Shown here: piece by piece, positions 1-64,000 of the stretch | How the letters are laid out: every line of letters begins with the position of its first letter | Position numbering within the stretch: the stretch's first letter is position 1 | Assembly (NCBI RefSeq): GCF_015101885.1 | Contig: NZ_CP062941.1 | Span: 4,402,001 to 4,466,000 of the forward strand | DNA: 64,000 nucleotides | Reading direction: 5' to 3' | From: Massilia litorea | GTDB lineage: Bacteria > Pseudomonadota > Gammaproteobacteria > Burkholderiales > Burkholderiaceae_D | Notes under the pieces: generated by a model | What the model was told of the DNA's origin: nothing | The model's database searches: none | The model's input: only the letters and a program-made list of their open reading frames with translations | Position numbers and translations under genes: made by a program

Positions 1-253
1 GGGCGCCGCGGCCCTCCAGCAAGTTGCGGCGCCTGGCTTCGTCGTAAGCGCGCGTGATCGTCGTCAGGTCGACGTCCAGCCGTGCTGCCAGCAGGCGTTG
101 CGTTGGCAGGCGGTCACCCGGCTTCAGCACTCCCTCTGCCACCGCCGCCTGCAAGGCATCCGCAATCTGCAAGAAACGTGGCCCGCCATGCACGGCCAGC
201 CGCGGCAGCCAGGGTGGCGAATCTTCGTCTTGTATGGTTTTCAACTGGGACAT
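1..253 (-). CDS. GntR/MocR-family transcriptional regulator, N-terminal part (cut by window edge)
   Basis: Only the first 84 residues are present; the gene continues beyond base 1. The start is the ATG at 253-251. The visible part reads as a winged helix-turn-helix of the GntR superfamily: a PRFLQIADAL helix, the wing-proximal LKPGDRLPTQRLLAARLDV segment and then TTITRAYDEARRR as recognition helix, ending in a linker LLEGRG. The PTQR..A..L.V...T..RAY pattern is typical of MocR proteins, which fuse this domain to an aminotransferase-like PLP domain, often as PdxR or transporter regulators. The fused domain lies outside the window, so MocR rather than plain GntR is an inference. It is followed on the right by an unrelated plus-strand gene. 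Confidence 0.75.
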   Translation of the reverse strand, partial: MSQLKTIQDEDSPPWLPRLAVHGGPRFLQIADALQAAVAEGVLKPGDRLPTQRLLAARLDVDLTTITRAYDEARRRNLLEGRGA

Positions 254-389
254 TTTGTCTCAATGTATGGATTTTGCTTTTGAGTAGAATGCCTCAGAAC
301 GTGCAGTAAAACCATCCTCGCATGGCAGGCGCTGACGTTTTTTCCCCTCTCATCCGTATTCGGCACTTAGCCGGGAAATACTCGACATC

Positions 390-632
390 ATGGATTGGTT
401 CCCTATCGTTGCCGTTACGTTCAAGGTTCTCGTATTAGGCACGGGCATGTTCTTCGCCATCAAGTGGCATTACGATCAGGGGGAGAAGCAGAAGGACAAG
501 GAGCAGGAAAAGCGCGCGGTGCTGCGCGCGGCCGGCAAGGTGGCCGCAATCTTCGTGCTGTCGCTGCTGGCACTGGGGCTCGTCACCTACCTCCTCCTCA
601 GCAGGCTCAGTCTGGACTTGCGCTTGCCGTGA
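390..632 (+). CDS. Small two-helix membrane protein, function unknown
   Basis: The 80-residue product has a hydrophobic N-terminal segment (about residues 5-25, MDWFPIVAVTFKVLVLGTGM), a highly charged middle with a run of Lys, Glu and Gln (about 28-44) and a second hydrophobic helix (about 50-72). That layout fits a small inner-membrane protein with a charged loop. No family was recognised. No clear Shine-Dalgarno lies before the ATG. Its 3' end overlaps the end of the convergent MFS transporter gene by 26 bases. Confidence 0.6.
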   Translation: MDWFPIVAVTFKVLVLGTGMFFAIKWHYDQGEKQKDKEQEKRAVLRAAGKVAAIFVLSLLALGLVTYLLLSRLSLDLRLP

Positions 633-1866
633 TGGGAACGAACGGGGTCCCTCCCCGCAACGGCAGCCGCAGCGACACGAAGGACGCGGCCAGCAGCAGC
701 ACGCCCGCGCTGCCGAAGGCCGGCAAGTGGCTGCCGAAGTGCTCGTAGCCCCAGCCGCCGAACCAGGAGCTGAGCATGGCGCCGACCTGGTGCCCGAGGT
801 AGGCGGTGCCGTACATGACGCCGACCAGGCGCACGCCGTAGATATCGGCCAGCATCGCCGACGAGGTGGCGATGCTGCCGGCCCAGACCATGCCGCCGAT
901 CGTGGCGGCGATGTACAGTTCCCAATGCGTGCCGACCGCGAGCAGCGCGAAAAAGCCGAGGCCACGCACCAGATAGATCACGCCGAGGATGTTCCTGCGG
1001 GGGAGCCGATCGGACAGCCGGCCTAACACCAGCGTGCCGAGAATGGCGACCAGCCCGATCAGGCCGATGCCGTAAGAACTCGTCATCGCATCGAAGCCGT
1101 GGTCCATCAGCATCGGCACGCCGTGTGTGCCGAGCAGGTTCATGCTGAAGCCGCAGGCGAACAGGCCGGCCACGATCTTCCAGAAGGGCGAGGTCCGGAT
1201 GGCGGCGCCGAAGGACAGGCTCGCCGGCGCCGCCCTGGGCGCCGCCGCCTGCGCGCCGGCCTGTTCGGGCAGCAGGTCGGTGCCAGGGGGCGCATGGTCG
1301 CGCATGACGAACAGCGCCGCCGGCACGGTGACCACGGTAAAGATGGCGGCAAAGGCCAGCAAGGTCGACTGCCAGCCGATGGAGCCGATGGACAGGGTCA
1401 GCGCCGGCGTCAGTACCGCCATCCCCGCCATCGAACCCGTGGACAGGAAGAACAGCGCCATGCCGCGCTGGCGCGTGAACCAGCGGCTGATGACCGGCGT
1501 GAGCGCCACCGGGCTGGTGAAGCCGAGACCGACCGACATCGACACGCCGAAGGCCAGCAGGAAGGAGAGCGGCGTGCGCGCGTTCACCGTCCAGATCACG
1601 GAAAGGACGACGATCGCCGTGCCCAGCAGGAGCACGAAGCGGGTGCCGCGGCGCGCGACCAGGTAGCCGGCGAGCGGCATGGCCAGCCCGTAGCACAGCA
1701 TGCCGATGGCGATGATCGAGGCCAGCAGGCTGCGGCTGAAGCCGAGGTCCTGGCCCATGGGCAGGAAGAAGGGCCCGATCCCGAGGCGCATGCCGACGGT
1801 GAGCGTGGTCAATACGGTGGCGGCGGCAACGATGTTCCAGCCGAAGTACCAGGGGCGGCGCGTCAT
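607..1866 (-). CDS. MFS transporter, about 12 transmembrane segments
   Basis: The 419-residue protein is a chain of hydrophobic helices with major facilitator hallmarks: a GYLVARRGTR loop between helices 2 and 3 and the equivalent GRLSDRLPRRN loop in the second half, separated by a cytoplasmic linker rich in Ala and Pro (about 200-215). The opening MTRRPWYFGWNIVAAA resembles the OFA/monocarboxylate-type MFS families (oxalate/formate antiporter-like), so a small organic anion is a reasonable but unproven substrate. The start at 1866 is the first Met before the first helix; the frame stays open far upstream but without hydrophobic or conserved sequence. It probably acts in the inner membrane and is monocistronic. 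Confidence 0.85.
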   Translation of the reverse strand: MTRRPWYFGWNIVAAATVLTTLTVGMRLGIGPFFLPMGQDLGFSRSLLASIIAIGMLCYGLAMPLAGYLVARRGTRFVLLLGTAIVVLSVIWTVNARTPLSFLLAFGVSMSVGLGFTSPVALTPVISRWFTRQRGMALFFLSTGSMAGMAVLTPALTLSIGSIGWQSTLLAFAAIFTVVTVPAALFVMRDHAPPGTDLLPEQAGAQAAAPRAAPASLSFGAAIRTSPFWKIVAGLFACGFSMNLLGTHGVPMLMDHGFDAMTSSYGIGLIGLVAILGTLVLGRLSDRLPRRNILGVIYLVRGLGFFALLAVGTHWELYIAATIGGMVWAGSIATSSAMLADIYGVRLVGVMYGTAYLGHQVGAMLSSWFGGWGYEHFGSHLPAFGSAGVLLLAASFVSLRLPLRGGTPFVPITASASPD

Positions 1867-1973
1867 AGAGAAAAGCCAAAGGAAAAGACGAAAGGCGGGG
1901 CCGATGCAGGCCGACTGCGACGATTGTAGTCGAAGCCCGGGACCAGGCCCCGCGGCCTGCCCCTTTGCGCCGC

Positions 1974-2438
1974 CTAGCGCTTGGTCGACAGCGCCACGAC
2001 TGCTGCCCCCGCCGCAAGGACCAGCGCGTCTTCGATCAGTCCGCTGCGGGTCTGGCCGATGCGCGCCATGGCCCGTTTGCGGCCCGCAAGCGTCAGGTAG
2101 GCGAGCGGGACAGCCGTGGCGACTGCGACCGCCGCGCCCGCCTTCTCGCGGCCTTTCGGTGCCAGGGCGGCGCCGGCAATCGCGGCGCTCGCCACGCGCG
2201 CCAGCAGGCCCAGGAAGACGGTACGGTCGGGCGCGGATTTCATCTTGTCGCCTGCCAGTTCGCCGGCGCCCATGGCCAGCGCGCCGTACTTGAACAGGGG
2301 CCGGTCGAGGAGGAACAGTTCGCCCGGTGTATCGCGGTGGGCCAGGCGGGCCGCGGCGATGGTGGCCATCGGCGTCATCGAGCGCGCGCTGGCGACGGCC
2401 CCGATCAGGGCGGAAGGAAGCAGGCTGGGTGTGTTCAT
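1974..2438 (-). CDS. Small integral membrane protein resembling the DUF4126 family
   Basis: The 154-residue product has several short hydrophobic, Ala/Gly-rich segments with the pattern LFKYGALAMGAGELAGDKMKSAPDR, which recalls the DUF4126 membrane proteins (GDK..p.R motif). The ATG at 2438 is preceded by a purine-rich AGAGAAACAAG stretch and was chosen over an in-frame Met further upstream (MPILEKRNK) that lacks a ribosome site. No biochemical role is known for the family. The next gene on this strand is the MFS transporter, about 110 bases downstream; whether they are cotranscribed is unclear. Confidence 0.65.
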   Translation of the reverse strand: MNTPSLLPSALIGAVASARSMTPMATIAAARLAHRDTPGELFLLDRPLFKYGALAMGAGELAGDKMKSAPDRTVFLGLLARVASAAIAGAALAPKGREKAGAAVAVATAVPLAYLTLAGRKRAMARIGQTRSGLIEDALVLAAGAAVVALSTKR

Positions 2439-2627
2439 CTTGTTTCTCTTTTCTAAAATTGGCATGAGCCGGCCTCTTCTGTGGCGGCTGTCCGATTGTA
2501 TCGAGCCACCTGCGGCAATGGCGCCACACACGCGCGGGCGCCGGGCAGGGTCGCCGGCTGCGGATGCGTCAGCATTGAGGTTACAATAACGTTACCATAT
2601 GGCAATGCAACAAGGATTCAATCGGTA

Positions 2628-3239
2628 ATGGCCAGCACGAAAGAAAGAGCAATAAAGCAAGTCGGCTACGTCGCCATCACGACGCTCGTATTCCTTGCGT
2701 TTAACTGGGTCAACGAGCTCCTGTTCATTCAGTTCGAACAGAGCAATGGGATCAACTGGGTATTCATTCCCGCCGGGATCCGCCTGCTGGCCACGCTGCT
2801 GTTCGGGTTCGCCGGCTTTGTCGGCTTGCTGCTGGCCAGTTTCTACCTCAACTTCCATCACTTCGTGTTCCCGGATGCCTTTCGTGCATTGAGCGGCGCC
2901 ATGGCGGGTGCGGGCGGCCCTTATCTTGCCTACCTGTTCGCCAAACACTGGTTCGACTTGCAGCCGCGTCTTGGCGGGCTGACCGTCCAGCGACTGCTGT
3001 TCACGGGGGTGCTGTGCGGGCTCATGAGTCCCGTCTTTCACCACGCACTCCTGTGGGTTCAGACAGGGCTGGTGGACTGGCTCGCGCTGACGGCGATGAT
3101 CGTCGGCGATATCGTCGGCATCCTGATCGTCCTGTCCCTGGCAAAGGGCCTGCTCGCGCTGTCCGACCGCTTCGGCCCCGCCGCCCGCATCAAAACCCGG
3201 TGGACGCCGCGAGGTCCATCGGATCCGTACGATCCCTGA
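2628..3239 (+). CDS. MASE1-like integral membrane protein
   Basis: The 203-residue protein has about five to six hydrophobic helices. It contains the pattern NGINWVFIPAGIRLLATLLFG..G..G, which resembles MASE1 sensory membrane domains (W.P.GI..A.L...g). MASE1 normally sits in front of histidine-kinase or GGDEF output domains, but here only the membrane part exists and the protein ends in a short charged tail. The start ATG at 2628 gives MASTKERAIKQVGY; earlier in-frame codons code for non-hydrophobic, unconserved sequence. It is alone on its strand. A stand-alone membrane sensor or transport role is possible, with no direct evidence. Confidence 0.7.
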   Translation: MASTKERAIKQVGYVAITTLVFLAFNWVNELLFIQFEQSNGINWVFIPAGIRLLATLLFGFAGFVGLLLASFYLNFHHFVFPDAFRALSGAMAGAGGPYLAYLFAKHWFDLQPRLGGLTVQRLLFTGVLCGLMSPVFHHALLWVQTGLVDWLALTAMIVGDIVGILIVLSLAKGLLALSDRFGPAARIKTRWTPRGPSDPYDP

Positions 3240-3380
3240 GACATTTTGTAACGTTTCTTACATGGACAGGCTGGTTGGGGCCAGGCTTTTCGTCTGTAAT
3301 GAAAGGATTGCCCAATCCGTTCACGACGCCGATGATGACCTTCCCGCCCTTCCCTACAGTGCCCGCCTCGGTCCATCCGC

Positions 3381-3629
3381 ATGAAAGCGACCCTCATCAC
3401 GCCGTCGGTTCCGAAGCGGGGCAGTGTCGTGCCGGATGACATGAACGAGGGCGCCGAGCAGCGCTACGTGCGCTGCAATCAAACGATGTCGAGGCTGGTC
3501 TACCGGGCGCAGGTTGTCCGGCAGGTCTTCGGGACGAACGTGGCCAGGATCTTCATGCGCCTGATGCGGGTCGATGCCGGCGTGGCACGGCGCGTATTGC
3601 GCTCGCCCTCGTCCAGGCTCAGGCGCTAG
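3381..3629 (+). CDS. Small hypothetical protein (82 residues)
   Basis: The product is basic and has no membrane segment. The core reads RYVRCNQTMSRLVYRAQVVRQVFGTNVARIFMRLMRVDAGVARRVL, which could form amphipathic helices, and it ends in an Arg-rich tail. There is no convincing Shine-Dalgarno before the ATG. No family was recognised. The opposite strand also has an open frame here, but its composition (Pro, His and Arg rich) is typical of an antisense shadow. Moderately likely to be a real gene. Confidence 0.45.
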   Translation: MKATLITPSVPKRGSVVPDDMNEGAEQRYVRCNQTMSRLVYRAQVVRQVFGTNVARIFMRLMRVDAGVARRVLRSPSSRLRR

Positions 3630-3850
3630 CTCGTCGGCAGGCATGCGGACGCTGGCTCATATAGCGCCGACCCCTGCTCCTGCTAACTTAAGCCAATCTT
3701 ATCGCGGCATATTGTTACCGACCGGATACGCTTTTGCCAATTCAGCCATGCTACACTGCGCGCCGACCATGAACAGTCCCTCTCTTTACCAATTCCTGCC
3801 GGCGCCCTGATCCTTGCGGTCGCGCCGGTGCATACCTGCGCAGGCCGATC

Positions 3851-5128
3851 ATGCCGCTGAAATTTTTCCGCCGTCTCACCGACAACGCCACCCTGAAATC
3901 GCTGGGCCCGGGCCTCATTACCGGCGCCGCCGACGACGACCCATCCGGCATCGCCACCTATTCGCAGGCCGGCGCCCAGTTCGGCTTCAATACCCTGTGG
4001 ACGCTGGTGCTCACCTATCCCTTCATGGTCGGGATCCAGCTGGTCTCGGCGCGCATCGGCCGTGTCACCGGGCGCGGACTGGCCGCCAACATCCGGCGCG
4101 CGTATTCGCCGTGGCTGCTGTACATCATCGTCGCGCTGCTGCTGGTGGCCAACGTGATCAACATCGCGGCCGACATCGCCGCCATGGGCGAAGCGGTGCG
4201 CCTGCTGACCGGCACCGGCTCCGGCCATCTGTACGCCCTCGCCTTCGGCCTGCTGTGCCTGTCGCTGCAGGTATTCCTGCCCTATGCCAGCTATGTGCGC
4301 TACCTGAAATGGCTGACCCTCGGCCTGCTGTCGTATGTCGCCACCGCTTTTGCCGTGCACATGCCCTGGACCGAGGTGCTCGCGCGCACCGTCTGGCCAC
4401 ATTTCACGTTCACCAAGGAATCGGTCGCACTGGTCGTCGCCGTATTCGGCACCACGATCAGTCCCTACCTGTTCTTCTGGCAGGCCTCGCAGGAAGTCGA
4501 GGAGATTCGCAATGCGCCGCACACACGCGCGCTGCGCACCCGCCCGCACGACGCCGTCGCCCAGCTCAGGCGCATCAAGGCCGACACCTTCATCGGCATG
4601 GGCTTTTCGAACCTGGTCGCCTTCTTCATCGTCCTGACGACCGCGGTGACCCTGGGCGCGCACGGCATCACGGACATCACCTCCTCGAGCCAGGCGGCCG
4701 AAGCGCTGCGTCCGGTGGCCGGCGAATTCGCCTTTCTCGCGTTTGCGCTGGGGATCATCGGCACCGGCATGCTGGCGGTGCCGGTGCTGGCCGGATCGGC
4801 CGCCTACGCGGTCACCGAGAGCTTCCGCTGGCGTAACGGCATGGACCTGAAAGTGGTCGAGGCGCGCGAGTTCTACGCCATCATCGCGCTGGCGACCCTG
4901 GGCGGCGTCCTGCTCGATTTCGCCCCGATCGACCCGATCGCCGCCCTGGTGCTGTCGGCCCAGATCAACGGCGTCATCGCCGTGCCGATCATGGTCGTCA
5001 TGATGATGCTGGCCCATAACCGCAAGATCATGGGCAAGTACACGCTCAGCACGCGCCACACGCTGCTCGGCTGGTGCGGCATCGCGATCATGCTGGTGGC
5101 CGTGGTGGCGATGTTCCTGACCTTGTAG
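3851..5128 (+). CDS. Nramp-fold divalent metal transporter of a non-canonical (NRMT-like) clade
   Basis: The 425-residue protein shows the LeuT/Nramp fold with about eleven helices. Helix 1 carries GPGLITGAADDDPSGIATY, where the Nramp DPGN metal-binding motif is replaced by DPSG. Helix 6 carries FGTTISPYLFFWQASQE in place of the canonical MPH, so the metal-liganding Met is absent. Loss of these Asn and Met ligands is the feature described for Nramp-related magnesium transporters, so Mg2+ rather than Mn2+ or Fe2+ is a plausible substrate (inference). The start at 3851 gives MPLKFFRRLTD just before helix 1. It acts in the inner membrane and stands alone; no metal riboswitch was seen upstream. 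Confidence 0.85.
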   Translation: MPLKFFRRLTDNATLKSLGPGLITGAADDDPSGIATYSQAGAQFGFNTLWTLVLTYPFMVGIQLVSARIGRVTGRGLAANIRRAYSPWLLYIIVALLLVANVINIAADIAAMGEAVRLLTGTGSGHLYALAFGLLCLSLQVFLPYASYVRYLKWLTLGLLSYVATAFAVHMPWTEVLARTVWPHFTFTKESVALVVAVFGTTISPYLFFWQASQEVEEIRNAPHTRALRTRPHDAVAQLRRIKADTFIGMGFSNLVAFFIVLTTAVTLGAHGITDITSSSQAAEALRPVAGEFAFLAFALGIIGTGMLAVPVLAGSAAYAVTESFRWRNGMDLKVVEAREFYAIIALATLGGVLLDFAPIDPIAALVLSAQINGVIAVPIMVVMMMLAHNRKIMGKYTLSTRHTLLGWCGIAIMLVAVVAMFLTL

Positions 5129-5210
5129 GGCCTGGTATGTTAGGACGCGAACAGTTGGCCCCCGCTGGAACGCTTACTGTGGACCATCAACTTACACAGG
5201 GAGAGCAGTC

Positions 5211-5489
5211 ATGCGCACGAAACTTACACTTGCCATCGTATCGGCAGCATTGGTAATGGCGGCCGGTACGGCCAATGCCGGCTGCGGCAAGGGAGCACTG
5301 GCGGGGGGCGTGGTCGGTCATGTCGCCGGAAAGCATGGGGTTGCCGGCGCGGCGATCGGTTGCGTGATCGGGCACCATGCTGAAAAGAAGAAGGAAAAGC
5401 AGGCTGCGGCGGCGGCGGCAGCGCAGAACAACGCAACTGCGCAAAACAACGCAGCGGCGCAGCAACAAGTCACCAAGCCAAAGAAGTAA
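5211..5489 (+). CDS. Small exported glycine-zipper protein
   Basis: The 92-residue product begins with a clear signal peptide (MRTKLTLAIVSAALVMAAGTANA, cleavage after ANA). A Gly/Ala-rich zipper follows (about residues 24-52: GALAGGVVGHVAGKHGVAGAAIGCVIGHH), then a Lys-rich then Ala/Asn/Gln-rich tail. Glycine zippers of this kind occur in periplasmic or outer-membrane associated proteins. The start has a good ribosome site (GGGAGAGCAGTC-ATG). Function is unknown. A strong inverted repeat lies just downstream. Confidence 0.75.
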   Translation: MRTKLTLAIVSAALVMAAGTANAGCGKGALAGGVVGHVAGKHGVAGAAIGCVIGHHAEKKKEKQAAAAAAAQNNATAQNNAAAQQQVTKPKK

Positions 5490-5496
5490 TGTGACT

Positions 5497-5535
5497 GGGG
5501 AGGCCGTGTCCGGAAGTCGGACAGGGCCTCACCCC
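5497..5535. terminator. Bidirectional hairpin terminator between convergent genes
   Basis: Inverted repeat GAGGCC-g-TGTCCG / CGGACA-g-GGCCTC (arms 5500-5512 and 5518-5530, five-base loop, one central G-G mismatch), with flanking GGGG and CCCC that extend the stem. It sits between the ends of the glycine-zipper gene and the PEP-CTERM gene, where a shared terminator is expected. No long T run is present. Confidence 0.6.
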
Positions 5536-5559
5536 TTCCTTGCAATCATCGAAAGACGA

Positions 5560-6435
5560 TCAAGCCTTCGTGTTGCGCTTGCGCATGACGGCGCCGGCGC
5601 CCAGCAGGGCGATGCCGAACAGGGCCAGCGAACCCGGCTCTGGCACGTCGACCGGCGGCAGGCCGTTCTCACCCAGCTTCAGTTGGCCATTATTGCTAAC
5701 GAAGAAATAGCCTGGCGTATTCGCATATCCCTGGCCATTGCAACCATTCCCGCTGAAATTGGCGTACTGGCAAGCCACTTCGTCGACCAGGAGATCGGTC
5801 GGATCGCCGACCGTATTGGCGTTGGTGAAGGCAAAGGCCAGGATCGATTCCGTCGACAGGTCGGTGCCATTTTCGCGGAAGAAGTAGCCTGCATCCAGGC
5901 TCCCTTGGGCTGCCGACGCCAGCACGGTGATCTGGCCGTTATTGGTTGGCGAGCCGCTCGCATCGACCCGGCCGCCGCCGCCTGCCAGCACACTGAACTC
6001 GGCGATCTGGTTGCCGAGGTTGGCGCCATAGATACCGGCTGCGGTGCCGTACTGGTTGGTCGGGTTCTGGAACATGCGGATGGTACCGCCGGTGAACGAG
6101 AAGGCGCCGCCGAAGCTGCCGGTGCCGGTCGCTTCAAAGGTCGCGGTGATGTTGCCGCCCGGGTAGTTGATCGGGAACAGCTGGCTGTTGCTGTCGGCCT
6201 GCACGATGTTGAACACGCTGTGCTCGGCAAACGAGAAGCTGCTCGCGCCCGTCGGATTGATCTGGATGAACGAATTGCCATTCACGTCCAGGTACTCGTT
6301 GACCGTCTGGCCGGACGCAAAGCCGCCACCAGTCGGATTAAACACCCAATTGTTCAGGACGGTTTCCGCATGTGCGGCCCCGGCCATGGTCATCGTCATG
6401 GCGGCAGCGGCGCCCAGTGTTTTGAGGAGTTTCAT
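5560..6435 (-). CDS. PEP-CTERM sorting domain protein (paralogue of the protein at 54338-55186)
   Basis: The 291-residue precursor has a signal peptide (to about residue 23, AAHA), a beta-rich middle with NEYLDVNGNSFIQIN, FAFTNANTVGDPTDLLVDEV and FFVSNNGQLKL, and a C-terminal sorting signal: VPEPGSLALFGIALLGAGAVMRKR, that is PEP motif, helix and basic end. Such proteins are cut by an exosortase (XrtA type) and exposed on the surface or in the extracellular matrix; some members drive flocculation or biofilm formation. A close paralogue lies about 48 kb away with the same block order. A sigma-54 type promoter lies upstream at 6487-6502. The exosortase itself is not in the window. Confidence 0.9.
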   Translation of the reverse strand: MKLLKTLGAAAAMTMTMAGAAHAETVLNNWVFNPTGGGFASGQTVNEYLDVNGNSFIQINPTGASSFSFAEHSVFNIVQADSNSQLFPINYPGGNITATFEATGTGSFGGAFSFTGGTIRMFQNPTNQYGTAAGIYGANLGNQIAEFSVLAGGGGRVDASGSPTNNGQITVLASAAQGSLDAGYFFRENGTDLSTESILAFAFTNANTVGDPTDLLVDEVACQYANFSGNGCNGQGYANTPGYFFVSNNGQLKLGENGLPPVDVPEPGSLALFGIALLGAGAVMRKRNTKA

Positions 6436-6486
6436 AGATCGGCATTCCTTGCTTGAGTTGGTTGTGCACATACACAAATGTAAACA

Positions 6487-6502
6487 AGCAAGCGCCATGC
6501 CA
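6487..6502 (-). promoter_or_regulatory. Sigma-54 (-24/-12) promoter of the PEP-CTERM gene
   Basis: On the minus strand this reads TGGCATG-GCGC-TTGCT, one mismatch from the RpoN consensus TGGCACG-N4-TTGCW, with GG and GC at the required spacing. It would give a 5' leader of about 40 bases before the ATG at 6435. The second PEP-CTERM paralogue has the matching site. PEP-CTERM genes in exosortase-bearing proteobacteria are known to be associated with the PrsK/PrsR two-component system and RpoN. Confidence 0.8.
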
Positions 6503-6661
6503 ATTTTTCGCAACTCATAAAAATCAATGACTTGCGCTCAATCGTTACGTGTTTCCCTGAGGAAGTGTAAAGTATTCCGGCATATCATTTAACAAATAAT
6601 TCGGTGGTGAAACAGGCCGGACAACCCGGAAACGCGTGACGGGCTCCGGCCAGTGGGGCGC

Positions 6662-8311
6662 TCAGCGCTTGTCCTGCAAGCTCCGCCACTGCACCTTCCC
6701 CGTCCCCGACTTCGGCAGGGCCTCGCGGAACTCGACGATGCGCGGACTTTTGTACGCCGCCATGTTCGCATGCGACCAGTCGACGATGTCCTGTTCGCTG
6801 ACCCGACCGTGAAAGCCGTCCTTCAGCACCACGACCGCCTTCACCGTCTCGCCGCGGCGCGCGTCCACGCCCGACACCACGCAGACCTCGCGGATCGCCG
6901 GATGGCGGTACATCAGCGCCTCCACTTCCGCCGGCCACACCTTGTAGCCCGAGGCATTGATCATGCGCTTGAGACGGTCGGTCATGAAGAAATAGCCGTC
7001 CTCGTCGACCTTGCCGATATCGCCGGTGCGGAGAAAACGCTTGCCGTCGATCTCGATGAAGGCATCCCTGCTGGCCTCTTCGTTGTTCCAGTAGCCCAGC
7101 ATCACTTGCGGCCCGTGCACGACGATTTCGCCGACCTCGCCGACGGCCAGCGTGGCGAAAGTATCGGCATCGATCACGCGCGCATCGACGTCCTGGATCG
7201 GGATGCCGAGGCATTGCTTCTTCGGGCGATCCGGCGGGTTGATGTGGGTCGGGGCGATCGTCTCCGACATGCCATAGCCCTCGATGTAGTCGATGCCGAG
7301 CAGCTCGTGCATCTTGCGGGCAATGGCTTCGGGCATGGCGGCGCCGCCGCCGCTGAGGCGCTTGACGGTGGAGAGGTCGTACTCCATCACACGCGGACTC
7401 GAGAGCAGGTCGATCACCATGGTGGAAATCAGCTGGGCTGCGTTCACGCGGTGGCGGCGGATGCATTCGGCGGCCATGTCGCGGTCCCAGCGCGCCAGCA
7501 GGACGATGGTGCTGCCGAGGAAAATCGGACCGTTCATGCCGCCCTGCATGCCGGTCACGTGGAACAACGGCAGCACGCTCAGCGCAATCGAGTCCTGCTG
7601 CGTCCCGAACCACTGCTGGCCGGCCAGCGCGTTGTACATCACGCTGCGGTGGGTGTGCATGCAGCCTTTCGGCAGGCCGGTGGTGCCCGAGGTATAGGGC
7701 ATGGCGCACAGGTCGTCCGGGCCGGCGCTGAGCGGCCCCGGACGGCAGCCGCGCGCCAGCATGGCGCTCCACAGGACGACGCCCTCGCCTTCGATGGCGC
7801 GGCGCGGGGCGGCGACGAATTCGGGCACGGCGAGATCGGTCGGCGTCGTCAGGTAGTCGGAATAGGCCGCGACCAGCAGGTGGCGCAGGCCCTCCTCGCG
7901 CAGCGGCGCGGCCTGCGCGTATAAATCCTGGGGCACGAAGATGGTGGTCGCGCCGGTGTCGCTGACGTAGTGGCGCAGTTCCTCGGTCAGGTTCATCGGG
8001 TTGACCGGCACCACGACGGCGTTGGCGCGCAGGATGGCGTAGTAGGCGATGATGAACTGCGGGCTGTTCTGCATGTAGAGCAGGACGCGGTCGCCCGCCT
8101 TCACGCCGCACTCCTGCTCGAGGTAGCCGGCGACGCGCTCGACCTGGTCCTTCAGTTCCGCGTAGCTGAGCGGCGTATCGTAGAACAGCACGGCCGGTTT
8201 GCCCGGGTAGCGCGTGCTGGAGACATCGAGGTTATAAAACAGGTTCGTTTGCGGGATGGTCAGGTGGCGCGGCAAACCGCGCGGCCAGAAATCGACGTGA
8301 CGCTCGTGCAT
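6662..8311 (-). CDS. AMP-forming acyl-CoA ligase (long-chain fatty-acid-CoA ligase family)
   Basis: The 549-residue enzyme belongs to the ANL superfamily, activating a carboxylate with ATP and joining it to CoA. Visible motifs: the P-loop-like YTSGTTGLPKGCMHTH, the YGMSET adenine-binding motif, the LRTGDIGK motif, DRLKRMINASGYKVWP, and the C-terminal lysine in LPKSGTGKVQW. It is the last gene of a minus-strand operon with a MaoC-type hydratase and two acyl-CoA dehydrogenases, so it probably activates the acid degraded by them. The start at 8311 has a good ribosome site (GAGGAGACACACCGAT-ATG); the frame remains open upstream through a long hairpin that is not conserved protein. Confidence 0.9.
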   Translation of the reverse strand: MHERHVDFWPRGLPRHLTIPQTNLFYNLDVSSTRYPGKPAVLFYDTPLSYAELKDQVERVAGYLEQECGVKAGDRVLLYMQNSPQFIIAYYAILRANAVVVPVNPMNLTEELRHYVSDTGATTIFVPQDLYAQAAPLREEGLRHLLVAAYSDYLTTPTDLAVPEFVAAPRRAIEGEGVVLWSAMLARGCRPGPLSAGPDDLCAMPYTSGTTGLPKGCMHTHRSVMYNALAGQQWFGTQQDSIALSVLPLFHVTGMQGGMNGPIFLGSTIVLLARWDRDMAAECIRRHRVNAAQLISTMVIDLLSSPRVMEYDLSTVKRLSGGGAAMPEAIARKMHELLGIDYIEGYGMSETIAPTHINPPDRPKKQCLGIPIQDVDARVIDADTFATLAVGEVGEIVVHGPQVMLGYWNNEEASRDAFIEIDGKRFLRTGDIGKVDEDGYFFMTDRLKRMINASGYKVWPAEVEALMYRHPAIREVCVVSGVDARRGETVKAVVVLKDGFHGRVSEQDIVDWSHANMAAYKSPRIVEFREALPKSGTGKVQWRSLQDKR

Positions 8312-8339
8312 ATCGGTGTGTCTCCTCGGCTCGTTCGAT

Positions 8340-8380
8340 GCGGCGGGCCATTCCGGCGCCTGGCCGGAATGGCCCGCCGC
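8340..8380. repeat. Perfect 18-bp inverted repeat in the intergenic gap of the acyl-CoA operon
   Basis: Arms GCGGCGGGCCATTCCGGC (8340-8357) and its exact complement (8363-8380) flank the loop GCCTG. It lies between the MaoC-like gene and the ligase gene, which are transcribed through it from right to left. No T run follows on either strand, so it is not a classical terminator. It could stabilise or attenuate the message, or be a REP-like element. Confidence 0.8.
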
Positions 8381-8402
8381 AAGCTTGCTGCGTTTGCTGC
8401 GC

Positions 8403-8867
8403 TTATTGCCCTGCGCCTTGCGGACGGCGGCGGAACATCGCCATGCCGTCGATCGTGCACACGGGCTCGCCATTCTGGTTGGTCGCGACCCAGGTCGACT
8501 TCACGACCCCGCGGTCGGGCTTGGAGCTCGAGGGCTTGACTTCCTTCGTCACATAGCGCACCTGCAGGGTGTCGCCGGCGCGCACCGGCTGCAGCCAGCG
8601 CACGCCGTCCAGGCCGGGCGAACCCATGCTCGCTTCCTCGCAGCCCATGCCGTCCAGGACGATGCGCATCATCATCGCGCAGGTGTGCCAGCCGCTGGCG
8701 ATCACGCCGCCGTAGATCGATTTGGCGGCGGCTTCCTTGTCGATGTGGAACGGCTGCGGATCGAACTGGGTGGCGAAGGCGATGATTTCCTCTTCCGTCA
8801 CGGTACGCTGGCCGAGTTCGATTTCCTGGCCCGGCACGAAGTCATCGAAATACCATTGCTTTTTCAT
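8403..8867 (-). CDS. MaoC-type enoyl-CoA hydratase (hot-dog fold)
   Basis: The 154-residue protein matches MaoC-like (R)-hydratases: FATQFDPQPFHIDKEAAAKSIYGGVIASGWHT contains the hydratase-2 motif with the catalytic Asp/His pair (D.QPFHID and GWHT). It would hydrate an enoyl-CoA made by the neighbouring dehydrogenases. Its start codon overlaps the stop of the upstream dehydrogenase gene as ATGA, which indicates translational coupling. The length is normal for a single hot-dog MaoC protein. The chain length and structure of the substrate cannot be told from sequence. Confidence 0.9.
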   Translation of the reverse strand: MKKQWYFDDFVPGQEIELGQRTVTEEEIIAFATQFDPQPFHIDKEAAAKSIYGGVIASGWHTCAMMMRIVLDGMGCEEASMGSPGLDGVRWLQPVRAGDTLQVRYVTKEVKPSSSKPDRGVVKSTWVATNQNGEPVCTIDGMAMFRRRPQGAGQ

Positions 8868-10021
8868 GCGGCCGTCCTTTCCATGAAACCTGGCTGGGCG
8901 ATGAAGCGCGCCAGGTGGTGATCGCTGTCGCCCAGCGTCAGTTCGATCGTCGCCAGGCGCTTGAAGTAGTGGGCGGCCGGCAGTTCGTCGGTCACGCCCA
9001 TGCCGCCGTGCAGCTGCACGGCTTGCTGGCCGACATAGCGTGCGGCCTGGTTGATGCGGTACTTGGCGGCGGAGACGGCGCGGCGGCGCTCGGTTGCTGC
9101 ACCCTCGGCATCGGGCGAGGCCAGCTTGACGGCCGCCAGCAGCGCCATCGAGCGCGCCTGCTCCAGGTGGATGTACATGTCGGCCATGCGGTGCTGCAGG
9201 GCCTGGAACTTGCCGATCGGCGCGCCGAACTGCTGGCGGGTTTTCAGGTATTCCAGCGTCGCTTCGAAGATGGCTTCCATCGCACCCAGCGCTTCCGCGC
9301 ACAGGAGGCCGGCGCCGTAGTCGAGGGCGGCGTCGAAGATGTCCGCGCCCCTCCCCTCTGCTCCCAGCAGGTTCGCACGCGGAACCTGCACCTTGTCGAA
9401 GCGGACGTCGGCGGCGCGCTGGCCGTCGAGGGTGCGATAGTCGGACACGGTGATGCCGGCCGTATCGGCAGGCAGCACGAACAGCGAGACGCCGTCCTGG
9501 CCGCGCTGCTCGCCGCTGCTACGGGCGGAGACAACCAGCATCCCGGCCTGGCCGCCATGGAGGACGACTTTCTTTTCGCCGTTCAGGACCCAGCCGTCGC
9601 CGTTCGCGTCGGCGCGGGTGGCGATGTCGAACATGTCGTGGCGCGACTGGCGCTCGCCCAGGGCGCAGGCCAGTTTCAGTTCGCCCGTTGCGACTTGCTC
9701 GAGCAGGTCGCCGCGTCCGCCGGCCAGGCGCAGGAATTCGGCGCCGAGCACGGTGGCAAAATAGGGCTCGACCACGAGGCCGCGGCCCAGTTCCTGCATC
9801 ACGACGAACATGTCGACCGCGTTGCCGTTGAAGCCGCCGTGTTCTTCCGGCACCGGCAGCGCCGTCATGCCGAGTTCGGCCAGCGTGGCCCAGGCGGTAT
9901 CGGAGGTGCCGGTATCGGAATGGATGATGCCGCGGCGGGTCTCGAAGCTGTAATCGCGGCCGATCCAGCGTTTCAGTGCATCCGCGAATTGCAGTTGTTC
10001 CTGGTTGAAATTGAAGTCCAT
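8864..10021 (-). CDS. Acyl-CoA dehydrogenase, PimD-like small subunit
   Basis: The 385-residue flavoprotein shows the acyl-CoA dehydrogenase fold: an N-terminal helical domain with the PVPEEHGGFNG motif, a middle beta domain, and a C-terminal helical domain with QFGAPIGKFQALQHRMADM and GGMGVTDE. The C-terminal end reads LTLGDSDHHLARF where a classical enzyme would carry the catalytic Glu of a G-x-NEIQ motif, so this subunit seems to lack the base. It is adjacent to a second dehydrogenase that has it (10031-11221). This matches the pattern of heteromeric enzymes such as the pimeloyl-CoA dehydrogenase PimC/PimD. It is the second gene of the operon, nine bases after the large subunit. Confidence 0.88.
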   Translation of the reverse strand: MDFNFNQEQLQFADALKRWIGRDYSFETRRGIIHSDTGTSDTAWATLAELGMTALPVPEEHGGFNGNAVDMFVVMQELGRGLVVEPYFATVLGAEFLRLAGGRGDLLEQVATGELKLACALGERQSRHDMFDIATRADANGDGWVLNGEKKVVLHGGQAGMLVVSARSSGEQRGQDGVSLFVLPADTAGITVSDYRTLDGQRAADVRFDKVQVPRANLLGAEGRGADIFDAALDYGAGLLCAEALGAMEAIFEATLEYLKTRQQFGAPIGKFQALQHRMADMYIHLEQARSMALLAAVKLASPDAEGAATERRRAVSAAKYRINQAARYVGQQAVQLHGGMGVTDELPAAHYFKRLATIELTLGDSDHHLARFIAQPGFMERTAA

Positions 10022-10030
10022 GCCTTCTCC

Positions 10031-11221
10031 TTACAGGCCCAGGATCATCTGGGTGATGATGTTGCGTTGGATCTCGTTCGAGCCGCCGTAGATGGAGGTC
10101 TTGCGATAGTTGAAGTAGTGCGACAGCAGCGGCGCGGCGTCATCATCGTCCACCAGGCTGTGCTCGCGCTCGCCCTCGAGATAGGCCGGGTCGAAAGGCA
10201 GCGCCATCGGGCCGACGGCTTCGACCATCAGTTCGGACAGCTGCTGCTGGATGTCGGTGCCGCGCACCTTCAGCACCGAAGCTTCCGGACCCGGCCCCTT
10301 GTCGGCGCGCGACAATACCCGCAGGACCGTCGTCTCGAGCGCCATCAGTTCGATTTCCAGGCTGGCCAGTTTGGCACTGAACAGCGGGTCTTCGATCAGC
10401 GGCCTGCCGTTTTTCCGTTCGCGCGCGGCCAGGGTTTTCAGGAAGGCGAGTTCGCGCTTGCTGCGGCCGACGGCGGCGATGCCCGTGCGCTCGTGGCCGA
10501 GCAGGTATTTGGCATAGGTCCAGCCCTTGTTTTCCTGCCCGACCAGGTTCGCCACGGGAACGCGCACGTTGTCGAAGAAGACTTCGTTCACTTCGTGGTC
10601 TTCGTCGAGCATGATGATCGGGCGCACCGTGATGCCGGGGCTATGCATATTAATCAGGAGGAACGAGATGCCCTCCTGCTTGCGTACGCCGGTATCGGTG
10701 CGCACCAGGCAGAAGATCATGTCGGCGTGCTGGGCCAGCGTGGTCCAGGTCTTCTGGCCATTGACGATGTAGTGATCGCCGTCGCGAACTGCGGTGGTCT
10801 TCAGCGAGGCGAGATCCGAGCCGGCGCCCGGTTCCGAATAACCCTGGCACCACCAGTCCTCGCAGGACAGGATGCGCGGCAGGTAATGGGCTTTCTGTTC
10901 GGGGCTGCCGAAGGCCATGATGACCGGGGCGACCATGTTGACGCCGAAAGGCATGATCTGCGGCGTGCCGGCGCGCGCGCATTCTTCGTCGAAGATGTGG
11001 CGCTGGACCGGGGTCCAGCCCGGACCGCCGAACTCGACGGGCCAGCCGGGTGCAACCCATCCTTTGCTTGCCAAAATCTTGTGCCAGCGTACGCTGTCTT
11101 CCTTGTTCAGGCGCAGGTGATGGCGCACCTTGTGCTGCAGGTCCGCAGGCAAGGCCTCCGCCAGGAAGGCCCGCACTTCATCGCGAAATGCCAGGTCGTC
11201 GTCCGTGTAAGTCAGGTCCAA
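10031..11221 (-). CDS. Acyl-CoA dehydrogenase, PimC-like large subunit (TTG start)
   Basis: The 396-residue protein is the catalytic partner of the next gene. It holds QGYSEPGAGSDLASLKTTA, the FAD-binding GQKTWTT region and the C-terminal SIYGGSNEIQRNIITQMIL, whose Glu is the expected base. The start is taken as TTG at 11221 because an ideal ribosome site precedes it (GAGGAGACCGAA-TTG) and the product then begins MDLTYTDDDLAFRDEV as in the family; an ATG further upstream (11308) gives unconserved residues and has no ribosome site. It leads the operon dehydrogenase-dehydrogenase-hydratase-ligase, whose likely role is breakdown of an aliphatic or dicarboxylic acid. Confidence 0.88.
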   Translation of the reverse strand: MDLTYTDDDLAFRDEVRAFLAEALPADLQHKVRHHLRLNKEDSVRWHKILASKGWVAPGWPVEFGGPGWTPVQRHIFDEECARAGTPQIMPFGVNMVAPVIMAFGSPEQKAHYLPRILSCEDWWCQGYSEPGAGSDLASLKTTAVRDGDHYIVNGQKTWTTLAQHADMIFCLVRTDTGVRKQEGISFLLINMHSPGITVRPIIMLDEDHEVNEVFFDNVRVPVANLVGQENKGWTYAKYLLGHERTGIAAVGRSKRELAFLKTLAARERKNGRPLIEDPLFSAKLASLEIELMALETTVLRVLSRADKGPGPEASVLKVRGTDIQQQLSELMVEAVGPMALPFDPAYLEGEREHSLVDDDDAAPLLSHYFNYRKTSIYGGSNEIQRNIITQMILGL

Positions 11222-11347
11222 TTCGGTCTCCTCGTTATTCGTCGCGCCGGGTGAAAAAGCACGATCGTTCACCAAAGATTCTACCCGAAAAAAAGGCGGA
11301 CTTATCAAATAAAAAAGAGGATGCGATTACCCGGCGGGCAGGACTCC

Positions 11348-11370
11348 GTAGGGTGGGCTCCGCCCACGCG
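11348..11370. repeat. Short GTAGGGTGGGC-type palindrome
   Basis: GTAGGGTGGGCTCCGCCCACGC contains the stem GTGGGC / GCCCAC with loop TCC. Sequences starting GTAGGGTGGGC recur between genes in many proteobacterial genomes as small REP-like elements (from general memory, not searched). Here it lies in the 210-base leader between the dehydrogenase operon and the prc terminator. Only one copy was noticed in the window. Confidence 0.4.
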
Positions 11371-11433
11371 GTCGTACGTATGCGATCCGATACATGGTTC
11401 GTACAGATACCAGTGCATATCGACGCCCAAAAA

Positions 11434-11461
11434 AAAGAAAGCTCCCGCAGGAGCTTTCTTT
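11434..11461 (-). terminator. Intrinsic terminator of prc
   Basis: Stem AAAGAAAGCTCC / GGAGCTTTCTTT (11434-11445 and 11450-11461) with loop CGCA. The A run at 11429-11436 becomes the U tract on the minus strand, about 25 bases after the prc stop codon. Confidence 0.85.
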
Positions 11462-11483
11462 GACGACCTTATTTTGCCGCGAT

Positions 11484-13751
11484 TTACTTCTTGACCACGT
11501 CCGGGCTGGCCGGCCCCGGCGCCGCCATGTACGGCATCGTGCGCGAGGCCATGCGCGTGTCGGTCTTGAGCATGCCGGCCTCGTCGGCCAGGATGTGGGC
11601 CGCTTCCTGCAACAGCACGTCCTTCGCGTCCTTCGCTGCCTTCTCGGCGGCGATCTCGGCCGACAGGGCGCGTTCGTCGGCCTGCAGGCCGTCGTCGCGC
11701 TGGCGGCTGCTCGATGCGATCACGGTCTTGGCGGGACGGGTCGGCTCCGGCACCTTGCTGCGTGCTTCCTTGCCGCCCGGCGCCGCCGCCGGTTCGTCCG
11801 GGGTGGTGGCGCCCTTGCCTGCCGCCAGGCGTGCTTCGCGCATCTTGGCTTTCGCATCCTGGGCGTCGCGCTCCTTGCGGCGCACGGCTTCGTTCAGCGA
11901 GATCGCGTTTTCCTTACGCAGCTTCATCACTTCGGCGATGTCTTCGCGCAGGTCCTGGAATTCCTTGTCCTTGGCGATGCGCGCTTCGTGACGCTTCTGC
12001 AGCGGGGCAACGAGTTCCTTCAGGTCGCCCGAGGGCACGTAATTGGCCGGCTTGATCGACACCCAGGGCAAGGCGTTGTCGAACGAGGATTCGCCGAAGC
12101 TTTCCGGATCGGTCGTCACCGGCAGCTTGATGTCGGGCGTGACGCCGCGCAGCTGGGTGGTGCCGCCGTTGATGCGGAAGAACTGGGCGATCGTCATCTT
12201 GAGTTCGCCATAACGCGTTTTATCCGACTGCGAGAAGCGGTCGAGGTCGATCAGGGTCTGCACCGTGCCCTTGCCGAAGCTCGGTTCGCCGATGATGAGG
12301 CCGCGGCCGTAGTCCTGGATCGCGGCGGCGAAGATCTCCGAGGCCGAGGCCGAACCGCGGTTGATCAGGACGCCCATCGGGCCATCCCAGGCCAGGCCGG
12401 GCGCGGTATCGCTCTCGACCTCGACGCGGCCTTCGGCGGTGCGCTGCTGCACGACCGGGCCCTTGTCAATGAACAGGCCGGTCAGTTCGACGGCTTCCAC
12501 CAGCGAACCGCCGCCGTTGTTGCGCAGGTCGATCAGGACGTTGTCGACTTTTTCCTTCTTCAGTTCGCCCAGGATGCGGGCGACGTCGCGGGTGGCGCTC
12601 TTGAAGTCCTTGTCGCCCTTGCGGCGCGCTTCGAAGTCCTGGTAGAAGGTCGGCAGCGAGATGATGCCGATGCGCTTGGCGATGCCGTTTTCCTTGACCT
12701 GGATGATCGACTTCTTGGCCGCCTGCTCTTCCATGCTGATCTTCTTGCGCACCATCGAGACGGCCACGTGCTTGGCGTCGACGCCCGCGTCGCCGGGGAT
12801 GATGTCCAGGCGCACGGTCGAACCCTTCTCGCCGCGCACCAGCTGCACCACGTCGTCGATGCGCCAGCCGAGGATGTCGGTAAACGGGCCGTTGCCCTGG
12901 GCCACGCCGACGATGCGGTCGCCGACCTTCAGCTTGCCGGATTTGTCGGCCGGGCTGCCCGGCACGATTTCGCGAATCACCGTGTAGTCGTCGCGCGCCT
13001 GCAGCACGGCGCCGATGCCTTCCAGCGACAGGCGCATCGCGATGTCGAAATTGTCGGCCGAGCGCGGGCCGAGGTAGTTGGTGTGCGGCTCGATCGCGGT
13101 GGCGTAGGCGTTCATGAACATCTGGAACACGTCTTCGTTGTTCAGCTTCTTCATGCGCGAGATGTAGTTCTCGTAGCGCTTGTCGAGCGTCTCGCGGATC
13201 GCCTTTTCATCCTTGCCGGCCAATTTGAGGCGCAGCCAGTCGTTCTTGACGCGCTTCCTCCACAGGTCGCGCACCTCGTCCTCGTTCTTCGCCCAGGGGG
13301 CTTTTTCGCGGTCGAGCTGCAGGGTTTCGTCGACCGTGAAGTCGAGCTTGGTCTTGAGCAGGCTGCGCGCATAGTTCATGCGGTCGCCAAAGCGCTGCTG
13401 GTAGAGGTTGTAGATCGCGAAGGGCTGGGTCAGGTCTTCGTTATTGATGGCGTCGTCGAGCTTGGTGCGCAGTGGCGCGAAGCGGTCGATGTCGGCCTGG
13501 GTGAAGTAGAGCTTTTCGCTGTCGAGCGTCTGGAAGTAGTTGTCGAAGATCTTTTCCGACATCGCGTCGTCGAGCGGGGTCGCCTTGTAGTGGTAGCGGC
13601 CCAGCACGCGCGAGGCCCACAGCGCGGCTTGCGTCTGCGCGGCGACCGGCTTCATCTGGGTGGACGCGACTTTTTCCGGCTGGGCGGTGACGGCATGCGT
13701 CGAGACGGCGCAGGCGGCAGCCAGGGCAAGGATCAACATCTGCTTCTTCAT
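11484..13751 (-). CDS. prc: Tail-specific periplasmic protease Prc (C-terminal processing peptidase)
   Basis: The 755-residue S41 protease has a signal peptide (to about residue 23), an N-terminal helical region, a PDZ domain (about 235-330, EGIGAVLQARDDYTVIREIVPGSPADKSGKLKVGDRI) and a tail-specific protease domain. The catalytic dyad is Ser469 in NRGSASASEIF and Lys494 in GEPSFGKGTVQ, spaced 25 residues apart as in E. coli Prc (S430/K455). An extended Lys/Glu/Ala-rich C-terminal region is longer than in E. coli (682 residues). It degrades or processes periplasmic proteins, in E. coli including PBP3 and MepS, and so bears on cell-wall growth. The start at 13751 places MKKQ before the signal peptide. 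Confidence 0.93.
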   Translation of the reverse strand: MKKQMLILALAAACAVSTHAVTAQPEKVASTQMKPVAAQTQAALWASRVLGRYHYKATPLDDAMSEKIFDNYFQTLDSEKLYFTQADIDRFAPLRTKLDDAINNEDLTQPFAIYNLYQQRFGDRMNYARSLLKTKLDFTVDETLQLDREKAPWAKNEDEVRDLWRKRVKNDWLRLKLAGKDEKAIRETLDKRYENYISRMKKLNNEDVFQMFMNAYATAIEPHTNYLGPRSADNFDIAMRLSLEGIGAVLQARDDYTVIREIVPGSPADKSGKLKVGDRIVGVAQGNGPFTDILGWRIDDVVQLVRGEKGSTVRLDIIPGDAGVDAKHVAVSMVRKKISMEEQAAKKSIIQVKENGIAKRIGIISLPTFYQDFEARRKGDKDFKSATRDVARILGELKKEKVDNVLIDLRNNGGGSLVEAVELTGLFIDKGPVVQQRTAEGRVEVESDTAPGLAWDGPMGVLINRGSASASEIFAAAIQDYGRGLIIGEPSFGKGTVQTLIDLDRFSQSDKTRYGELKMTIAQFFRINGGTTQLRGVTPDIKLPVTTDPESFGESSFDNALPWVSIKPANYVPSGDLKELVAPLQKRHEARIAKDKEFQDLREDIAEVMKLRKENAISLNEAVRRKERDAQDAKAKMREARLAAGKGATTPDEPAAAPGGKEARSKVPEPTRPAKTVIASSSRQRDDGLQADERALSAEIAAEKAAKDAKDVLLQEAAHILADEAGMLKTDTRMASRTMPYMAAPGPASPDVVKK

Positions 13752-13907
13752 GTAATCGTTCTCCGAACGTGAACTTGATTGACTGCTTGCGCTCGATACC
13801 GCAGGTATCCAAAGCGCGCGAACCCATTCTACAGGAACGCGGGCGCGCGTCGAGCCGGCTTGTGCGGGGCGTCGTGACAATATTAAGGCTCCCTTAAGGC
13901 TGGGTGA

Positions 13908-14462
13908 TCAGCCTCGTACCAGGCGCAGCAATGCGTCGTGCCAGAGGTATATAGCGCCGGCCACGCCAAGTACAAGGACCCAGGGCCAGGAACGCGCGGC
14001 CAGACGCCAATCGACCGGGGACGGCCAGAAGGACAGGAACTGCGGCGCCAGCAGCACCGCCAGCAGCAGGTCGAGCGGCGCGAAGCGCCAGCCGGGACCG
14101 GTGCGCCAGGCGGCGACCGCCAGCGGCAACAATAAAATCAGCAGCGGCGCCAGCGCGGCCGGGGCGGCGTTATACCAGCGCAGGTTGGAAAAGGTGACGG
14201 AACCGAGCTCCCAGACCTTGCCCTTGCGGCGCGGGAACAGGCTGATATTGGTCGGCTCGGCATTCGTCAGCAGGCCGACGCCGAAATGCGCCAGCTCGTG
14301 GCACAGGGTACCCGGCGCGGTGAGGAGAAAAAAGGCCGGGTGCGCGCCGGACAGCATCCAGAACAGGAAAGCCGTCGCCAGCGAGGGCACCAGGTAGAGC
14401 AGGAGATCACCGTGGCTGCACAGGAATACAGGCAGGTAGGCCGTGCAGGCGGGCAGGCTCAT
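13908..14462 (-). CDS. Membrane zinc-metalloprotease-like protein (HELAH motif)
   Basis: The 184-residue protein has about four to five hydrophobic helices. LTAPGTLCHELAHFGVGLL in the second or third helix carries HExxH, the zinc-binding motif of M50-type intramembrane proteases and related membrane proteins. A second metal ligand is not obvious; the ARSWPWVLVLG end lacks the NxxPxxxxDG motif of classic M50 enzymes. It may be a distant M50-like family or a non-proteolytic relative. It lies 28 bases downstream of tdk on the same strand. A short TTAAGG-CTC-CCTTAA inverted repeat follows its stop at 13883-13897. Confidence 0.7.
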   Translation of the reverse strand: MSLPACTAYLPVFLCSHGDLLLYLVPSLATAFLFWMLSGAHPAFFLLTAPGTLCHELAHFGVGLLTNAEPTNISLFPRRKGKVWELGSVTFSNLRWYNAAPAALAPLLILLLPLAVAAWRTGPGWRFAPLDLLLAVLLAPQFLSFWPSPVDWRLAARSWPWVLVLGVAGAIYLWHDALLRLVRG

Positions 14463-14490
14463 CCTTGAATCGCGGTGTTACCGGGCGCGC

Positions 14491-15042
14491 TTATTGCGCA
14501 TAGAAACAGCGCCCGCAAGCCTGGCGGTAGCTTTCGTTGCCGCCGATGCTGACCTGCTCGCCTTCGCGGATGCGGCGCCCGGCTTCGTCGACGCGCACGT
14601 TCATCGTCGCCTTCTTGCCGCAGGTGCAGATGTTCTTGATTTCCTCGATGTCGTCGGCCAGCGCCAGCAGGTAGGCCGAACCGGGGAAAGGATCGCCGCG
14701 GAAATCGCTGCGCAGGCCGTAGCAGATGACGGGCACGCCGCGCACCTGCGCCACCTGGTGCAGCTGCTGCACCTGTTCCTTGCTGAGGAATTGCGCCTCG
14801 TCGACCAGCACGCAAGACACCTTGGGTGCGGCGGCGAGGAAATTGGTGCCGCCATCGAAGGTATCGACCTCGCGTTGCGGGCCCAGGCGCGAGGTGATCA
14901 GGCCGACGCCGTAGCGGTTGTCGATCGCCGCCGTATACAGCTTGACGACCTGCCCCTGCTCTTCATAGTTGTGCGCCACTTGCAGCAGAGCCGTCGACTT
15001 GCCGGCGTTCATCGCCGAATACCTGAAATAGAGTTTTGCCAC
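14491..15042 (-). CDS. tdk: Thymidine kinase
   Basis: The 183-residue enzyme of the type II thymidine kinase family phosphorylates thymidine for salvage. It has the P-loop SAMNAGKST (about residues 9-17), the Walker B/catalytic segment VLVDEAQFLS, a lasso region with GLRSDFRGDPFPGS and the zinc ligands CTCGKKA and CGRCF near the C-terminus. Length agrees with the family. It is followed by the HELAH membrane protein gene and is probably cotranscribed with it. Confidence 0.95.
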   Translation of the reverse strand: MAKLYFRYSAMNAGKSTALLQVAHNYEEQGQVVKLYTAAIDNRYGVGLITSRLGPQREVDTFDGGTNFLAAAPKVSCVLVDEAQFLSKEQVQQLHQVAQVRGVPVICYGLRSDFRGDPFPGSAYLLALADDIEEIKNICTCGKKATMNVRVDEAGRRIREGEQVSIGGNESYRQACGRCFYAQ

Positions 15043-15116
15043 TGCCCTGCCCGTGCGCCAATTGGAATCCGGAAATTATAGCGGTGCAGCGGCGGTGGCG
15101 CCAGCTCAGCCGATGC

Positions 15117-15671
15117 TCAGTCGTTGAGGACCCTGGCAGGATTGCCGGCCACCGTCGCTCCGGCCGGCACGTCGCGCGTGACGACGCTGCCGGCGCCGAC
15201 GATGGCATCGTCGCCGATGCTGACACCAGGCAGGATGATGGCGCCGCCGCCGATCCAGACGTTCTTCCCGATCGTGACGGGCACACCCTTCTCCAGGCCG
15301 CTGCGCCGGACTGCCGGGTCGCGCGGGTGATCGGCCGTGTAGATCTGCACGGCCGGGCCGATACGGGTGTCGTCGCCGATCGACACCAGCGCCGTGTCCA
15401 GGATCACGCAGTTGTAGTTGAGGAAGACCCTGGCGCCGAGGCGAAGGTTGAAACCGTAGTCGCAGTAAAAGGGAGGACGCACCATGACGCCCTCGCCTGC
15501 CGCCGGCACCCGTTCCTGCAGCAGCCGGTGCCAGACATCGGCCGGCTCGCCCATCGCCGCGTTGTAGCGCGCCAGCCAGGCGGCGCAGGCTGCGAGTTCC
15601 ACCTGCAGCTCGGGAGCGCTCGGGTGATACAGCTCGCCCGCCAGCATCTTGTCCTTTTCGCTGCCTTCCAT
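15117..15671 (-). CDS. Sugar O-acetyltransferase (maltose/galactoside acetyltransferase family)
   Basis: The 184-residue protein is a left-handed beta-helix (hexapeptide repeat) acetyltransferase of the Maa/LacA group: an N-terminal cap EKDKMLAGELYHPSAPEL, PFYCDYGFNLRLGARVFLNYNCVILD, the catalytic histidine region YTADHP, and GKNVWIGGGAIILPGVSIGDDAIVGAGSVVTRDVP. It transfers acetyl from acetyl-CoA to a sugar hydroxyl. Its ATG follows the stop of the penicillin acylase gene with no gap (TAA-ATG), so the two are almost certainly cotranscribed; a functional link is not evident. Confidence 0.92.
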   Translation of the reverse strand: MEGSEKDKMLAGELYHPSAPELQVELAACAAWLARYNAAMGEPADVWHRLLQERVPAAGEGVMVRPPFYCDYGFNLRLGARVFLNYNCVILDTALVSIGDDTRIGPAVQIYTADHPRDPAVRRSGLEKGVPVTIGKNVWIGGGAIILPGVSIGDDAIVGAGSVVTRDVPAGATVAGNPARVLND

Positions 15672-17900
15672 TTATTGCCCCGGCCGATAGCTGCGCTCGA
15701 GCTGTTTCTGGATGTCTTCCTTGTAGAACAGCACGTCCTTGAACTCGCCGCGGCTGTACATCTCGGCCTGGTCGGCGAAGTGTTTCGAGGCCGGATTGCC
15801 GCTCTGGCCGCCGGCCAGGATGCTCTTCGCCTTGAGCTTTGGACCGAACTCGACGACGGCGACAAAGCTGTTGCCGCGGTCGCCGTAGATGCGTTTGGTC
15901 TTCTGTTTCGCCACCATGCCGAAGGAAGCGAGCGAGCCCCAGTTGGCCGAGGTGAAGGCCACTGGCCAGCTCGGCTTGCTGTCGTCGTATTCCTGCTGCA
16001 CATCGCCGCTGATGCGCTGGAAGCGGTTGATCTCGCCCCACGGGGTTTTCCAGGTGCCGAAGTCCTTCGTCAGTTTTTCGCTGGCGCGGCCCAGTGCTTC
16101 GAGGCGCTCGTCCGCGGTCAACCTGGTCGTGATGAAGTCGACGGTCGGGATATTCGCTGCCTTTGCCCGCGGCGCGTTCGCCGTCACCATTTCCTGGCCC
16201 CAGTAAACCGCCAGTGCCGTCGGCACCGAATTGGCGGCCCAGCGCAGGTCCCAGCCGCGCAGGCTGGCGACCTGCTCGGCAAGCGCCGTCTTGCGCGCGT
16301 CGCCGGCCGGCAAGGCGTCGAAGTCTTTCGCCAGCTGCGGCACCAGCGGCTCGAAGGCCGTCAGGTAGGGATCGTAGGCGGTGGCGATCAGGCTGTCGAG
16401 GGTCAGGTTCTTCGCATCCTTCAGCACCCGTTCGGCGTGGCGGCCGCGCGCGTTCTCGGGCAGCGACCACATGTAGGCCGGATAGTCCTGCAGTTTCGGG
16501 CTGTTCGCGCCCGAGGAGCTGAAGGGCCAGTTGTTGGTGTTCGAGATATAGCCGCTCGCCGGGTTGAACAGCGTGATGGTGTCGCGGATTTCGTGCAGCC
16601 CCTGCCATTCGGTAGCCGGGTTGCTGCCGTCGACCGGCTTCGACCAGTCGAACCGCGGGTCGCGTTTCGGAATGAAATTGCCGTGGAAGTAGGCGATATT
16701 TCCGTCGGCGTCCGCATACACGGTGTTGTTCGAGGAATTCGTGCGCAGCTCCATTGCCTTGTAGAAGGCGGCGTAATTCTTCGCCTTGGTGCGCGAATAC
16801 GACTGGGTCAGCGCCTTCACAGGCTCGTCCATCATCCTGACTGCCACCCACTTGCCGTCCTGGCCGCGCACGATCGGGCCGTGGTGGCTGAAATAAGCGG
16901 TGATGCTGCGGCTGCCCATGCTGCCGTCCGGCTTCCTGAAAGGCAGCGTCAGCGGGACGGCGCGCAGGGCCCGCTCCTGCCCGCCGTATTTGTAGAAATA
17001 CTTGCCTTTGCGCTCGACCACCGTTTCCAGGTATTCGTCGATCACGTCGCCGCCGCCCGAGGTGTGCATCCAGCCGGCGCGCTCATTGAAACCCTGGTAG
17101 ATGAAGAACTGGCCCCAGGTCACGGCGCCGTAGGCGTTCAGGCCCTGCTCGCTCACCATGTGGATCTCGGGGCGGAAGTAGAAGGAGGTATGCGGATTAA
17201 TCAGCAGCAGCGGATGGCCCGAGGCGGACAGTTTGGGAGCGATCGCGAAGCCGTTCGAGCCGCGCGGCTCGGCGTCCAGCAGATTCCGGTTGTCGGCGAG
17301 GGTCGGCTGTAAGGCCTTGCCGTAGAAGGCTTCCAGCTCCTTCAGGTCGATTTCCTCGATGTCGCCGCCGATGCTGCCTTCGCTGAAGGAGAGCGCCATC
17401 CACGGCTCGAAGCGGCTCAGGAGCTTCGGTTTGACTTCCGGATGCGTGTGCAGGTAAAAATTCAGGCCGTCGGCCCAGGCAATCATCAAGTCCTTGAGCC
17501 AGGCCGGGCTGGCCGCGTACTTCGCCCGCATGTCGTCCGGCCGGATGTAGAGCTTCATGCGCAGGTCGCGCCAGACTTCCTTCTCGCCCTCGACTTCGGC
17601 CAGGCGCCCCATCGCGTTGATGTAGTTCAGTTCGACGCGGTTGAAGTCGTCCTCGGCCTGGGCATAGACCATGCCGAACACGGCATCGGCGTCGCGCTTG
17701 CCGAAGACGTGGGGAATGCCCCATTTGTCGCGCATGATCGTGACCCGCCCTGCCGTCTTTTGCCAGCGCGCCAGTTCCGCGGCATTCGGCGCCGTTTTGG
17801 CGGCGACACCGATCGGCGCATCCTGCACGGCCCAGGCCGGCAGTGCCGCTCCGGCAAGGGTCAGGGCGAAGGTCGAGGAAACGAGGCGGGACAGGATCAT
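15672..17900 (-). CDS. Penicillin acylase family (Ntn-hydrolase) protein
   Basis: The 742-residue precursor has a signal peptide (cleavage near PAWA-VQD), an alpha-chain-like region with TIMRDKWGIPHVFG and YAQAEDDFNR, and the conserved GSNGFAIAP in which Ser215 would become the N-terminal nucleophile of the beta chain after self-cleavage. Later motifs (TSGGGDVIDEY, NTVYADADGNIAYFHG, GYISNTNNWP) also fit the family. Members are periplasmic amidases acting on acyl-homoserine lactones, aculeacin-type lipopeptides or beta-lactams; which applies here cannot be told. It is the first of two directly abutting genes, with the acetyltransferase next. Confidence 0.9.
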   Translation of the reverse strand: MILSRLVSSTFALTLAGAALPAWAVQDAPIGVAAKTAPNAAELARWQKTAGRVTIMRDKWGIPHVFGKRDADAVFGMVYAQAEDDFNRVELNYINAMGRLAEVEGEKEVWRDLRMKLYIRPDDMRAKYAASPAWLKDLMIAWADGLNFYLHTHPEVKPKLLSRFEPWMALSFSEGSIGGDIEEIDLKELEAFYGKALQPTLADNRNLLDAEPRGSNGFAIAPKLSASGHPLLLINPHTSFYFRPEIHMVSEQGLNAYGAVTWGQFFIYQGFNERAGWMHTSGGGDVIDEYLETVVERKGKYFYKYGGQERALRAVPLTLPFRKPDGSMGSRSITAYFSHHGPIVRGQDGKWVAVRMMDEPVKALTQSYSRTKAKNYAAFYKAMELRTNSSNNTVYADADGNIAYFHGNFIPKRDPRFDWSKPVDGSNPATEWQGLHEIRDTITLFNPASGYISNTNNWPFSSSGANSPKLQDYPAYMWSLPENARGRHAERVLKDAKNLTLDSLIATAYDPYLTAFEPLVPQLAKDFDALPAGDARKTALAEQVASLRGWDLRWAANSVPTALAVYWGQEMVTANAPRAKAANIPTVDFITTRLTADERLEALGRASEKLTKDFGTWKTPWGEINRFQRISGDVQQEYDDSKPSWPVAFTSANWGSLASFGMVAKQKTKRIYGDRGNSFVAVVEFGPKLKAKSILAGGQSGNPASKHFADQAEMYSRGEFKDVLFYKEDIQKQLERSYRPGQ

Positions 17901-17933
17901 GCGGATTCTCCGTGTGGTGATCGCTTTGGACGA

Positions 17934-18722
17934 TCAGGCTGCGTTGTTGGCGAGCTTCTGCTTCAGTATTTCGTTCTCGGTCAGCAAAGTCGCCATGCGG
18001 TCCTTCAGCGCGGCGATCTCCGCTTTCAGGGCGGCCTTTTCGTCGATCGGCTCACCGTCCGGCCCGAATTTCTTCGGCTTCGCGGCCGCCTTCTGCTCGC
18101 GCACCTGGCGCGCGGCCTGCTGCAACTCCTTGCGTCCACCGGCGACGGCGGCAATCTGCGCCTCCTGCGGCAGCGAGGCCACGTTGGCGGCGGCGTTGAT
18201 CGAGATCGTGCCGGAACGCACTGCTTCGACCAGCTGGGGCGTGGCCGCCTTCTGGATGCGTTCGATCTGGCTGATGGTATTGCTCGACACCCGCGCCGCC
18301 TTCGCGACTTCCTCGCGCGTGTTCCACGGCGGCGGCGGGCGCGTATCCATGTCGTCCGGGTTCGGCACCGGCGGCTCGTCGGCCATCTGCTGCGCCATGC
18401 GCGCGGTCACGATTTCCTTTTTCTTCAGCGCGAGCATGCCGCGCTGGAAATCCGAGACGCTGCGGCGCGCCAGGTGGTTGTCGATCATCCACAGCATGAC
18501 GTCTTCGATGGACTCGAAGTTGTTGTTGTGGACGGTACGGAACGGGATGTCATGGCGGCGGCAGATCTCGTAGCGGTTATGGCCGTCGATCAGGACGTCG
18601 CGCCAGAGGACGAGGGCATCGCGGCAGCCTTCCGCCAGCAGGCTGCGCTCGAGCGCTTCGTATTCGATGGCGCTCAGCGGATCGACGAAGGCGCGCAGTT
18701 GGTCATTGATGGTGATATTCAA
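17934..18722 (-). CDS. Orphan ParB/Srx-domain DNA-binding protein (TTG start)
   Basis: The 262-residue product has a ParB N-terminal domain (about 1-75) with LIDGHNRYEIC, a central helix-turn-helix region (about 135-190, EEVAKAARVSSNTISQIERI) and a C-terminal coiled coil (about 225-262) with heptad leucines. There is no parA nearby and no parS-like site was seen, so it is unlikely to segregate the chromosome and more likely a regulator. The TTG at 18722 is preferred because AAGGA lies eight bases before it and the product starts MNITINDQLRAFVDP; ATGs at 18758 and 18785 would add unconserved residues and lack a ribosome site. It lies downstream of tRNA-Leu. Confidence 0.75.
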   Translation of the reverse strand: MNITINDQLRAFVDPLSAIEYEALERSLLAEGCRDALVLWRDVLIDGHNRYEICRRHDIPFRTVHNNNFESIEDVMLWMIDNHLARRSVSDFQRGMLALKKKEIVTARMAQQMADEPPVPNPDDMDTRPPPPWNTREEVAKAARVSSNTISQIERIQKAATPQLVEAVRSGTISINAAANVASLPQEAQIAAVAGGRKELQQAARQVREQKAAAKPKKFGPDGEPIDEKAALKAEIAALKDRMATLLTENEILKQKLANNAA

Positions 18723-18842
18723 AATTCGGGTCCTTGCAGCTCTTGTAACGGCGCGCATTGAAGGCTTCTCTGCGCCGGGGAGCATGATACGCCATTCGAT
18801 GGCTCGGCCATAGGGTGCGGATGCGAGGCCGCGCAGCGGCAC

Positions 18843-18878
18843 AAAAAAACCCGCGTTGCCGTCGGGGCAAGCGGGTTT
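18843..18878 (-). terminator. Intrinsic terminator after tRNA-Leu
   Basis: Stem AAACCCGC (18847-18854) / GCGGGTTT (18871-18878), internally extended by GCC/GGC-type pairing, with the A run at 18843-18849 forming the U tract on the minus strand. It lies about 28 bases after the tRNA CCA end. Confidence 0.8.
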
Positions 18879-18906
18879 CGATGTGTGGTACGGCGCCATG
18901 CATTAC

Positions 18907-18993
18907 TGGTGCCCGGAGCCGGGATCGAACCGGCACGCCCTTGCGAGCACGGGATTTTAAGTCCCGGGTGTCTACCAGTTTCACCATCCGGGC
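18907..18993 (-). tRNA. tRNA-Leu (UAA anticodon), CCA encoded
   Basis: On the minus strand the gene begins GCCCGGATGGTGAAAC and ends with GTTCGATCCCGGCTCCGGGCACCA-type T arm and acceptor. The anticodon loop is ACTTAAAATCC with anticodon TAA. A long variable arm (TGCTCGCAAGGGCGT region) marks it as class II tRNA-Leu. Length is 87 bases including an encoded CCA. Confidence 0.96.
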
Positions 18994-19268
18994 AGCGCGG
19001 CAGGATTCTAGCACAGGCGTGATATGCCGGGGTCAAAATTGCAAGTTTACCCCCGTCGACACGAGCGGCACGTCGTCGCCGTGCCGGCCCGTGCCCTGGT
19101 CGGCGCCGCAGGGCGGCTGCAGCCGCGCCCGGTCGTGCGTGGCGGCCGGATCCGCGGCGCGCCAGGCCGCGCGTGCGGGCGACGGCGAACGCGCCGGCCG
19201 CCGCGGCGGACGCGCCCGCGGGGCAAGCGCGCTGCGCTCGCGGGTACAGGCTTGAGCGCCCGTCGCGC

Positions 19269-21293
19269 TCATCGCGGGCCCGCCAGCGCCAGCTGGCGCG
19301 CACCGGCAGGTGCAGGCTGGACAGCACCGCTTTCCAGCTTGAACTCCCCCACCAGCGCCACCAGGGTCGCTGCCTGTTCCTGCAGGCTCTCGGTGGCCGC
19401 CGCCGCCTCTTCCACCAGCGCCGCGTTCTGCTGGGTCGCATCGTCCATCTGCACGATGGCCTGGTTGACCTGGCCGATGCCCGTGCTCTGTTCGGCGCTG
19501 GCGGCGCTGATTTCGCTGACGATATCGGTCACGCGGCGCACGCTCTCGACGACCTGCTGCATCGTCTGGCCCGCTTCGGCCACCAGCATCGAGCCCATGC
19601 CGACCTTGTCGACCGAGTCGCCGATCAGGCCCTTGATCTCTTTCGCGGCGGCCGCGCTGCGCTGGGCCAGGTTGCGCACTTCGGTGGCGACGACGGCGAA
19701 GCCGCGTCCCTGCTCGCCCGCACGCGCCGCCTCGACGGCCGCGTTCAGGGCCAGGATATTGGTCTGGAAGGCGATGCCGTCGATGACGGAGATGATGTCC
19801 ACCACCTTGCGCGAGGAGGCGTCGATCGAGGCCATGGTCTGGACCACCTGGGCCACGACCTCGCCGCCGCGCAGCGCCACTTCCGAGGCCGAGGCCGCCA
19901 TCTGGTTGGCCTGGCGCGCATTGTCCGCGTTCTGGCGCACGGTCGAGGTCAGTTCTTCCATCGACGCCGCCGTTTCCTCCAGTGCGCTGGCCTGCTGCTC
20001 GGTGCGGGCCGACAGGTTGGCGTTGCCCTGGCGGATTTCATTGCTGGCGCCGGCGACGCTGTCCGAACTCAGGCGCACTCGCGCCAGCACGTCCTGGATT
20101 TTCGCAACAAACGTATTGAAGCCGGAGGCAATCGTGGCCAGCTCGTCGGTGCCGCGCACTTCCAGGCGGGCCGAGAGGTCGGCGTTGCCGCCGGCAAGGC
20201 CGGTCATCGTCGCCGCCAGCGCGCGCACCGGGCGCATCAGCCGGAACAGCGTGGTGACCATGACGGCAGCGGCCAGCAGCGCGCACGCGCTCGATACCAT
20301 CAGCGAATATTTCACGAGTTCGCGCGCCGAGGCGGTGGCGACCGCATGCGGGAAGCTGAGCTGGACCGCCCAGGGCGCCATCTCCGGGTGTGGACGCAGC
20401 GGCTGCAGCAGGCGCACCATGCCGTGCTCGTCGGTAAATTCGTAGGGCTTGCCCTGGCGGATGCTTTCCAGGCCGGCGGCCGGGATGTCATCGGCCTTCT
20501 TGCCGTTGCGCGCGGCAACCGGATTGCTCGCGTACAGGCCGCCGTTCGACACCAGGGTCAGCACGCCGCCTTCGATCGGCTTCATGCCGGCCAGGATGGC
20601 GGACAGTTTGGAAACCATCATGTCGCCGGTCGCCGCGCCCTTGAATTTGCCGTCGATCACGATCGGTGCCACGAGCGAGGCGATCAGCGCATCCTTGCCA
20701 TTGATCGGGTAGGAATACGGTTCGGTCAGGAAGCGCTTGCCGGTGCTCTTCGGTACGTCATACCAGTCGTTCGCTCCCGGCACGGTGGTGAACACGATCG
20801 GCTCGACCCCGATCTTGCCGCCCTCGCCGCGCGTGTAATAGGGCATGTAGCGGCCGCTGGCGTCGTATTCCGGCTTCTTGCCGGCAAACTCGGCATCCTT
20901 GCCGTCCAGGGCATCGGGCTCCATGGTGACCGAGGCGCCGATCAGGTCCTCCGAGCCTTGCAGCATCGACCGGGTCACCGTGCCGACCTGGGCACGGGCC
21001 AGGGTTTCGCCCGCCGCGCCCGTCGCGCGCACGGCGTCGGCGACCGTCGAGACCGCCTTCAGGTTGGCGCCGATGCGCCCTTCGAGCACGCCGGCCGTCT
21101 CGCGCGCTGCCGTGCGGGCCAGGCGCATCGACGCTTCTTCGGCGTCGGCGCTGCCCTTGACGCCGATGAAGGCGGAGGTGATCCCGAGGCTGAGAACGAC
21201 CAGCACGGTGGCGGTAGCGCTGATGCGGGTGTTGAGCGAGAACGCAAAGCGTGGGGACGGTGTGGGGCGTGGAGTGGTGTCGGAAGTCTTCAT
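19269..21293 (-). CDS. Methyl-accepting chemotaxis protein with periplasmic dCache-like sensor
   Basis: The 674-residue chemoreceptor has a first transmembrane helix (about 25-47), a periplasmic domain of about 290 residues with dCache-like features ([41 protein letters not shown]), a second helix (about 340-362), a HAMP domain and a signalling domain with the hairpin tip [36 protein letters not shown]. dCache domains of this type bind small ligands such as amino acids or organic acids. The C-terminus lacks a CheR-tethering pentapeptide. The upstream TorF-type porin gene ends 16 bases before it, so the two form an operon. Confidence 0.93.
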
Positions 21294-21309
21294 GGGAGTG
21301 CGGGAGAAA

Positions 21310-22104
21310 TTAGAAGGTACGCACGAGGGTCAGCACGAAGCTGCCCCTGGCCGGGTTCGAGTAGGCGATGTGCCCGGCGGCATCGGGCACGCCGGTCGTG
21401 TAGCGGTCATAGGCATGGGTGGCGCCGTACGCGCGCGTATAGGCTCCGGCCACGCTCCAGCCCCCGGCCAGGGTATGTGTCAGGCCGACCTTCACGTCGC
21501 GCCAGTTCCAGTAATCGTTGCCGGCGCCGGCCACCCGGCCCTCGCCCGCGTGCAGGTTGAGCACCGTGGCGTGTCCGAGGTCGAGGTTGGCGCCGCCGTC
21601 GAAATAGCCGGTGCCGCGCGCGTTGGCGATGCCGAAGAAGTCGCGGGTGAACGTGTAGTTGTATTTGGCGTAGAGCGATTTATAGCTGAGGCCAGCCGAC
21701 AGTTCGCCGTAATCGAAGCGGGTGCCGGTGGCCTTGACGACCGCGCCCGGATACTTGTAATAGAGCACGTTCAGGCTGTAGCCGGCTTCGCCCAGGCTGC
21801 CGCTGTAGCCGCCGTACAGGTCCCATTCGAGCTTGCCGTTTTCGATGTAGCGGTCGCTGACGTTCGAGACCCAGCTGCCGGCGCTCCAGCCGCTGCGGTG
21901 ATTGATGTCGACGCCGGCCTGGACGGCAGGCTTGCCCCAGGTCTGGCGAAAGCCGCGCGAGATATATTGGGAGGCGAGGCCGGCGTTGCCCGTGACGGTC
22001 CAGGCCTTGTCGCTGCCTCCAGGGGCGGGTTCATCGGCATGCGCGGAGAGCGCGCACAGGAAAAGACAGGCGAGCGGCAGCTGCCGCAGGGCGAACATGG
22101 TCAT
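21310..22104 (-). CDS. TorF-family putative porin
   Basis: The 264-residue protein has a signal peptide (to about residue 23, SAHA) and alternating beta strands ending in phenylalanine (FVLTLVRTF), typical of an outer-membrane barrel. [31 protein letters not shown] near the start is a hallmark of the TorF/gcw_chp putative porin family. It precedes and is probably cotranscribed with the chemoreceptor at 19269-21293, suggesting that uptake and sensing of the same solute could be linked (inference). An internal ATG at 22098 is an equally possible start. Confidence 0.85.
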
Positions 22105-22301
22105 GGTGGTGGTGGTGGAGCGTGGCGCTCGGTCGAGGTCTGAAAGATTCCGTAGGGCAAATTTCCTACAGGAATTTTATGCCCTCGCTTCAGCCGATCG
22201 GCGAATTGATGGCAGGATGAAAACGAGATTTATGTGTGCTGAATCATTCGCGCCACAAAGTGGCCAGAATGGCATTCGAGATTGATAACGCGGATGTGCA
22301 A

Positions 22302-22322
22302 ACGGCGCCGCAAGGGGCGCCG
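22302..22322 (-). terminator. Probable hairpin terminator
   Basis: Stem ACGGCGCC (22302-22309) / GGCGCCGT (22315-22322), loop GCAAGG. On the minus strand it follows the stop of the 65-residue membrane protein by about 23 bases and is followed by TTTGC only, so termination strength is uncertain. Confidence 0.5.
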
Positions 22323-22345
22323 TCGGGTTGCCGGCGTGCTGCAGC

Positions 22346-22543
22346 CTAGCTGCCCTGGTAGATCAGTACCGCGCAGGCGGCGGCGCCGATGGCGAGCAGG
22401 CCGTAGAGGAAATAACGCATCGCGGTGGCGAGGCCGGCCACCGCCTTGTCGGCATCCTTGCCGAGCATGCCGCGCTTGCGGCCGGAGTTCATCAGCATCG
22501 CGACCAGCACGAAGCCGAAGAACAGGATCAGGACGAATTTCAT
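22346..22543 (-). CDS. Small membrane protein, function unknown
   Basis: The 65-residue product has two hydrophobic helices (about residues 2-18 and 42-62) around a basic loop GRKRGMLGKDADKA. It is the second gene of a two-gene unit with the 134-residue coiled-coil/membrane protein 22 bases upstream. No family was recognised; both genes look like real conserved proteins by composition. Confidence 0.65.
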   Translation of the reverse strand: MKFVLILFFGFVLVAMLMNSGRKRGMLGKDADKAVAGLATAMRYFLYGLLAIGAAACAVLIYQGS

Positions 22544-22565
22544 GGCTGCGCCTTCAGAGGGTTCA

Positions 22566-22970
22566 TCAAGTGCGCGCCAGCACCAGGGCCAGCGCCACGA
22601 GGCCCAGCACGCCGGATGCCGCGGCGACGAAACCGATGAGGGTCAGGCGTTCGCGCGCCGCCTGCAGTTTCGCGATCAGCTGGGCGTTCTGGTCGGCCAG
22701 TTCCGCGATCAGCTTCGACGCTTCGCGCACCTGGCCATGCAGCTGGGCGATGGCGACGTCCTGCTGTTCCACCTGGGCGGCGAGCATGGCCAGGCCGTCG
22801 TCTGCCGGCATGTGCGCCACTGCTTCGTCGAGCTCGGTATTCGGCATGGGCGCGCCCTTGCGGCCGACGGTCTCCCACAGCCTGCGGGCGCTGTTCGCGA
22901 CCTGCGGCGCGGCCGAGATGACCTCGCCCCAGGGAACCGATTTCAGTACTTTCAGCCAGGCAGCCGCCAT
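22566..22970 (-). CDS. Coiled-coil protein with C-terminal membrane anchor, function unknown
   Basis: The 134-residue product has an N-terminal segment KVLKSVPWGEVISAAPQVANSARRLWETVG, a central coiled coil (about 55-105, with MLAAQVEQQDVAIAQLHGQVREASKLIAEL) and a C-terminal hydrophobic helix (about 110-131). This is the layout of a tail-anchored membrane protein. It is divergent from yedK, with about 110 bases between the two starts, and leads a small operon with the next membrane protein. Confidence 0.7.
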   Translation of the reverse strand: MAAAWLKVLKSVPWGEVISAAPQVANSARRLWETVGRKGAPMPNTELDEAVAHMPADDGLAMLAAQVEQQDVAIAQLHGQVREASKLIAELADQNAQLIAKLQAARERLTLIGFVAAASGVLGLVALALVLART

Positions 22971-23081
22971 GTCCCTGCTCCTTCGTTATCAGACCTGCAG
23001 GATAGCACCACCCTGCGCCTTGCCCTGCCCTGCTGCCCCGTTGCCAATCGTGCGCTGCGGGTTTTGCAGTACCATGCTTCC

Positions 23082-23753
23082 ATGTGTGGACGATTTGACC
23101 AAAGCCAGACGGCACGATACTACGCGAGCGTATTCGGCTGGGCCGATGCCGTGTACGACAGCGAATCGGCGCCGGCCTACAACGTGCCGCCGGGGACGTA
23201 TCGCCCCGTCATGCACATCCAGGACGGCGAACGCCGCATCGACGATGTGTTCTGGAGTTATCGCGCGAAATGGGCCGAGGACAAGCTGCCGATTTCCATC
23301 AACGCCCGCCTCGACAAGCTGACCAACCGCTACTGGAGCCGGCTGCTGAAGAACGGCCGCGCGATCGTCCCGGCCGAGGGCTGGTACGAGTGGACCGGAG
23401 AGAAGGGGAAAAAGCAGCCCTGGCACATCCACCGCAAGGACCGTGCGCCGCTCTACATGCTGGCGCTGGCCAACTTCGGCAGCTTTACCGAGAACCGCGC
23501 CGAGGCCGGCTTCGTGCTGGTCACCGACGACGCGGCCGACGGCATGCTCGACGTCCATGACCGGCGCCCGGTCGTGCTCGAGGCGGCCGACGCCGCCCTC
23601 TGGCTGGACCCGGACATCAGTCCCGAGCAGGCGCTCGAACTGGCGCGCCAGGCGGCCTTGCCGCCCGAGGCCTTCGAATGGTTCAAGGTCACGCCGCAAG
23701 TGAACCGGGCGGGGGCCGACAGCCCGCAGATGGCGACCCCGCTGCCCGATTAA
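23082..23753 (+). CDS. yedK: SRAP-domain abasic-site processing protein (YedK/HMCES family)
   Basis: The 223-residue protein begins MCGRF, so Cys2 becomes the N-terminal residue that forms a thiazolidine crosslink with abasic sites in single-stranded DNA. Other family residues are visible: Asn in SINARLDKL, Glu in PAEGWYEW and His in LDVHDRRPVVL. It shields abasic lesions at replication forks. The start is fixed by the need for Cys at position 2. It is transcribed divergently from the coiled-coil protein and ends next to a convergent small gene. Confidence 0.94.
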   Translation: MCGRFDQSQTARYYASVFGWADAVYDSESAPAYNVPPGTYRPVMHIQDGERRIDDVFWSYRAKWAEDKLPISINARLDKLTNRYWSRLLKNGRAIVPAEGWYEWTGEKGKKQPWHIHRKDRAPLYMLALANFGSFTENRAEAGFVLVTDDAADGMLDVHDRRPVVLEAADAALWLDPDISPEQALELARQAALPPEAFEWFKVTPQVNRAGADSPQMATPLPD

Positions 23754-23759
23754 AAGCGG

Positions 23760-23927
23760 CTATTCAAGCATCGTCAGCAACGCCACCAGGCCCAGGGACA
23801 AGCCGATCAGCACGCCGGCGCGGCTGCGCAGGCGCTGGCCACGCTCGACCAGTTGCTGGGCGATACGGCGGCGCGGACGGCGGCCGGCTTCGACGCCGAT
23901 ATTGTCTTGCGATTCGTTCGTGTTCAT
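23760..23927 (-). CDS. Small single-helix membrane protein, hypothetical
   Basis: The 55-residue product starts MNTNESQDNIGVEAG, has a basic middle (RRPRRRIAQQLVERGQRLRSR) and a C-terminal hydrophobic helix (about 40-54, AGVLIGLSLGLVALL). The positive-inside charge pattern supports a real tail-anchored protein. Alternative ATGs at 23942 and 23951 would add a few residues. It is convergent with yedK and ends seven bases from it. No family was recognised. Confidence 0.45.
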   Translation of the reverse strand: MNTNESQDNIGVEAGRRPRRRIAQQLVERGQRLRSRAGVLIGLSLGLVALLTMLE

Positions 23928-23942
23928 TTCTACAGTATCCAT

Positions 23943-24389
23943 TGTGTACATTTCCGAAAACGGACAGTGATTGCGGGATTGCGGCCGCGACGTGGCGGCA
24001 GCGTGATCGGGGAAGCTCGGGCGCGACGCGCTGCGTCGGCCGAGCTCAGGCAAGCCGGGCGGAGTGCCCTGGAATGCGGGTACCGGCGGTGTCCGGTCGG
24101 GGTCGGCCGCGGACAGGCGCCGCGCCGTGCAAGGACGTGAAACTGGTCGACTCGTGATGCGCGATGCGTGACATGCCAGGTACCGTGTTCGATCTGTTGT
24201 CGGGAACGCCGGAATCAACCGCGCGCCACCGGGACGTCCGCCCCGACCCGCAACATGAAGCAATCGATTCTACACGATGGTGTTGACTCTGCAATGTACA
24301 TTTGCCGGGCGGATTTGCGCCAGATCATGCCGCCTGGCTTTTGACCTTCCACCGATGCATCCGCACCACGTTCACGGAGCCTGGGCACG
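23943..24389. other. Gene-free stretch, nothing recognised
   Basis: About 450 bases without a convincing gene. Open frames on both strands here are short and have Arg/Pro-rich shadow-like composition. The base composition dips near 23930-23980 and 24260-24300, where promoters for the flanking minus-strand gene might lie, but no clear promoter element was identified. Confidence 0.4.
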
Positions 24390-24424
24390 TAAAAAAGCCC
24401 GCGCGCCTTGCGGCTGCGCGGGCT
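24390..24424 (-). terminator. Intrinsic terminator of the beta-helix protein gene
   Basis: Stem AGCCCGCGC (24396-24404) with GCGCGGGCT (24416-24424), extended across GCC/GGC around the loop. The A run 24391-24396 is the U tract on the minus strand, about 45 bases after the stop at 24468. Confidence 0.8.
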
Positions 24425-24467
24425 AAACGGAAATTGCTCGGGACCTGCTGGTACGGCTCGGTACTGA

Positions 24468-25676
24468 TTAGTGCTGGTAGGCGCCGATGTCGAAGCCGGC
24501 GCCCGCGTTACGCGCGCGGCCGTCGATATCGGTCGCTGGGGCATAGGTCGCGATGCCGCGGCCGATCACCGGCGAGCTGGTGCTCGGACGGAAGTTCGGC
24601 ATGGCCGCGCTACGCGAGTAGCCGGCGAGCAGCGGGTCGGACGAAATGGTGCCGGTGTGGGTCAGGCCGTTGCGCAGCTGCCAGTTATAGGTCGTGTTCT
24701 TGTAGACCAGGTTATTCTTGTAGCTGTTCGCGGTGCCGGTCTTGCCCTGCTCCGAGATGCCATACTTGTTGTCGTAGACGATGTTGTTGTACACGGCGAC
24801 ATTGTTCGCGCCGGCCGAGGTGAAGTAATAGTCGCCACCGCCGACGATGATGCCGAACACCGAGGAGCTTACCGTGTTGTTGACGATCTTCAGGTTGTTG
24901 GCATCGTGCCAGAGGTGGATCGCGGCCGAGCCCACGCGGTAGACGACGTTGTTCTTGATCGTGCCCGAGGTGCTGTGATAGATGCCCTGGACATAGGTGC
25001 AGCCGGCCGGGCCGATATCGTGCACGACGTTACCGATGACGTCGCCCATCAAGCCCTTGTAATAGCTGTCGACGCCGATCGCCGAACCGCCGGCGCTGCT
25101 GCATGGAATCGTGTTGGCCGTGTGGTGGACGTGGTTGCCTTCGATGACGTTGTACGAACCGCCGGTGTAGATGCCGAGCGTCCACTTGGTGCCGGCCGCG
25201 ATCTTGCTGCCGTCGACTTCGAAACCGATGATGCTGACGTAGTGGCCGCGGTTGTCCCAGGCGGTCTTGTTGGTCGAGCTCGCCGGCGGCACGATCTTCG
25301 CGCCCCATTTCGTGGTCGACACCCAGTAGATGCGGCCGCTTGCAGTACCGTTACCGGTGGTCTTGAAGCCGCCCGCGTAGGTCCCTGGCGCCACGAACAC
25401 AGTCGTGCTCGGCTTGATCGCTGCCTTGGCGGCGCGCGCCAGCGTCCTGAACGGCGCAGCGCTGGTGCCGGCCGCGGTGTCCGAGCCGGTCGGCGACACG
25501 TAGTAGTTGTACGTGGTGCCGGGAACGGTGGTCATGCTCTGGGTGCCAGGGGTGGCGCTCAGGCTGTCGTAGCCGGACAGGGTGACGGAGGTTTGGGCGC
25601 TGGCGCCGGCGGCGATGGAGGCGATCAGGAGGACTGCGGCATTGCGAAGGATGGCGTTGGAGGCTTGTTTTTTCAT
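24468..25676 (-). CDS. Secreted right-handed parallel beta-helix protein
   Basis: The 402-residue protein has a signal peptide (to about residue 27, ASAQ), a short linker YYVSPTGSDTAAGTSAAPFRTLARA that opens many beta-helix (pectate-lyase-like, DUF1565) domains, then repeated coils with NVIEGNHVHH, GTIKNNVVYRVG, LKIVNNTVSSS and VAVYNNIVYDN. The end, DIDGRARNAGAGFDIGAYQH, matches the choice-of-anchor Q type terminus. Such proteins bind or cleave polysaccharides; catalytic residues of a specific lyase family (PL9 is a candidate) could not be fixed. Asn/Ser/Thr-rich composition differs from neighbouring cytoplasmic proteins, as expected for a secreted protein. Confidence 0.85.
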   Translation of the reverse strand: MKKQASNAILRNAAVLLIASIAAGASAQTSVTLSGYDSLSATPGTQSMTTVPGTTYNYYVSPTGSDTAAGTSAAPFRTLARAAKAAIKPSTTVFVAPGTYAGGFKTTGNGTASGRIYWVSTTKWGAKIVPPASSTNKTAWDNRGHYVSIIGFEVDGSKIAAGTKWTLGIYTGGSYNVIEGNHVHHTANTIPCSSAGGSAIGVDSYYKGLMGDVIGNVVHDIGPAGCTYVQGIYHSTSGTIKNNVVYRVGSAAIHLWHDANNLKIVNNTVSSSVFGIIVGGGDYYFTSAGANNVAVYNNIVYDNKYGISEQGKTGTANSYKNNLVYKNTTYNWQLRNGLTHTGTISSDPLLAGYSRSAAMPNFRPSTSSPVIGRGIATYAPATDIDGRARNAGAGFDIGAYQH

Positions 25677-26022
25677 GCGAAAGTTTCCCTAAACAAAAAA
25701 TTGAATACGTACCTTTGAGATGCGGAAACTTCCTTAGTTCAACCTTTTTGCAGATTAATTTCTTCAAGGTATTAGAGTTACAAACATTGTTTAACGCTAG
25801 AAATAGCTCTAGGGAAATGGAGGTCTGGCCGGCCGAGCGGCGCCACGGCCGCCGCCTGGCCGCGACAAGGCCCGCGCCCCTTCCGGCTGGAGTCGCTTGT
25901 CTTCGTGGAGGAGAATTCGAACAGCTTCCTGATCTATATCTAGCCAGCCAGGCAACTAACACGCCGAGGCCGGTGTCATACCTGCAGACCGGATAACCCG
26001 ATACCGACGCGCGAGGACACCG
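25677..26022. other. Intergenic region with an AT-richer segment, promoter region of the beta-helix gene
   Basis: About 345 bases without a gene. The part 25680-25815 is clearly more AT-rich than its surroundings (for example TTTTTGCAGATTAATTTC) and probably holds the promoter of the minus-strand beta-helix gene. The part 25830-25990 is GC-rich with no recognisable element. Confidence 0.4.
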
Positions 26023-26394
26023 ATGGGCATTTATATGCAATTACGAGATACGCTGAAGGAAGGCGAACATTACGCGGGCATCATCCTGGGCAAGGATGGG
26101 GGCCCCGACCACCACCTGATCCTGCTGCCCGGCGACGCGGCCGACGTCGGCTGGCCCGGCGCGCTCGACTGGGCTGCGGCCCAGGGCGGCGAGCTGCCGA
26201 ACCGGCGCGAGCTGTCGCTGCTGTTCGCCAACCTGCGCGAGCAGTTCGAGCGCGAGTGGTATTGGTCTTCCGAACCGCACGAAACGCGTGCGCAACTGGT
26301 CTGGGGCGAGAATTTCGCCAGCGGCATCCAGACCGTGTACGGACGGCCGTTCCGGGGCCATGCCCGCGCCATCCGGCGCGTGCTGATCGAATGA
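26023..26394 (+). CDS. DUF1566-like (Lcl C-terminal domain) protein
   Basis: The 123-residue product contains ALDWAAAQGGELPNRRELSLLFANLREQF, then EWYWSSEPHE and a closing HARAIRRVL. This matches the DUF1566/Lcl layout (LPtr.El..L....yWSs......R.VR), which occurs in surface proteins and in small stand-alone phage-associated proteins. The start has a ribosome site (GAGGACACCG-ATG). No phage genes are adjacent, so it is a lone gene of unknown role. Confidence 0.7.
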   Translation: MGIYMQLRDTLKEGEHYAGIILGKDGGPDHHLILLPGDAADVGWPGALDWAAAQGGELPNRRELSLLFANLREQFEREWYWSSEPHETRAQLVWGENFASGIQTVYGRPFRGHARAIRRVLIE

Positions 26395-26661
26395 GGGAAA
26401 ACCGCTGCGGAGGGAAAGGCGGCAAGGCGCAAGCGGGAGTTCAGGTCGGCATCGTCGCATCAGCCTGCACGAGCCTCTGCGGCGCAGGCATGGCCGCAGA
26501 GGCCCTTGCGTGGCGGGGCGTGCAACGGTCCTTGCGATGCGCGTGGGCATCGATACCGCGCCGGGATGAACCGGGCACAGGGATCGAGCCCGCGCGGGGA
26601 TGGGTGCCACGCCCGGATGGGTGCCGCGCGGGCATCGCTGCCGCGCGCGGATCGACGCCTG

Positions 26662-27420
26662 TTACGCCGTTGCGGAACCTGCTTCGCGGCCCGCGCTGCG
26701 CGCACCGCCGTTCTTGCGGCCGGCCGCCATCACACCGACGCCCAGCAGGGCCAGGCCGAGCACGGTGCCGAGGGGCGAACGCGGCATCCAGCGCATCGCC
26801 GCGTTCGTGACCCGGATCGGCGACTCGCGCTGCGGGTCCGAATGCCTGCGCCGCAGCGCGCCCTTGCTGGCCGGGCCGCCCGCGTACAGCTGGATCATCT
26901 CGCGCACGAAGGGGACCATGTCCTGCGGGCCGCGGCTGGTCACCAGGTTACCGTCGCGTACCACTTCCTGGTCGAGCCAGGTGGCACCCGCGTGCACCAT
27001 GTCGTCGCGGATGCCGGGCCAGGAAGTCAGGGTCCGGTCCGCCAGCAGGCCGCTCGAGGCCATCACCCAGGGGCCGTGGCAGAGCGTCGCGATCGGTTTG
27101 CCGAGCTGGTCGAAGTCGCGCACGAAATCGCGGGCCTCGCTCGACTGGCGCAGCACATCGGGATTGATGAAGCCGCCAGGAACGAGCAGGCCGTCGTAGT
27201 CGCGCGCGCTGACCTGGTCGACGGTCCAGTCGACAGGGACAAGGTCGGCCGGCATGTGCAGATTCATGCCGCGGATCTTGCCCCGGTGCAGAGAGACGAT
27301 GTCGACCTCGGCGCCGGCGGCACGCAGGGCCGCCACCGGCGCGGTGAGTTCCACTTTCTCGAAGCCATCGGTCGCGAGCACGGCGATGCGTTGTCCCATC
27401 AGTTTCTTCCGTCCAGCCAT
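26662..27420 (-). CDS. DJ-1/PfpI family protein with C-terminal membrane-anchor extension
   Basis: The first about 190 of 252 residues are a class I glutamine amidotransferase-like domain: IAVLATDGFEKVELTAPVAAL, the elbow YDGLLVPGG, the nucleophile Cys114 in ATLCHGPW, and DDMVHAGATWLDQEVVRDGNLVTSRGPQDM, as in PfpI/YhbO-type stress proteins. About 60 residues follow that the family usually lacks: a basic linker, then a hydrophobic helix (PLGTVLGLALLGVGVMAAG) and a charged end. The ATG at 27420 has GGAGG seven bases upstream. It may be a membrane-tethered deglycase-like or stress protein (inference). Confidence 0.88.
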   Translation of the reverse strand: MAGRKKLMGQRIAVLATDGFEKVELTAPVAALRAAGAEVDIVSLHRGKIRGMNLHMPADLVPVDWTVDQVSARDYDGLLVPGGFINPDVLRQSSEARDFVRDFDQLGKPIATLCHGPWVMASSGLLADRTLTSWPGIRDDMVHAGATWLDQEVVRDGNLVTSRGPQDMVPFVREMIQLYAGGPASKGALRRRHSDPQRESPIRVTNAAMRWMPRSPLGTVLGLALLGVGVMAAGRKNGGARSAGREAGSATA

Positions 27421-27607
27421 GGTGTCCTCCGTTGAGCGTTGGTGAGCCAGCGCAAAAGTCTACCCGAATGCGCCGGCAGGCCGCGTACGCGCGACATCGC
27501 TGCCACCAGACAAGAGAACGGTGGCAGCTTTTGCCGAAGAAGCACCCGCGTGGAGGAAACGGCGGCAGTGGCCGCGGCGACGCAAGCCGCCCGGCCGCCG
27601 CCCTGCC

Positions 27608-29038
27608 TTAGCGCGCCGGTACCACGGCGCGCCCGATCGGTTCCTCGATATTGGCCAGGAACCAGGCCGTGGCCGACATCAGGGCCACGTTGCGGCGCAG
27701 GAAGTCGGGGTCGACCTTGTCGAGCGTATCGGCTGCCGTGTGGTGGTAGTTGAAATAGGCCGAGGTGTCGAGCAGCGGTGCGAAGCTCGGCACGCCAAGC
27801 TTTTCCAGGCCCGACAGGTCGCCGGTCGAGAGCGCATCCTGGCGCTGGAAGACGCCGGCGCCGATCGGCTGCAGGGCTGCCTGCAGCGGTGCGAACAGGC
27901 GGTTCGAGCTCGCCGGCACGCTTGCGCGCAGGCCGAACGGGCGCCCCACCCCGTTGTCGCTTTCGATCGCGGCGACGTGGGTCGCGGCGTTGGCGGTGTT
28001 CGCCTCGAGATAGGTGCGCGCGCCGCGGGTCCCGTTTTCCTCGTTCATCCAGGCGATCAGGCGGATCGTGCGGCGTGGTCGGTAGTCGAGCTTTTTGAGC
28101 GTGTCGAACACGGCCATGGCACTGGCGACCGCAGCCGCGTCGTCGTGGGCGCCGGTGGCCAGGTCCCAGGAATCGAGGTGGCCGGACACGATGACGACTT
28201 CGTCCGCCTTGTCGGTCCCGGTCAGGTCGGCGATCACGTTGTAGCTGTCGGCATCCGGCAGGATCTGCGGCGTGAGCACGAGGCGCATGCTCAGCGGGCC
28301 GCGTTTCGCCAGGCGGCTCATCAGCATGGCATCCTCGACCGTGACGGCGGCCGCCGGAATGCGCGCGCCGTCCTGCAGGTTGGTCGCACCCGTATGCGGC
28401 AGCCGGTAGTTCGCGCCGCCCACCGAGCGCACCAGTGCCGCCGCCGCGCCCAGTTCGGCCGCCATGCGCGGACCGTTGGTACGGTAGTTCGAGCCGGCGC
28501 CATAGGCCTGGCCGGCCAGGCCGCGGTCCGCCATGTCCTGGTCGAAGGGCACGTCGAACAGCACGATGCGGCCCTTCACTTCGCTCGCGCGCGCCTTCAG
28601 TTCGTCGAAGCTCGAGACCACGATCACGGGAGCGGTGAGGCCCGCCGCCGGGGTCGCGCCCGAGCCGCCGAGGGCGCTCAGGACCACGCGCTGGCTGATG
28701 CCGTTCGGCCTGCCGCGGTAATCGACCAGTTCGCCCGTCTCCTGCCCGCGCACCCAATGCGGCACCTTCACCGGCTGCAGCGTCACCTTCGCGCCCAGCT
28801 TGCGCATGGCCTCGGCCACCTGGGTCACGGCCGCCGCCGCACCGGCCGAACCGGACAGGCGCGGACCGATCAGGTCGGTCATGTCGGCCGTGCGTTCCCA
28901 GGCGTAGTCGCTCTGCAGCGCGGTGTCGCGGATCTTCGCCAGCGCGGCCGGATCATTGCCGGGGCTGGCGGCATGGGCACTGGCGGCAAACAGGGAGGCG
29001 ACAAGGAGGCCGAGGCCGGGAGGGCGAAGACGGTTCAT
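27608..29038 (-). CDS. M28-family zinc peptidase (carboxypeptidase Q-like), exported
   Basis: The 476-residue protein has a signal peptide (to about residue 24), a PA-type insert (about 115-245) and an M28 catalytic domain. Metal ligands read: His and Asp in SGHLDSWDLATGAHDDA, the Glu pair in MNEENG, Asp in AIESDNG and a late His in YFNYHHTAADT. This set fits two-zinc aminopeptidases/carboxypeptidases that cut short peptides in the periplasm. It stands alone, about 60 bases from the metallophosphoesterase gene upstream on the same strand. Confidence 0.92.
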   Translation of the reverse strand: MNRLRPPGLGLLVASLFAASAHAASPGNDPAALAKIRDTALQSDYAWERTADMTDLIGPRLSGSAGAAAAVTQVAEAMRKLGAKVTLQPVKVPHWVRGQETGELVDYRGRPNGISQRVVLSALGGSGATPAAGLTAPVIVVSSFDELKARASEVKGRIVLFDVPFDQDMADRGLAGQAYGAGSNYRTNGPRMAAELGAAAALVRSVGGANYRLPHTGATNLQDGARIPAAAVTVEDAMLMSRLAKRGPLSMRLVLTPQILPDADSYNVIADLTGTDKADEVVIVSGHLDSWDLATGAHDDAAAVASAMAVFDTLKKLDYRPRRTIRLIAWMNEENGTRGARTYLEANTANAATHVAAIESDNGVGRPFGLRASVPASSNRLFAPLQAALQPIGAGVFQRQDALSTGDLSGLEKLGVPSFAPLLDTSAYFNYHHTAADTLDKVDPDFLRRNVALMSATAWFLANIEEPIGRAVVPAR

Positions 29039-29101
29039 GCGGACTATCCTTCAAATGTTGAGGATGAGAACGATAGCGCATACTGCAAGATTTGGCTGTC
29101 T

Positions 29102-30244
29102 TTACGCGCTTGCAGGCACCAGCCGCACCAATGTGATTTCCGACGGCGCCCCGAAACGCTTCGGCGGCCCCCAGTATCCCGTCCCGCGGCTGGTGTACAC
29201 CCATAGCTGGCGCACCCGGTGCAGGCCGGCGACGAACGGCTGCTGCAGCGGCACGAACAGGTTCCAGGGGAAGAACTGGCCGCCGTGGGTGTGGCCCGAC
29301 AGCTGCAAATCGAACCCGGCGTCCGCCGCGGCCGGGGCGCTGCGCGGCTGGTGCGCCAGCAGGATGCGGACCGCGAGTCCGAGCGGCGCGCCGGCGGCGG
29401 CGGCCACAGGGTCGCTGCGGTGGGCGGGATTGAAGTGATGGGCCGAATAATCGGCCACCCCGGCGATCATCAGCGAGGCGCCGCCGCGCTGGCGCACCAC
29501 GTGCTGGTTCAGCAGGACGGTCAGGCCGAGGCGGCGCAGCTCGACGATCCACTCCTCGGCGCCCGAGTAATATTCGTGGTTGCCGGTGACAAAGAAGGCG
29601 CCGTCCGGAGCCGACAGGCGCGCCAGCGGCTGGGTATGCAGGGCCAGGCGCTGCACGCTGCCGTCGACCAGGTCGCCGGTGACCGCGATCGCGTCGGCCT
29701 CGAGCGCGTTGACGCGGTTGACGATCGCGTTCAGATAGGGACGCTTGATGGTCGGGCCGACATGGATGTCGGAAATCTGTGCGATCGAATAGCCGTGCAA
29801 GGCCTCGGGCAAGCCATCGATCGGCACCTCGACCGTCTTCACGCGCGCCACGCGCCGCGCGTTCACGAAGCCGATGAAGGTCACGCCCAGCGCCAGCAGC
29901 GGCACCGCCAGCGCGCTGTAATGGATGAACCCGGCGCCGGCGAGGCCGGCCAGCTTCGCCACCAGCAGCACCAGGTCGCGCACGAAAGTCGACACCAGTA
30001 AGGAAGAAAACAGGCCCATCGCCAGCAGGCCCATCCAGGCCAGCTGTTCCGACCAGCGCCGGCGCCGCAGCGAGGAAGACAGCAGGCCCACCGGCACCAG
30101 CACGGTCGAGAGGACGAGGAAGACGGTGCCGGCCAGCATGCCCGCCAGTCCGAGGCCGAGGTCGGGCATCAGGCGCAGGCCGATGTACACGTGCAGGAGG
30201 GCCAGCAGGGAAAGAACGACGAACAGGTTACGGCGTGCGGACAT
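29102..30244 (-). CDS. Membrane-anchored metallophosphoesterase (YkuE/YaeI-like)
   Basis: The 380-residue protein has about four N-terminal membrane helices (about 1-130) and then a calcineurin-like phosphoesterase domain: AQISDIHVGPT, VTGDLVDG, VTGNHEYYSG, LLAHQPR and LSGHTHGGQFFP supply the five metal-binding motifs. Family relatives such as B. subtilis YkuE act at the cell envelope, and E. coli YaeI has weak phosphodiesterase activity. The closing TSRGTGYWGPPKRFGAPSEITLV is also typical. It is divergent from the glycine-zipper/PVYVEPR protein. Confidence 0.92.
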   Translation of the reverse strand: MSARRNLFVVLSLLALLHVYIGLRLMPDLGLGLAGMLAGTVFLVLSTVLVPVGLLSSSLRRRRWSEQLAWMGLLAMGLFSSLLVSTFVRDLVLLVAKLAGLAGAGFIHYSALAVPLLALGVTFIGFVNARRVARVKTVEVPIDGLPEALHGYSIAQISDIHVGPTIKRPYLNAIVNRVNALEADAIAVTGDLVDGSVQRLALHTQPLARLSAPDGAFFVTGNHEYYSGAEEWIVELRRLGLTVLLNQHVVRQRGGASLMIAGVADYSAHHFNPAHRSDPVAAAAGAPLGLAVRILLAHQPRSAPAAADAGFDLQLSGHTHGGQFFPWNLFVPLQQPFVAGLHRVRQLWVYTSRGTGYWGPPKRFGAPSEITLVRLVPASA

Positions 30245-30479
30245 GAAGGCTCTTGGAAAGGGTAGTCACCCGACCCACATGGGGAGTCATGGCCGATCTG
30301 CAAGGCTTGCAAAATGAATATCAGTAAGGAAGACGACAGAGGAATGTTACAGACTGCGGATCAGTTGTAATAATCTGTATTAGCAGATGGCGATCGCGGC
30401 GAGCAGGTCTATAGTTCACTTCATGCCCCGGCGTCGCAGTGATCATGTCGATCCTCGTTGAGGCAAAAAAGGAAAAGCC

Positions 30480-30977
30480 ATGTTGAATAAAAAATGCTTT
30501 GGTGCGGTGATCCTGGCCGCTGTCGCCGTCTCGCCCTCGGCATTCGCTGGCGACCGCGGCACCAATACGGCGGTCGGCGCGGTGCTGGGCGCGGCAATTG
30601 GCGCCAGTGCCGGTGGCGGGGGCGGTGCCCTGGTGGGCGGCGTCCTCGGCGCAGCCGTCGGCAACTCGATTGGTGGCCACGACGACCGCCGCTATTACAA
30701 CAACCGCGGCTACGCCTCGGTGGGTTACTACCAGCCGGCACCTGTCTACGTGCAGCCGCGTCCGGTCTATGTCGAGCCACGTCCGGTGTATGTCGAGCCA
30801 CGTCCGGTATATGTCGAGCAGCCGCGCTACTACCGCGAGCCGGCAGTCGTGTATGTCGAACCGCGCGGCCGTCACCACGGCTGGGATCGTGGCCATGACC
30901 GCGGCTGGGACCGTGGCGACCGCGGCTGGGATCGCGGCGACCGTGGCTACCACGACCGCGACGGCTATCGCCGCTGA
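30480..30977 (+). CDS. Exported glycine-zipper protein with PVYVEPR heptapeptide repeats
   Basis: The 165-residue precursor has a signal peptide (to about residue 23, SAFA), a glycine zipper (about 30-65, GAVLGAAIGASAGGGGGALVGG), four tandem heptapeptides PVYVQPR/PVYVEPR (about 88-115) and a C-terminal tail of RGWDRGD-type repeats. Such proteins are common, uncharacterised envelope proteins in this group of bacteria. The zipper may insert in or bind to a membrane, with the Tyr/Arg/Asp-rich repeats exposed. A strong terminator follows. Confidence 0.8.
   Translation: MLNKKCFGAVILAAVAVSPSAFAGDRGTNTAVGAVLGAAIGASAGGGGGALVGGVLGAAVGNSIGGHDDRRYYNNRGYASVGYYQPAPVYVQPRPVYVEPRPVYVEPRPVYVEQPRYYREPAVVYVEPRGRHHGWDRGHDRGWDRGDRGWDRGDRGYHDRDGYRR
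30741..30824 (+). repeat. Four 21-bp tandem repeats inside the glycine-zipper gene
   Basis: Units based on CCGGTSTATGTCGAGCCACGT, 21 bases each, encode the heptapeptide P-V-Y-V-E-P-R; the first unit reads QPR and the last drifts to EQP. The in-frame period allows copy number to change without frameshift. Confidence 0.85.
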
Positions 30978-31004
30978 TCCGGCCCTGCTGTCCCGGCAAA
31001 CAAG

Positions 31005-31031
31005 AACCGCGTCCCCGGACGCGGTTTTTTT
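31005..31031 (+). terminator. Intrinsic terminator of the glycine-zipper gene
   Basis: Stem AACCGCGT (31005-31012) / ACGCGGTT (31019-31026) followed by TTTTTTT, 28 bases after the stop. It insulates the following kinase-SEDS gene block from upstream transcription. Confidence 0.9.
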
Positions 31032-31104
31032 GCGTCCAGCGCTTTCTGTTTCCCCCCGCTAGGCCTGGGCGGCGGCGTCCTGGCCGCGTTCTTCGGGGAA
31101 AAGC

Positions 31105-32064
31105 ATGGTGCAAAGCGGCGACATCGTGACGCTCAAGGCGGGCCACTACCGGCTGCGCGCGCAGCTGGCGGGTTCGAGTTACGGTACGGTCTGGCGCGCC
31201 GAGCGCGACGGCCACGCGCCCGTCGCCATCAAGCTGGTCAACCGCGAGCAGATGGCCCGCGCCGAACCCGCCCTGCAAGCACGCTGGAGCGAATGCTCCG
31301 CGCGTGAAATCGCCTTCCTGAGCGCCCTCGCACCCTGGGATGCGCGCCACATCGTGCGCCTGCTCGACCACGGCAGCCACGATGGCCTGCCCGCCATGGC
31401 CCTCGAACTGCTCGACGGCGACCTCGCCGCCCACATGTCGGCGCAAGCCGCCGCCGGCCGCTGCATCGGCCTGGCGCAGGCGCTGGCCTGGATCGCCCAG
31501 GTGAATGCGGCGCTCGCGAAAGTGCACCAGCACGGCTGGCGCTACCTCGACCTGAAACCGGCCAACCTGCTGCTCGACGCCGCCACCGGCAGCCTGAAAC
31601 TGGCCGACTTCGGCACCAATCGCAGCCTGGCCGACGCGGGCGCGCACTCCTACGCCGGCACCGCCAGCTGGCAGGCGCCGGAACAGTTCTTCCCTGCCCT
31701 GCCCGATGCGCCGCTGGGCTACCTGACCGACGCCAGGGCCGACTATTTCGCGCTCGGCGCCCTGTTTTATTATCTCGTCAGCGGCGGCGCGACCCTGCGT
31801 TATTCCAGTACCTGCGGCGAGGCCTTCCGGGCGCACGGCCGCGAAGGCGCGCTGAAACTGCGCGCCGCCTCCCTGCCGATCCTGGGCGAGGACGAAGCCG
31901 CGCGCTTTCTCGCCTGCGCAGCGGACGAAGGCGATGCCGGCGCCGCATTGCGCCTGCTGCGGCTGCTGCTCGCGCGCCGCCCGCAGGACCGGCCGCCGCA
32001 CGCGCTGGCGATCAGCCGCCTGGTCGCGGCGGCCCAGGGGACCCGGCTGCGGAGGGCCGCGTGA
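31105..32064 (+). CDS. Soluble Ser/Thr protein kinase (Hanks type), first gene of the kinase-SEDS block
   Basis: The 319-residue protein is essentially one eukaryotic-like kinase domain. Visible residues: the glycine-rich loop LAGSSYGTVW (21-30), Lys43 in VAIKLV, the catalytic loop YLDLKPANLLLD with Asp149, Lys151 and Asn154 (Tyr replaces the usual His of HRD), DFG at 168-170 and APEQ at 191-194. All catalytic residues are there, so it should be active. There is no membrane helix or sensor domain, unlike PknB. Its stop overlaps the start of the SEDS gene (TGATG). A PP2C phosphatase and FHA proteins downstream are its likely antagonist and readers (inference). Confidence 0.92.
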   Translation: MVQSGDIVTLKAGHYRLRAQLAGSSYGTVWRAERDGHAPVAIKLVNREQMARAEPALQARWSECSAREIAFLSALAPWDARHIVRLLDHGSHDGLPAMALELLDGDLAAHMSAQAAAGRCIGLAQALAWIAQVNAALAKVHQHGWRYLDLKPANLLLDAATGSLKLADFGTNRSLADAGAHSYAGTASWQAPEQFFPALPDAPLGYLTDARADYFALGALFYYLVSGGATLRYSSTCGEAFRAHGREGALKLRAASLPILGEDEAARFLACAADEGDAGAALRLLRLLLARRPQDRPPHALAISRLVAAAQGTRLRRAA

Positions 32065-34427
32065 TGCGCGCGCACGGCCTGCGCACACTGGCCGCGGCCG
32101 CGCTCGCGCTGCTGTGCACCCTGCAGGCGGTGGCCCTGCTGCGCACGCCTCCGGCCTGGCTGCCCGCATCGATCGAGGTCGCCCTGGCACCCGATGCCGC
32201 CACTGTGCTCGGACGCGCCGAGCTGGCCGCGCCGCAGGCGGCGGCTGCCCACCTGCGCCTGCGCCGCGATGCCCAGGGCGCCTGGTTTGCCGCCAGCGCC
32301 GGCGGCATGCAGGGCCTGCGCTTCGAGCGCGGCACGCTGCGGCTGCGCAGCGGGACCCGTGTCGTCCAGGCCGGCCAGGAATTCCAGCTGGGCGCGACGC
32401 ATTACCGGATCGACGCGGCGGAGCGGCACATGGTCGCCTTCAGCGATGGCCTGCACGCCTGGTCCTACGATGGCGCCAGGCTGCGGCGCGATGGCGCGCT
32501 GCTGGCCGCGTGCCCCGGTGCAGGCCCTGGCGCACGCCTGCTCGGCCTGTGGAACCGCTGGGCGCCAACCCCGCTGACCATACAACGTCCCTTGCGCTTC
32601 GGCGGCAACCTGTCCTGCGGCACCGGGGTCGGCAACGCGGACGCGCCGGCCGGCAGCGCGCAGCTCGTCTTCGAGGACGGCGTCCCAGTCCTGGCAGCGG
32701 CCACCGGCGTCGAGCGCGTGCCGCTGCTGGTCGACGAGCACGGCCTGGGGCTGGACCCAGCGGCGGACCTGGCGCTGGCGGAACAGCCCCTGGCCGGCGT
32801 CACCGCGCTGACGGTCGGGCGCACGCGCATGCTCCTCCAAGTCGAACAGGGGCTGCTGCGCCTGCAGCCAGGCGGCCGGGTCGCGCTCTTTCCGGAGGCG
32901 CGCACCGAACTGCCGCCAAACCTGCGCTGGCACTGGGAGCGGCGCGATGCCTGGGCCTGGCCGCAGGCCGCAAGCCCGTGGGCCGCCTTCTGCGGCATCG
33001 CGGGTCTCGTGGCCGCGTTGTTCGTTGCCCGCACCGGCCATCGCAAGAACCCGTTCGAAGCCGCCCGCCTGGGCGCCGCCGTCGCCCTCGCCCTGGCCGG
33101 CCTCGGCCTGCTGCTGGCCCAGCGTGCGGGTAGCGCGCCGGGCGTGGCGGTGTCGCTGCTGCTGACCTGGGCGGCCCTGTGGCATGCCTTCGGCGCACGC
33201 GGCGCCGGCGCCGTGCTGCGGATCGGCGTGCTGCTGCTCGCCAGCGGCCTGCTGCTGCAGCTGGAACTGGGCAGCGGCGCGCCCGATACCTCCTGGCTGC
33301 GCCACTTTCAGAAGACGGCCGCCGCCGCCACGCTCGGCCTGGGCCTGCTGGGCTGCGTCGGCCTGTTCGCCGGCGCCAGTTTGCCGCGCCAGGCCGGTGT
33401 CGAGTCGCTCCTGCTGCTGCTCGCCGGCGCCGCGCTCGCGGCCCTGCTGCTGCAGGTCGGCTGGGGCAACGAGACCGGCGTGTTCGACCTGCAGCCCGTG
33501 GAATTCGCGAAACTGGCCTTGACGGTGCTGACGGCGCACTGCGTCGCCCTCGGCCTGGGCACGGGCACGATCGATGCCCAGCGCAAGGGGGGCGCCATCC
33601 TGCTGCGCTGGCTGCGCCTGGCCGCGCCGGCCCTGCTGTTCGTGCTGCTGCTGGCGGTCGCCCTGGTCCAGGTGGACGACTACTCTCCCCTGATCCTGCT
33701 GCTGGTCTGGGGCGCGGCGATGCTGCTGGCCTGGTCCTGCGCGGCGCGCCAACCCGGTCCCGCCCTGGCCGTGGCGGCACTGGCCGGCGCCTGCCTGGTC
33801 GGTCTCGTCGTCCTGCGCGGCGCGGCCCCGGGCGAGGTTGCGCAGTGGAGCTTTTATGGCGAGCGCTTCGGCGTCTGGCTCGATCCGCAGGCGCATCCGC
33901 ACACCGGCCAGCAACTGCTGCTGGGCGCGCAGGCGATCGCGGACGGCGGCTGGCTCGGGGCCGACGGGCGCTTCGGCCTGGCGGCGCTCGGCCAGGGCGC
34001 GCTCGAGGCGCTGGCGATCCCCGCGGTACAGGACGATTTCGCACCTTCCTTCCTGCTGCAGCGCCACGGCCTGGCGGCGGCGCTGGCGCTGTGGGCGCTG
34101 CAGGCGCTGTTCCTGTGCGCGCTGCTGGGAGCGGCATGGCAGGCGTGGCGGCTTGGGGCCACGGCGCGCGACTACCGGCAGGCCTGGCTGGGACGCTTTC
34201 GCTGCTTCGTGCTGTGCGGCGGCGCGGCCTTCGTGTTCGGCCACTTCCTGCTGTCCTGGGGCACCAACCTCGCCTTCTTCCCGATCATGGGCCAGCCGAT
34301 GAGTTTCCTGTCCGCCGGCGGCTCGCACCTGCTGTTTTTCATCTTCCCCCTGCTAGCCCTGGGCAGCACAGCCCACACAATCGAGGAGAACCCGCCATGC
34401 CGGTCTACGTCCAACACGAAACCCTGA
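32064..34427 (+). CDS. SEDS-family (FtsW/RodA-like) glycan polymerase with large N-terminal extension
   Basis: The 787-residue protein is twice the size of FtsW or RodA. One helix (about 7-25) is followed by about 280 soluble residues of no recognised fold, then about ten membrane helices. The membrane part carries SEDS motifs: QPVEFAKLAL (about 476), GGWLG (about 627), IPAVQDDF (about 655; equivalent of PEAHTDF, keeping the Asp proposed as catalytic) and GQPMSFLSAGGS (about 742). SEDS proteins polymerise lipid II into glycan together with a class B PBP; the matching PBP is probably the one at 48236-51406. ATG 32064 was chosen; GTG at 32061 is also possible. It overlaps the kinase gene upstream and the FHA-like gene downstream. 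Confidence 0.88.
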   Translation: MRAHGLRTLAAAALALLCTLQAVALLRTPPAWLPASIEVALAPDAATVLGRAELAAPQAAAAHLRLRRDAQGAWFAASAGGMQGLRFERGTLRLRSGTRVVQAGQEFQLGATHYRIDAAERHMVAFSDGLHAWSYDGARLRRDGALLAACPGAGPGARLLGLWNRWAPTPLTIQRPLRFGGNLSCGTGVGNADAPAGSAQLVFEDGVPVLAAATGVERVPLLVDEHGLGLDPAADLALAEQPLAGVTALTVGRTRMLLQVEQGLLRLQPGGRVALFPEARTELPPNLRWHWERRDAWAWPQAASPWAAFCGIAGLVAALFVARTGHRKNPFEAARLGAAVALALAGLGLLLAQRAGSAPGVAVSLLLTWAALWHAFGARGAGAVLRIGVLLLASGLLLQLELGSGAPDTSWLRHFQKTAAAATLGLGLLGCVGLFAGASLPRQAGVESLLLLLAGAALAALLLQVGWGNETGVFDLQPVEFAKLALTVLTAHCVALGLGTGTIDAQRKGGAILLRWLRLAAPALLFVLLLAVALVQVDDYSPLILLLVWGAAMLLAWSCAARQPGPALAVAALAGACLVGLVVLRGAAPGEVAQWSFYGERFGVWLDPQAHPHTGQQLLLGAQAIADGGWLGADGRFGLAALGQGALEALAIPAVQDDFAPSFLLQRHGLAAALALWALQALFLCALLGAAWQAWRLGATARDYRQAWLGRFRCFVLCGGAAFVFGHFLLSWGTNLAFFPIMGQPMSFLSAGGSHLLFFIFPLLALGSTAHTIEENPPCRSTSNTKP

Positions 34428-35965
34428 ACCGCGTCAGCGACGTGTTCAATGCCGAAGCGCTGTGGCAGGCGCCCGGCCTGGCCCTGCTGAACCGCCGCCC
34501 CTTCCTGCGCGACCTGCTGGAACGGGCCCCGCGCGAACAGCGCGGCCGCGCCGCCACCCGCTGCTTTTCCCACGTCACCCTGGTGCTGCCGCAGGACGAG
34601 GTCGACGACGACCGCCACCTGACCCGCGGCGCCCGCGTGCGCGACCTGGCGCAGACCCTGCAGGCCCTGCACCAGAAGGATTTCGGCGACCTGCTGGGAC
34701 AGGACGAGGTGCGCTACCACGTACTCGGTTCCGACGACCTGGAGCCGGGCCAGGTCGAAGTCAAGTTCGGGCACGCCGTCTACTTGCCGGCGCCGGGCGA
34801 AGAAGTGCTGTACACGGCCAGCGTCTCGCGCGACAGCGCCATCTGGCAGCCGGTCTGCCCGGTCTATCCGAACCAGCGCCTGACCGTGCTCGGCGCCGAC
34901 AGCGCCCGCGCCACCCACGCCGTGCCGGGCTGGCCGTTCGCCGCGGACGGCAACATCCTCCTCATCAACGACGGCCCCGATGCGCCGCCCGAAGTGCAGG
35001 TCCGCCCAAAAGAAGCATTCGACTGCGCTTTCGACGCCGCCGGCGGCTACTACACGATCCGCGCCCGCGGCACCGAGACCGCGGGCGCGCCGGCCCGGCT
35101 GCTGCTGAAGCTGACGCCTGCGCGGCCGGTGCCGCTCGCCGTATCCTTACAGCCATCGCCGTCCGTGGGCGCGCCGCCGGCGCCGCGCACGCCCGCCGTC
35201 TGGAAGACGCGCGCCCCGACCCTGGACGATGCCGAGCTGACCGCGGTGCCGGTCCTGCACCGGGCTGCGGCCGCCGCCGCGCCGGTCCCGGTCGGCCAGG
35301 ACGCCACCTACGCGCCGGTGATGCGCCAGCGCGTCAGCCTGGCCGCGCTGGCCCTGCCGCGCCTGTCGCGCTACCGCGACACGGGCGCCGCCGCCATCGA
35401 ATTCGGCATCACGCGTGACCTCGCCGTCGGTCCCGTCGCCGCCGACGGCCTGCTCGGCTTCGCCCTCGATGCCAGCGACGCGGTCCACGCGATCACGGCC
35501 GACGGCCGCCAGCGCATCCCGGTGCCGAGCCGCTTCGCGCCGGTGGACGGGGTCGACGTGCGCGTGCTCGCCCCAGGCCCGCAGATGGCGGAGCGCTACA
35601 GCGCCATCGTCTGCCTGCCGCAGGCCCCGGGATTGCCGGTGCTCGGCGGTACGCGTCACGTCTTCGGACGGGCCGTGCCGATGCTGGCCGGCCTGCGCGT
35701 GCTCGACGCCGGCTGCCTGCGCAGCGCCGACGGCGTGGACGCGGGCGGCGCCGACCGCCTCGGCCTGTCGCGCAATGCCTTCGGCTTCGAGGCCAGCCCC
35801 GAGGGCTACCGCGTGACGCGCGAGTCGGCGACCCAGGCCCTGTACCACCTGGACGAGCGTTTCGGCTTCGTGGCGACGATCGAGCCGGCGCCGGGCGAAG
35901 CCTATGTGCTGCCGCTCGGGCACCACATCGTGGCCGGCCATTACGTGCTGCGCGTCGAGGCCTGA
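34397..35965 (+). CDS. Uncharacterised protein with degenerate FHA-like C-terminal domain
   Basis: The 522-residue protein starts inside the end of the SEDS gene (31-base overlap; ribosome site GAGGAGAACCCGCC-ATG). Residues 1-250 form a probable beta-rich domain of unknown type (DEVRYHVLGSDDLEPGQVEVKFGHAVYLP). A Pro/Ala-rich linker follows, and then a region from about 415 to 500 resembles a forkhead-associated domain: HVFGRAVPML aligns with the FGR start and GLSRNAFGFE with the SxxH region, though the His is replaced by Ala. It may be a phosphothreonine-binding or scaffold protein for the adjacent kinase (inference). No homologue was recognised by name. Confidence 0.7.
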   Translation: MPVYVQHETLNRVSDVFNAEALWQAPGLALLNRRPFLRDLLERAPREQRGRAATRCFSHVTLVLPQDEVDDDRHLTRGARVRDLAQTLQALHQKDFGDLLGQDEVRYHVLGSDDLEPGQVEVKFGHAVYLPAPGEEVLYTASVSRDSAIWQPVCPVYPNQRLTVLGADSARATHAVPGWPFAADGNILLINDGPDAPPEVQVRPKEAFDCAFDAAGGYYTIRARGTETAGAPARLLLKLTPARPVPLAVSLQPSPSVGAPPAPRTPAVWKTRAPTLDDAELTAVPVLHRAAAAAAPVPVGQDATYAPVMRQRVSLAALALPRLSRYRDTGAAAIEFGITRDLAVGPVAADGLLGFALDASDAVHAITADGRQRIPVPSRFAPVDGVDVRVLAPGPQMAERYSAIVCLPQAPGLPVLGGTRHVFGRAVPMLAGLRVLDAGCLRSADGVDAGGADRLGLSRNAFGFEASPEGYRVTRESATQALYHLDERFGFVATIEPAPGEAYVLPLGHHIVAGHYVLRVEA

Positions 35966-35967
35966 AC

Positions 35968-36444
35968 ATGTCCGCGCCCTCGCATCCGCCCCTGCTTCTG
36001 CTGGCTTGCGGCGGCGCCGCCCTGCTGCTGACGCTGGTGCTGGCGGCACGCTGCACGCCGCGCGCCTGGTGGCGCCGGCCGAACGCGCGCGCCTTGGCGG
36101 TACTGGTGCTGGGTACGGGCCTGATCGGCGGCGCGCTCTGGGCCTGGCTGGCACCGCGCGCGCCTGTGTCTGTGTCTGCGCCTGCGCCCGTGCAGGCCGC
36201 GCTTGCCGTGCCGGCCGCCGGGCACAGCTATCGGGTGGCCGACGCGCTCAACCTGCGCGCGGCGCGCGGGACTGGCGCCAGGCGCGTGCTCGTGCTGGCG
36301 GCCGGCTCGACGGTGCAGGCAACGGGACAGCGCGACGGCGACTGGTGGCAGGTCACGGCGAACGCGGACGGCCAGCGTTACGAAGGCTGGGCCAGCAGCC
36401 TGTGGCTGCGCCGCGCCGACGAGCGGCGGCCTAGCGGGGAATGA
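35968..36444 (+). CDS. Membrane-anchored bacterial SH3 (SH3b) domain protein
   Basis: The 158-residue protein has two hydrophobic helices (about 8-26 and 42-62), a Pro/Ala linker and an SH3_3 domain (about 87-150): YRVADALNLRAARGTGARRVLVLAAGSTVQATGQRDGDWWQV ... GWASSLWL. SH3b domains bind cell-wall peptides, which fits a periplasmic exposed domain next to a peptidoglycan polymerase. It starts two bases after the FHA-like gene stop, so they are cotranslated. Its end overlaps the convergent GNAT gene by 14 bases. Confidence 0.85.
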   Translation: MSAPSHPPLLLLACGGAALLLTLVLAARCTPRAWWRRPNARALAVLVLGTGLIGGALWAWLAPRAPVSVSAPAPVQAALAVPAAGHSYRVADALNLRAARGTGARRVLVLAAGSTVQATGQRDGDWWQVTANADGQRYEGWASSLWLRRADERRPSGE

Positions 36445-36901
36445 AGCGCATCGGGTTGAAGTACAGGCCCTTGACGCACTGGGTCGGGGCCGTCCGTTCG
36501 AAGCCGAAGGCTGCATAGACCGGCACCGCGTAGTTCGACGCGTTGACCGTGAAGACGCCGCTGCCGCCGCGTGCCAGGCTGGCGGCGCGCGCGACCTCCC
36601 ATAGCCGGCGCGCCAGTCCCTGGCGATGCCAGCGCTTGTCGATAAACAGGTGGAAGACGTGGCTGTTGTCGCGGATCGCGATGAAGCCGGCGATGTCGTC
36701 GCCGTCGACGGCGACATGGTAGACGTGGCCGGCGGCGATATAGCCGCGCATGCCCGCTTCGTCGTTCTCGCGCAGGAAGGTGCATGCGCCTTCCTTGCTC
36801 GATTCGTGGACAATGAATTCGCTGGCGCTTGCGCGCAGCAGGCGTGCACAGGCGGGCAGGTCGGCGATGTCGAGCGGGCGAATCAAGGTGGGGCAGGTCA
36901 C
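36431..36901 (-). CDS. GNAT-family N-acetyltransferase (GTG start)
   Basis: The 156-residue protein shows the GNAT fold: LIRPLDIADLPACARLL, then VAVDGDDIAGFIAIRDNSHVFHLFIDKRWHRQGLARRLWEVAR, where R/Q-x-x-G-x-A is the acetyl-CoA binding motif A, and NASNYAVPVYAAFGFERTAP near the end. The substrate is unknown. It lies on the minus strand between plus-strand genes of the kinase-SEDS block, overlapping the SH3 gene end, and its start is 67 bases from the PP2C start on the opposite strand. The start codon is GTG at 36901 without a clear ribosome site. Confidence 0.85.
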   Translation of the reverse strand: MTCPTLIRPLDIADLPACARLLRASASEFIVHESSKEGACTFLRENDEAGMRGYIAAGHVYHVAVDGDDIAGFIAIRDNSHVFHLFIDKRWHRQGLARRLWEVARAASLARGGSGVFTVNASNYAVPVYAAFGFERTAPTQCVKGLYFNPMRFIPR

Positions 36902-36968
36902 GATTGCGTGCGGGCTGTGCTAAAACGATAACTTACCATACGATATGCCACCGATGGGGACCGAAACA

Positions 36969-37916
36969 ATGCTTGAAAGCGTGAACGGCGGGCGCTGGCT
37001 GGACCTGGCCGCGGGCAGCCGGATCGGCGCCGGCCCGGTGCAAAGGCAGGAAAACCAGGACAACTACCTGGTCATCAACGGTGCGGGCCGCGCCGACTTC
37101 CTGCGCAGCGGCCAGGGCGCATCGGCGCAAGTCGGGGGCTGGCCGCCGGGCCAGCTGCGCCTGGCCGTGATGGACGGCATGGGGGGCCACGGCCACGGAC
37201 GCGAGGCGGCCGAACTGGTCGCGGCCGGCCTGCTCGCGATTCCGGCCTGTAGCGAGCTCGCCGCCCTCTCGCATCATCTCGAGCAGCTGCACTTCGCACT
37301 GCAGGGCCGCTTCGACGCCCTGCACGAAGCCGGCCCCCGTCCCGGCACCACGCTGACCATGCTCGAGATCCCGCCGTCCGGCAGCCCCCTGCTCTGGCAT
37401 GCGGGCGACTCGCGCCTCTACGAAATCACGCAGGCGGCGGCCGCGCCGCTCACCGTGGACCACGTGCCGGCCACCGTGCTGGCAATGGCGGGAATGCTCG
37501 ACGAAGCGGCCTGGTGGCGCCACGTGCACGGCAGCCATGCGCCCCAGATTGCCCAGGCCTTCATCCTCGGGAATACCCTGGTCGATCCCGCGCGCCTGGA
37601 CGATGGCCTGGTCGGACTGGACGCCGCCACGCTGCCGCCCTGGCTGCGCGCCCTGCCCGACCGCCGCGCGATCGAACTGCGGCCCGACGCGACTTACCTG
37701 CTCGCCACCGACGGCTTCTGGTCCTGCCGCGATCCGGCGGAATTCGTCGCGCGCTGGCCACGGCTGTTCGCGCGCGGCGATGCGCAGGCCGGGCTGGAGG
37801 CCCTGTTCGCCGAGATGGAAGAACGCCCGCCGGTGGGCCTGCAGCCGGACAACCTCACCGCCATCGTGCTGCGCCTGCGCCAGGGCGGGCGCGACGAGAC
37901 CGCGCTGCCGGCTTAG
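36969..37916 (+). CDS. PP2C-family protein phosphatase
   Basis: The 315-residue protein has the metal-binding and core motifs of PPM/PP2C phosphatases: QENQDNYLV (about 27-35), AVMDGMGGHGHG (about 66-77), GTTLTML, LLWHAGDSRLYEI, YLLATDGFW and QPDNLTAIVLRL. It should remove phosphate from Ser/Thr residues phosphorylated by the kinases at 31105 or 39745. There is no membrane helix. The start at 36969 follows GGGGA eight bases upstream; an ATG at 36945 would add eight residues but lacks a ribosome site. Divergent start of the GNAT gene lies just upstream, so an independent promoter is likely in the short gap. Confidence 0.92.
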   Translation: MLESVNGGRWLDLAAGSRIGAGPVQRQENQDNYLVINGAGRADFLRSGQGASAQVGGWPPGQLRLAVMDGMGGHGHGREAAELVAAGLLAIPACSELAALSHHLEQLHFALQGRFDALHEAGPRPGTTLTMLEIPPSGSPLLWHAGDSRLYEITQAAAAPLTVDHVPATVLAMAGMLDEAAWWRHVHGSHAPQIAQAFILGNTLVDPARLDDGLVGLDAATLPPWLRALPDRRAIELRPDATYLLATDGFWSCRDPAEFVARWPRLFARGDAQAGLEALFAEMEERPPVGLQPDNLTAIVLRLRQGGRDETALPA

Positions 37917-38037
37917 GTAAAGCTCGGCAGTTACTTTACAATATGAAATAATGCGTTAAATCAACTTCAAGCGGCCGCTAGCGCGCGCCACGGCTGGGCG
38001 AATCCGCGTAAGCTTCCCCGGTCCACAAGGCCCTTCC

Positions 38038-39504
38038 ATGAACCGTTGCAGCCATCCCGATCATCCGCATTGCACCGTCTGGGTGATGCCAGGAGAGAGC
38101 GCCTGCGCGCACGGCCATCCTCAGCTGCCTGCGCAAGCCGACGCTCCCGAGGCGGACGCAGCGCTTGCCGCCCCGGCTGCCGTGCGTCCGCACCTGCACG
38201 CGAGCGGTTTCGATCCGCGCGCCGCCGGCGGCCGCCAGGTGCTGAAACTCGAGCTGCGCGGCATGCCGCCCGACTGCGCGCCCCAGGTCACCCTGCTGGC
38301 CAGTTCGCGCCTGCAGCTGGAAAACGGCGAGCGCCACACTTTCAATCGCACCGTGCGCGGCGAATGGCTGCCGGTCTTCCTCGAATTTTCCTCGCGCGGG
38401 CTGGAACACGGCCAGTACCGCATCGAAGTCGAGCTGCACAGCCGCGCGCAGGCCCCGGGCGGCAGTGCGCGCACCTGGATTGCGACCCTGCTGATCCTCG
38501 CCCCGCGCGCCGACGCCAGCCTGAGCGAAATCCACCAGACCTTCCTTGCAACCCACAAGAACGTGCGCGTGCAGGCGGACGACGCCTCGATCGCGCGCGT
38601 CAAGGCGCGCACCGGCGGCGGCCGGCTCGACATCGACCTGCGCGCGACGAACGCCGGCATCGCCCACCTCGACCTCGATGCCACCGCCGCCGGCAAGATC
38701 GACCTGGGCTTTTCCAGCATCGCCTGGGACGAAGACCTGCTCGAGATCGACGTGCCGGCCCAGGCCGCGGCCCACCCCTGCCCGGCGGCCACGGCCTGCC
38801 TGGTGCTGGGAGAAACGCCCGATGTGCAGCGCCCGCGCTACCTGCGCCTGTTCGCGCTCGACGAATGCGTGCTGGGACGCGATGAATCGGGCTTGAACGG
38901 CGCCGGTGCGATCGATGCCGACATCCGCCTGATGCACCATGGCGAAGCCGGCCTCATGCCCGAGGGCCTGACGCGGCGCATCTCGGGCCGCCACGCGCTG
39001 CTCCGGCGCGGACGCGAAGGTTTCGAGATCGAGGACGTGTCGCGCTATGGCCTGCTGGTCGACGGCGTCTGGCCGGGCAAGCATGCGCCGGTGGCCCTGC
39101 GCCCCGGCATGCGCATCGAATTCACCGCCAGCATCCCGGGGGTGGCCGTGCTCGAAGTCACGGCGGTGCTGCCGAACGCCATCATCCTGCAGCGGCTCGA
39201 CGCCGGCATGGATCTGGAAGCCTTTTACCTGATGGACCCGGAGCGCAAGCCGGACATCGCGCCGCGCCTCGGCGCGCTCGGGCTGCCGCTGCTGTTTCAC
39301 CGCGACGGCGGCTTCTGGCACCTCGATCCGGCCAGCGGCATCGAGACGCCGCTCACGCCGACGCTGGCAACCGGGAACCTGAGCGCCTGGCCGGCCGGGG
39401 CGCGCTTTGCCGCCCGGCCGTATCCGGAACACCGGAACGGGCCGTCCACGCTGGTGCTGCGCCAGCAGGAACGCAGCGCGCACGGGCGCCGCGCCAGCGC
39501 CTGA
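38038..39504 (+). CDS. FHA-domain protein with N-terminal Cys/His metal-binding cluster
   Basis: The 488-residue protein opens with CSHPDHPHC and CAHGHP (Cys4, Cys12, Cys22 and neighbouring His), probably a small zinc knuckle. Residues about 50-250 look beta-rich with no named domain. An FHA domain spans about 268-365: CVLGRDESGL (Arg281), RRISGRHALLRRG (SGRH 316-319) and SRYGLLVDG, that is the GR, SxxH and NG-like positions, so phosphothreonine binding is plausible. It would be a reader of the neighbouring kinases. It ends the plus-strand arm, 33 bases from the end of the minus-strand arm. Confidence 0.88.
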   Translation: MNRCSHPDHPHCTVWVMPGESACAHGHPQLPAQADAPEADAALAAPAAVRPHLHASGFDPRAAGGRQVLKLELRGMPPDCAPQVTLLASSRLQLENGERHTFNRTVRGEWLPVFLEFSSRGLEHGQYRIEVELHSRAQAPGGSARTWIATLLILAPRADASLSEIHQTFLATHKNVRVQADDASIARVKARTGGGRLDIDLRATNAGIAHLDLDATAAGKIDLGFSSIAWDEDLLEIDVPAQAAAHPCPAATACLVLGETPDVQRPRYLRLFALDECVLGRDESGLNGAGAIDADIRLMHHGEAGLMPEGLTRRISGRHALLRRGREGFEIEDVSRYGLLVDGVWPGKHAPVALRPGMRIEFTASIPGVAVLEVTAVLPNAIILQRLDAGMDLEAFYLMDPERKPDIAPRLGALGLPLLFHRDGGFWHLDPASGIETPLTPTLATGNLSAWPAGARFAARPYPEHRNGPSTLVLRQQERSAHGRRASA

Positions 39505-39537
39505 GGCGCCTGCGCTTCTGCCGCCGCGTCTACACTG

Positions 39538-39648
39538 CTAGTGCCCTTGCGTCAGCATCACGACGAAGATCAGGCCGCAGCCGGCAAGCAGCGCCGCCTG
39601 TAGCGCGAAGACAATCGCGGGGATGCGCAGCTCTTCGGGGATTTTCAT
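39538..39648 (-). CDS. 36-residue single-helix membrane peptide
   Basis: The short frame MKIPEELRIPAIVFALQAALLAGCGLI... has a polar start and a single hydrophobic helix (about residues 9-32). A near-ideal ribosome site (CAGGAGGGCGCC-ATG) supports translation. It is the last gene on the minus-strand arm of the kinase block, 96 bases after the kinase-SUMF1 gene. It may be a small regulator or anchor of a membrane complex (inference). A longer upstream frame exists but lacks a ribosome site. Confidence 0.65.
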   Translation of the reverse strand: MKIPEELRIPAIVFALQAALLAGCGLIFVVMLTQGH

Positions 39649-39744
39649 GGCGCCCTCCTGGGTGCGATAAAAAGACCTTTTACACCCGATTAGCCTACTC
39701 TTGCCAGCTCCCGACCCGCGCACGCTAGCTGCAGGAAACAGCCG

Positions 39745-41970
39745 TCAGGACGGCTCCCCTTCGTCTGGATCCTGGGGCAACTCGCGCACGACCCGGAAAC
39801 CCACGATATCGTTCGCCATCACGGCCGAAAAGCCGTTCCTCAGCGCCGAGCGCAGGTAGCGCGGGTTGTAGAGCCAGGAGCCGCCGCGCAGGATGCGGCG
39901 CGCGCGCTCGCCTCCGGTTTCCCAGGCGCTGCCGTCGAGCGGCGCGCCTTCGTAGCTGTCGTGCATCACGTCCTGCACCCATTCCCAGACATTGCCGTGC
40001 ATGTCGTGCAGGCCCCAGGGATTCGGTGCGAACAGGGTGACGGGCGTGGTGCCGCGCCGGTACTCGCCGCGCGCGCCGCCGTTCCAGGTGAAATTGCCGT
40101 CGTAGTTGGCAAGCGAGGTGTCGATCGCGTCGCCGAAGCTGAAGGCGGTTCTGGTGCCGGCGCGGCAGGCGTATTCCCATTCCGCTTCGCTCGGCAGGCG
40201 GTAGCGCCGGCCGGTGCGCTCGCTGAGCCAGGCAAGGTAACGCTGGGCGTCGCCCCAGGTCACGCCGACCACCGGGTGGGCATCGGTCTGCGCGAAGCCC
40301 GGCGCGGCCCAGTCGACTTCGCCGTCGGGCTGCCAGCCGGTCGCCTCCACGAAGGCGCGCCATTCGCCGACCGTGACCGGGTAGCGCCCGATGGCGAAAG
40401 GCCGCGCGATGCCGACCCAGTGCTGGGGCGTCTCGCGCGCCAGCCAGTTCTTCTGGGCGCCGCAGGCCATGGCGATCCTGCGCTCGTGTTCCGGTGAGCC
40501 CATCTGGAAGCGGCCGGCGCGCAGCACGACCAGTTCCGGTCCCTCGCCCTCTCCTTCCAGGAAGCGGTCGCGCAGCAGCGTGGGCGGCTCGATCGCAGGC
40601 CGGGTCGGCGCGGCCGCTTCCTGGGGCGCGGGCTGGGTGCGCGACCGTTCCTGTTCGGCCAGGTAGGCCGCGGCCGCCCTGGCCTGCAGGGCCTTGCGCT
40701 GGGCCTCGTCCTGGGCCTGCCGCGTCTTCGCCACTTCCTCGGCGCGCCGTGCGGCGAGCTGCTCGCGCAGGGCTTCGCGGCGCACGCGGCGCGCGACTTC
40801 GGCTTCCGCGCGTTCGCGCTTCTGCTGTTCGCGCAGGCGCTGGCGGGCGGCCTGGGCGGCCGCTTCGATGGCCTGCCGGGCAGCAGGTTCGAGGGCCGGA
40901 TCGGGTGCCGGGGCCGCAGGCGCTGCGTTCCCTGGCACGGTTTCTTCGGCCGGCGCGGCGGTCGAAGGCAGGCTTTCCTCAGGCGCCTGCGCCTGCGCGC
41001 CAAGCCGCTCGAGCAGCACCGAGACGCTTTCCGGGCGCGCCGCCGGGTCCTGCGCCAGTCCGCTGCGCAAGGCTTCCCATTGCGCGTCGTCCAGCAGCTC
41101 GGGACGCGCCGCTGCGCCGCTCGCCGGCGCCGCCATGCCCGACACCATCTGGTGCACCATCACCGCCACCGAATACACGTCCAGCGCGCGCGAGGGCACG
41201 GCGCCCGGCCTGCCCGCTTCCGGCGCGCGGTAGCCCGGCGTGCCCGACAGCGCCGGTGCCTCGGTCAGCGTGCGCCCGCCGGCACGCGCACGCGCCGCGA
41301 TGCCGAAGTCGAGCAGCTTGACGTCGCCGCGCGCGGTGACGAATACATTGCCCGGCTTGATGTCGCGGTGGACCAGGCGGTGCCGCTCCCAGGCATAGTC
41401 GAGGGCGGCGGCGACGGGACGCAATATCTGCAGCGTGCGCGCCAGCGGCAGCGCGCCCTCGCGCGCCAGCAGGCTGTCGAGGTCTTCGCCCTCGAGGCAT
41501 TCCATGATCACGAAATAGCTGCTGGTAGCCGGGTCCTGGGCCCAGTCGTAGACGCGCACGATGTGTTCGTGCGCCAGGCGCCGGGCGCGCGTGGCTTCCT
41601 GCACCAGCAGGCGGGCGTGGCCCGAACTTTCCGTCAGTTCCGGCGACAAGATTTTCAATGCGACCTGGGCGCTGTGGCCCAGCTCGGCGTGGGTGGCGAG
41701 ATCGGTCGCCTGCCAGACCTGGCCCATGCCGCCCAGCGCGATCAGGCGCTCGAGGCGGTAGCGGCGGTTCGGCGGGCCCACCTGCTGGCCCGCCATCAGC
41801 CCGAGTTCGGTGCCGCGCGCGGGCGCGGATGCGGCCGCCGCTGCGCCTTGTGGCGAACTATGGGCGGCGTCGAGGATGGCGTTCTTGCGCTGGTCGAACT
41901 CCTGGCGGCTCAGCAAGCCGTCCTCGTGCAGGGCACGCAGTTCGCGGATCTTGTCGATGGCTGTTTGCAT
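39745..41970 (-). CDS. Ser/Thr protein kinase fused to a SUMF1/FGE-like domain
   Basis: The 741-residue protein has a SHOCT-like N-terminal helix pair (IRELRALHEDGLLSRQEFDQRKNAIL), a kinase domain (about 70-335) with ALGGMGQVWQA, Lys106 in VALKIL, HRDIKPGN (201-208) and DFG (221-223), an Ala/Glu/Arg-rich coiled coil (about 380-480) and a SUMF1-like C-terminal domain (about 495-735) with MGSPEHE, RLPSEAEWEYACRAGT and HGNVWEWVQD. At the FGE active-site segment it reads GGSWLYNPRYLRSALR, without the catalytic cysteines, so it is unlikely to make formylglycine and may bind a ligand or partner. There is no membrane helix. It starts 10 bases after the zinc-ribbon/SPFH-like gene. Confidence 0.9.
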   Translation of the reverse strand: MQTAIDKIRELRALHEDGLLSRQEFDQRKNAILDAAHSSPQGAAAAASAPARGTELGLMAGQQVGPPNRRYRLERLIALGGMGQVWQATDLATHAELGHSAQVALKILSPELTESSGHARLLVQEATRARRLAHEHIVRVYDWAQDPATSSYFVIMECLEGEDLDSLLAREGALPLARTLQILRPVAAALDYAWERHRLVHRDIKPGNVFVTARGDVKLLDFGIAARARAGGRTLTEAPALSGTPGYRAPEAGRPGAVPSRALDVYSVAVMVHQMVSGMAAPASGAAARPELLDDAQWEALRSGLAQDPAARPESVSVLLERLGAQAQAPEESLPSTAAPAEETVPGNAAPAAPAPDPALEPAARQAIEAAAQAARQRLREQQKRERAEAEVARRVRREALREQLAARRAEEVAKTRQAQDEAQRKALQARAAAAYLAEQERSRTQPAPQEAAAPTRPAIEPPTLLRDRFLEGEGEGPELVVLRAGRFQMGSPEHERRIAMACGAQKNWLARETPQHWVGIARPFAIGRYPVTVGEWRAFVEATGWQPDGEVDWAAPGFAQTDAHPVVGVTWGDAQRYLAWLSERTGRRYRLPSEAEWEYACRAGTRTAFSFGDAIDTSLANYDGNFTWNGGARGEYRRGTTPVTLFAPNPWGLHDMHGNVWEWVQDVMHDSYEGAPLDGSAWETGGERARRILRGGSWLYNPRYLRSALRNGFSAVMANDIVGFRVVRELPQDPDEGEPS

Positions 41971-41980
41971 CGGGCCTGGG

Positions 41981-44152
41981 TCAGTGCAGCGGCGCGCCGC
42001 AGGCGCCGCAGAAGCGGTCCTCGCTACGCACCGGGTGGCCATGGGTGCATTGCCGGGCCTGCGCGACGCCGCTTGCGACCTGCGCCTGCGCGCCGAGGGC
42101 CGCCTTGTTCACGTCGTTCTGCAGCGCCAGCAGGTCGAGCTGGTGGCGCCGGTCCTTGTCGACCTCGATCTCGCGCCGCACCCGTTCGCGCTCGAGCGCC
42201 TCCTGCGCCAGCCGCGCCGCGTCCAGCGCGCTGACGGCGCCGCCGGCGGCCACCACCCCGGCCAGGGCCGCCAGCTGGTCCGCATCCATGGTCGCGTGCA
42301 CCCGGGTTTTCAGGTAGTCGGCCAGCACGGCCGCATTCGGGGCGGCGGCCACGGCCAGCTTGGTCGTGTCGTCGAGCTGGCCGAGCGATTCGGCGCGCGC
42401 GATCTCCATCCGCGCCAGGTCCAGCGCATGCGCCAGCTGGGCCGCGCGTTCGGCGCGTTCGGCGCCCATGCGGCGCAGTTCGTGCTGCCAGTTCGCTTCC
42501 TGCTCGGCGCGGCGCTGCTGGTGGCGGCGCTCCTCGCCCAGCAGCTCCACCTCCTTCTCCGCGCGCGCCTGGCGCTGCTCGGCCTCGATCGTGCGCAGCA
42601 GCTTTTCGTGCTGGGCGAGCGCTTCCTGCTGGCCGCCGTCACGGCGCAGCGCCGCGATCTTTTGCCGGACGCCTTCCGCTTCCAGGTCTTCGCCGAGCAC
42701 CTGTTCACGTACCCGGGCCTGGCCCTGCAGCTCGAGCCATTCCTCTTCGCGCTCGAGCGCGCGGCGGCGCGCCGTGTTGGCCAGCACGACCAGCTCGAAC
42801 TGCGCCTTGTGTTCCTCGTCGTCGAGCGCGCGTGCCCGGCCCGCGGCGGCTTCTTCGGCTGCGCGCAGGCGTGCCAGCTCCGCACGCTGGCGCGAGGCGT
42901 CCTCGATTTCCCTGGCCTGCTCGACCTTGTTGCGGATCTGCTGGGTGAGCAGCTGCTGCGCAAAGCGCTGGCGCGCCAGGGTGCGCGCCTGCAGCGTTTC
43001 CTGCTGCGCCACTTCGAGCGCGCCGCGCATGCGGATGCCGGCCAATGCCTGCAGGTGCGCCCACTCGGCCTGTTCGCCCGCGCGCTGGCCGCGCTTCTGC
43101 GCCAGTTCGTGCTCGAGTTCCGCCAGGATTTCGCCGGCCCCGCGCTCGACGGCTTCGCGGCGCGAGGTCGATTCCGCGATGCGCGCATACAGGTCGAGTT
43201 CGCGCGCACGCACGGCCTGCGCGCGCTCGGCATTCGCCAGTGTCAGTTCGGCGCGGTCCAGGGTCTCGTCCTGGCGCAGTTCCAGGCGGCGCAGGCGCAG
43301 GCGCGCGGCCTGCTCTTCGCGCGTGATCCGGTGCCACTCGTTTTCGTCATACAGTTCTTCGAGCCGGCGCGCATGTTCCATTTTCACGCGGCGTTCGTCG
43401 GCCGCCAGCCACAGGGTGCCGATGCGCGCGCGGTTGGCGTCGAATTTGTCGTGGCGCAGGGCCAGCGTGTCGACTTGCACGACGCCGAGCCCGTAGTCAG
43501 CCAGCAGCATGCGCAGCGCGCCCTGCAGGAGCTCGTCGAACTCGGGGCGCAGCGAGTCCGTTTTCGCCATCTCGCGCAGCGAGCGGGCGCCGACGAATTC
43601 GGCTGCCAGCTGCCGCACGGCGGGCAGCAGCAGTTCGCGCAGCTGGGCAACGGTCACCGTGCCCGGCATGGTCATGAAATGGCGCGCAAAGGCGGGTACG
43701 TTCTCGATGCGCAGGCTGACGCTGAACCGGGCGCCGACCGCCAGGTGTTCCGCAGTCTGCAAATCGTCGAAGCTGAACTCGACCGGCAGCGCGTTCGTGC
43801 GCGTGACCAGGATCTCGGCGTGGCCGTCGCGCAGCAGGTGGTTCAGGCGCGAGAAGAAGCCTTCGATTTCGTACTCGCCCTGGGGCACTTCGGTGGCCTG
43901 GTCTCCCTGCAGGATATAGGCGCGCGCCGTGGCCGGCACGCGCAGGGTTTTCACGAAGATGCCCGACAGCGCGCGCACGCCGAAGAACACGGCCAGTTCG
44001 TCGGGGCCGGCGATCCAGCGGTTCTCGACCAGCACCGGCGTGCGCGGCGCGCCCAGCGTGATGCCGCAGGCCGCGCAATAGCCGGCGCCGCCCGCATTCC
44101 GGTGCTCACAACGCGGGCATTTGCTGCCGCCAAAACCGAACATCTGGACCAT
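41981..44152 (-). CDS. Zinc-ribbon, SPFH-like, long coiled-coil protein
   Basis: The 723-residue protein has a zinc ribbon at each end: CPRCEHRN...YCAACG (Cys12, 15, 26, 29) and CTHGHP...FCGACG (Cys702, 715, 718 plus His). Between them, about residues 40-240 resemble an SPFH/band-7 domain (ARAYILQGDQATEVPQGEYE, then ARFSVSLRIENVPAFARHFM and LADYGLGVVQVDTLAL). From about 240 to 640 the sequence is a highly charged coiled coil rich in Arg, Glu, Ala and Leu. SPFH proteins oligomerise into membrane microdomain rings, so a scaffold role is likely (inference). It sits between the Lon/ComM-like gene and the kinase-SUMF1 gene. Confidence 0.75.
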   Translation of the reverse strand: MVQMFGFGGSKCPRCEHRNAGGAGYCAACGITLGAPRTPVLVENRWIAGPDELAVFFGVRALSGIFVKTLRVPATARAYILQGDQATEVPQGEYEIEGFFSRLNHLLRDGHAEILVTRTNALPVEFSFDDLQTAEHLAVGARFSVSLRIENVPAFARHFMTMPGTVTVAQLRELLLPAVRQLAAEFVGARSLREMAKTDSLRPEFDELLQGALRMLLADYGLGVVQVDTLALRHDKFDANRARIGTLWLAADERRVKMEHARRLEELYDENEWHRITREEQAARLRLRRLELRQDETLDRAELTLANAERAQAVRARELDLYARIAESTSRREAVERGAGEILAELEHELAQKRGQRAGEQAEWAHLQALAGIRMRGALEVAQQETLQARTLARQRFAQQLLTQQIRNKVEQAREIEDASRQRAELARLRAAEEAAAGRARALDDEEHKAQFELVVLANTARRRALEREEEWLELQGQARVREQVLGEDLEAEGVRQKIAALRRDGGQQEALAQHEKLLRTIEAEQRQARAEKEVELLGEERRHQQRRAEQEANWQHELRRMGAERAERAAQLAHALDLARMEIARAESLGQLDDTTKLAVAAAPNAAVLADYLKTRVHATMDADQLAALAGVVAAGGAVSALDAARLAQEALERERVRREIEVDKDRRHQLDLLALQNDVNKAALGAQAQVASGVAQARQCTHGHPVRSEDRFCGACGAPLH

Positions 44153-44205
44153 GATCCGACTCCATCTTCAGGTGATTTTGATTCCGAGACCGCCTGTCCG
44201 GCGCT

Positions 44206-45222
44206 CTAAATGATCCCGATCCGCTCGACGCAGACCAGGCTCGCGCCTTTCGCGCGCAGCGCGTCGGCCAGGCCGGGGGGCAGCTGCGCCTCCCAGGCGC
44301 GCGGCAGCAGGACGCGGTCGCCCGGCTGGGCTTCGCGCTCGATCAGCGCGCACTTGAGTCCCAGTCCTTCGACCGCCTCCACCAGTCCCGCATGCCAGGC
44401 CTGCGATGCGCCGCTGGCGACGATGCGCCCGCGCGGCACGAACTCGCGCCCGCGCGCCAGGCGGTCGGCGAGCACCAGGGCCAGCTCGTACGAGGCGCCG
44501 TGCAGGCCGTCCTGGCCGAAGCGCACCGTGGTGCGCCAGCGTGCATGCTCCTGGCCGTCGAAGTGGCGCGCGCCGCTCAAGGCCTGGCGCACGGCCTGCT
44601 GGCGCACCCCATCCAGGCCGGGCGCGGCGATCGCATCGTCCTCGATCACCTCGCCCTCGGCCAGCGGGTAGACGCTGACCTCGACCCAGCACAGGCTGTC
44701 GTTGATCCCGCCGCTGTGCAGCGGGAACCAGGCGCACGCGCTCGACACCGAGGCCGCCGCATCCGGCTGACCGGACAGGGCGCCGAGATGCTGCAGGTGG
44801 CCGGGCCCGCCGCGCAACGCCCCGGCAGGGAGATCGGGGACATCGTGCCCGTCGATGCGGCCGCGCTGCCAGTCTTCCGACCAGCCGTTCGCGACCATGC
44901 CCGGGGCCGCCGCCACCAGGCCGCGCACTGCGCGGTCGGCCAGCACCACGGCCAGTTCCCAGTCGCGTTCCTGGGAACCGGGCGCGCGGTCCATGCTGAT
45001 GACGACCTGGTCGCGGCTGTCGTAGCGCGCTTCGGTATGGCGCGCCAGGCGCGCGACCAGCGCCATGCGCGCCGCCAGCTGCGGTGCGCCGGGTGCGCTG
45101 CACTTGACCTCGGCGCGGCCGGCGCGCGGCCGCCGTGTGGCGGTGACGGTGACGAAGCTGCCGTCCCGCAGGCGGCTGCGCAGGTCGACGGTGTCGGGAC
45201 GTCTCGAGGCCGGGCCGTTCAT
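44206..45222 (-). CDS. Protein with two Lon-protease/ComM-like (ribosomal S5 domain 2-like) domains
   Basis: The 338-residue protein looks like two tandem copies of the fold found in the Lon proteolytic domain and ComM. Each has a strand pair, a helix and the segment RDWELAVVLADRAVRG (first copy) or GASYELALVLADRLARG (second copy), followed in the second by GRIVASGASQAWHAGLVEAVEGLGLKC, parallel to the Lon GxVxLxGxxLPIGGLKEKxxAA segment. The second copy has a Ser at the Lon nucleophile position, but the catalytic Lys is not apparent, so activity is doubtful. The assignment is by eye. Its ATG overlaps the upstream stop (ATGA), with GAGGAGG before it. Confidence 0.6.
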   Translation of the reverse strand: MNGPASRRPDTVDLRSRLRDGSFVTVTATRRPRAGRAEVKCSAPGAPQLAARMALVARLARHTEARYDSRDQVVISMDRAPGSQERDWELAVVLADRAVRGLVAAAPGMVANGWSEDWQRGRIDGHDVPDLPAGALRGGPGHLQHLGALSGQPDAAASVSSACAWFPLHSGGINDSLCWVEVSVYPLAEGEVIEDDAIAAPGLDGVRQQAVRQALSGARHFDGQEHARWRTTVRFGQDGLHGASYELALVLADRLARGREFVPRGRIVASGASQAWHAGLVEAVEGLGLKCALIEREAQPGDRVLLPRAWEAQLPPGLADALRAKGASLVCVERIGII

Positions 45223-46277
45223 GCGGCCTCCTCGTCGAGCGTCACCCGCTTGCGTTCGGCGAGCGCGCATTCGAGGTTGGCGACGATGCGGTCGGCTTCG
45301 TCGAAGAGCAGGTCCAGGCCTTCGTCGTCGGCCCGCTCGAGCCGTGCCAGCAGGGCCCAGGCTTCATCCAGCGCAGCTGCGGCACGAACGCTGTGGCGGG
45401 CCCGGCGCGCCTGGCTGTCCAGGTCGAGCGGCTGGCCGGGTGCGCCCAGGCCGAGCGCCGGCATGGTCGATGCCGCCAGGCAGACCAGGTCGAGCCGCTG
45501 CAACAGGGCCTGCTGCTGGCGGAACAGGTCCTGCCCCTGCGGCAGCGCGGCCTGGCGCACGCGGCACATGACGCAGGGCAGTTCCAGGAACAGGCGGCGC
45601 AGCGCACGCGCGTCCGCGCCGCTTGCCTCGGCCACTCCGGGCGCCGAGGCCGTAGCATGCCAGGCTGGCGCGGGCGGCACCGTCACTGCGCCGGCGACGG
45701 CACGTCCGGCGAGCTCGCGCGCGTAGTCGCGCGTCCCGGCCAGGTCGACCGGCACGCAATCGTCGACGGTGAGGCCGAAGCGGGTGTAGAGCAGCTGGTT
45801 GAAGCCGGCGCGGAAGGCGTTCCACTCGTCGAGGGTCGTGCAGGGCGGCAGTTCCAGGTTGCCTTGGGCGAGTTCGCGCTGAAGCGCCGCTTCGATGCCC
45901 GCGGCCAGCGCAGCGAGCGCCAGCTCGCCCGCCCCTTCGCTGGCCAGGAACAGGTCGAAGCGCTGCTGGGTCATGCGCGGATCCGGGCTGTCGATCGCGA
46001 AATGCAGGCGCAGCCCGATCTCGGGCGCGGCGGCAAACGGCACCAGGTCGCAGCCGTAGGGACCAGGATGGAAGCACCAGCCGGCTTCTCCTGCGGCCAG
46101 CACCATGCGCCCGCCGGCGCCGATGCGGCGCGTGTGGCCGCTCGAGGAGACCGCGACGCCGACCGCGCCGGGCGGCACGCTGCAGCCGGAAGCAATCGGA
46201 CGCGCGATCGCCTCCACGCCGAGTCCCGCCGCATCGAAGGCCGGCGCGCGCGCCATGCGTTTGAAAATATCGAGCAT
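45219..46277 (-). CDS. SPFH-like protein without coiled coil, function unknown
   Basis: The 352-residue product shares its layout with the SPFH-like part of the protein at 41981-44152: an opening VPPGAVGVAVSSSGHTRRIGAGGRM, then EIGLRLHFAIDSPDPRMTQQRFDLFLASEG and EWNAFRAGFNQLLYTRFGLTVDDCVPVDL, which parallels FDELLQGALRMLLADYGLGVVQVDTL. The second half (about 200-352) is helical, with ELPCVMCRVRQAALPQGQDLF. No membrane helix is visible. The gene starts two bases after the 184-residue protein gene and overlaps the Lon/ComM-like gene as ATGA, so these three are one translational unit. The family resemblance is an inference by reading. Confidence 0.6.
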   Translation of the reverse strand: MLDIFKRMARAPAFDAAGLGVEAIARPIASGCSVPPGAVGVAVSSSGHTRRIGAGGRMVLAAGEAGWCFHPGPYGCDLVPFAAAPEIGLRLHFAIDSPDPRMTQQRFDLFLASEGAGELALAALAAGIEAALQRELAQGNLELPPCTTLDEWNAFRAGFNQLLYTRFGLTVDDCVPVDLAGTRDYARELAGRAVAGAVTVPPAPAWHATASAPGVAEASGADARALRRLFLELPCVMCRVRQAALPQGQDLFRQQQALLQRLDLVCLAASTMPALGLGAPGQPLDLDSQARRARHSVRAAAALDEAWALLARLERADDEGLDLLFDEADRIVANLECALAERKRVTLDEEAA

Positions 46278-46279
46278 CG

Positions 46280-46834
46280 TCAATTTGCCGCCTGTACGCT
46301 GAAGATTGCGCCGTGGCGCTGGAAGTGGGCGGCCGGCTCGTCCGCGCAGGGCCAGGCCGCTTCGAGCTCGCCGTCGCTGTCGAGGCGGCCCGCCAGCAGT
46401 TCGGCCCCGGCGCCGTCGACCACGCGCAGCAATGCAGCCGCGCGCAGCAGGCGGGCCGCAAAGGGCGCCTCCGGCATCAGCTGCAGGATCACGCGGCGTT
46501 CGGCCCCGCTGCCGACGAAATGCAGGCGCCAATGGCCGTCGTCGGTCGCCAGTTCGGACAAGGCCTGGCCGCTGTCGGCCGCGCGCAGCATGCCGACGCT
46601 GCCCTGCCAGGCGTCATGCGCGGCGGCGCGGCGCTCGAGCGCCAGGGTACGCAGGCGGCGCGTGGTCAGCGGCGAGGCCTGCAGCGCGGCGCGTTCGGCC
46701 GGCCGCAAGGGACGGCTGCCGTCGAGCGCGGCGCGCAGCACGGCGTCGGCCAGCATCAGGCGGTCGCCCTCGACTCGCGGCGCCAGCAGCAGGCGCTCGC
46801 GCAGCTTGCCATCGATATCGCTGGTAGTCTTCAT
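46280..46834 (-). CDS. Uncharacterised 184-residue protein of the kinase block
   Basis: The soluble product has a helical, Arg/Leu/Ala-rich first half (KLRERLLLAPRVEGDRLMLADAVLRAAL, LTTRRLRTLALERRAAAHDAW) and a beta-rich second half (WRLHFVGSGAERRVILQL). No domain was recognised. Its ATG overlaps the stop of the preceding gene (ATGA) and has GGGAG upstream; it ends two bases before the SPFH-like gene. Function can only be guessed from context. Confidence 0.7.
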   Translation of the reverse strand: MKTTSDIDGKLRERLLLAPRVEGDRLMLADAVLRAALDGSRPLRPAERAALQASPLTTRRLRTLALERRAAAHDAWQGSVGMLRAADSGQALSELATDDGHWRLHFVGSGAERRVILQLMPEAPFAARLLRAAALLRVVDGAGAELLAGRLDSDGELEAAWPCADEPAAHFQRHGAIFSVQAAN

Positions 46835-48144
46835 TCGTTTCTCCCTTTCGAGGGTGCGGCTGCGCTCAGGCGCGCGATGGCCGCGTCGCGCCGCTTGCGC
46901 AGGGTCGGCAGCGAGACGGCATCGAGCGCCGCCAGCTGGGCCATGGTCGGCAGGCCATTCGTGGCGGGGTCGCGCCATGCGTCCGGATAGCTGTCGTCGT
47001 CCGGCCCGAGCAGCTTCAGATAGACCGCCAGGCGCACCGCCAGCGAGTCGTCCGCCAGCATGCGTGCACTCCAGCTGCCCGGGTCCTGGGCCGCGCCCGC
47101 CACGATTACAAAGTGGGGGGGCAGTGAAACCGACTGCGCACGCTGGGCGTGGAGCGGCTCGCCGTCGGCCGCCCCGGCCGGTTCAGCTGGTTCGGCTGCC
47201 CGCGCCGCGTCGGGTTCGTCCTCCAGCGCGTCCAGGATCAGGTCCGGCCCCGGCGTGCCGCATGCGCCAGACCCGGCCTCCGATTCGTCCAGCACCCGCC
47301 AGTAATCCTCGAGCCAGGCGGCCGAGGTGTCGGCGTCCTGCAGCCAGTCGCGGTCGCGGTTGGCGGACAGGGTTTCGTATTCGCCGATCTCGGCCAGCAT
47401 CTCGCCGATCTTGACTGCATTGTCCTTCAGGCTGTCGAAGCGCTTCGAACGCGTGTGCAGCGGACCGGGCGAGCCCGTGAACCGCTCCAGCGTCGCGCTC
47501 CAGCGCAGGATCCATTCGGGACGGCAGCCGGCGATCGAGGCCAGCTGGCGCACTTCGATCGGCAGCGCCGTCTCGAGCGGCCGCCCGAGGATGGCGCCGA
47601 CCTGGACCCGGTGCTCGCGCCAGTTGCCGAACAGGCGGGCGATCTCGCCATAGGCCGTGTCGAGCATGCGGTAGGCGTAGATGCGGTTCGGGCTGCAGGG
47701 ACGGCCGCAGGCGGCCTGGTAATTGTCGGCGTCGACCTTGTCGCGCAGAAGCGCGAACATGTCGTTGACCTTCTTGCGCAGCAGCGCTTCGCCGCCGGGC
47801 TGGCGCCAGAAGCCGGGCACGCGTGCGTGTTCGCCGGCCAGGGCCGTTCTGAACGCCGCCCAGTCGGACGGGCGCGCCGCCAGTTCATAGGCCAGCAGCA
47901 GGGCCAGCTCGGCGACGCTGTCGCCATAGCTGTTGCCGGCCGCCTGGGCACGCACGCTGCGGCCCGCAGCGTGCAGGCATTCGGCCAGCAGGTCGACGTA
48001 CAGGGCCAGCGCCTCGCCTGCGGGCGCGGGCGCCAGCAGTTCGCCCGGATCGCAGCGCTTGAAAACCTCGAGCGAGCACTGGCCAAGCAATTTGCGCACC
48101 TGTTCCCACCCCGGCTCCTGATACCGGGTTCCCGGCAAACGCAT
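46831..48144 (-). CDS. Uncharacterised 437-residue helical protein of the kinase block
   Basis: The product begins MRLPGTRYQEPGWEQVRKLL and is mainly helical up to about residue 290 (EVFKRCDPGELLAPAPAG, YAYRMLDTAYGEIARLFGNWREHRVQVG), with an acidic, Ala/Glu/Pro-rich linker and a C-terminal segment holding LPPHFVIVAGAAQDPGSWSARMLADDSLAVRLAVYLKLLGPDDD. No family was recognised. The start at 48144 has an excellent ribosome site (AGAGGAAGGT-ATG); the frame continues upstream only as shadow of the PBP gene. A 91-base gap separates it from the PBP stop and may contain a promoter (TTGTTTTTGTG region). Confidence 0.75.
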   Translation of the reverse strand: MRLPGTRYQEPGWEQVRKLLGQCSLEVFKRCDPGELLAPAPAGEALALYVDLLAECLHAAGRSVRAQAAGNSYGDSVAELALLLAYELAARPSDWAAFRTALAGEHARVPGFWRQPGGEALLRKKVNDMFALLRDKVDADNYQAACGRPCSPNRIYAYRMLDTAYGEIARLFGNWREHRVQVGAILGRPLETALPIEVRQLASIAGCRPEWILRWSATLERFTGSPGPLHTRSKRFDSLKDNAVKIGEMLAEIGEYETLSANRDRDWLQDADTSAAWLEDYWRVLDESEAGSGACGTPGPDLILDALEDEPDAARAAEPAEPAGAADGEPLHAQRAQSVSLPPHFVIVAGAAQDPGSWSARMLADDSLAVRLAVYLKLLGPDDDSYPDAWRDPATNGLPTMAQLAALDAVSLPTLRKRRDAAIARLSAAAPSKGRNE

Positions 48145-48235
48145 ACCTTCCTCTTGTGTTGATGGCGTATCCACCCGATAAGGGATTTTGTAAATCATGC
48201 CACAGAAACACAAAAACAAGGCGCGCTGGAGAGGC

Positions 48236-51200
48236 TCAGTTGCCTTTCTGTTCGCCCTTTTGGGCGAGCGCGCGTAGCAGCGCCGCCACGACTGGCGCGG
48301 CATGCTCGCCACCGGTCGCCTCCGAACGGCTGACAAAGGCGGCAAACGCCAGGCGCCGGGTCTCGCCAGGGATGCTGCCCGGCTCCAGCCAGCCCGTGAA
48401 CCAGACGGTGGCCTGGCCCTCGCTCCCGACGGGCGCGGTGCCGGTCTTGCCGTACAGGCCAGGACGCAGGCGGTCGAAGGCGGCGCCGCGGAAGGCGCTC
48501 GCCGCGGTGCCGCCTGCGACGACGCCATGCAGGCCGGCGCGGATGCGGTCCAGGCGAACGCCGAGCGGCGCGCCTTGCTGGGCCCCGGCCCGGCGCCCGT
48601 CGAGCGCCAGCAGCAGCCGGGGCGCGATCGCCCTGCCCTCGCCCACCGCGCCGGCGGCGAGCGCCATGTGCAGCGGGGTGGCCTGCATGCGCAGGCCGAT
48701 CGCCATCTGGCGCAACTCGTGGCGCGAGCCGATCGGATCGAAGCCGGCGACGCTGGCCTGCAGCGCATCCCAGCTGCGCCAGTCGAAATCGGCGGGCAGC
48801 AGGCCGCCGTCGAGCGGCAGCGTGCGTTCGAAGCCGAGCCGGTGCGCCATGTCGAGGATGGGCCGTACCCCGCCGAGGGCCGTATCGTCGAGCGCGCGCA
48901 GGCTGGGCGCCCCGCCCTGCGCCTTGCCGAACAGGCTGCCGTCGCTCAGCTCCGCGCTCCAGGCGAACCAGGTGTTCAGGCTGTAGGTCAGCGCCTGGGC
49001 CAGCCCGAGCTTGCCGTCCTGGGCGCGGCGGTCGAGGGTCCCGTCGCGAAAGTTCGTGATGCGGGCCCCGGCGCCCTGGTAAGGATAGGTCGCGCCGTCG
49101 GTGCGGAAGGGGAAGCCGCGCGCCGCCGCCAGGGCGTTGATGTCGGCCAGCGGCATTCCGCCCAGCAGGGCGTCGAGGCGCGGATCGCGCTGGGCGGCCA
49201 GCTCGAGGCCGAGGGCGCTGACGATCTTGAAGGTCGAGCCCGGACTGCGCTCGGCGCCGCCGTCGTGCTGGAAAGCCGCCTGGCGCAAGGGACTGCGCGC
49301 CGGGTCGACGCGGTCGAAGTCGCGCAGTTCGCTCCAGTTGCCGTCCGCGAGCGGCGCGGCGCTGCTGCCGGCGGCGGCCAGGATGTCGCCGCTGCCGGTA
49401 TCGATCAGCACCAGGCCGGCCTGGCGCGCGGCCGGCGGCGTCAGGCCGCCGCTACAGCGCGCGCCATCCCACTGGCCGCGGCGCATGCCGACGCAGTCGA
49501 GCACCGCCTGTCCAAGCCGCTGGAGAGGCAGGTCGAGGGTGAGCCTGGCTTCATGGGGGCGGCCGTCGGGCGCGGGCAGGCGCGCCAGCACGCCGGCCAC
49601 GCTGTTCGCCTGGCCGGCATGCAGGCCGAGCAGCGTTGCCAGGCCCGCCTCGCGTGCGCCGGCCGTCGCGCTGCCTGCCTGCCACAACGGCGCGCCGCTG
49701 CGATCGGCCAACAGTACCGGCACCGGGACCACGGTGGCGGACCGCCCCGGCTGGGCAATCGCCTGCCAGGCCAGCCGGCCTTGTTTCACCTGCAGATGCC
49801 GGTACGGTGCATCGCCGCCCCCGCTCATGGCCGCGAGATCCAGCGGCAGCGCTTCGATCACGACCTGGCGTGCGCCAGGATGCGGCGCCAGCACCAGCTC
49901 GCGCACGTCGTCCGGCTCGGCACAGGCGCGCCCGGCGCAGGCCGCACGCCCGCCGGCGAGCGCGGCGCCGGCGATGGCGCGCACCCGTCCCGCCAGCATC
50001 AGTTCGATGCGCTCGTCGCCGCGCGCCGGCCGCGGCAAGCTCAAGCTCAGGCGCACGGCGGTCGCATGGCCCGCGCTGGCCGGCCAGTCGGCCAGCCGCT
50101 GCCAGGGCGCCCAGCCCTGCGGCAGGCTGGCGAACAGCCGGGCCAGGCCCAGCGGCATTGCCTCGCTGCTGCTCGCGGCACTCGCTCCGGCCTGCGCCTG
50201 CCAGGCTCCGGCGGCACCCGGCCGCACGCGCCAGGCCAGCAGGCGCCGTTCGCCATTGAAGACCCGGATCTGTTCGCGCACATAGGCGCCGTCGGCGCGC
50301 GCGTGCAGGCGCTCGAGCAGGCGCCGCCCGGCGTCGTCGAGCACGACGCCGTCCCAGGCATGCAGGTCGGCCGTGCGCTGGCCCTTGTCGGCCGCACGCC
50401 ATTGCACCAGGTCGCGCGGCGCGGTCTCGATCATGCCGGACGGGGAGAGGCGCACCAGGCCGCGCGCCAGCAGGCTGTCGAACAGGGCGCCGTCTTCCAG
50501 TGCCGGCGCTGCGTCGAAGGGCACGCGATAGTCGCCGGGCGCGAGGCGGCTCGCCAGTGCCCGGCCGTGTTCGGGAAAGGCAGCGACGATGGCGCCGGGC
50601 GCGGTGCCTGGCAGGGCCTCGTACGAAGTCAGCACCAGCTCGCCGCCCTGCGCGCAGGCGGCGCCCGGACGGCGGTCGACGCGCAGCGCCCCTTTGTCGC
50701 CCCACACCAGCCAGCCCTCGCGTCCCAGCAGCGCCCTGCCCTGCACGCCGCGCGCGATGCTGCCGGCGCTGGCGTCGCCGATCCAGCGCGCGTCACCATG
50801 CCAGGCCAGCTGCAGGGACGAGCCCAGCGAGCCCGTGATGTCGACCTGGGGCATGCTCGCCCCCGCCAGCACGACATTGCGCAGGGTGACGGGACTGGCC
50901 GCCGCCGCATTGCCTGCCGCCCAGCGCGCTACATCGTGGAAGCGGTAGCCGATGCGTAAAGGCGCCAGCCGTCCGCCCGATCCTGCGAGCGCCTGGCTGC
51001 ACAGGTCGATCACGACCGGGCGCCGGGCACGCATGCCGGAGACGACCAGCAAAGCGCCGCCCGGCTGGGCGCCCAGGCTCACGCCCGGTTCGCGCGGCAC
51101 GCTGAAGGAGACGCCGGGGAGCGCGGCCTGGAAGGCCGGCAGCGTACGCACCGGTCCGCCGCCGGTGCTCATCCGGCCGGCCGCGGCGGCGCCCAGGGAA

Positions 51201-51406
51201 CGCGCGTGGACTGCGATCAGCACGGCGCCGCCGGCCACGAAGCCGAGCGCCAGCAGTGCCAGCCAGACCCGCGGCCCCGCCTGCCAGCGCGTGCCGCGTA
51301 CGGCTGGCAGCACCCGCCGGCCGCCCGCACGCAGGTTGCGCGCCCGGCGCCAGGCGCGGCCGTTGGCGGCCAGCCCGGCGCACACCGTGGCGAACATCTC
51401 CCCCAT
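48236..51406 (-). CDS. Large penicillin-binding transpeptidase, monofunctional
   Basis: The 1056-residue protein has a basic N-terminal cytoplasmic stretch, one membrane helix (about 46-67), about 550 periplasmic residues of unrecognised, beta-rich sequence, and a transpeptidase domain (about 620-1045). The three penicillin-binding motifs are intact: SxxK as SPGSTFKIV with Ser724 and Lys727, SxN as Ser809-Leu-Asn, and KTGTA at 987-991. No GT51 glycosyltransferase motif was seen, so it behaves like a class B PBP but is much larger than PBP2 or PBP3 (about 600 residues). It likely pairs with the SEDS protein at 32064-34427. The ATG has AAGGAGGAATCG upstream. It is the first gene of the minus-strand arm. 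Confidence 0.9.
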   Translation of the reverse strand: MGEMFATVCAGLAANGRAWRRARNLRAGGRRVLPAVRGTRWQAGPRVWLALLALGFVAGGAVLIAVHARSLGAAAAGRMSTGGGPVRTLPAFQAALPGVSFSVPREPGVSLGAQPGGALLVVSGMRARRPVVIDLCSQALAGSGGRLAPLRIGYRFHDVARWAAGNAAAASPVTLRNVVLAGASMPQVDITGSLGSSLQLAWHGDARWIGDASAGSIARGVQGRALLGREGWLVWGDKGALRVDRRPGAACAQGGELVLTSYEALPGTAPGAIVAAFPEHGRALASRLAPGDYRVPFDAAPALEDGALFDSLLARGLVRLSPSGMIETAPRDLVQWRAADKGQRTADLHAWDGVVLDDAGRRLLERLHARADGAYVREQIRVFNGERRLLAWRVRPGAAGAWQAQAGASAASSSEAMPLGLARLFASLPQGWAPWQRLADWPASAGHATAVRLSLSLPRPARGDERIELMLAGRVRAIAGAALAGGRAACAGRACAEPDDVRELVLAPHPGARQVVIEALPLDLAAMSGGGDAPYRHLQVKQGRLAWQAIAQPGRSATVVPVPVLLADRSGAPLWQAGSATAGAREAGLATLLGLHAGQANSVAGVLARLPAPDGRPHEARLTLDLPLQRLGQAVLDCVGMRRGQWDGARCSGGLTPPAARQAGLVLIDTGSGDILAAAGSSAAPLADGNWSELRDFDRVDPARSPLRQAAFQHDGGAERSPGSTFKIVSALGLELAAQRDPRLDALLGGMPLADINALAAARGFPFRTDGATYPYQGAGARITNFRDGTLDRRAQDGKLGLAQALTYSLNTWFAWSAELSDGSLFGKAQGGAPSLRALDDTALGGVRPILDMAHRLGFERTLPLDGGLLPADFDWRSWDALQASVAGFDPIGSRHELRQMAIGLRMQATPLHMALAAGAVGEGRAIAPRLLLALDGRRAGAQQGAPLGVRLDRIRAGLHGVVAGGTAASAFRGAAFDRLRPGLYGKTGTAPVGSEGQATVWFTGWLEPGSIPGETRRLAFAAFVSRSEATGGEHAAPVVAALLRALAQKGEQKGN

Positions 51407-51632
51407 CGATTCCTCCTTCGCCGCCGGGATGGCCGCGTCCGCCCTGTCCTAGCGGGGGGAAGCGAAAAGCCGGGTGAAGCCGTCGGGTTGAGCGAACTTG
51501 AACGTTTCGTATCGCACCCGGTTTTGTGCAGGCCATCCCGCTTTTCATGCGCCCCGTCGCAATCCGATGGAGGTCCGCGGGGGCTTTGACTACAGTGGAC
51601 ACATCGCCACCCCACCCGCAAGGAGAAGCACC

Positions 51633-51866
51633 GTGAACATCGCCAAGCACATGGAAGCCGTTTTCGTCGTCGCCCTCGCCGCCGCCGGTTCCGCCCACTT
51701 CGTCGCCGACCAGCTGCCGCAAGCCCAGGCGCGCCCGGCCGCCATCCAGGATTCGAGCATCGCCACCGAAACCAGAATGGCCGTCGTCGTCGTGAAAGGC
51801 AAGCGTCCGGGTGCCGGGAAGCCGGTCGTGCTGGCCGCTCGCAGCGGTGCCGGGAGCCGCATTTGA
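51633..51866 (+). CDS. Small hypothetical protein with N-terminal hydrophobic segment (GTG start)
   Basis: The 77-residue product MNIAKHMEAVFVVALAAAGSAHFVADQ... has a short hydrophobic segment (about 9-23) that may be a signal peptide or anchor, and a basic C-terminal half with MAVVVVKGKRPGAGKPVVLAAR. The GTG at 51633 is favoured by AAGGAGAAGCACC immediately upstream. It is divergent from the large PBP gene. No family recognised. Confidence 0.6.
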   Translation: MNIAKHMEAVFVVALAAAGSAHFVADQLPQAQARPAAIQDSSIATETRMAVVVVKGKRPGAGKPVVLAARSGAGSRI

Positions 51867-52064
51867 TTACCCGTGTGCACCGGGCCGCCTCCTGAGGCGC
51901 GCCCGGGCACCCGCCCTCGCATTTCCCCGCTTTCCCCCTCCTCATCCGCTGTTGCAACTCTGCTGCTGCAATCCTGTATCAGATGTAAGCACATGCGTCA
52001 AACGCACCATTTCACTCAAGCGATTGATATATTGAATCATCCGCTTTTGGAGATGGAGAACACC

Positions 52065-52667
52065 ATGAAATCCCGCCTCACTCTGGTTGCCCTTGCCGCC
52101 ATCGGCGCCGCTGCCTATGCACCGCTGCCCTCGATGGCCCAGAACGTCGAACTGTATATCGGCTCGGCCCCGCCGGCTCCCCTGTACGAACGCGCGCCCG
52201 CCGTGCGCCGCGGCTATGTCTGGTCGCCAGGTTACTGGGCGTGGCAGGGCCACCGCCACTACTGGGTTCCGGGCTCGTATATCGTCGAGCGTCCCGGTTA
52301 TGTGTATGCACCGCCGGCCTGGCAGGAGCGTGGCGGCCGCTGGGTCATGCAGCAGGGCTACTGGAGCCCCCGCGGCGGCGACCGTTACTATGCCGGCGAG
52401 GGCTATCGCAGCCAGGGCTTCTACGACGGCGGCCGCAGCTATGCCTACCGCGACGGATACGGCTACCGCGACCGTGACCGCGACGGCGTGCCCGACCGCT
52501 ACGAGCGCCATGGCGGCCGCCGCGACGCCGACCGTGACGGCATCCCGGACCGCTACGACCGCGACCGCGACAACGACGGCGTGCCCAACCGCTACGACCG
52601 CGACCGCGACGGCGACGGCGTCCGCAACGAGCGCGACCACCGGCCGGACAATCCGTACCGCCGCTGA
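52065..52667 (+). CDS. Exported YXWXGXW-repeat protein with thrombospondin-3-like calcium repeats
   Basis: The 200-residue precursor has a signal peptide (to about residue 25, PSMA-QN). It is followed by tryptophan/tyrosine repeats (YVWSPGYWAWQGHRHYWVPGSYI..., RWVMQQGYW) of the YXWGXW type, and a C-terminal array of Asp-rich repeats such as DRDGVPDRYER, DADRDGIPDRYD, DNDGVPNRYD and DGDGVRNERD. The latter match thrombospondin type 3 / OmpA-linker calcium-binding repeats. A periplasmic or surface structural role is likely. The start at 52065 has GGAGAACACC before it; an ATG at 52053 would add four residues. Confidence 0.8.
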   Translation: MKSRLTLVALAAIGAAAYAPLPSMAQNVELYIGSAPPAPLYERAPAVRRGYVWSPGYWAWQGHRHYWVPGSYIVERPGYVYAPPAWQERGGRWVMQQGYWSPRGGDRYYAGEGYRSQGFYDGGRSYAYRDGYGYRDRDRDGVPDRYERHGGRRDADRDGIPDRYDRDRDNDGVPNRYDRDRDGDGVRNERDHRPDNPYRR

Positions 52668-52683
52668 TTGCAGCCTGCACAAG

Positions 52684-52707
52684 AAAAGCGCCCCGCGGGG
52701 CGCTTTT
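52684..52707 (+). terminator. Intrinsic terminator
   Basis: Stem AAAAGCGCCCC (52684-52694) / GGGGCGCTTTT (52697-52707) with further T, 17 bases after the stop of the YXWXGXW-repeat gene. Confidence 0.88.
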
Positions 52708-52759
52708 TCATTGGGGCCCGCGGATTCATGAAACCGGTAAAAGCGGTTATGCTGGCGTC

Positions 52760-53458
52760 ATGACCGAACTCGACCGCCTGCAAGGCGCCGCCAACCGCAC
52801 CGAACTCGCCGCCAGCCGCAAGCTGGCCCTGCAGCGCAGCCTGCCGCTCGAGGAAGCGCTGCGCATCACGCTCGCCGCCAGCGCCGGCCCGGCCGGCCTG
52901 CCCGCGCTGCTGGCCGAACGCGGCGCCCTGCGCCAGGCCGAAGCGGCGCGCGCGCTGGCGCGGCGTTCGGCACGAGCCGCGGCACTGACCTTGCGCCAGG
53001 CCCGGCACGAGGGCGCGCCGACCGCCTGGCGCGCCTGGTTCGACGGTTCCGCGCGGCCCAACCCGGGGCGCTGCGGCATCGGCGCGCGCCTGCTCGGTCC
53101 GGAAGGACAGCTGGTCGAGCTGTCCGAGCCGGCCGGCTACGGCAACAGCAGCGAAGCCGAATACCTGGCCCTGGCCGCCGTGCTGGAAGCGGCCCTGGCC
53201 CAGGGTGCGCGCGAACTCACCGTCTACGGCGACAGCCGGGTCGTGCTCGACGACGTCGCCGCAGCGGACGCGGACAGCGCCCCGGTGCTGCGCCCCTACC
53301 GCGTTCGGGTGCAGGCCCTGCTCGCGCAACTGCCGGGCACCGTCCTGCGCTGGGTGCCGCGCCACAAGAACCTGGACGCCGACGCCCTGTCGCAGCGCGC
53401 CAGCACAGCGCCGGCGATGGAGTCGGCGATGGAGTCCCATGCAGTCCTCGTCTCCTGA
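52760..53458 (+). CDS. Ribonuclease HI-type protein with N-terminal extension
   Basis: The 232-residue protein has a helical, Ala/Arg-rich N-terminal extension (about 1-90) and an RNase H domain: WFDGSARPNPGRCGIGA (first Asp), NSSEAEYLAL (Glu), VYGDSRVVLDDV (Asp) and WVPRHKNLDADALSQ (His and last Asp), so the catalytic set is complete. It resembles the single-domain RNase H proteins of the Rv2228c/YpdQ kind rather than E. coli RnhA. It would cut RNA in RNA-DNA hybrids. Its end overlaps the HD-domain gene by 20 bases. Confidence 0.88.
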   Translation: MTELDRLQGAANRTELAASRKLALQRSLPLEEALRITLAASAGPAGLPALLAERGALRQAEAARALARRSARAAALTLRQARHEGAPTAWRAWFDGSARPNPGRCGIGARLLGPEGQLVELSEPAGYGNSSEAEYLALAAVLEAALAQGARELTVYGDSRVVLDDVAAADADSAPVLRPYRVRVQALLAQLPGTVLRWVPRHKNLDADALSQRASTAPAMESAMESHAVLVS

Positions 53459-54101
53459 ACTGTCGGCCTGGCAGCCGCGCCTGGCCGCGCTTGCTGCCGC
53501 CCACGCCGGCAACGACGGCGCCCACGACGCCAGCCACCTGGAACGCGTCTGGCGCAGCGCCCGGCTGCTGCTCGATCGCCACGCGCAGGCCGATGCCCTG
53601 GTCGTGATGGCCGCCTGCTACCTGCACGACCTGGTCAACCTGCCGAAGAACGATCCGGACCGGGCCCAGGCATCGCGCCGTGCGGCGCGGCTGGCGCGCG
53701 AGGAGCTCGCGCGGCTCGGGTTCCCGGCCGAACGCCTGGACGGTGTCGCGCACGCGATCGAGGCGCACAGCTTCTCGGCCGCGATCGAACCGACGACGAT
53801 CGAAGCGAAGATCGTGCAGGATGCCGACCGCCTCGATGCGCTCGGCGCGGTCGGCCTGGCGCGCATGTTCTATGTCGCGGGACGCATGGGCCGGGCGCTG
53901 GCGCACCCGCTCGACCCGCTGGCGCTCGGACGGGACCTGGATGACGGCGCCTGGACGCTCGACCACATCATGGTCAAGCTCGCGCAGCTGCCGGGCATGA
54001 TGCAGCTCGATGCCGGGCGCGAGCTGGCCGAGTCGCGCCTGGCGCGCCTGCTGGCCTTCCGCGACGAATTCGCAGCCGAGTGGCTCGGAAACGGCCCGTG
54101 A
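53439..54101 (+). CDS. HD-domain phosphohydrolase
   Basis: The 220-residue helical protein carries the HD signature: His in GAHDASHLERVWR, HD in CYLHDLVNLPKNDP and a late Asp in KIVQDADRLDALGAVGLARMF, as in the YedJ/small HD hydrolase group. These enzymes use metals to cut phosphate esters, often nucleotides; the substrate is unknown. It overlaps the RNase H gene by 20 bases, suggesting coupled expression and perhaps a shared nucleic-acid housekeeping role (inference). Confidence 0.9.
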   Translation: MQSSSPELSAWQPRLAALAAAHAGNDGAHDASHLERVWRSARLLLDRHAQADALVVMAACYLHDLVNLPKNDPDRAQASRRAARLAREELARLGFPAERLDGVAHAIEAHSFSAAIEPTTIEAKIVQDADRLDALGAVGLARMFYVAGRMGRALAHPLDPLALGRDLDDGAWTLDHIMVKLAQLPGMMQLDAGRELAESRLARLLAFRDEFAAEWLGNGP

Positions 54102-54280
54102 CCGGTGCCCAGTGCCGTCGGGCGCTTGCCGCATGGCGAAGCGCACCGGCATCGGTCTGCGGACGACACAAAGTGTGAGGGAAAATTAACAATTAATTCC
54201 TGTCGGAAAATTTTACACTCAGCAAGCATAACTTTTTTACTGCCTTCGCAAACATATGATTCGTAAGGAATTCCTCTAGC

Positions 54281-54296
54281 TGGCACGAGTGTTGCT
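54281..54296 (+). promoter_or_regulatory. Consensus sigma-54 promoter of the second PEP-CTERM gene
   Basis: TGGCACG-AGTG-TTGCT matches the RpoN consensus TGGCACG-N4-TTGCW exactly. Expected transcription start is near 54306, giving a leader of about 30 bases before the ATG at 54338. The region is AT-rich compared with its flanks. The paralogous gene at 5560-6435 has the same kind of site. Confidence 0.88.
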
Positions 54297-54337
54297 TATA
54301 GGGTTGCATTCTATTAACAACACTTGGGATAAGAAAA

Positions 54338-55186
54338 ATGACCTTTCTGAAGAAACTCGGCTGCGCTGCAGCTTTCGGCCTCGCCGCCGGCGCCTCCCAG
54401 GCATCGATCATGAATGACTGGACCTTCAACCCGGCCGGTTCCGGCCAGGCCAAGGGTCAGGAAATCAACGAGTACCTGGACGTGAACGGCAACGCCTTCA
54501 TCGAGCTGAACGCGACGAGCAAAACCTCGTTCAACTTCGTCGAGCATGCCGTCTTCAACCTGTCGCAGGCAGACAGCAACGGCCAGCTGTTCCCAGTCAA
54601 TTACGCGGGCGGCAACATCACCGCCACGTTTGAAGGCTATGGCGCCGGCACCTTCGGCGGCGCCTTCAAGTTCACCGGCGGCACGATCAAGATGTATCAG
54701 AATCCTGCGAACGGGCAGTACGGTTCGGTGTCGGGCATCTATGGTGCGAACCTGGGTAACCTGATCGGTACCTTTACCGTGCTGGCCGGCGGCGGCGGTA
54801 CCGTGGACGGCAAGGGCAATCCAACCGACAATGGCCAGGTGAGCATTTTCCTCAAGGCCAGCAAAGGCGCCCTCGCCGCCAACTACTTCTTCGACGACCT
54901 GGGTCAGGACATGTCGGGCTTCAACGTCGAGGCATTCGCCTTTACCAATGCCAACACCGTCGGGGCGCCGACCAATCGCCTGGTAAAAGAAGTCGCTTGC
55001 CAGTTCGCGGGCTTCACTGGCCCTGGCTGCGCAGGCAACAGCCCGTACAAGAACGTCGCCGGCGATCACTTCTTCGTCAGCAACAACGGCCAGTTCAAGT
55101 TCAACGAAATCCCTGAGCCAGGTTCGGTTGCCCTGTTCGGCATCGCCCTGTTCGGCATCGGCGCACTGCGCCGCCGCGTGAAGTAA
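54338..55186 (+). CDS. PEP-CTERM sorting domain protein (paralogue of the protein at 5560-6435)
   Basis: The 282-residue precursor has a signal peptide (to about residue 22), the same blocks as its paralogue (NDWTFNPAGSGQAKG, NEYLDVNGNAFIELN, FVEHAVFNLSQADSNGQLFPVNY, FAFTNANTVGAPTNRLVKEVACQF, FFVSNNGQFKF) and the sorting signal IPEPGSVALFGIALFGIGALRRRVK. The mature domain is likely displayed on the cell surface or in the matrix after exosortase cleavage. Four cysteines near the end (VACQF, GPGCAG and similar) are partly conserved with the paralogue. Driven by the sigma-54 promoter at 54281. It may belong to the flocculation-associated PEP-CTERM group, but that is not certain. Confidence 0.9.
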   Translation: MTFLKKLGCAAAFGLAAGASQASIMNDWTFNPAGSGQAKGQEINEYLDVNGNAFIELNATSKTSFNFVEHAVFNLSQADSNGQLFPVNYAGGNITATFEGYGAGTFGGAFKFTGGTIKMYQNPANGQYGSVSGIYGANLGNLIGTFTVLAGGGGTVDGKGNPTDNGQVSIFLKASKGALAANYFFDDLGQDMSGFNVEAFAFTNANTVGAPTNRLVKEVACQFAGFTGPGCAGNSPYKNVAGDHFFVSNNGQFKFNEIPEPGSVALFGIALFGIGALRRRVK

Positions 55187-55207
55187 GCTTCAACGGCAGG
55201 ACCCGAA

Positions 55208-55234
55208 ACATGGCCTGGCTTTGCCGGGCCATGT
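55208..55234 (+). terminator. Hairpin terminator of the PEP-CTERM gene
   Basis: ACATGGCCTGGC (55208-55219) pairs with GCCGGGCCATGT (55223-55234) over 12 positions with one G-U, loop TTT, followed by TCGTTT. It lies 22 bases after the stop and just before the ribosome site of the EamA gene. Confidence 0.7.
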
Positions 55235-55253
55235 TCGTTTACAGGAGCAGCCG

Positions 55254-56093
55254 ATGAGCGCTTCCGTCATCGCCGCCGTCCTGTGCGCGGCGCTCCTTCA
55301 TGCAGGATGGAATATCTTGGTAAAGATCCACGCCGCCAGCGGCGTACCGACCATGCTCGTCGTCGCCGGGTCCGGCCTCCTGTGCGCCCTCGGCCTGCCC
55401 TTCGTCGCCGCGCCGGCTCCCGCCAGCTGGCCCTTCATCGCCGCTTCCGCGATCGTCCAGACCCTGTATTACACCGTGCTTGCCGCAACCTACCGCGGCG
55501 GCGACCTCAGTCACGCCTATCCGCTGATGCGCGGCTGCGCGCCGCCGCTGGTGGCGCTCGCCGGCCTGTTCATGGGCGAGCACCTGAGCGCGCACCAATG
55601 GCTGGCGCTCGGCCTGGTCTGCGCCGGCGTGCTGACCATCTTCCTCGATGCCTCCCGGACCGCACGGGCGGCGCGCCGCACCACGATCCTCGCCCTGTGC
55701 ACGGCCTGCGTCATCGCGACCTACACGCTGATCGACGGCGCCGGGGTACGGCGCTCGGGCGCGCCGGCCGGCTATACGATGTGGATCTTCGTCGCGACCG
55801 CCGTGCTGCTGCTGGCGCTGTCCTGGCGCCGCGAAGGCCAGGCCCTGCTCGCGTTCGCGCGGCGCCGCCCGGGCATCCTGCTGGGCGGCGGCGCGATGTC
55901 GGCCGGTTCGTACGGGATCGCGCTGTGGGCGATGACGACGGCGCCGGTGGCCCTGGTGGCGGCGCTGCGCGAGACCTCGATCCTGTTCGCCACCGCCATC
56001 GCGGCGCTGGTGCTGCGCGAGCGCCTCAGCCCGCTGCGCCTGCTGGCGGTCGGGCTGATTGCGGCCGGCGCGGCAGCGATGCGGCTGGCTTAA
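55254..56093 (+). CDS. EamA/DMT-family transporter
   Basis: The 279-residue protein has ten hydrophobic helices in two EamA halves. The first half contains LLHAGWNILVKIHA and TYRGGDLSHAYPLMRGCAPPLVALAGLFMGEHLS; the second contains APVALVAALRETSILFATAIAALVLRERLSPLRLLAVGLIAAGA, the usual E/R-rich loop before the last helix. The likely function is export of a small metabolite across the inner membrane. The ATG at 55254 has ACAGGAGCAGCCG upstream. It may be partly read through from the PEP-CTERM gene. Confidence 0.9.
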   Translation: MSASVIAAVLCAALLHAGWNILVKIHAASGVPTMLVVAGSGLLCALGLPFVAAPAPASWPFIAASAIVQTLYYTVLAATYRGGDLSHAYPLMRGCAPPLVALAGLFMGEHLSAHQWLALGLVCAGVLTIFLDASRTARAARRTTILALCTACVIATYTLIDGAGVRRSGAPAGYTMWIFVATAVLLLALSWRREGQALLAFARRRPGILLGGGAMSAGSYGIALWAMTTAPVALVAALRETSILFATAIAALVLRERLSPLRLLAVGLIAAGAAAMRLA

Positions 56094-56097
56094 GGCT

Positions 56098-58287
56098 TCA
56101 GAATTTCAGCTCGAGTGTCGCGCGCAGGCTGGGCCCGGCCTCGATGCGCGCCTCGCGCAGCACCAGGCCGCGTCCTTCCTCCGCGAAACTGCCGCGGTTG
56201 ACGAAGTCCTGGCCCAGCAGGTTCGACAGGGCCACGCGCAGCTGCTGCTTCGGATTGAATTTATACAGCGCATAGGCTTCCAGGTCGCGGCGCGCCTGGA
56301 GCGTGGTCGTCTGGCGCTCGGACACGCGGATCTGCCCGCCCTGCTTCCAGGCGAAGCTCGCGCCCGTGGTCAACGCGGCGCGCTTGTAGTCGATCCCGAG
56401 GTTGCCCGCCAGCGGGGCCTGGCCGTCGAGCCGGTTGTCCGGACCCGGCACGCCGTCCACGCGCGACCAGTTGGCCGACAGGCTGGCGCGCAGGTCGATC
56501 GCCGGCGCATCTTTCATCACCGCCTTCAGCGGGAACTTGGTTTCCAGTTCCACCCCGCGGGTCACGGCGCGGCCTGCGTTCATCGGCATCGCCACCCAGC
56601 GCGCGCCGTCGAAGTCGACCAGGTAGCGCGTGTAGCCGTCGATGCGGCGCGTGGACGCGCTGAGCGAGAACAGCGCGCCTTCGGCCCAGTAATGTTCGTA
56701 CGAGGCGTCGAAGCCGAGCGCCAGTTCCGGCTGCAGGTCCGGGTTGCCGGCGTAGTCGGGGTCGGTCGAGCGGTTGTCGATCGAGGTCTGGCGGCGCGGG
56801 ATCAGTTGCTGGAAACTCGGCGCCTTGTAGGTGCGGGTCACGGCGAAGCGGACCTGGTCGCCCTTGGTCTCCGGGATCTTCCACAGCGTCTGCAGCACCG
56901 GGCTCCAGACGCTCGAACGCGAGCGGCCGGTGGCGAAGGTATTGCCGCTGGTGGTGGTGCGGATGCCCTCCCAGCGCGCGCCCAGGTAGAGCGACCAGCG
57001 CGGCGTGAGGTTCCACTCGTCCTGGGCGTACAGCGCCAGGCGGCCGACGCGCGACTCGGATTCCTCGCCCTTCGGCAGGGCCGGGAAGACGCGGTTGCCG
57101 GCCTCGAATTCCTCGCGGCTGTCCGTACGCCTTGAGTAGCCGCCATCCCAGCCCATGCCCAGCGCATGGTCCTTCATGATGGTCTTGCTGAACTTGCCGA
57201 CCGTGGTCGTGCCGCGCTCGTCGGCTTCGAGGTGCACCAGGTTGTCGATTGGGCGTGCCGCGCCGGGCGGCGTCCATCTCCGGTTGTCGGTCGTGTTCTG
57301 GCCGCCGATCAGGCTGGCCTTGACGTCGAGCTTGGCGCCGTCGGCCATCTTGTGCACCCAATTGAGTTCGGTGCGCAGGACGTCGTTGTCGGAACGGACC
57401 GCCGAGTCCAGCACCGGATAGGGTGTGGCGGGACCGAGACTGGTCGTGTTCACGTCCTGGTTGTGGTTGCGGAAGCGCGCGGAATTGACGAAGCTCTGCG
57501 AGGTCAGGGTGTCGCCACCCTCCAGCGTCCAGTTCAGGCGCGGGGCCAGGTTGAACAACTTGAGGCGGCCGTCTTCATGGCCGTCGGCGTGGCGCACCTG
57601 CACCGGCTGTCCGGCTGGGTCGAAGGCCTGCTCGTCGCTGACGCCGCGGCGGCTGAACTGCTCGGCCATCACGCTGGCGGCGACCGAATACGACATCGTG
57701 CCGAGCTTGTCCGACAGCTGCAGGTTGGCCGTCGGCCCCTGGAAACCGCTGCCGGTGCGCGCGCCTAGCTTGAATTCGCGCTGGCCGCTGCGGACCGTCT
57801 TTTTCAGGACGATGTTGACCGTGCCGGCCACCGACTGGGTCGAGAACTCGGCGCTCGCCGCGCGCAGCACCTCGATGCGCTCGATCACGTCGGGCGACAG
57901 CGAATCGATCGTGAAGCCGCCCGGCGCCCGTTCGCCGTTGATCAGGATTTGCGTGTAACCGGCGCCGAGGCCGCGCATGCGGATTTCGCCGCCGCGTCCG
58001 TTCGGCGTGCTGACGGTGATGCCGGGCACGCGCTTGAGGACGTCGACCACGCTGGTGTCGCCGTATTTCGCGATCTCCACCTGGGTGACGACGATTTTCG
58101 TCGCCGTGTCGTCGCGCCGCGCATCATAGCTGTCGGCCGTGCCGCGTACCTCGACTTTTTGCATTTTCTGGTCCGCCGCAGCGTCGGCTTTCGGTGCCGC
58201 GCCTGCGGTCTCCTGGGCCAGGGCGGGGAAAGCGCTTGCCAGCGCGGCGGCAAGCAGGGTCATGCGGAGCGATGAGAGCATATACAT
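56098..58287 (-). CDS. TonB-dependent outer-membrane receptor
   Basis: The 729-residue protein has a signal peptide (to about residue 24, ALAQ), a TonB-box-like start (MQKVEVRGTADSY), a plug domain (about 55-170: VVDVLKRVPGITVSTPNGRGGEIRMRGLGAGYTQILINGERAPG, IERIEVLRAASAEF) and a beta-barrel ending in ATLELKF. It resembles siderophore/heme or general TonB receptors; the substrate is not evident. Upstream, two near-identical 13-base repeats may be operator sites. It is divergent from psd and convergent with the EamA gene. An ATG at 58281 is an alternative start. Confidence 0.92.
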   Translation of the reverse strand: MYMLSSLRMTLLAAALASAFPALAQETAGAAPKADAAADQKMQKVEVRGTADSYDARRDDTATKIVVTQVEIAKYGDTSVVDVLKRVPGITVSTPNGRGGEIRMRGLGAGYTQILINGERAPGGFTIDSLSPDVIERIEVLRAASAEFSTQSVAGTVNIVLKKTVRSGQREFKLGARTGSGFQGPTANLQLSDKLGTMSYSVAASVMAEQFSRRGVSDEQAFDPAGQPVQVRHADGHEDGRLKLFNLAPRLNWTLEGGDTLTSQSFVNSARFRNHNQDVNTTSLGPATPYPVLDSAVRSDNDVLRTELNWVHKMADGAKLDVKASLIGGQNTTDNRRWTPPGAARPIDNLVHLEADERGTTTVGKFSKTIMKDHALGMGWDGGYSRRTDSREEFEAGNRVFPALPKGEESESRVGRLALYAQDEWNLTPRWSLYLGARWEGIRTTTSGNTFATGRSRSSVWSPVLQTLWKIPETKGDQVRFAVTRTYKAPSFQQLIPRRQTSIDNRSTDPDYAGNPDLQPELALGFDASYEHYWAEGALFSLSASTRRIDGYTRYLVDFDGARWVAMPMNAGRAVTRGVELETKFPLKAVMKDAPAIDLRASLSANWSRVDGVPGPDNRLDGQAPLAGNLGIDYKRAALTTGASFAWKQGGQIRVSERQTTTLQARRDLEAYALYKFNPKQQLRVALSNLLGQDFVNRGSFAEEGRGLVLREARIEAGPSLRATLELKF

Positions 58288-58304
58288 ATCAGAAAGCCAA
58301 GTTT

Positions 58305-58360
58305 ATGAGAATGTATTGTCCTTTAGTTCCGGCATATTTAGATGCTCATGAGAATATATT
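58305..58360. promoter_or_regulatory. Two 13-bp direct repeats upstream of the TonB-receptor gene
   Basis: ATGAGAATGTATT (58305-58317) and ATGAGAATATATT (58348-58360) differ at one position and are spaced 43 bases start to start, close to four helical turns. They lie in the AT-rich gap before the receptor start at 58287 and are candidates for regulator binding. They do not match the Fur consensus well. Confidence 0.5.
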
Positions 58361-58526
58361 TTCGATATGCATGTATTAAGGGGATCCTGCCCGGCCCGGT
58401 ACCGACGGCTGCGTCCTGGGGCGATGCGCTACACTGGGCGGGCCCTGCCAGCGAAAACAAAGATATGCACGGGCACGCCCCTTATTTATAATTCGCCATC
58501 ATCACCAGCAATAAAGGTCCGCCACC

Positions 58527-59378
58527 GTGTCCGATCGTTTCAAAGTACTGCCGCAATATGTCCTGCCCAAGCAGGCGCTGACCTCGTTCGCCGGCCGCGT
58601 CGCCGGCCACCGCGGGGGCAAGATGACCACCCGCCTGATCCGCTGGTTCGTCGGCAAGTACGGGGTCAACATGGACGAGGCGGCCAATTCGGACATCGCC
58701 AGCTACCCGAGCTTCAACGAATTCTTCACCCGGCCCCTGAAGGACGGCGTGCGTCCGCTGGCCCAGGCCGACTTCGTCTGCCCGGTGGACGGCGCGATCA
58801 GCCAGTTCGGCGCGATCGACGACCACCACATCCTGCAGGCCAAGGGGCACAAGTTCACGACCACCCAGCTGGTCGGCGGCGACGCCTCGCTGGCGGCGCA
58901 CTTCCAGCACGGCAGCTTCGCCAACCTGTACCTGAGCCCGAAGGACTACCACCGCCTGCACATGCCCTGCGACGGCCGCCTGACGCGCATGATCTACGTC
59001 CCGGGCGCCCTGTTCTCGGTGAACCCGACCACCGCGCGCGGCGTGCCGGGCCTGTTCGCGCGCAACGAGCGCGTGGTCTGCGTGTTCGAGTCCGAGGAAT
59101 TCGGCACCTTCGTCATGGTGCTGGTCGGCGCGACGATTGTCGGCAGCATGGCCACGCCCTGGCATGGCGTGGTCAATCCGCAGCGCACCGGGCGCGTTTC
59201 GGAATGGACCTACGATTCGCACCCGGTCGTGCTGAAGAAGGGCGAAGAGATGGGCCGCTTCCTGCTCGGCTCGACGGTGGTCATGCTGTTCAAGGAAAAG
59301 ACCATCGCCTTCAACCCGGAGTGGGCGCCGGAGCGCAAGGTGCGCCTCGGCGAAATGATGGGCAACCGGCCGGCCTGA
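58527..59378 (+). CDS. psd: Phosphatidylserine decarboxylase proenzyme
   Basis: The 283-residue protein makes phosphatidylethanolamine from phosphatidylserine at the inner membrane. It has LPKQALTSFAGRVA, FNEFFTRPLKDGVRPL, the catalytic Asp region CPVDGAISQFG, YLSPKDYHRLHMPCDG and the self-cleavage motif LGST, where the chain is cut between Gly248 and Ser249 so that Ser249 becomes the pyruvoyl group. Length matches the bacterial short form. The start is GTG at 58527 (MSDRFKVLPQYVLP as in E. coli Psd), with AAAGG upstream. Confidence 0.96.
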   Translation: MSDRFKVLPQYVLPKQALTSFAGRVAGHRGGKMTTRLIRWFVGKYGVNMDEAANSDIASYPSFNEFFTRPLKDGVRPLAQADFVCPVDGAISQFGAIDDHHILQAKGHKFTTTQLVGGDASLAAHFQHGSFANLYLSPKDYHRLHMPCDGRLTRMIYVPGALFSVNPTTARGVPGLFARNERVVCVFESEEFGTFVMVLVGATIVGSMATPWHGVVNPQRTGRVSEWTYDSHPVVLKKGEEMGRFLLGSTVVMLFKEKTIAFNPEWAPERKVRLGEMMGNRPA

Positions 59379-59511
59379 CCTCGCTCGCGGCGATGCCGCC
59401 GTGCCAGCGTCCGCACACGAAGCGGCACTATGTTAGGCAGTACACGGTCAAAACCCGTATCGCTCCCTACAGTGCTACTTCAGTGGCTGCGCTTCGCGAA
59501 CGAGACGGCAA

Positions 59512-60819
59512 ATGGCTTCGAGTGGTTCCCCATTCATCTTTGCGACCGGCATAGAAAACAGCATCCCGACCATCGCCGCCGGCAAGGTGCGCATGGACGA
59601 GATGGAAAAGTGCGGCCACTACCGCCACTGGCGGCGCGACTTCGACCTGGTGCAGGAGATCGGGATCCGCTTCCTGCGCTATGGCCCGCCGCTGCACAGG
59701 ATGCTGCTCGGCGCGCGCCGCTACGACTGGTCGTTTGCCGACGAAGTGTTCCCCGACCTGCACCGGCGCAACCTGGTGGCAATCGTCGACCTCTGCCATT
59801 TCGGCCTGCCCGATTTCCTCGGCGATTTCCAGAACCCCGATTTTCCCGACATCTTCGCCGAGTACGCGCGTACATTCGCACTGCGCTACCCCTGGCTCCA
59901 GCTGTACACGCCGGTCAACGAGATGTCGATCTGCGCCCTGTTTTCAGCCCTCTACGGCTGGTGGAACGAGCAGCTGCACGACGACAAGGCCTTCGTCACC
60001 GCCCTCAAACACCTGGTCAAGGCCAACCTGCTCGCCATGCGCGCGATCCTGGAAGTGCGTCCGGATGCCCTCTTCATCCAGAGCGAATCTTCCGAGTATT
60101 TCCATGCCCAGTCGCCGGCCGCGATCGGCCCGGCCGAGACCATGAACGCGCGCCGCTTCCTGTCGCTGGACCTGAACTACGGCCGCCGCGTCGACTCCAC
60201 CATGTACGAATACCTGCTCGACAATGGCATGACGCGCGAGGAATACCATTTTTTCCTGAACAACAACCTCAAGCATCACTGCATGATGGGGAACGATTAC
60301 TACCAGACCAACGAGCACCACGTGGCGGCGGACGGCACGACGCGTTCATCGGGTGAAATCTTCGGCTACGCGGTCATTACCCACCAGTACTACAACCGCT
60401 ACCGCCTGCCGGTGATGCACACGGAAACCAACCTCTGCCAGGGTCCCTGCGGCGACGAAGCGGTGCGCTGGCTGCGCAAGGAATGGGCGAACGTGCTGCG
60501 GGTGCGCAACAACGGCGTGCCCATCGTCGGCTTCACCTGGTATTCGCTGACCGACCAGGTCGACTGGGACACGGGCCTGCGCGAAAACAATGGCCGCGTG
60601 AACGCCCTCGGACTGGCCGACCTCGACCGCGAGCTGCGTCCGGTCGGACAGGCCTACCGCGAGCTGATCCGCGACTGGACCGAAGTGCTGCCGACCCAGA
60701 GCGTCTGCCTGCAGGTGCCGATCGCGCTGAATGAGGATTACCCGGGGCTCGACGCCCATCCTTCCAGCCGTACGCAGGACTCCGCCGTGGCCACGGGCGC
60801 GCCCAGGAACACGGAATAA
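59512..60819 (+). CDS. GH1-like family 1 glycosidase
   Basis: The 435-residue protein is a TIM-barrel glycosidase of the GH1/clan A kind. The acid/base candidate is Glu137 in YTPVNEMSI, and the nucleophile candidate is Glu305 in MHTETNL. HYRHWRRDFDLVQEIGIRFLRYG and GFTWYSLTDQVDWDTGL also fit GH1 and related beta-glycosidases. There is no signal peptide, so it acts in the cytoplasm. Its end is nine bases from an SDR dehydrogenase gene, suggesting joint metabolism of a sugar or glycoside. The exact substrate is unknown, and it is more like the GH1-related group in sugar-tailoring clusters than classical BglA. Confidence 0.82.
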   Translation: MASSGSPFIFATGIENSIPTIAAGKVRMDEMEKCGHYRHWRRDFDLVQEIGIRFLRYGPPLHRMLLGARRYDWSFADEVFPDLHRRNLVAIVDLCHFGLPDFLGDFQNPDFPDIFAEYARTFALRYPWLQLYTPVNEMSICALFSALYGWWNEQLHDDKAFVTALKHLVKANLLAMRAILEVRPDALFIQSESSEYFHAQSPAAIGPAETMNARRFLSLDLNYGRRVDSTMYEYLLDNGMTREEYHFFLNNNLKHHCMMGNDYYQTNEHHVAADGTTRSSGEIFGYAVITHQYYNRYRLPVMHTETNLCQGPCGDEAVRWLRKEWANVLRVRNNGVPIVGFTWYSLTDQVDWDTGLRENNGRVNALGLADLDRELRPVGQAYRELIRDWTEVLPTQSVCLQVPIALNEDYPGLDAHPSSRTQDSAVATGAPRNTE

Positions 60820-60828
60820 GGATCGGGG

Positions 60829-61566
60829 ATGCGGTTTACGGACAAAGTCGTGCTCGTCACGGGCGCCGCCAGCGGGATCGGCCTCGCCGCATCGATTCGT
60901 TTCGCCGCCGAGGGCGCCCATGTGGTGCTGGTCGACCGCGATGCGGCCGCCTTGCCGGCGGCGTCCGCCAAACTGCGCGAACAGGGGCCCGGGGAAACGA
61001 TGGAACTGGTGTGCGACGTCAGCGCCGAGCAGAATGTCGCGCATGGCGTCGACCAGGTGATCGCCCGCTTCGGCCGGCTCGACGCCGTCGTCAACAACGC
61101 CGGACTGATGATCTTCAAACCCCTGGAAGAACTGACCGGCACCGACTGGATCGGGGTGCTGCAGGTCGACCTGCTGGGCGCTTTCTTCTTCATCAAGCAG
61201 GCCTTCCTGCACATGCGGCCCGGCGCGGCGATCGTCAACGTCTCCAGCGTGCACGCCCTGGAGACCGAGCCGAACGTGGCACCCTACGCCGCGGCCAAGG
61301 CCGCCCTGCTGTCGCTGACCCGCTCGGCCGCGCTGGAGGGCATACCGAAAGGGATCCGGGTGAACGCCATCCTGCCCGGCGCCATCGACACGCCCATGCT
61401 GTGGAATAACCCGCAGGTCAGGTCGGGGGCGGAACACATCGATCCGGCCGATGTCGGGCAGCCGCAGGATGTGGCCGGCGCGATCGCGTTTCTTGCGTCG
61501 GGCGAGTCGGCCTTCATCAACGGGGCCTCGCTGCTGGTCGATGGCGGGCGCTTGTGCCGGCTGTAG
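60829..61566 (+). CDS. Short-chain dehydrogenase/reductase (SDR)
   Basis: The 245-residue Rossmann protein has the classical SDR motifs: TGAASGIG at the cofactor loop, CDVSAEQ, NNAG, the catalytic Ser in NVSSVH, YAAAK (Tyr and Lys) and a PGAIDTPM segment. Asp at the end of beta-2 (LVDRDAAAL) suggests NAD(H). It ends with the usual FINGASLLVDGG. The ribosome site is AAGGATCGGGG. It lies nine bases after the GH1-like gene, so the two form an operon. Confidence 0.92.
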   Translation: MRFTDKVVLVTGAASGIGLAASIRFAAEGAHVVLVDRDAAALPAASAKLREQGPGETMELVCDVSAEQNVAHGVDQVIARFGRLDAVVNNAGLMIFKPLEELTGTDWIGVLQVDLLGAFFFIKQAFLHMRPGAAIVNVSSVHALETEPNVAPYAAAKAALLSLTRSAALEGIPKGIRVNAILPGAIDTPMLWNNPQVRSGAEHIDPADVGQPQDVAGAIAFLASGESAFINGASLLVDGGRLCRL

Positions 61567-61612
61567 AGCGTCCAACAGAACCCCGCCCCTCCCTCGGGCA
61601 CCGGGAACGGCG

Positions 61613-64000
61613 TCAGAACAGGGCGCCCTGCGGACTGGTAAGGCGCGCGAAACTGTCGCCGACAAAAGGCAGGATGCCGTCGGCAACGGGTTCCAGCTGT
61701 TTGACCAGGTAGTGTTCGTAGTCGATCGGCGAGCGCTTCTCTTCCATCCAGGCTTCCATCGGTTCGGGACCGGCGGTCGTCATCAGGTAGCGGATCCAGC
61801 CGCCGTTGCGGTATTGCGCTCCGCGGCCCCGGGCGATATGGAAGTCGTCGGCGATGCGGGCGGCACGCACGTGGGGCGGCACGTTGCGCTCGTATTCCTG
61901 GAGCGGCCGGCGCAGGCGCTTGCGGTAGACGAGCAGCTCGTCGAAGTCCCCGCGCAGCGTGCATGCCACGTAGTCGCGCACGTAATCCTCGTAGGGTTCG
62001 CGCCGGAAGATGCGGCCGTACAGGCCCTGCTGGAACTGCTGCGCCAGCGGAGTCCAGTCGGTGCGCACCGTCTCCAGGCCCTTGTACACGATCTCCTCGC
62101 CGCCGCCGGGCGTGCCGGCCAGGCCGGCATAGCGCTTCTTGCTGCCTTCGTCGGAGCCGCGCACGGTCGGCATCAGGAAGCGCCGGAAATGGGTGTCGTA
62201 CTCCAGCTCGAGCGCACTCTCGAGCCCGAGCTCCTCGCGCAGGTGCGTGCGCCACCAGCCATTGACGTGCTCGACCAGTTCGCGCCCGATGCGCAGCGCA
62301 TCGCTGTCGGCATGGGCGCCACCGAGCCACACGAAGGTGGAGTCCGTGTCGCCATAGATGACCTGGTAGCCGCGCGCCTCGATCAGCTCGCGCGTGCGGT
62401 GCATGATCTCGTGGCCGCGCATGGTGATCGAGGAAGCCAGCCGCGCATCGAAGAAGCGGCAGCCGGTGGTCCCGAGCACGCCGTACATGGCGTTCATGAT
62501 GATCTTCAGCGCCTGCGACAGCGGCTGGTTCCCGGCACGCTTGGCCGCCTCCCTGCCCTCCCACACGCGCGTGACGATGCCGGGCAGGCAGTGCCGGGTG
62601 CGCGAAAAACGCGCGCCGCGAAAGCCCGGCACGGTATCGGCGTCAGGCTCTTCCAGCCCCGCCACCAGCCCCACCGGATCGATCAGGAAGGTGCGGATGA
62701 TCGACGGATAGAGGCTTTTGTAGTCGAGCACCAGCACCGAATCGTAGAGGCCCGAACGCGAATCCATGACGAAGCCGCCCGGGCTGTCCGCGCCGGGCAC
62801 GTCGCCGATGTTGGGCGCCACCCTGCCCAGGCGGTGCATCAGCGGAATGTAGGCGTGCTCGAACGCGGCGACCGATCCGCCGCTGCGGTCCGCCGCCAGG
62901 CCGGTGACGCTGGCGCGCTCGAGCAGGAAGGCCATCAGGTCGGTCTTCTCGAAAATGCGCGTGACCAGTTCGCAGTCCTTCAGGTTGTAGCGCGCCAGGG
63001 CCGGCTTGTCCTGCGCGAACATGCGGTCGATGGAGGCCATGCGGTCGTAGGGATTGTCGATCGATTTGCCCTCGCCCAGGAGGCTTTGCGCCACGTGTTC
63101 CAGGCTGAACGAAGGAAAGCTCCAGGTGGCCGAGCGCAGCGCCTCGATGCCGTCGATGACCAGCCGGCCCGGCAGGCCCGCGAAGTAGTGCGCTTCGCGG
63201 TCCGTTCCGGCCTTCGCGTTGGTGCGCCACTCCATCGGCGTGCCGCCGCGGCCGATACGCAGGGGATGCCGCAGGCGTTCGGCGTGCTCCTGCAGCACGC
63301 GCAGGTCGAACCCGATCACGCTCCAGCCGATGATGGCGTCCGGATCATGGCGCGCCATCCACGCTTCCAGCTTCTCCAGCAAGGCCAGGCGGCTGTCACA
63401 ATACTCGAGCTCGAAGTCGAGCCCGGTCGGGTCGCCGTTCGGCGGCCCCAGCATGTACACCTGGCGCTGGCCGCAGCCTTCCAGGCCGATCGAGCGCAAC
63501 TCGCCCTGCATGGTGGTCTCGATGTCGAGCGAGACGGTGCGCAGCCTTGGGCGGTAGCCGGGCGCCGGTTTCACCTGTGCGGCCAGCAGCAGCGCGGGGT
63601 CGCCAGGGGCCGGCGTGCCGGTAAACGCCACCGGCGCCGTGATGAAGCGCTCCATCAGGTAGCGCTCGGGCGGACGGATATCCGCCTCGTAGACGTCGAT
63701 CCCGTGCTCGCGCAGGCGCTTCTCCAGCCGCAGCAGATGACGGTAGTGGCGGCAGTACAGCCCAAGCACAGGACGCCCGCGGAAGTCGCACAAGGCCAGC
63801 GGGCGCAGTTCGACACCGCGTTCCCGCTGCAACAGGCTCGTCACCGCCGCCTCCTGCCCGGCCGGGACAAAGGCCACCGCCTCCGCCGCCGGCAGGCGCA
63901 GGCGGCAGGGACCGTCGTCGGTGGCGAGCCAGAGCTCGACTTCGACGCCGCCGGTCCCATCGCCGTGGTTGCCGGTATCGCGCCAGTGGCGCGTCAGCAG
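61613..64000 (-). CDS. polB: DNA polymerase II (family B), C-terminal 795 residues; 5' end outside the window
   Basis: The frame is open to the window edge and begins ...LLTRHWRDTGN, which lines up with about residue 8 of E. coli PolB (LTRHWRDT), so only a few residues are missing. Motifs: exonuclease SLDIETT, DYKSLYPSIIRT (motif A), KIIMNAMYGVLGTTGCRF (motif B), YGDTDSTFVW (motif C), and PPERYLMERF as in E. coli. It has DNA synthesis and 3'-5' proofreading, typically for damage tolerance under SOS control; the promoter lies outside the window. It is convergent with the SDR gene. Confidence 0.96.
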   Translation of the reverse strand: MLTRHWRDTGNHGDGTGGVEVELWLATDDGPCRLRLPAAEAVAFVPAGQEAAVTSLLQRERGVELRPLALCDFRGRPVLGLYCRHYRHLLRLEKRLREHGIDVYEADIRPPERYLMERFITAPVAFTGTPAPGDPALLLAAQVKPAPGYRPRLRTVSLDIETTMQGELRSIGLEGCGQRQVYMLGPPNGDPTGLDFELEYCDSRLALLEKLEAWMARHDPDAIIGWSVIGFDLRVLQEHAERLRHPLRIGRGGTPMEWRTNAKAGTDREAHYFAGLPGRLVIDGIEALRSATWSFPSFSLEHVAQSLLGEGKSIDNPYDRMASIDRMFAQDKPALARYNLKDCELVTRIFEKTDLMAFLLERASVTGLAADRSGGSVAAFEHAYIPLMHRLGRVAPNIGDVPGADSPGGFVMDSRSGLYDSVLVLDYKSLYPSIIRTFLIDPVGLVAGLEEPDADTVPGFRGARFSRTRHCLPGIVTRVWEGREAAKRAGNQPLSQALKIIMNAMYGVLGTTGCRFFDARLASSITMRGHEIMHRTRELIEARGYQVIYGDTDSTFVWLGGAHADSDALRIGRELVEHVNGWWRTHLREELGLESALELEYDTHFRRFLMPTVRGSDEGSKKRYAGLAGTPGGGEEIVYKGLETVRTDWTPLAQQFQQGLYGRIFRREPYEDYVRDYVACTLRGDFDELLVYRKRLRRPLQEYERNVPPHVRAARIADDFHIARGRGAQYRNGGWIRYLMTTAGPEPMEAWMEEKRSPIDYEHYLVKQLEPVADGILPFVGDSFARLTSPQGALF

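Follow-up and report, generated by a model that had tools for sequence, protein, structure and literature searches.

The side-by-side placement of genes for Ser/Thr kinases, a phosphatase, FHA-type proteins, a SEDS protein and a class B-like PBP along 20 kb of the Massilia litorea genome raises the question of whether this betaproteobacterium carries an additional envelope-building system under phosphorylation control. The coupling of Ser/Thr kinases to a SEDS-class B PBP (bPBP) pair is known from actinobacteria. As that locus is described, RodA and PbpA are encoded alongside kinases and a pair of FHA proteins (PMC3989709), and the PstP phosphatase also belongs to it (PMC6554272). The original prediction took this pknAB-pstP-rodA-pbpA-fhaAB locus as the nearest parallel, and proposed for the Massilia genes a dedicated, phospho-regulated machine distinct from the housekeeping RodA and FtsW systems. 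We analyzed the whole stretch of DNA containing them, a window of 64,000 nucleotides (contig NZ_CP062941.1, positions 4,402,001 to 4,466,000; coordinates below are those of the window), together with the homologous loci and proteins of relatives.

Organization of the locus

Genes were called on codon use, complemented with Pfam and NCBIfam scans; the SH3b gene, which codon-use calling did not pick up, rests on its Pfam match. The two convergent gene sets were confirmed at 31105-51406, where they comprise 14 genes. On the plus strand, the left set includes STKa (31105-32064), a soluble Ser/Thr kinase of 319 aa, the SEDS gene (32064-34427; 787 aa), UnkA (34397-35965), a soluble protein of 522 aa for which an FHA fold is predicted at the C-terminus and an FHA-like part in the middle, an SH3b protein (35968-36444; TM helices 9-27 and 43-61), a PP2C phosphatase (36969-37916) and an FHA-domain protein (38038-39504). 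The earlier gene list missed one gene inside this set, an interloping minus-strand GNAT acetyltransferase (36431-36901; PF13673, 4.2e-30). The right set, on the minus strand, is formed by the kinase STK-SUMF (39745-41970), a zinc-ribbon SPFH/Band-7 protein (41981-44152; Zn_Ribbon_1, 4.6e-7), UnkB (44206-45222; 338 aa, 58-66% identical to 19 homologues), a 352-aa unknown protein (45219-46277; 50-60% identical to 17 homologues), UnkC (46280-46834; 184 aa, no Pfam match), UnkD (46831-48144; 437 aa, 57-68% identical to 18 homologues) and the class B-like PBP (48236-51406; 1056 aa). Several of the spacings within each set are small or below zero (STKa/SEDS -1, SEDS/UnkA -31, UnkB/352-aa protein -4, UnkC/UnkD -4), and G+C content, in 2-kb steps, is 0.70-0.76 across 32-54 kb vs. 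0.62-0.70 in the rest of the window. Just to the right of the block, the gene at 54338-55186 encodes a protein that bears a PEP-CTERM sorting motif.

Conservation and distribution

The same gene order and orientation, STKa-SEDS-UnkA-SH3b-PP2C-FHA facing STK/SUMF-SPFH-UnkB-352aa-UnkC-UnkD-PBP, recurs in the 20 relatives read out of 35 other SEDS-bearing genomes, so that these relatives retain SEDS/PBP in company with the kinase, phosphatase and FHA genes. In 19 of the 20 the two halves fit into 40 kb, the right half of the remaining one (G045) being on a separate contig; in G148 the stretch ends inside the right half, and its PBP was found further on. UnkC is present in 18 of the 20 stretches, the other two being these same genomes; no PP2C was found in the fetched stretch of G106, and GNAT had no match in five relatives (G113, G089, G166, G106, G188). 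Since the median difference between pairs of block proteins amounts to 32-49% of aligned residues, preservation of this order is more than chance. The spacer between the halves varies in length and holds other genes, with FHA and STK-SUMF up to about 17 kb apart in G148; the inter-half genes (pirin-, OsmC- and MFS-like among others, named by eye) were discarded as partners, as they form no constant set. The window's own gaps at 36444-36969 and 39504-39745 are two spots filled by other genes in relatives.

A two-pattern SEDS peptide scan of named genomes gave 133 confirmed relatives, 80 of which were examined. Their titles name Massilia, Duganella, Rugamonas, Pseudoduganella and Telluria, with one Janthinobacterium and one Herbaspirillum, the rest being resolved as far as Oxalobacteraceae, Burkholderiaceae or Pseudomonadota. 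STKa lies upstream of SEDS in 77 of the 80 loci, the other three being cut off by the end of a contig; eight loci, three of them on short contigs, showed no PP2C or no FHA. In a family sample of 195 genomes, which counts that of the window, SEDS was found in 36 (E<=1e-3), PBP in 36 (E<=1e-40), UnkA in 38 and FHA in 59; the SEDS and PBP genomes are identical (36/36), a few of them fragmentary (G091, G108), and all 36 also possess UnkA and FHA. From this strict co-occurrence and joint absence, SEDS is tied to PBP. Distance correlations (mirror-tree) were excluded from the evidence, since most gene pairs give high values and SEDS-PBP does not stand out.

In the samples drawn beyond the family, PBP and UnkA each matched in two of 398 phylum genomes and FHA in four of 300 order genomes, all belonging to the window's own genus. 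Within the searches run, block matches are confined to Oxalobacteraceae, bearing in mind that distant copies may be missed because at most two to five candidates were scored per genome and few family genomes were drawn. Literature searches, which covered an open-access collection with few subscription papers, turned up no description of the block.

A third SEDS protein and its PBP

The assignment to SEDS held (PF01098, 2.5e-16), as did the separateness of the SEDS-PBP pair from FtsW and RodA, to which it is additional and far in sequence. By sequence, the protein is a third paralogue beside both: it aligns to them with 17-20% identity, falls well below the curated equivalog scores (47.3 vs. 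337.5 for ftsW, 45.5 vs. 336.7 for rodA), and finds FtsW among solved structures at E 0.006. When PF01098 genes were counted over 97 family genomes, 11 of the 13 with the block carried three SEDS genes, the exceptions being G089 with four and G091, whose block is fragmented, with two; among the 84 without it, three were found in G064 alone and two or fewer in the others.

Its architecture consists of a TM helix, a putative FHA-like domain (about 31-262), three extra TM helices and the SEDS core (about 377-776). The catalytic Asp of ECL4 (FtsW D297) is kept as D658 in 120/120 sequences, and equivalents of FtsW Q147, R246, G371 and G381 are also retained. Other cavity residues are altered (P196 to D, G199 to S, Y242 to F; K133 and R137 align to L and W), and lipid II polymerase activity is therefore not assured. 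Structure models, built on shallow alignments, suggest, less certainly than for UnkA, the FHA-like domain at the N-terminus, which topology would place in the periplasm; if confirmed, this would be an unusual use of the FHA fold. A profile link of SEDS to the FHA protein was tried and rejected (hhalign probability 0.8%). Conservation of the SEDS tail was left out of the evidence, since its 31-nt overlap with UnkA (34397-34427) makes it unreadable as protein constraint alone.

The large PBP was likewise confirmed as class B-like by its transpeptidase domain (PF00905, 3.4e-11), with SxxK, SxN and KTG motifs behind a single TM helix (47-65) and a long periplasmic part without known family in between. 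These motifs (S724/K727, S809/N811, K987-T988-G989) are invariant in 17/17 aligned sequences. The protein scores under the curated PBP2 (MrdA) equivalog (37.1 vs. 455), and its top solved-structure match is 4mnr (1.2e-9), followed by the PBP2 7kis (2.4e-5). The long part ahead of the transpeptidase domain is conserved, six cysteines (136, 251, 490, 495, 638, 651) are invariant, and the G106 match is formed by two adjoining pieces in different frames.

The phospho-signalling genes

Both Ser/Thr kinases were confirmed by Pfam (Pkinase, 4.2e-26 for STKa and 1.2e-33 for STK-SUMF), neither of them with a PASTA match or a TM helix. Among 21 STKa sequences, DFG and the YxDLKxxN-type loop are present in all, and the VAIK-like Lys and APE in 20 each. 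STK-SUMF is a soluble kinase with a SHOCT-like start, a linker and a SUMF1-type domain (FGE-sulfatase, 1.1e-59); its HRD-type loop is found in 18/21 extracted sequences and missing in G045, G018 and G106, the G045 row being a different kinase match, as its own STK-SUMF lies on the separate contig. The PP2C assignment stands on an Stp1-type match (1.4e-9), though under the family's curated cut-off; ENQD and DGMGG-type motifs are kept in 20/20 sequences, and the expected PDN motif in only 8/20. The FHA protein (PF00498, 2.1e-6) has G280 R281, S316 and R318 H319 invariant in 21/21 sequences, and gave no convincing match to solved-structure (PDB) profiles. The SH3b protein was also corroborated (PF08239, 5.6e-9), and its domain is probably periplasmic because an arginine-rich loop lies between the two TM helices of the protein.

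FHA domains contact phosphothreonine through GR and S-R motifs. The C-terminal domain of UnkA, previously called FHA-like, is an FHA fold in the structure model, and its G424 R425 and S458 R459, corresponding to these contacts, are invariant in 21 sequences; on the other side, no Pfam match was found in 21 homologues, and PDB profiles gave no convincing match. A profile link between UnkA and the FHA protein was rejected (hhalign probability 0.2%).

The claim of two SPFH-like proteins held for the first (41981-44152), for which Band_7 is matched by 7/16 homologues (E<=0.1, the best at 3.5e-8), although not by the protein of the window taken singly; it was not supported for the 352-aa protein, since no SPFH family was found in 18 homologues, and its comparison with the first SPFH protein was rejected (hhalign probability 0.5%). 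Similarly, the Lon/ComM-like label of UnkB was abandoned, with neither such a family nor any convincing Pfam match in 20 homologues, and no convincing PDB profile match. UnkD had no convincing Pfam match, and PDB profile searches with SPFH, UnkD and the 352-aa protein were equally without convincing match.

Loci without SEDS and PBP

In 21 of the 195 family genomes FHA is present and UnkA, SEDS and PBP are absent; the locus is therefore modular, with a phospho-signalling core and an added SEDS-bPBP pair, and not indivisible. A kinase lies within the fetched stretch in all 11 of these loci that were read. Six of them (G005, G040, G048, G067, G157, G177) show FHA, STK-SUMF and SPFH in the block layout, and four (G132, G165, G176, G187) have FHA, SPFH and kinase all in one direction, which is perhaps the ancestral core; the kinase match of these four (L255-L262) is shorter, with 438-480 residues vs. 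more than 700 elsewhere. The last one, G125, has PXPV, GNAT, PP2C, FHA and part of STK-SUMF before the contig ends. PP2C was found in five of the 11 (G005, G040, G048, G125, G157).

The two UnkA genomes beyond the 36 are G182 and G001. The former, from the window's own genus, keeps 12 block genes in place, all but SEDS, absent between STKa and UnkA, and PBP, absent past UnkD; both sites are about 15 kb apart, and neither gene had a match elsewhere in the genome (E<=1e-3 and E<=1e-40, respectively). Its divergence ratios to relatives are 0.92-1.12 for 10 of the 11 block proteins measured and 1.40 for STK-SUMF, with 0.90-1.19 for flanking genes (a flanking HD gene yielded no value). As the remaining proteins are mostly not accelerated, either the loss was recent or the signalling part is of use without the synthase. 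In G001 (Massilia sp. W12), STKa-UnkA-SH3b occurs without SEDS (L250:16870-18612, minus, and neighbouring genes) and away from the FHA gene; this trio is a third separable piece.

A tree was built from the FHA, SPFH and STK-SUMF proteins of 32 genomes (1920 columns; G125 and G001 rows omitted), which describes the core genes and not the species. G182 is nested in a clade with 100% support of otherwise full-block genomes (its sister G000 with only 58%), so loss is the simplest reading. The core-only genomes of the Duganella-containing genus are interspersed at two points among those with the full block, all of which branch later than the G005/G048/G157 group. The simplest history would be that of a core present first, modules added once and several later losses; repeated gain of the added modules may also have taken place.

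Discussion

The parallel with actinobacteria holds as an analogy. Both loci gather Ser/Thr kinases, a phosphatase, FHA, SEDS and a class B PBP; the Massilia kinases differ by the lack of both a PASTA match and a TM helix, and the block adds SPFH, SUMF1-type and SH3b proteins and four unknown ones. Moreover, its SEDS is a third paralogue, its genes form two convergent sets in a Gram-negative organism, and its core is separable from SEDS/PBP. Kinship through FhaA_N was rejected: unlike FhaA (Rv0020c), UnkA lacks a PF12401 match (E<=10 in the window; E<=0.1 in 21 homologues) and has an extra middle FHA-like part. The FhaA N-domain structure was also absent from the fold matches of UnkA, an absence to which no weight is given. 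The likeness would then be one of parts list and plausible logic, rather than demonstrated kinship. The pairs FtsW-FtsI and RodA-PBP2 share with the block the SEDS fold, the catalytic Asp and the class B transpeptidase motifs, and are set apart from it by the low SEDS identity, the putative N-terminal FHA-like domain, four extra TM helices, the altered ECL2/ECL3 residues and the 1056-aa PBP. The threonine-phosphorylation pathway of T6SS, PpkA-PppA-Fha, also brings a kinase, a PP2C and an FHA protein together. It is without the SEDS/PBP and SPFH components of the block, and no T6SS family was found among the scanned window genes.

On balance, we consider it somewhat probable from the sequences that the genes of the block specify an accessory SEDS-bPBP envelope synthase, the third of its kind, governed by a Ser/Thr phosphorylation circuit. 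The two soluble kinases would phosphorylate threonines on partner proteins, and PP2C would undo it; the FHA protein and UnkA would recognize the phosphothreonines and recruit the synthase or switch it. UnkA, whose gene directly follows and overlaps that of SEDS, would be its likely direct partner, and the zinc-ribbon SPFH protein might act as a membrane scaffold for the complex. In the periplasm, SEDS would polymerize a glycan that the PBP cross-links, with wall-side input coming from the SH3b domain and, in SEDS itself, from the FHA-like domain outside the cytoplasm. The kinase-FHA-SPFH part would be an older platform, and the SEDS-PBP pair a module added later. A more elaborate version, put forward tentatively and regarded as doubtful, defines a SEDS class in which a periplasmic FHA-fold sensor gates the enzyme, kinase, phosphatase and FHA exert control from inside, and the product is a wall or glycan other than those of FtsW and RodA.

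The dedication claimed in the original prediction is too strong: in all 36 genomes that have the SEDS-PBP pair it travels with FHA and UnkA, but the core exists alone, and independence goes in one direction, since FHA with a kinase occurs without SEDS/PBP and no SEDS/PBP genome among the 195 lacks FHA or UnkA. A possible reading, to which we give a minor share of credence, is that the genes are loose neighbours, the phospho-core of FHA, STK-SUMF, SPFH and often PP2C running another envelope or stress function and SEDS-PBP with its neighbours being a client or passenger outside phospho-control. The 21 genomes with FHA and no UnkA, SEDS or PBP, with a kinase in 11/11 read, the mostly unaccelerated G182 proteins retained without SEDS/PBP, and STKa-UnkA-SH3b at a different locus in G001 fit it; the overlapping reading frames of STKa, SEDS and UnkA and the 36/36 association speak against it, and for the latter we prefer a phospho-regulated synthase. 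A different lipid-linked substrate, from which the SEDS-like protein would build or ligate some glycan other than normal peptidoglycan, is improbable, given that the equivalents of D297, Q147, R246, G371 and G381 are retained and that the protein is found only with a PBP of intact motif columns (17/17 aligned). An anti-phage defence role is very improbable: kinase models of PADLOC (PD-T4-6, mad6) pick up both kinases, but as general kinase-domain matches, the other seven of the nine block proteins (of 14) scanned gave a single weak PP2C match, and the neighbours of the locus are much alike in most relatives read.

With the phospho-regulated accessory synthase as the preferred reading, a Gram-negative group would have built an actinobacteria-like kinase-SEDS-bPBP logic on an additional pair of very divergent proteins. 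Relatives holding the core only, all but SEDS/PBP, or the full set form a natural series, in which the coupling of phospho-signalling to wall synthesis and the contribution of each part could be traced.
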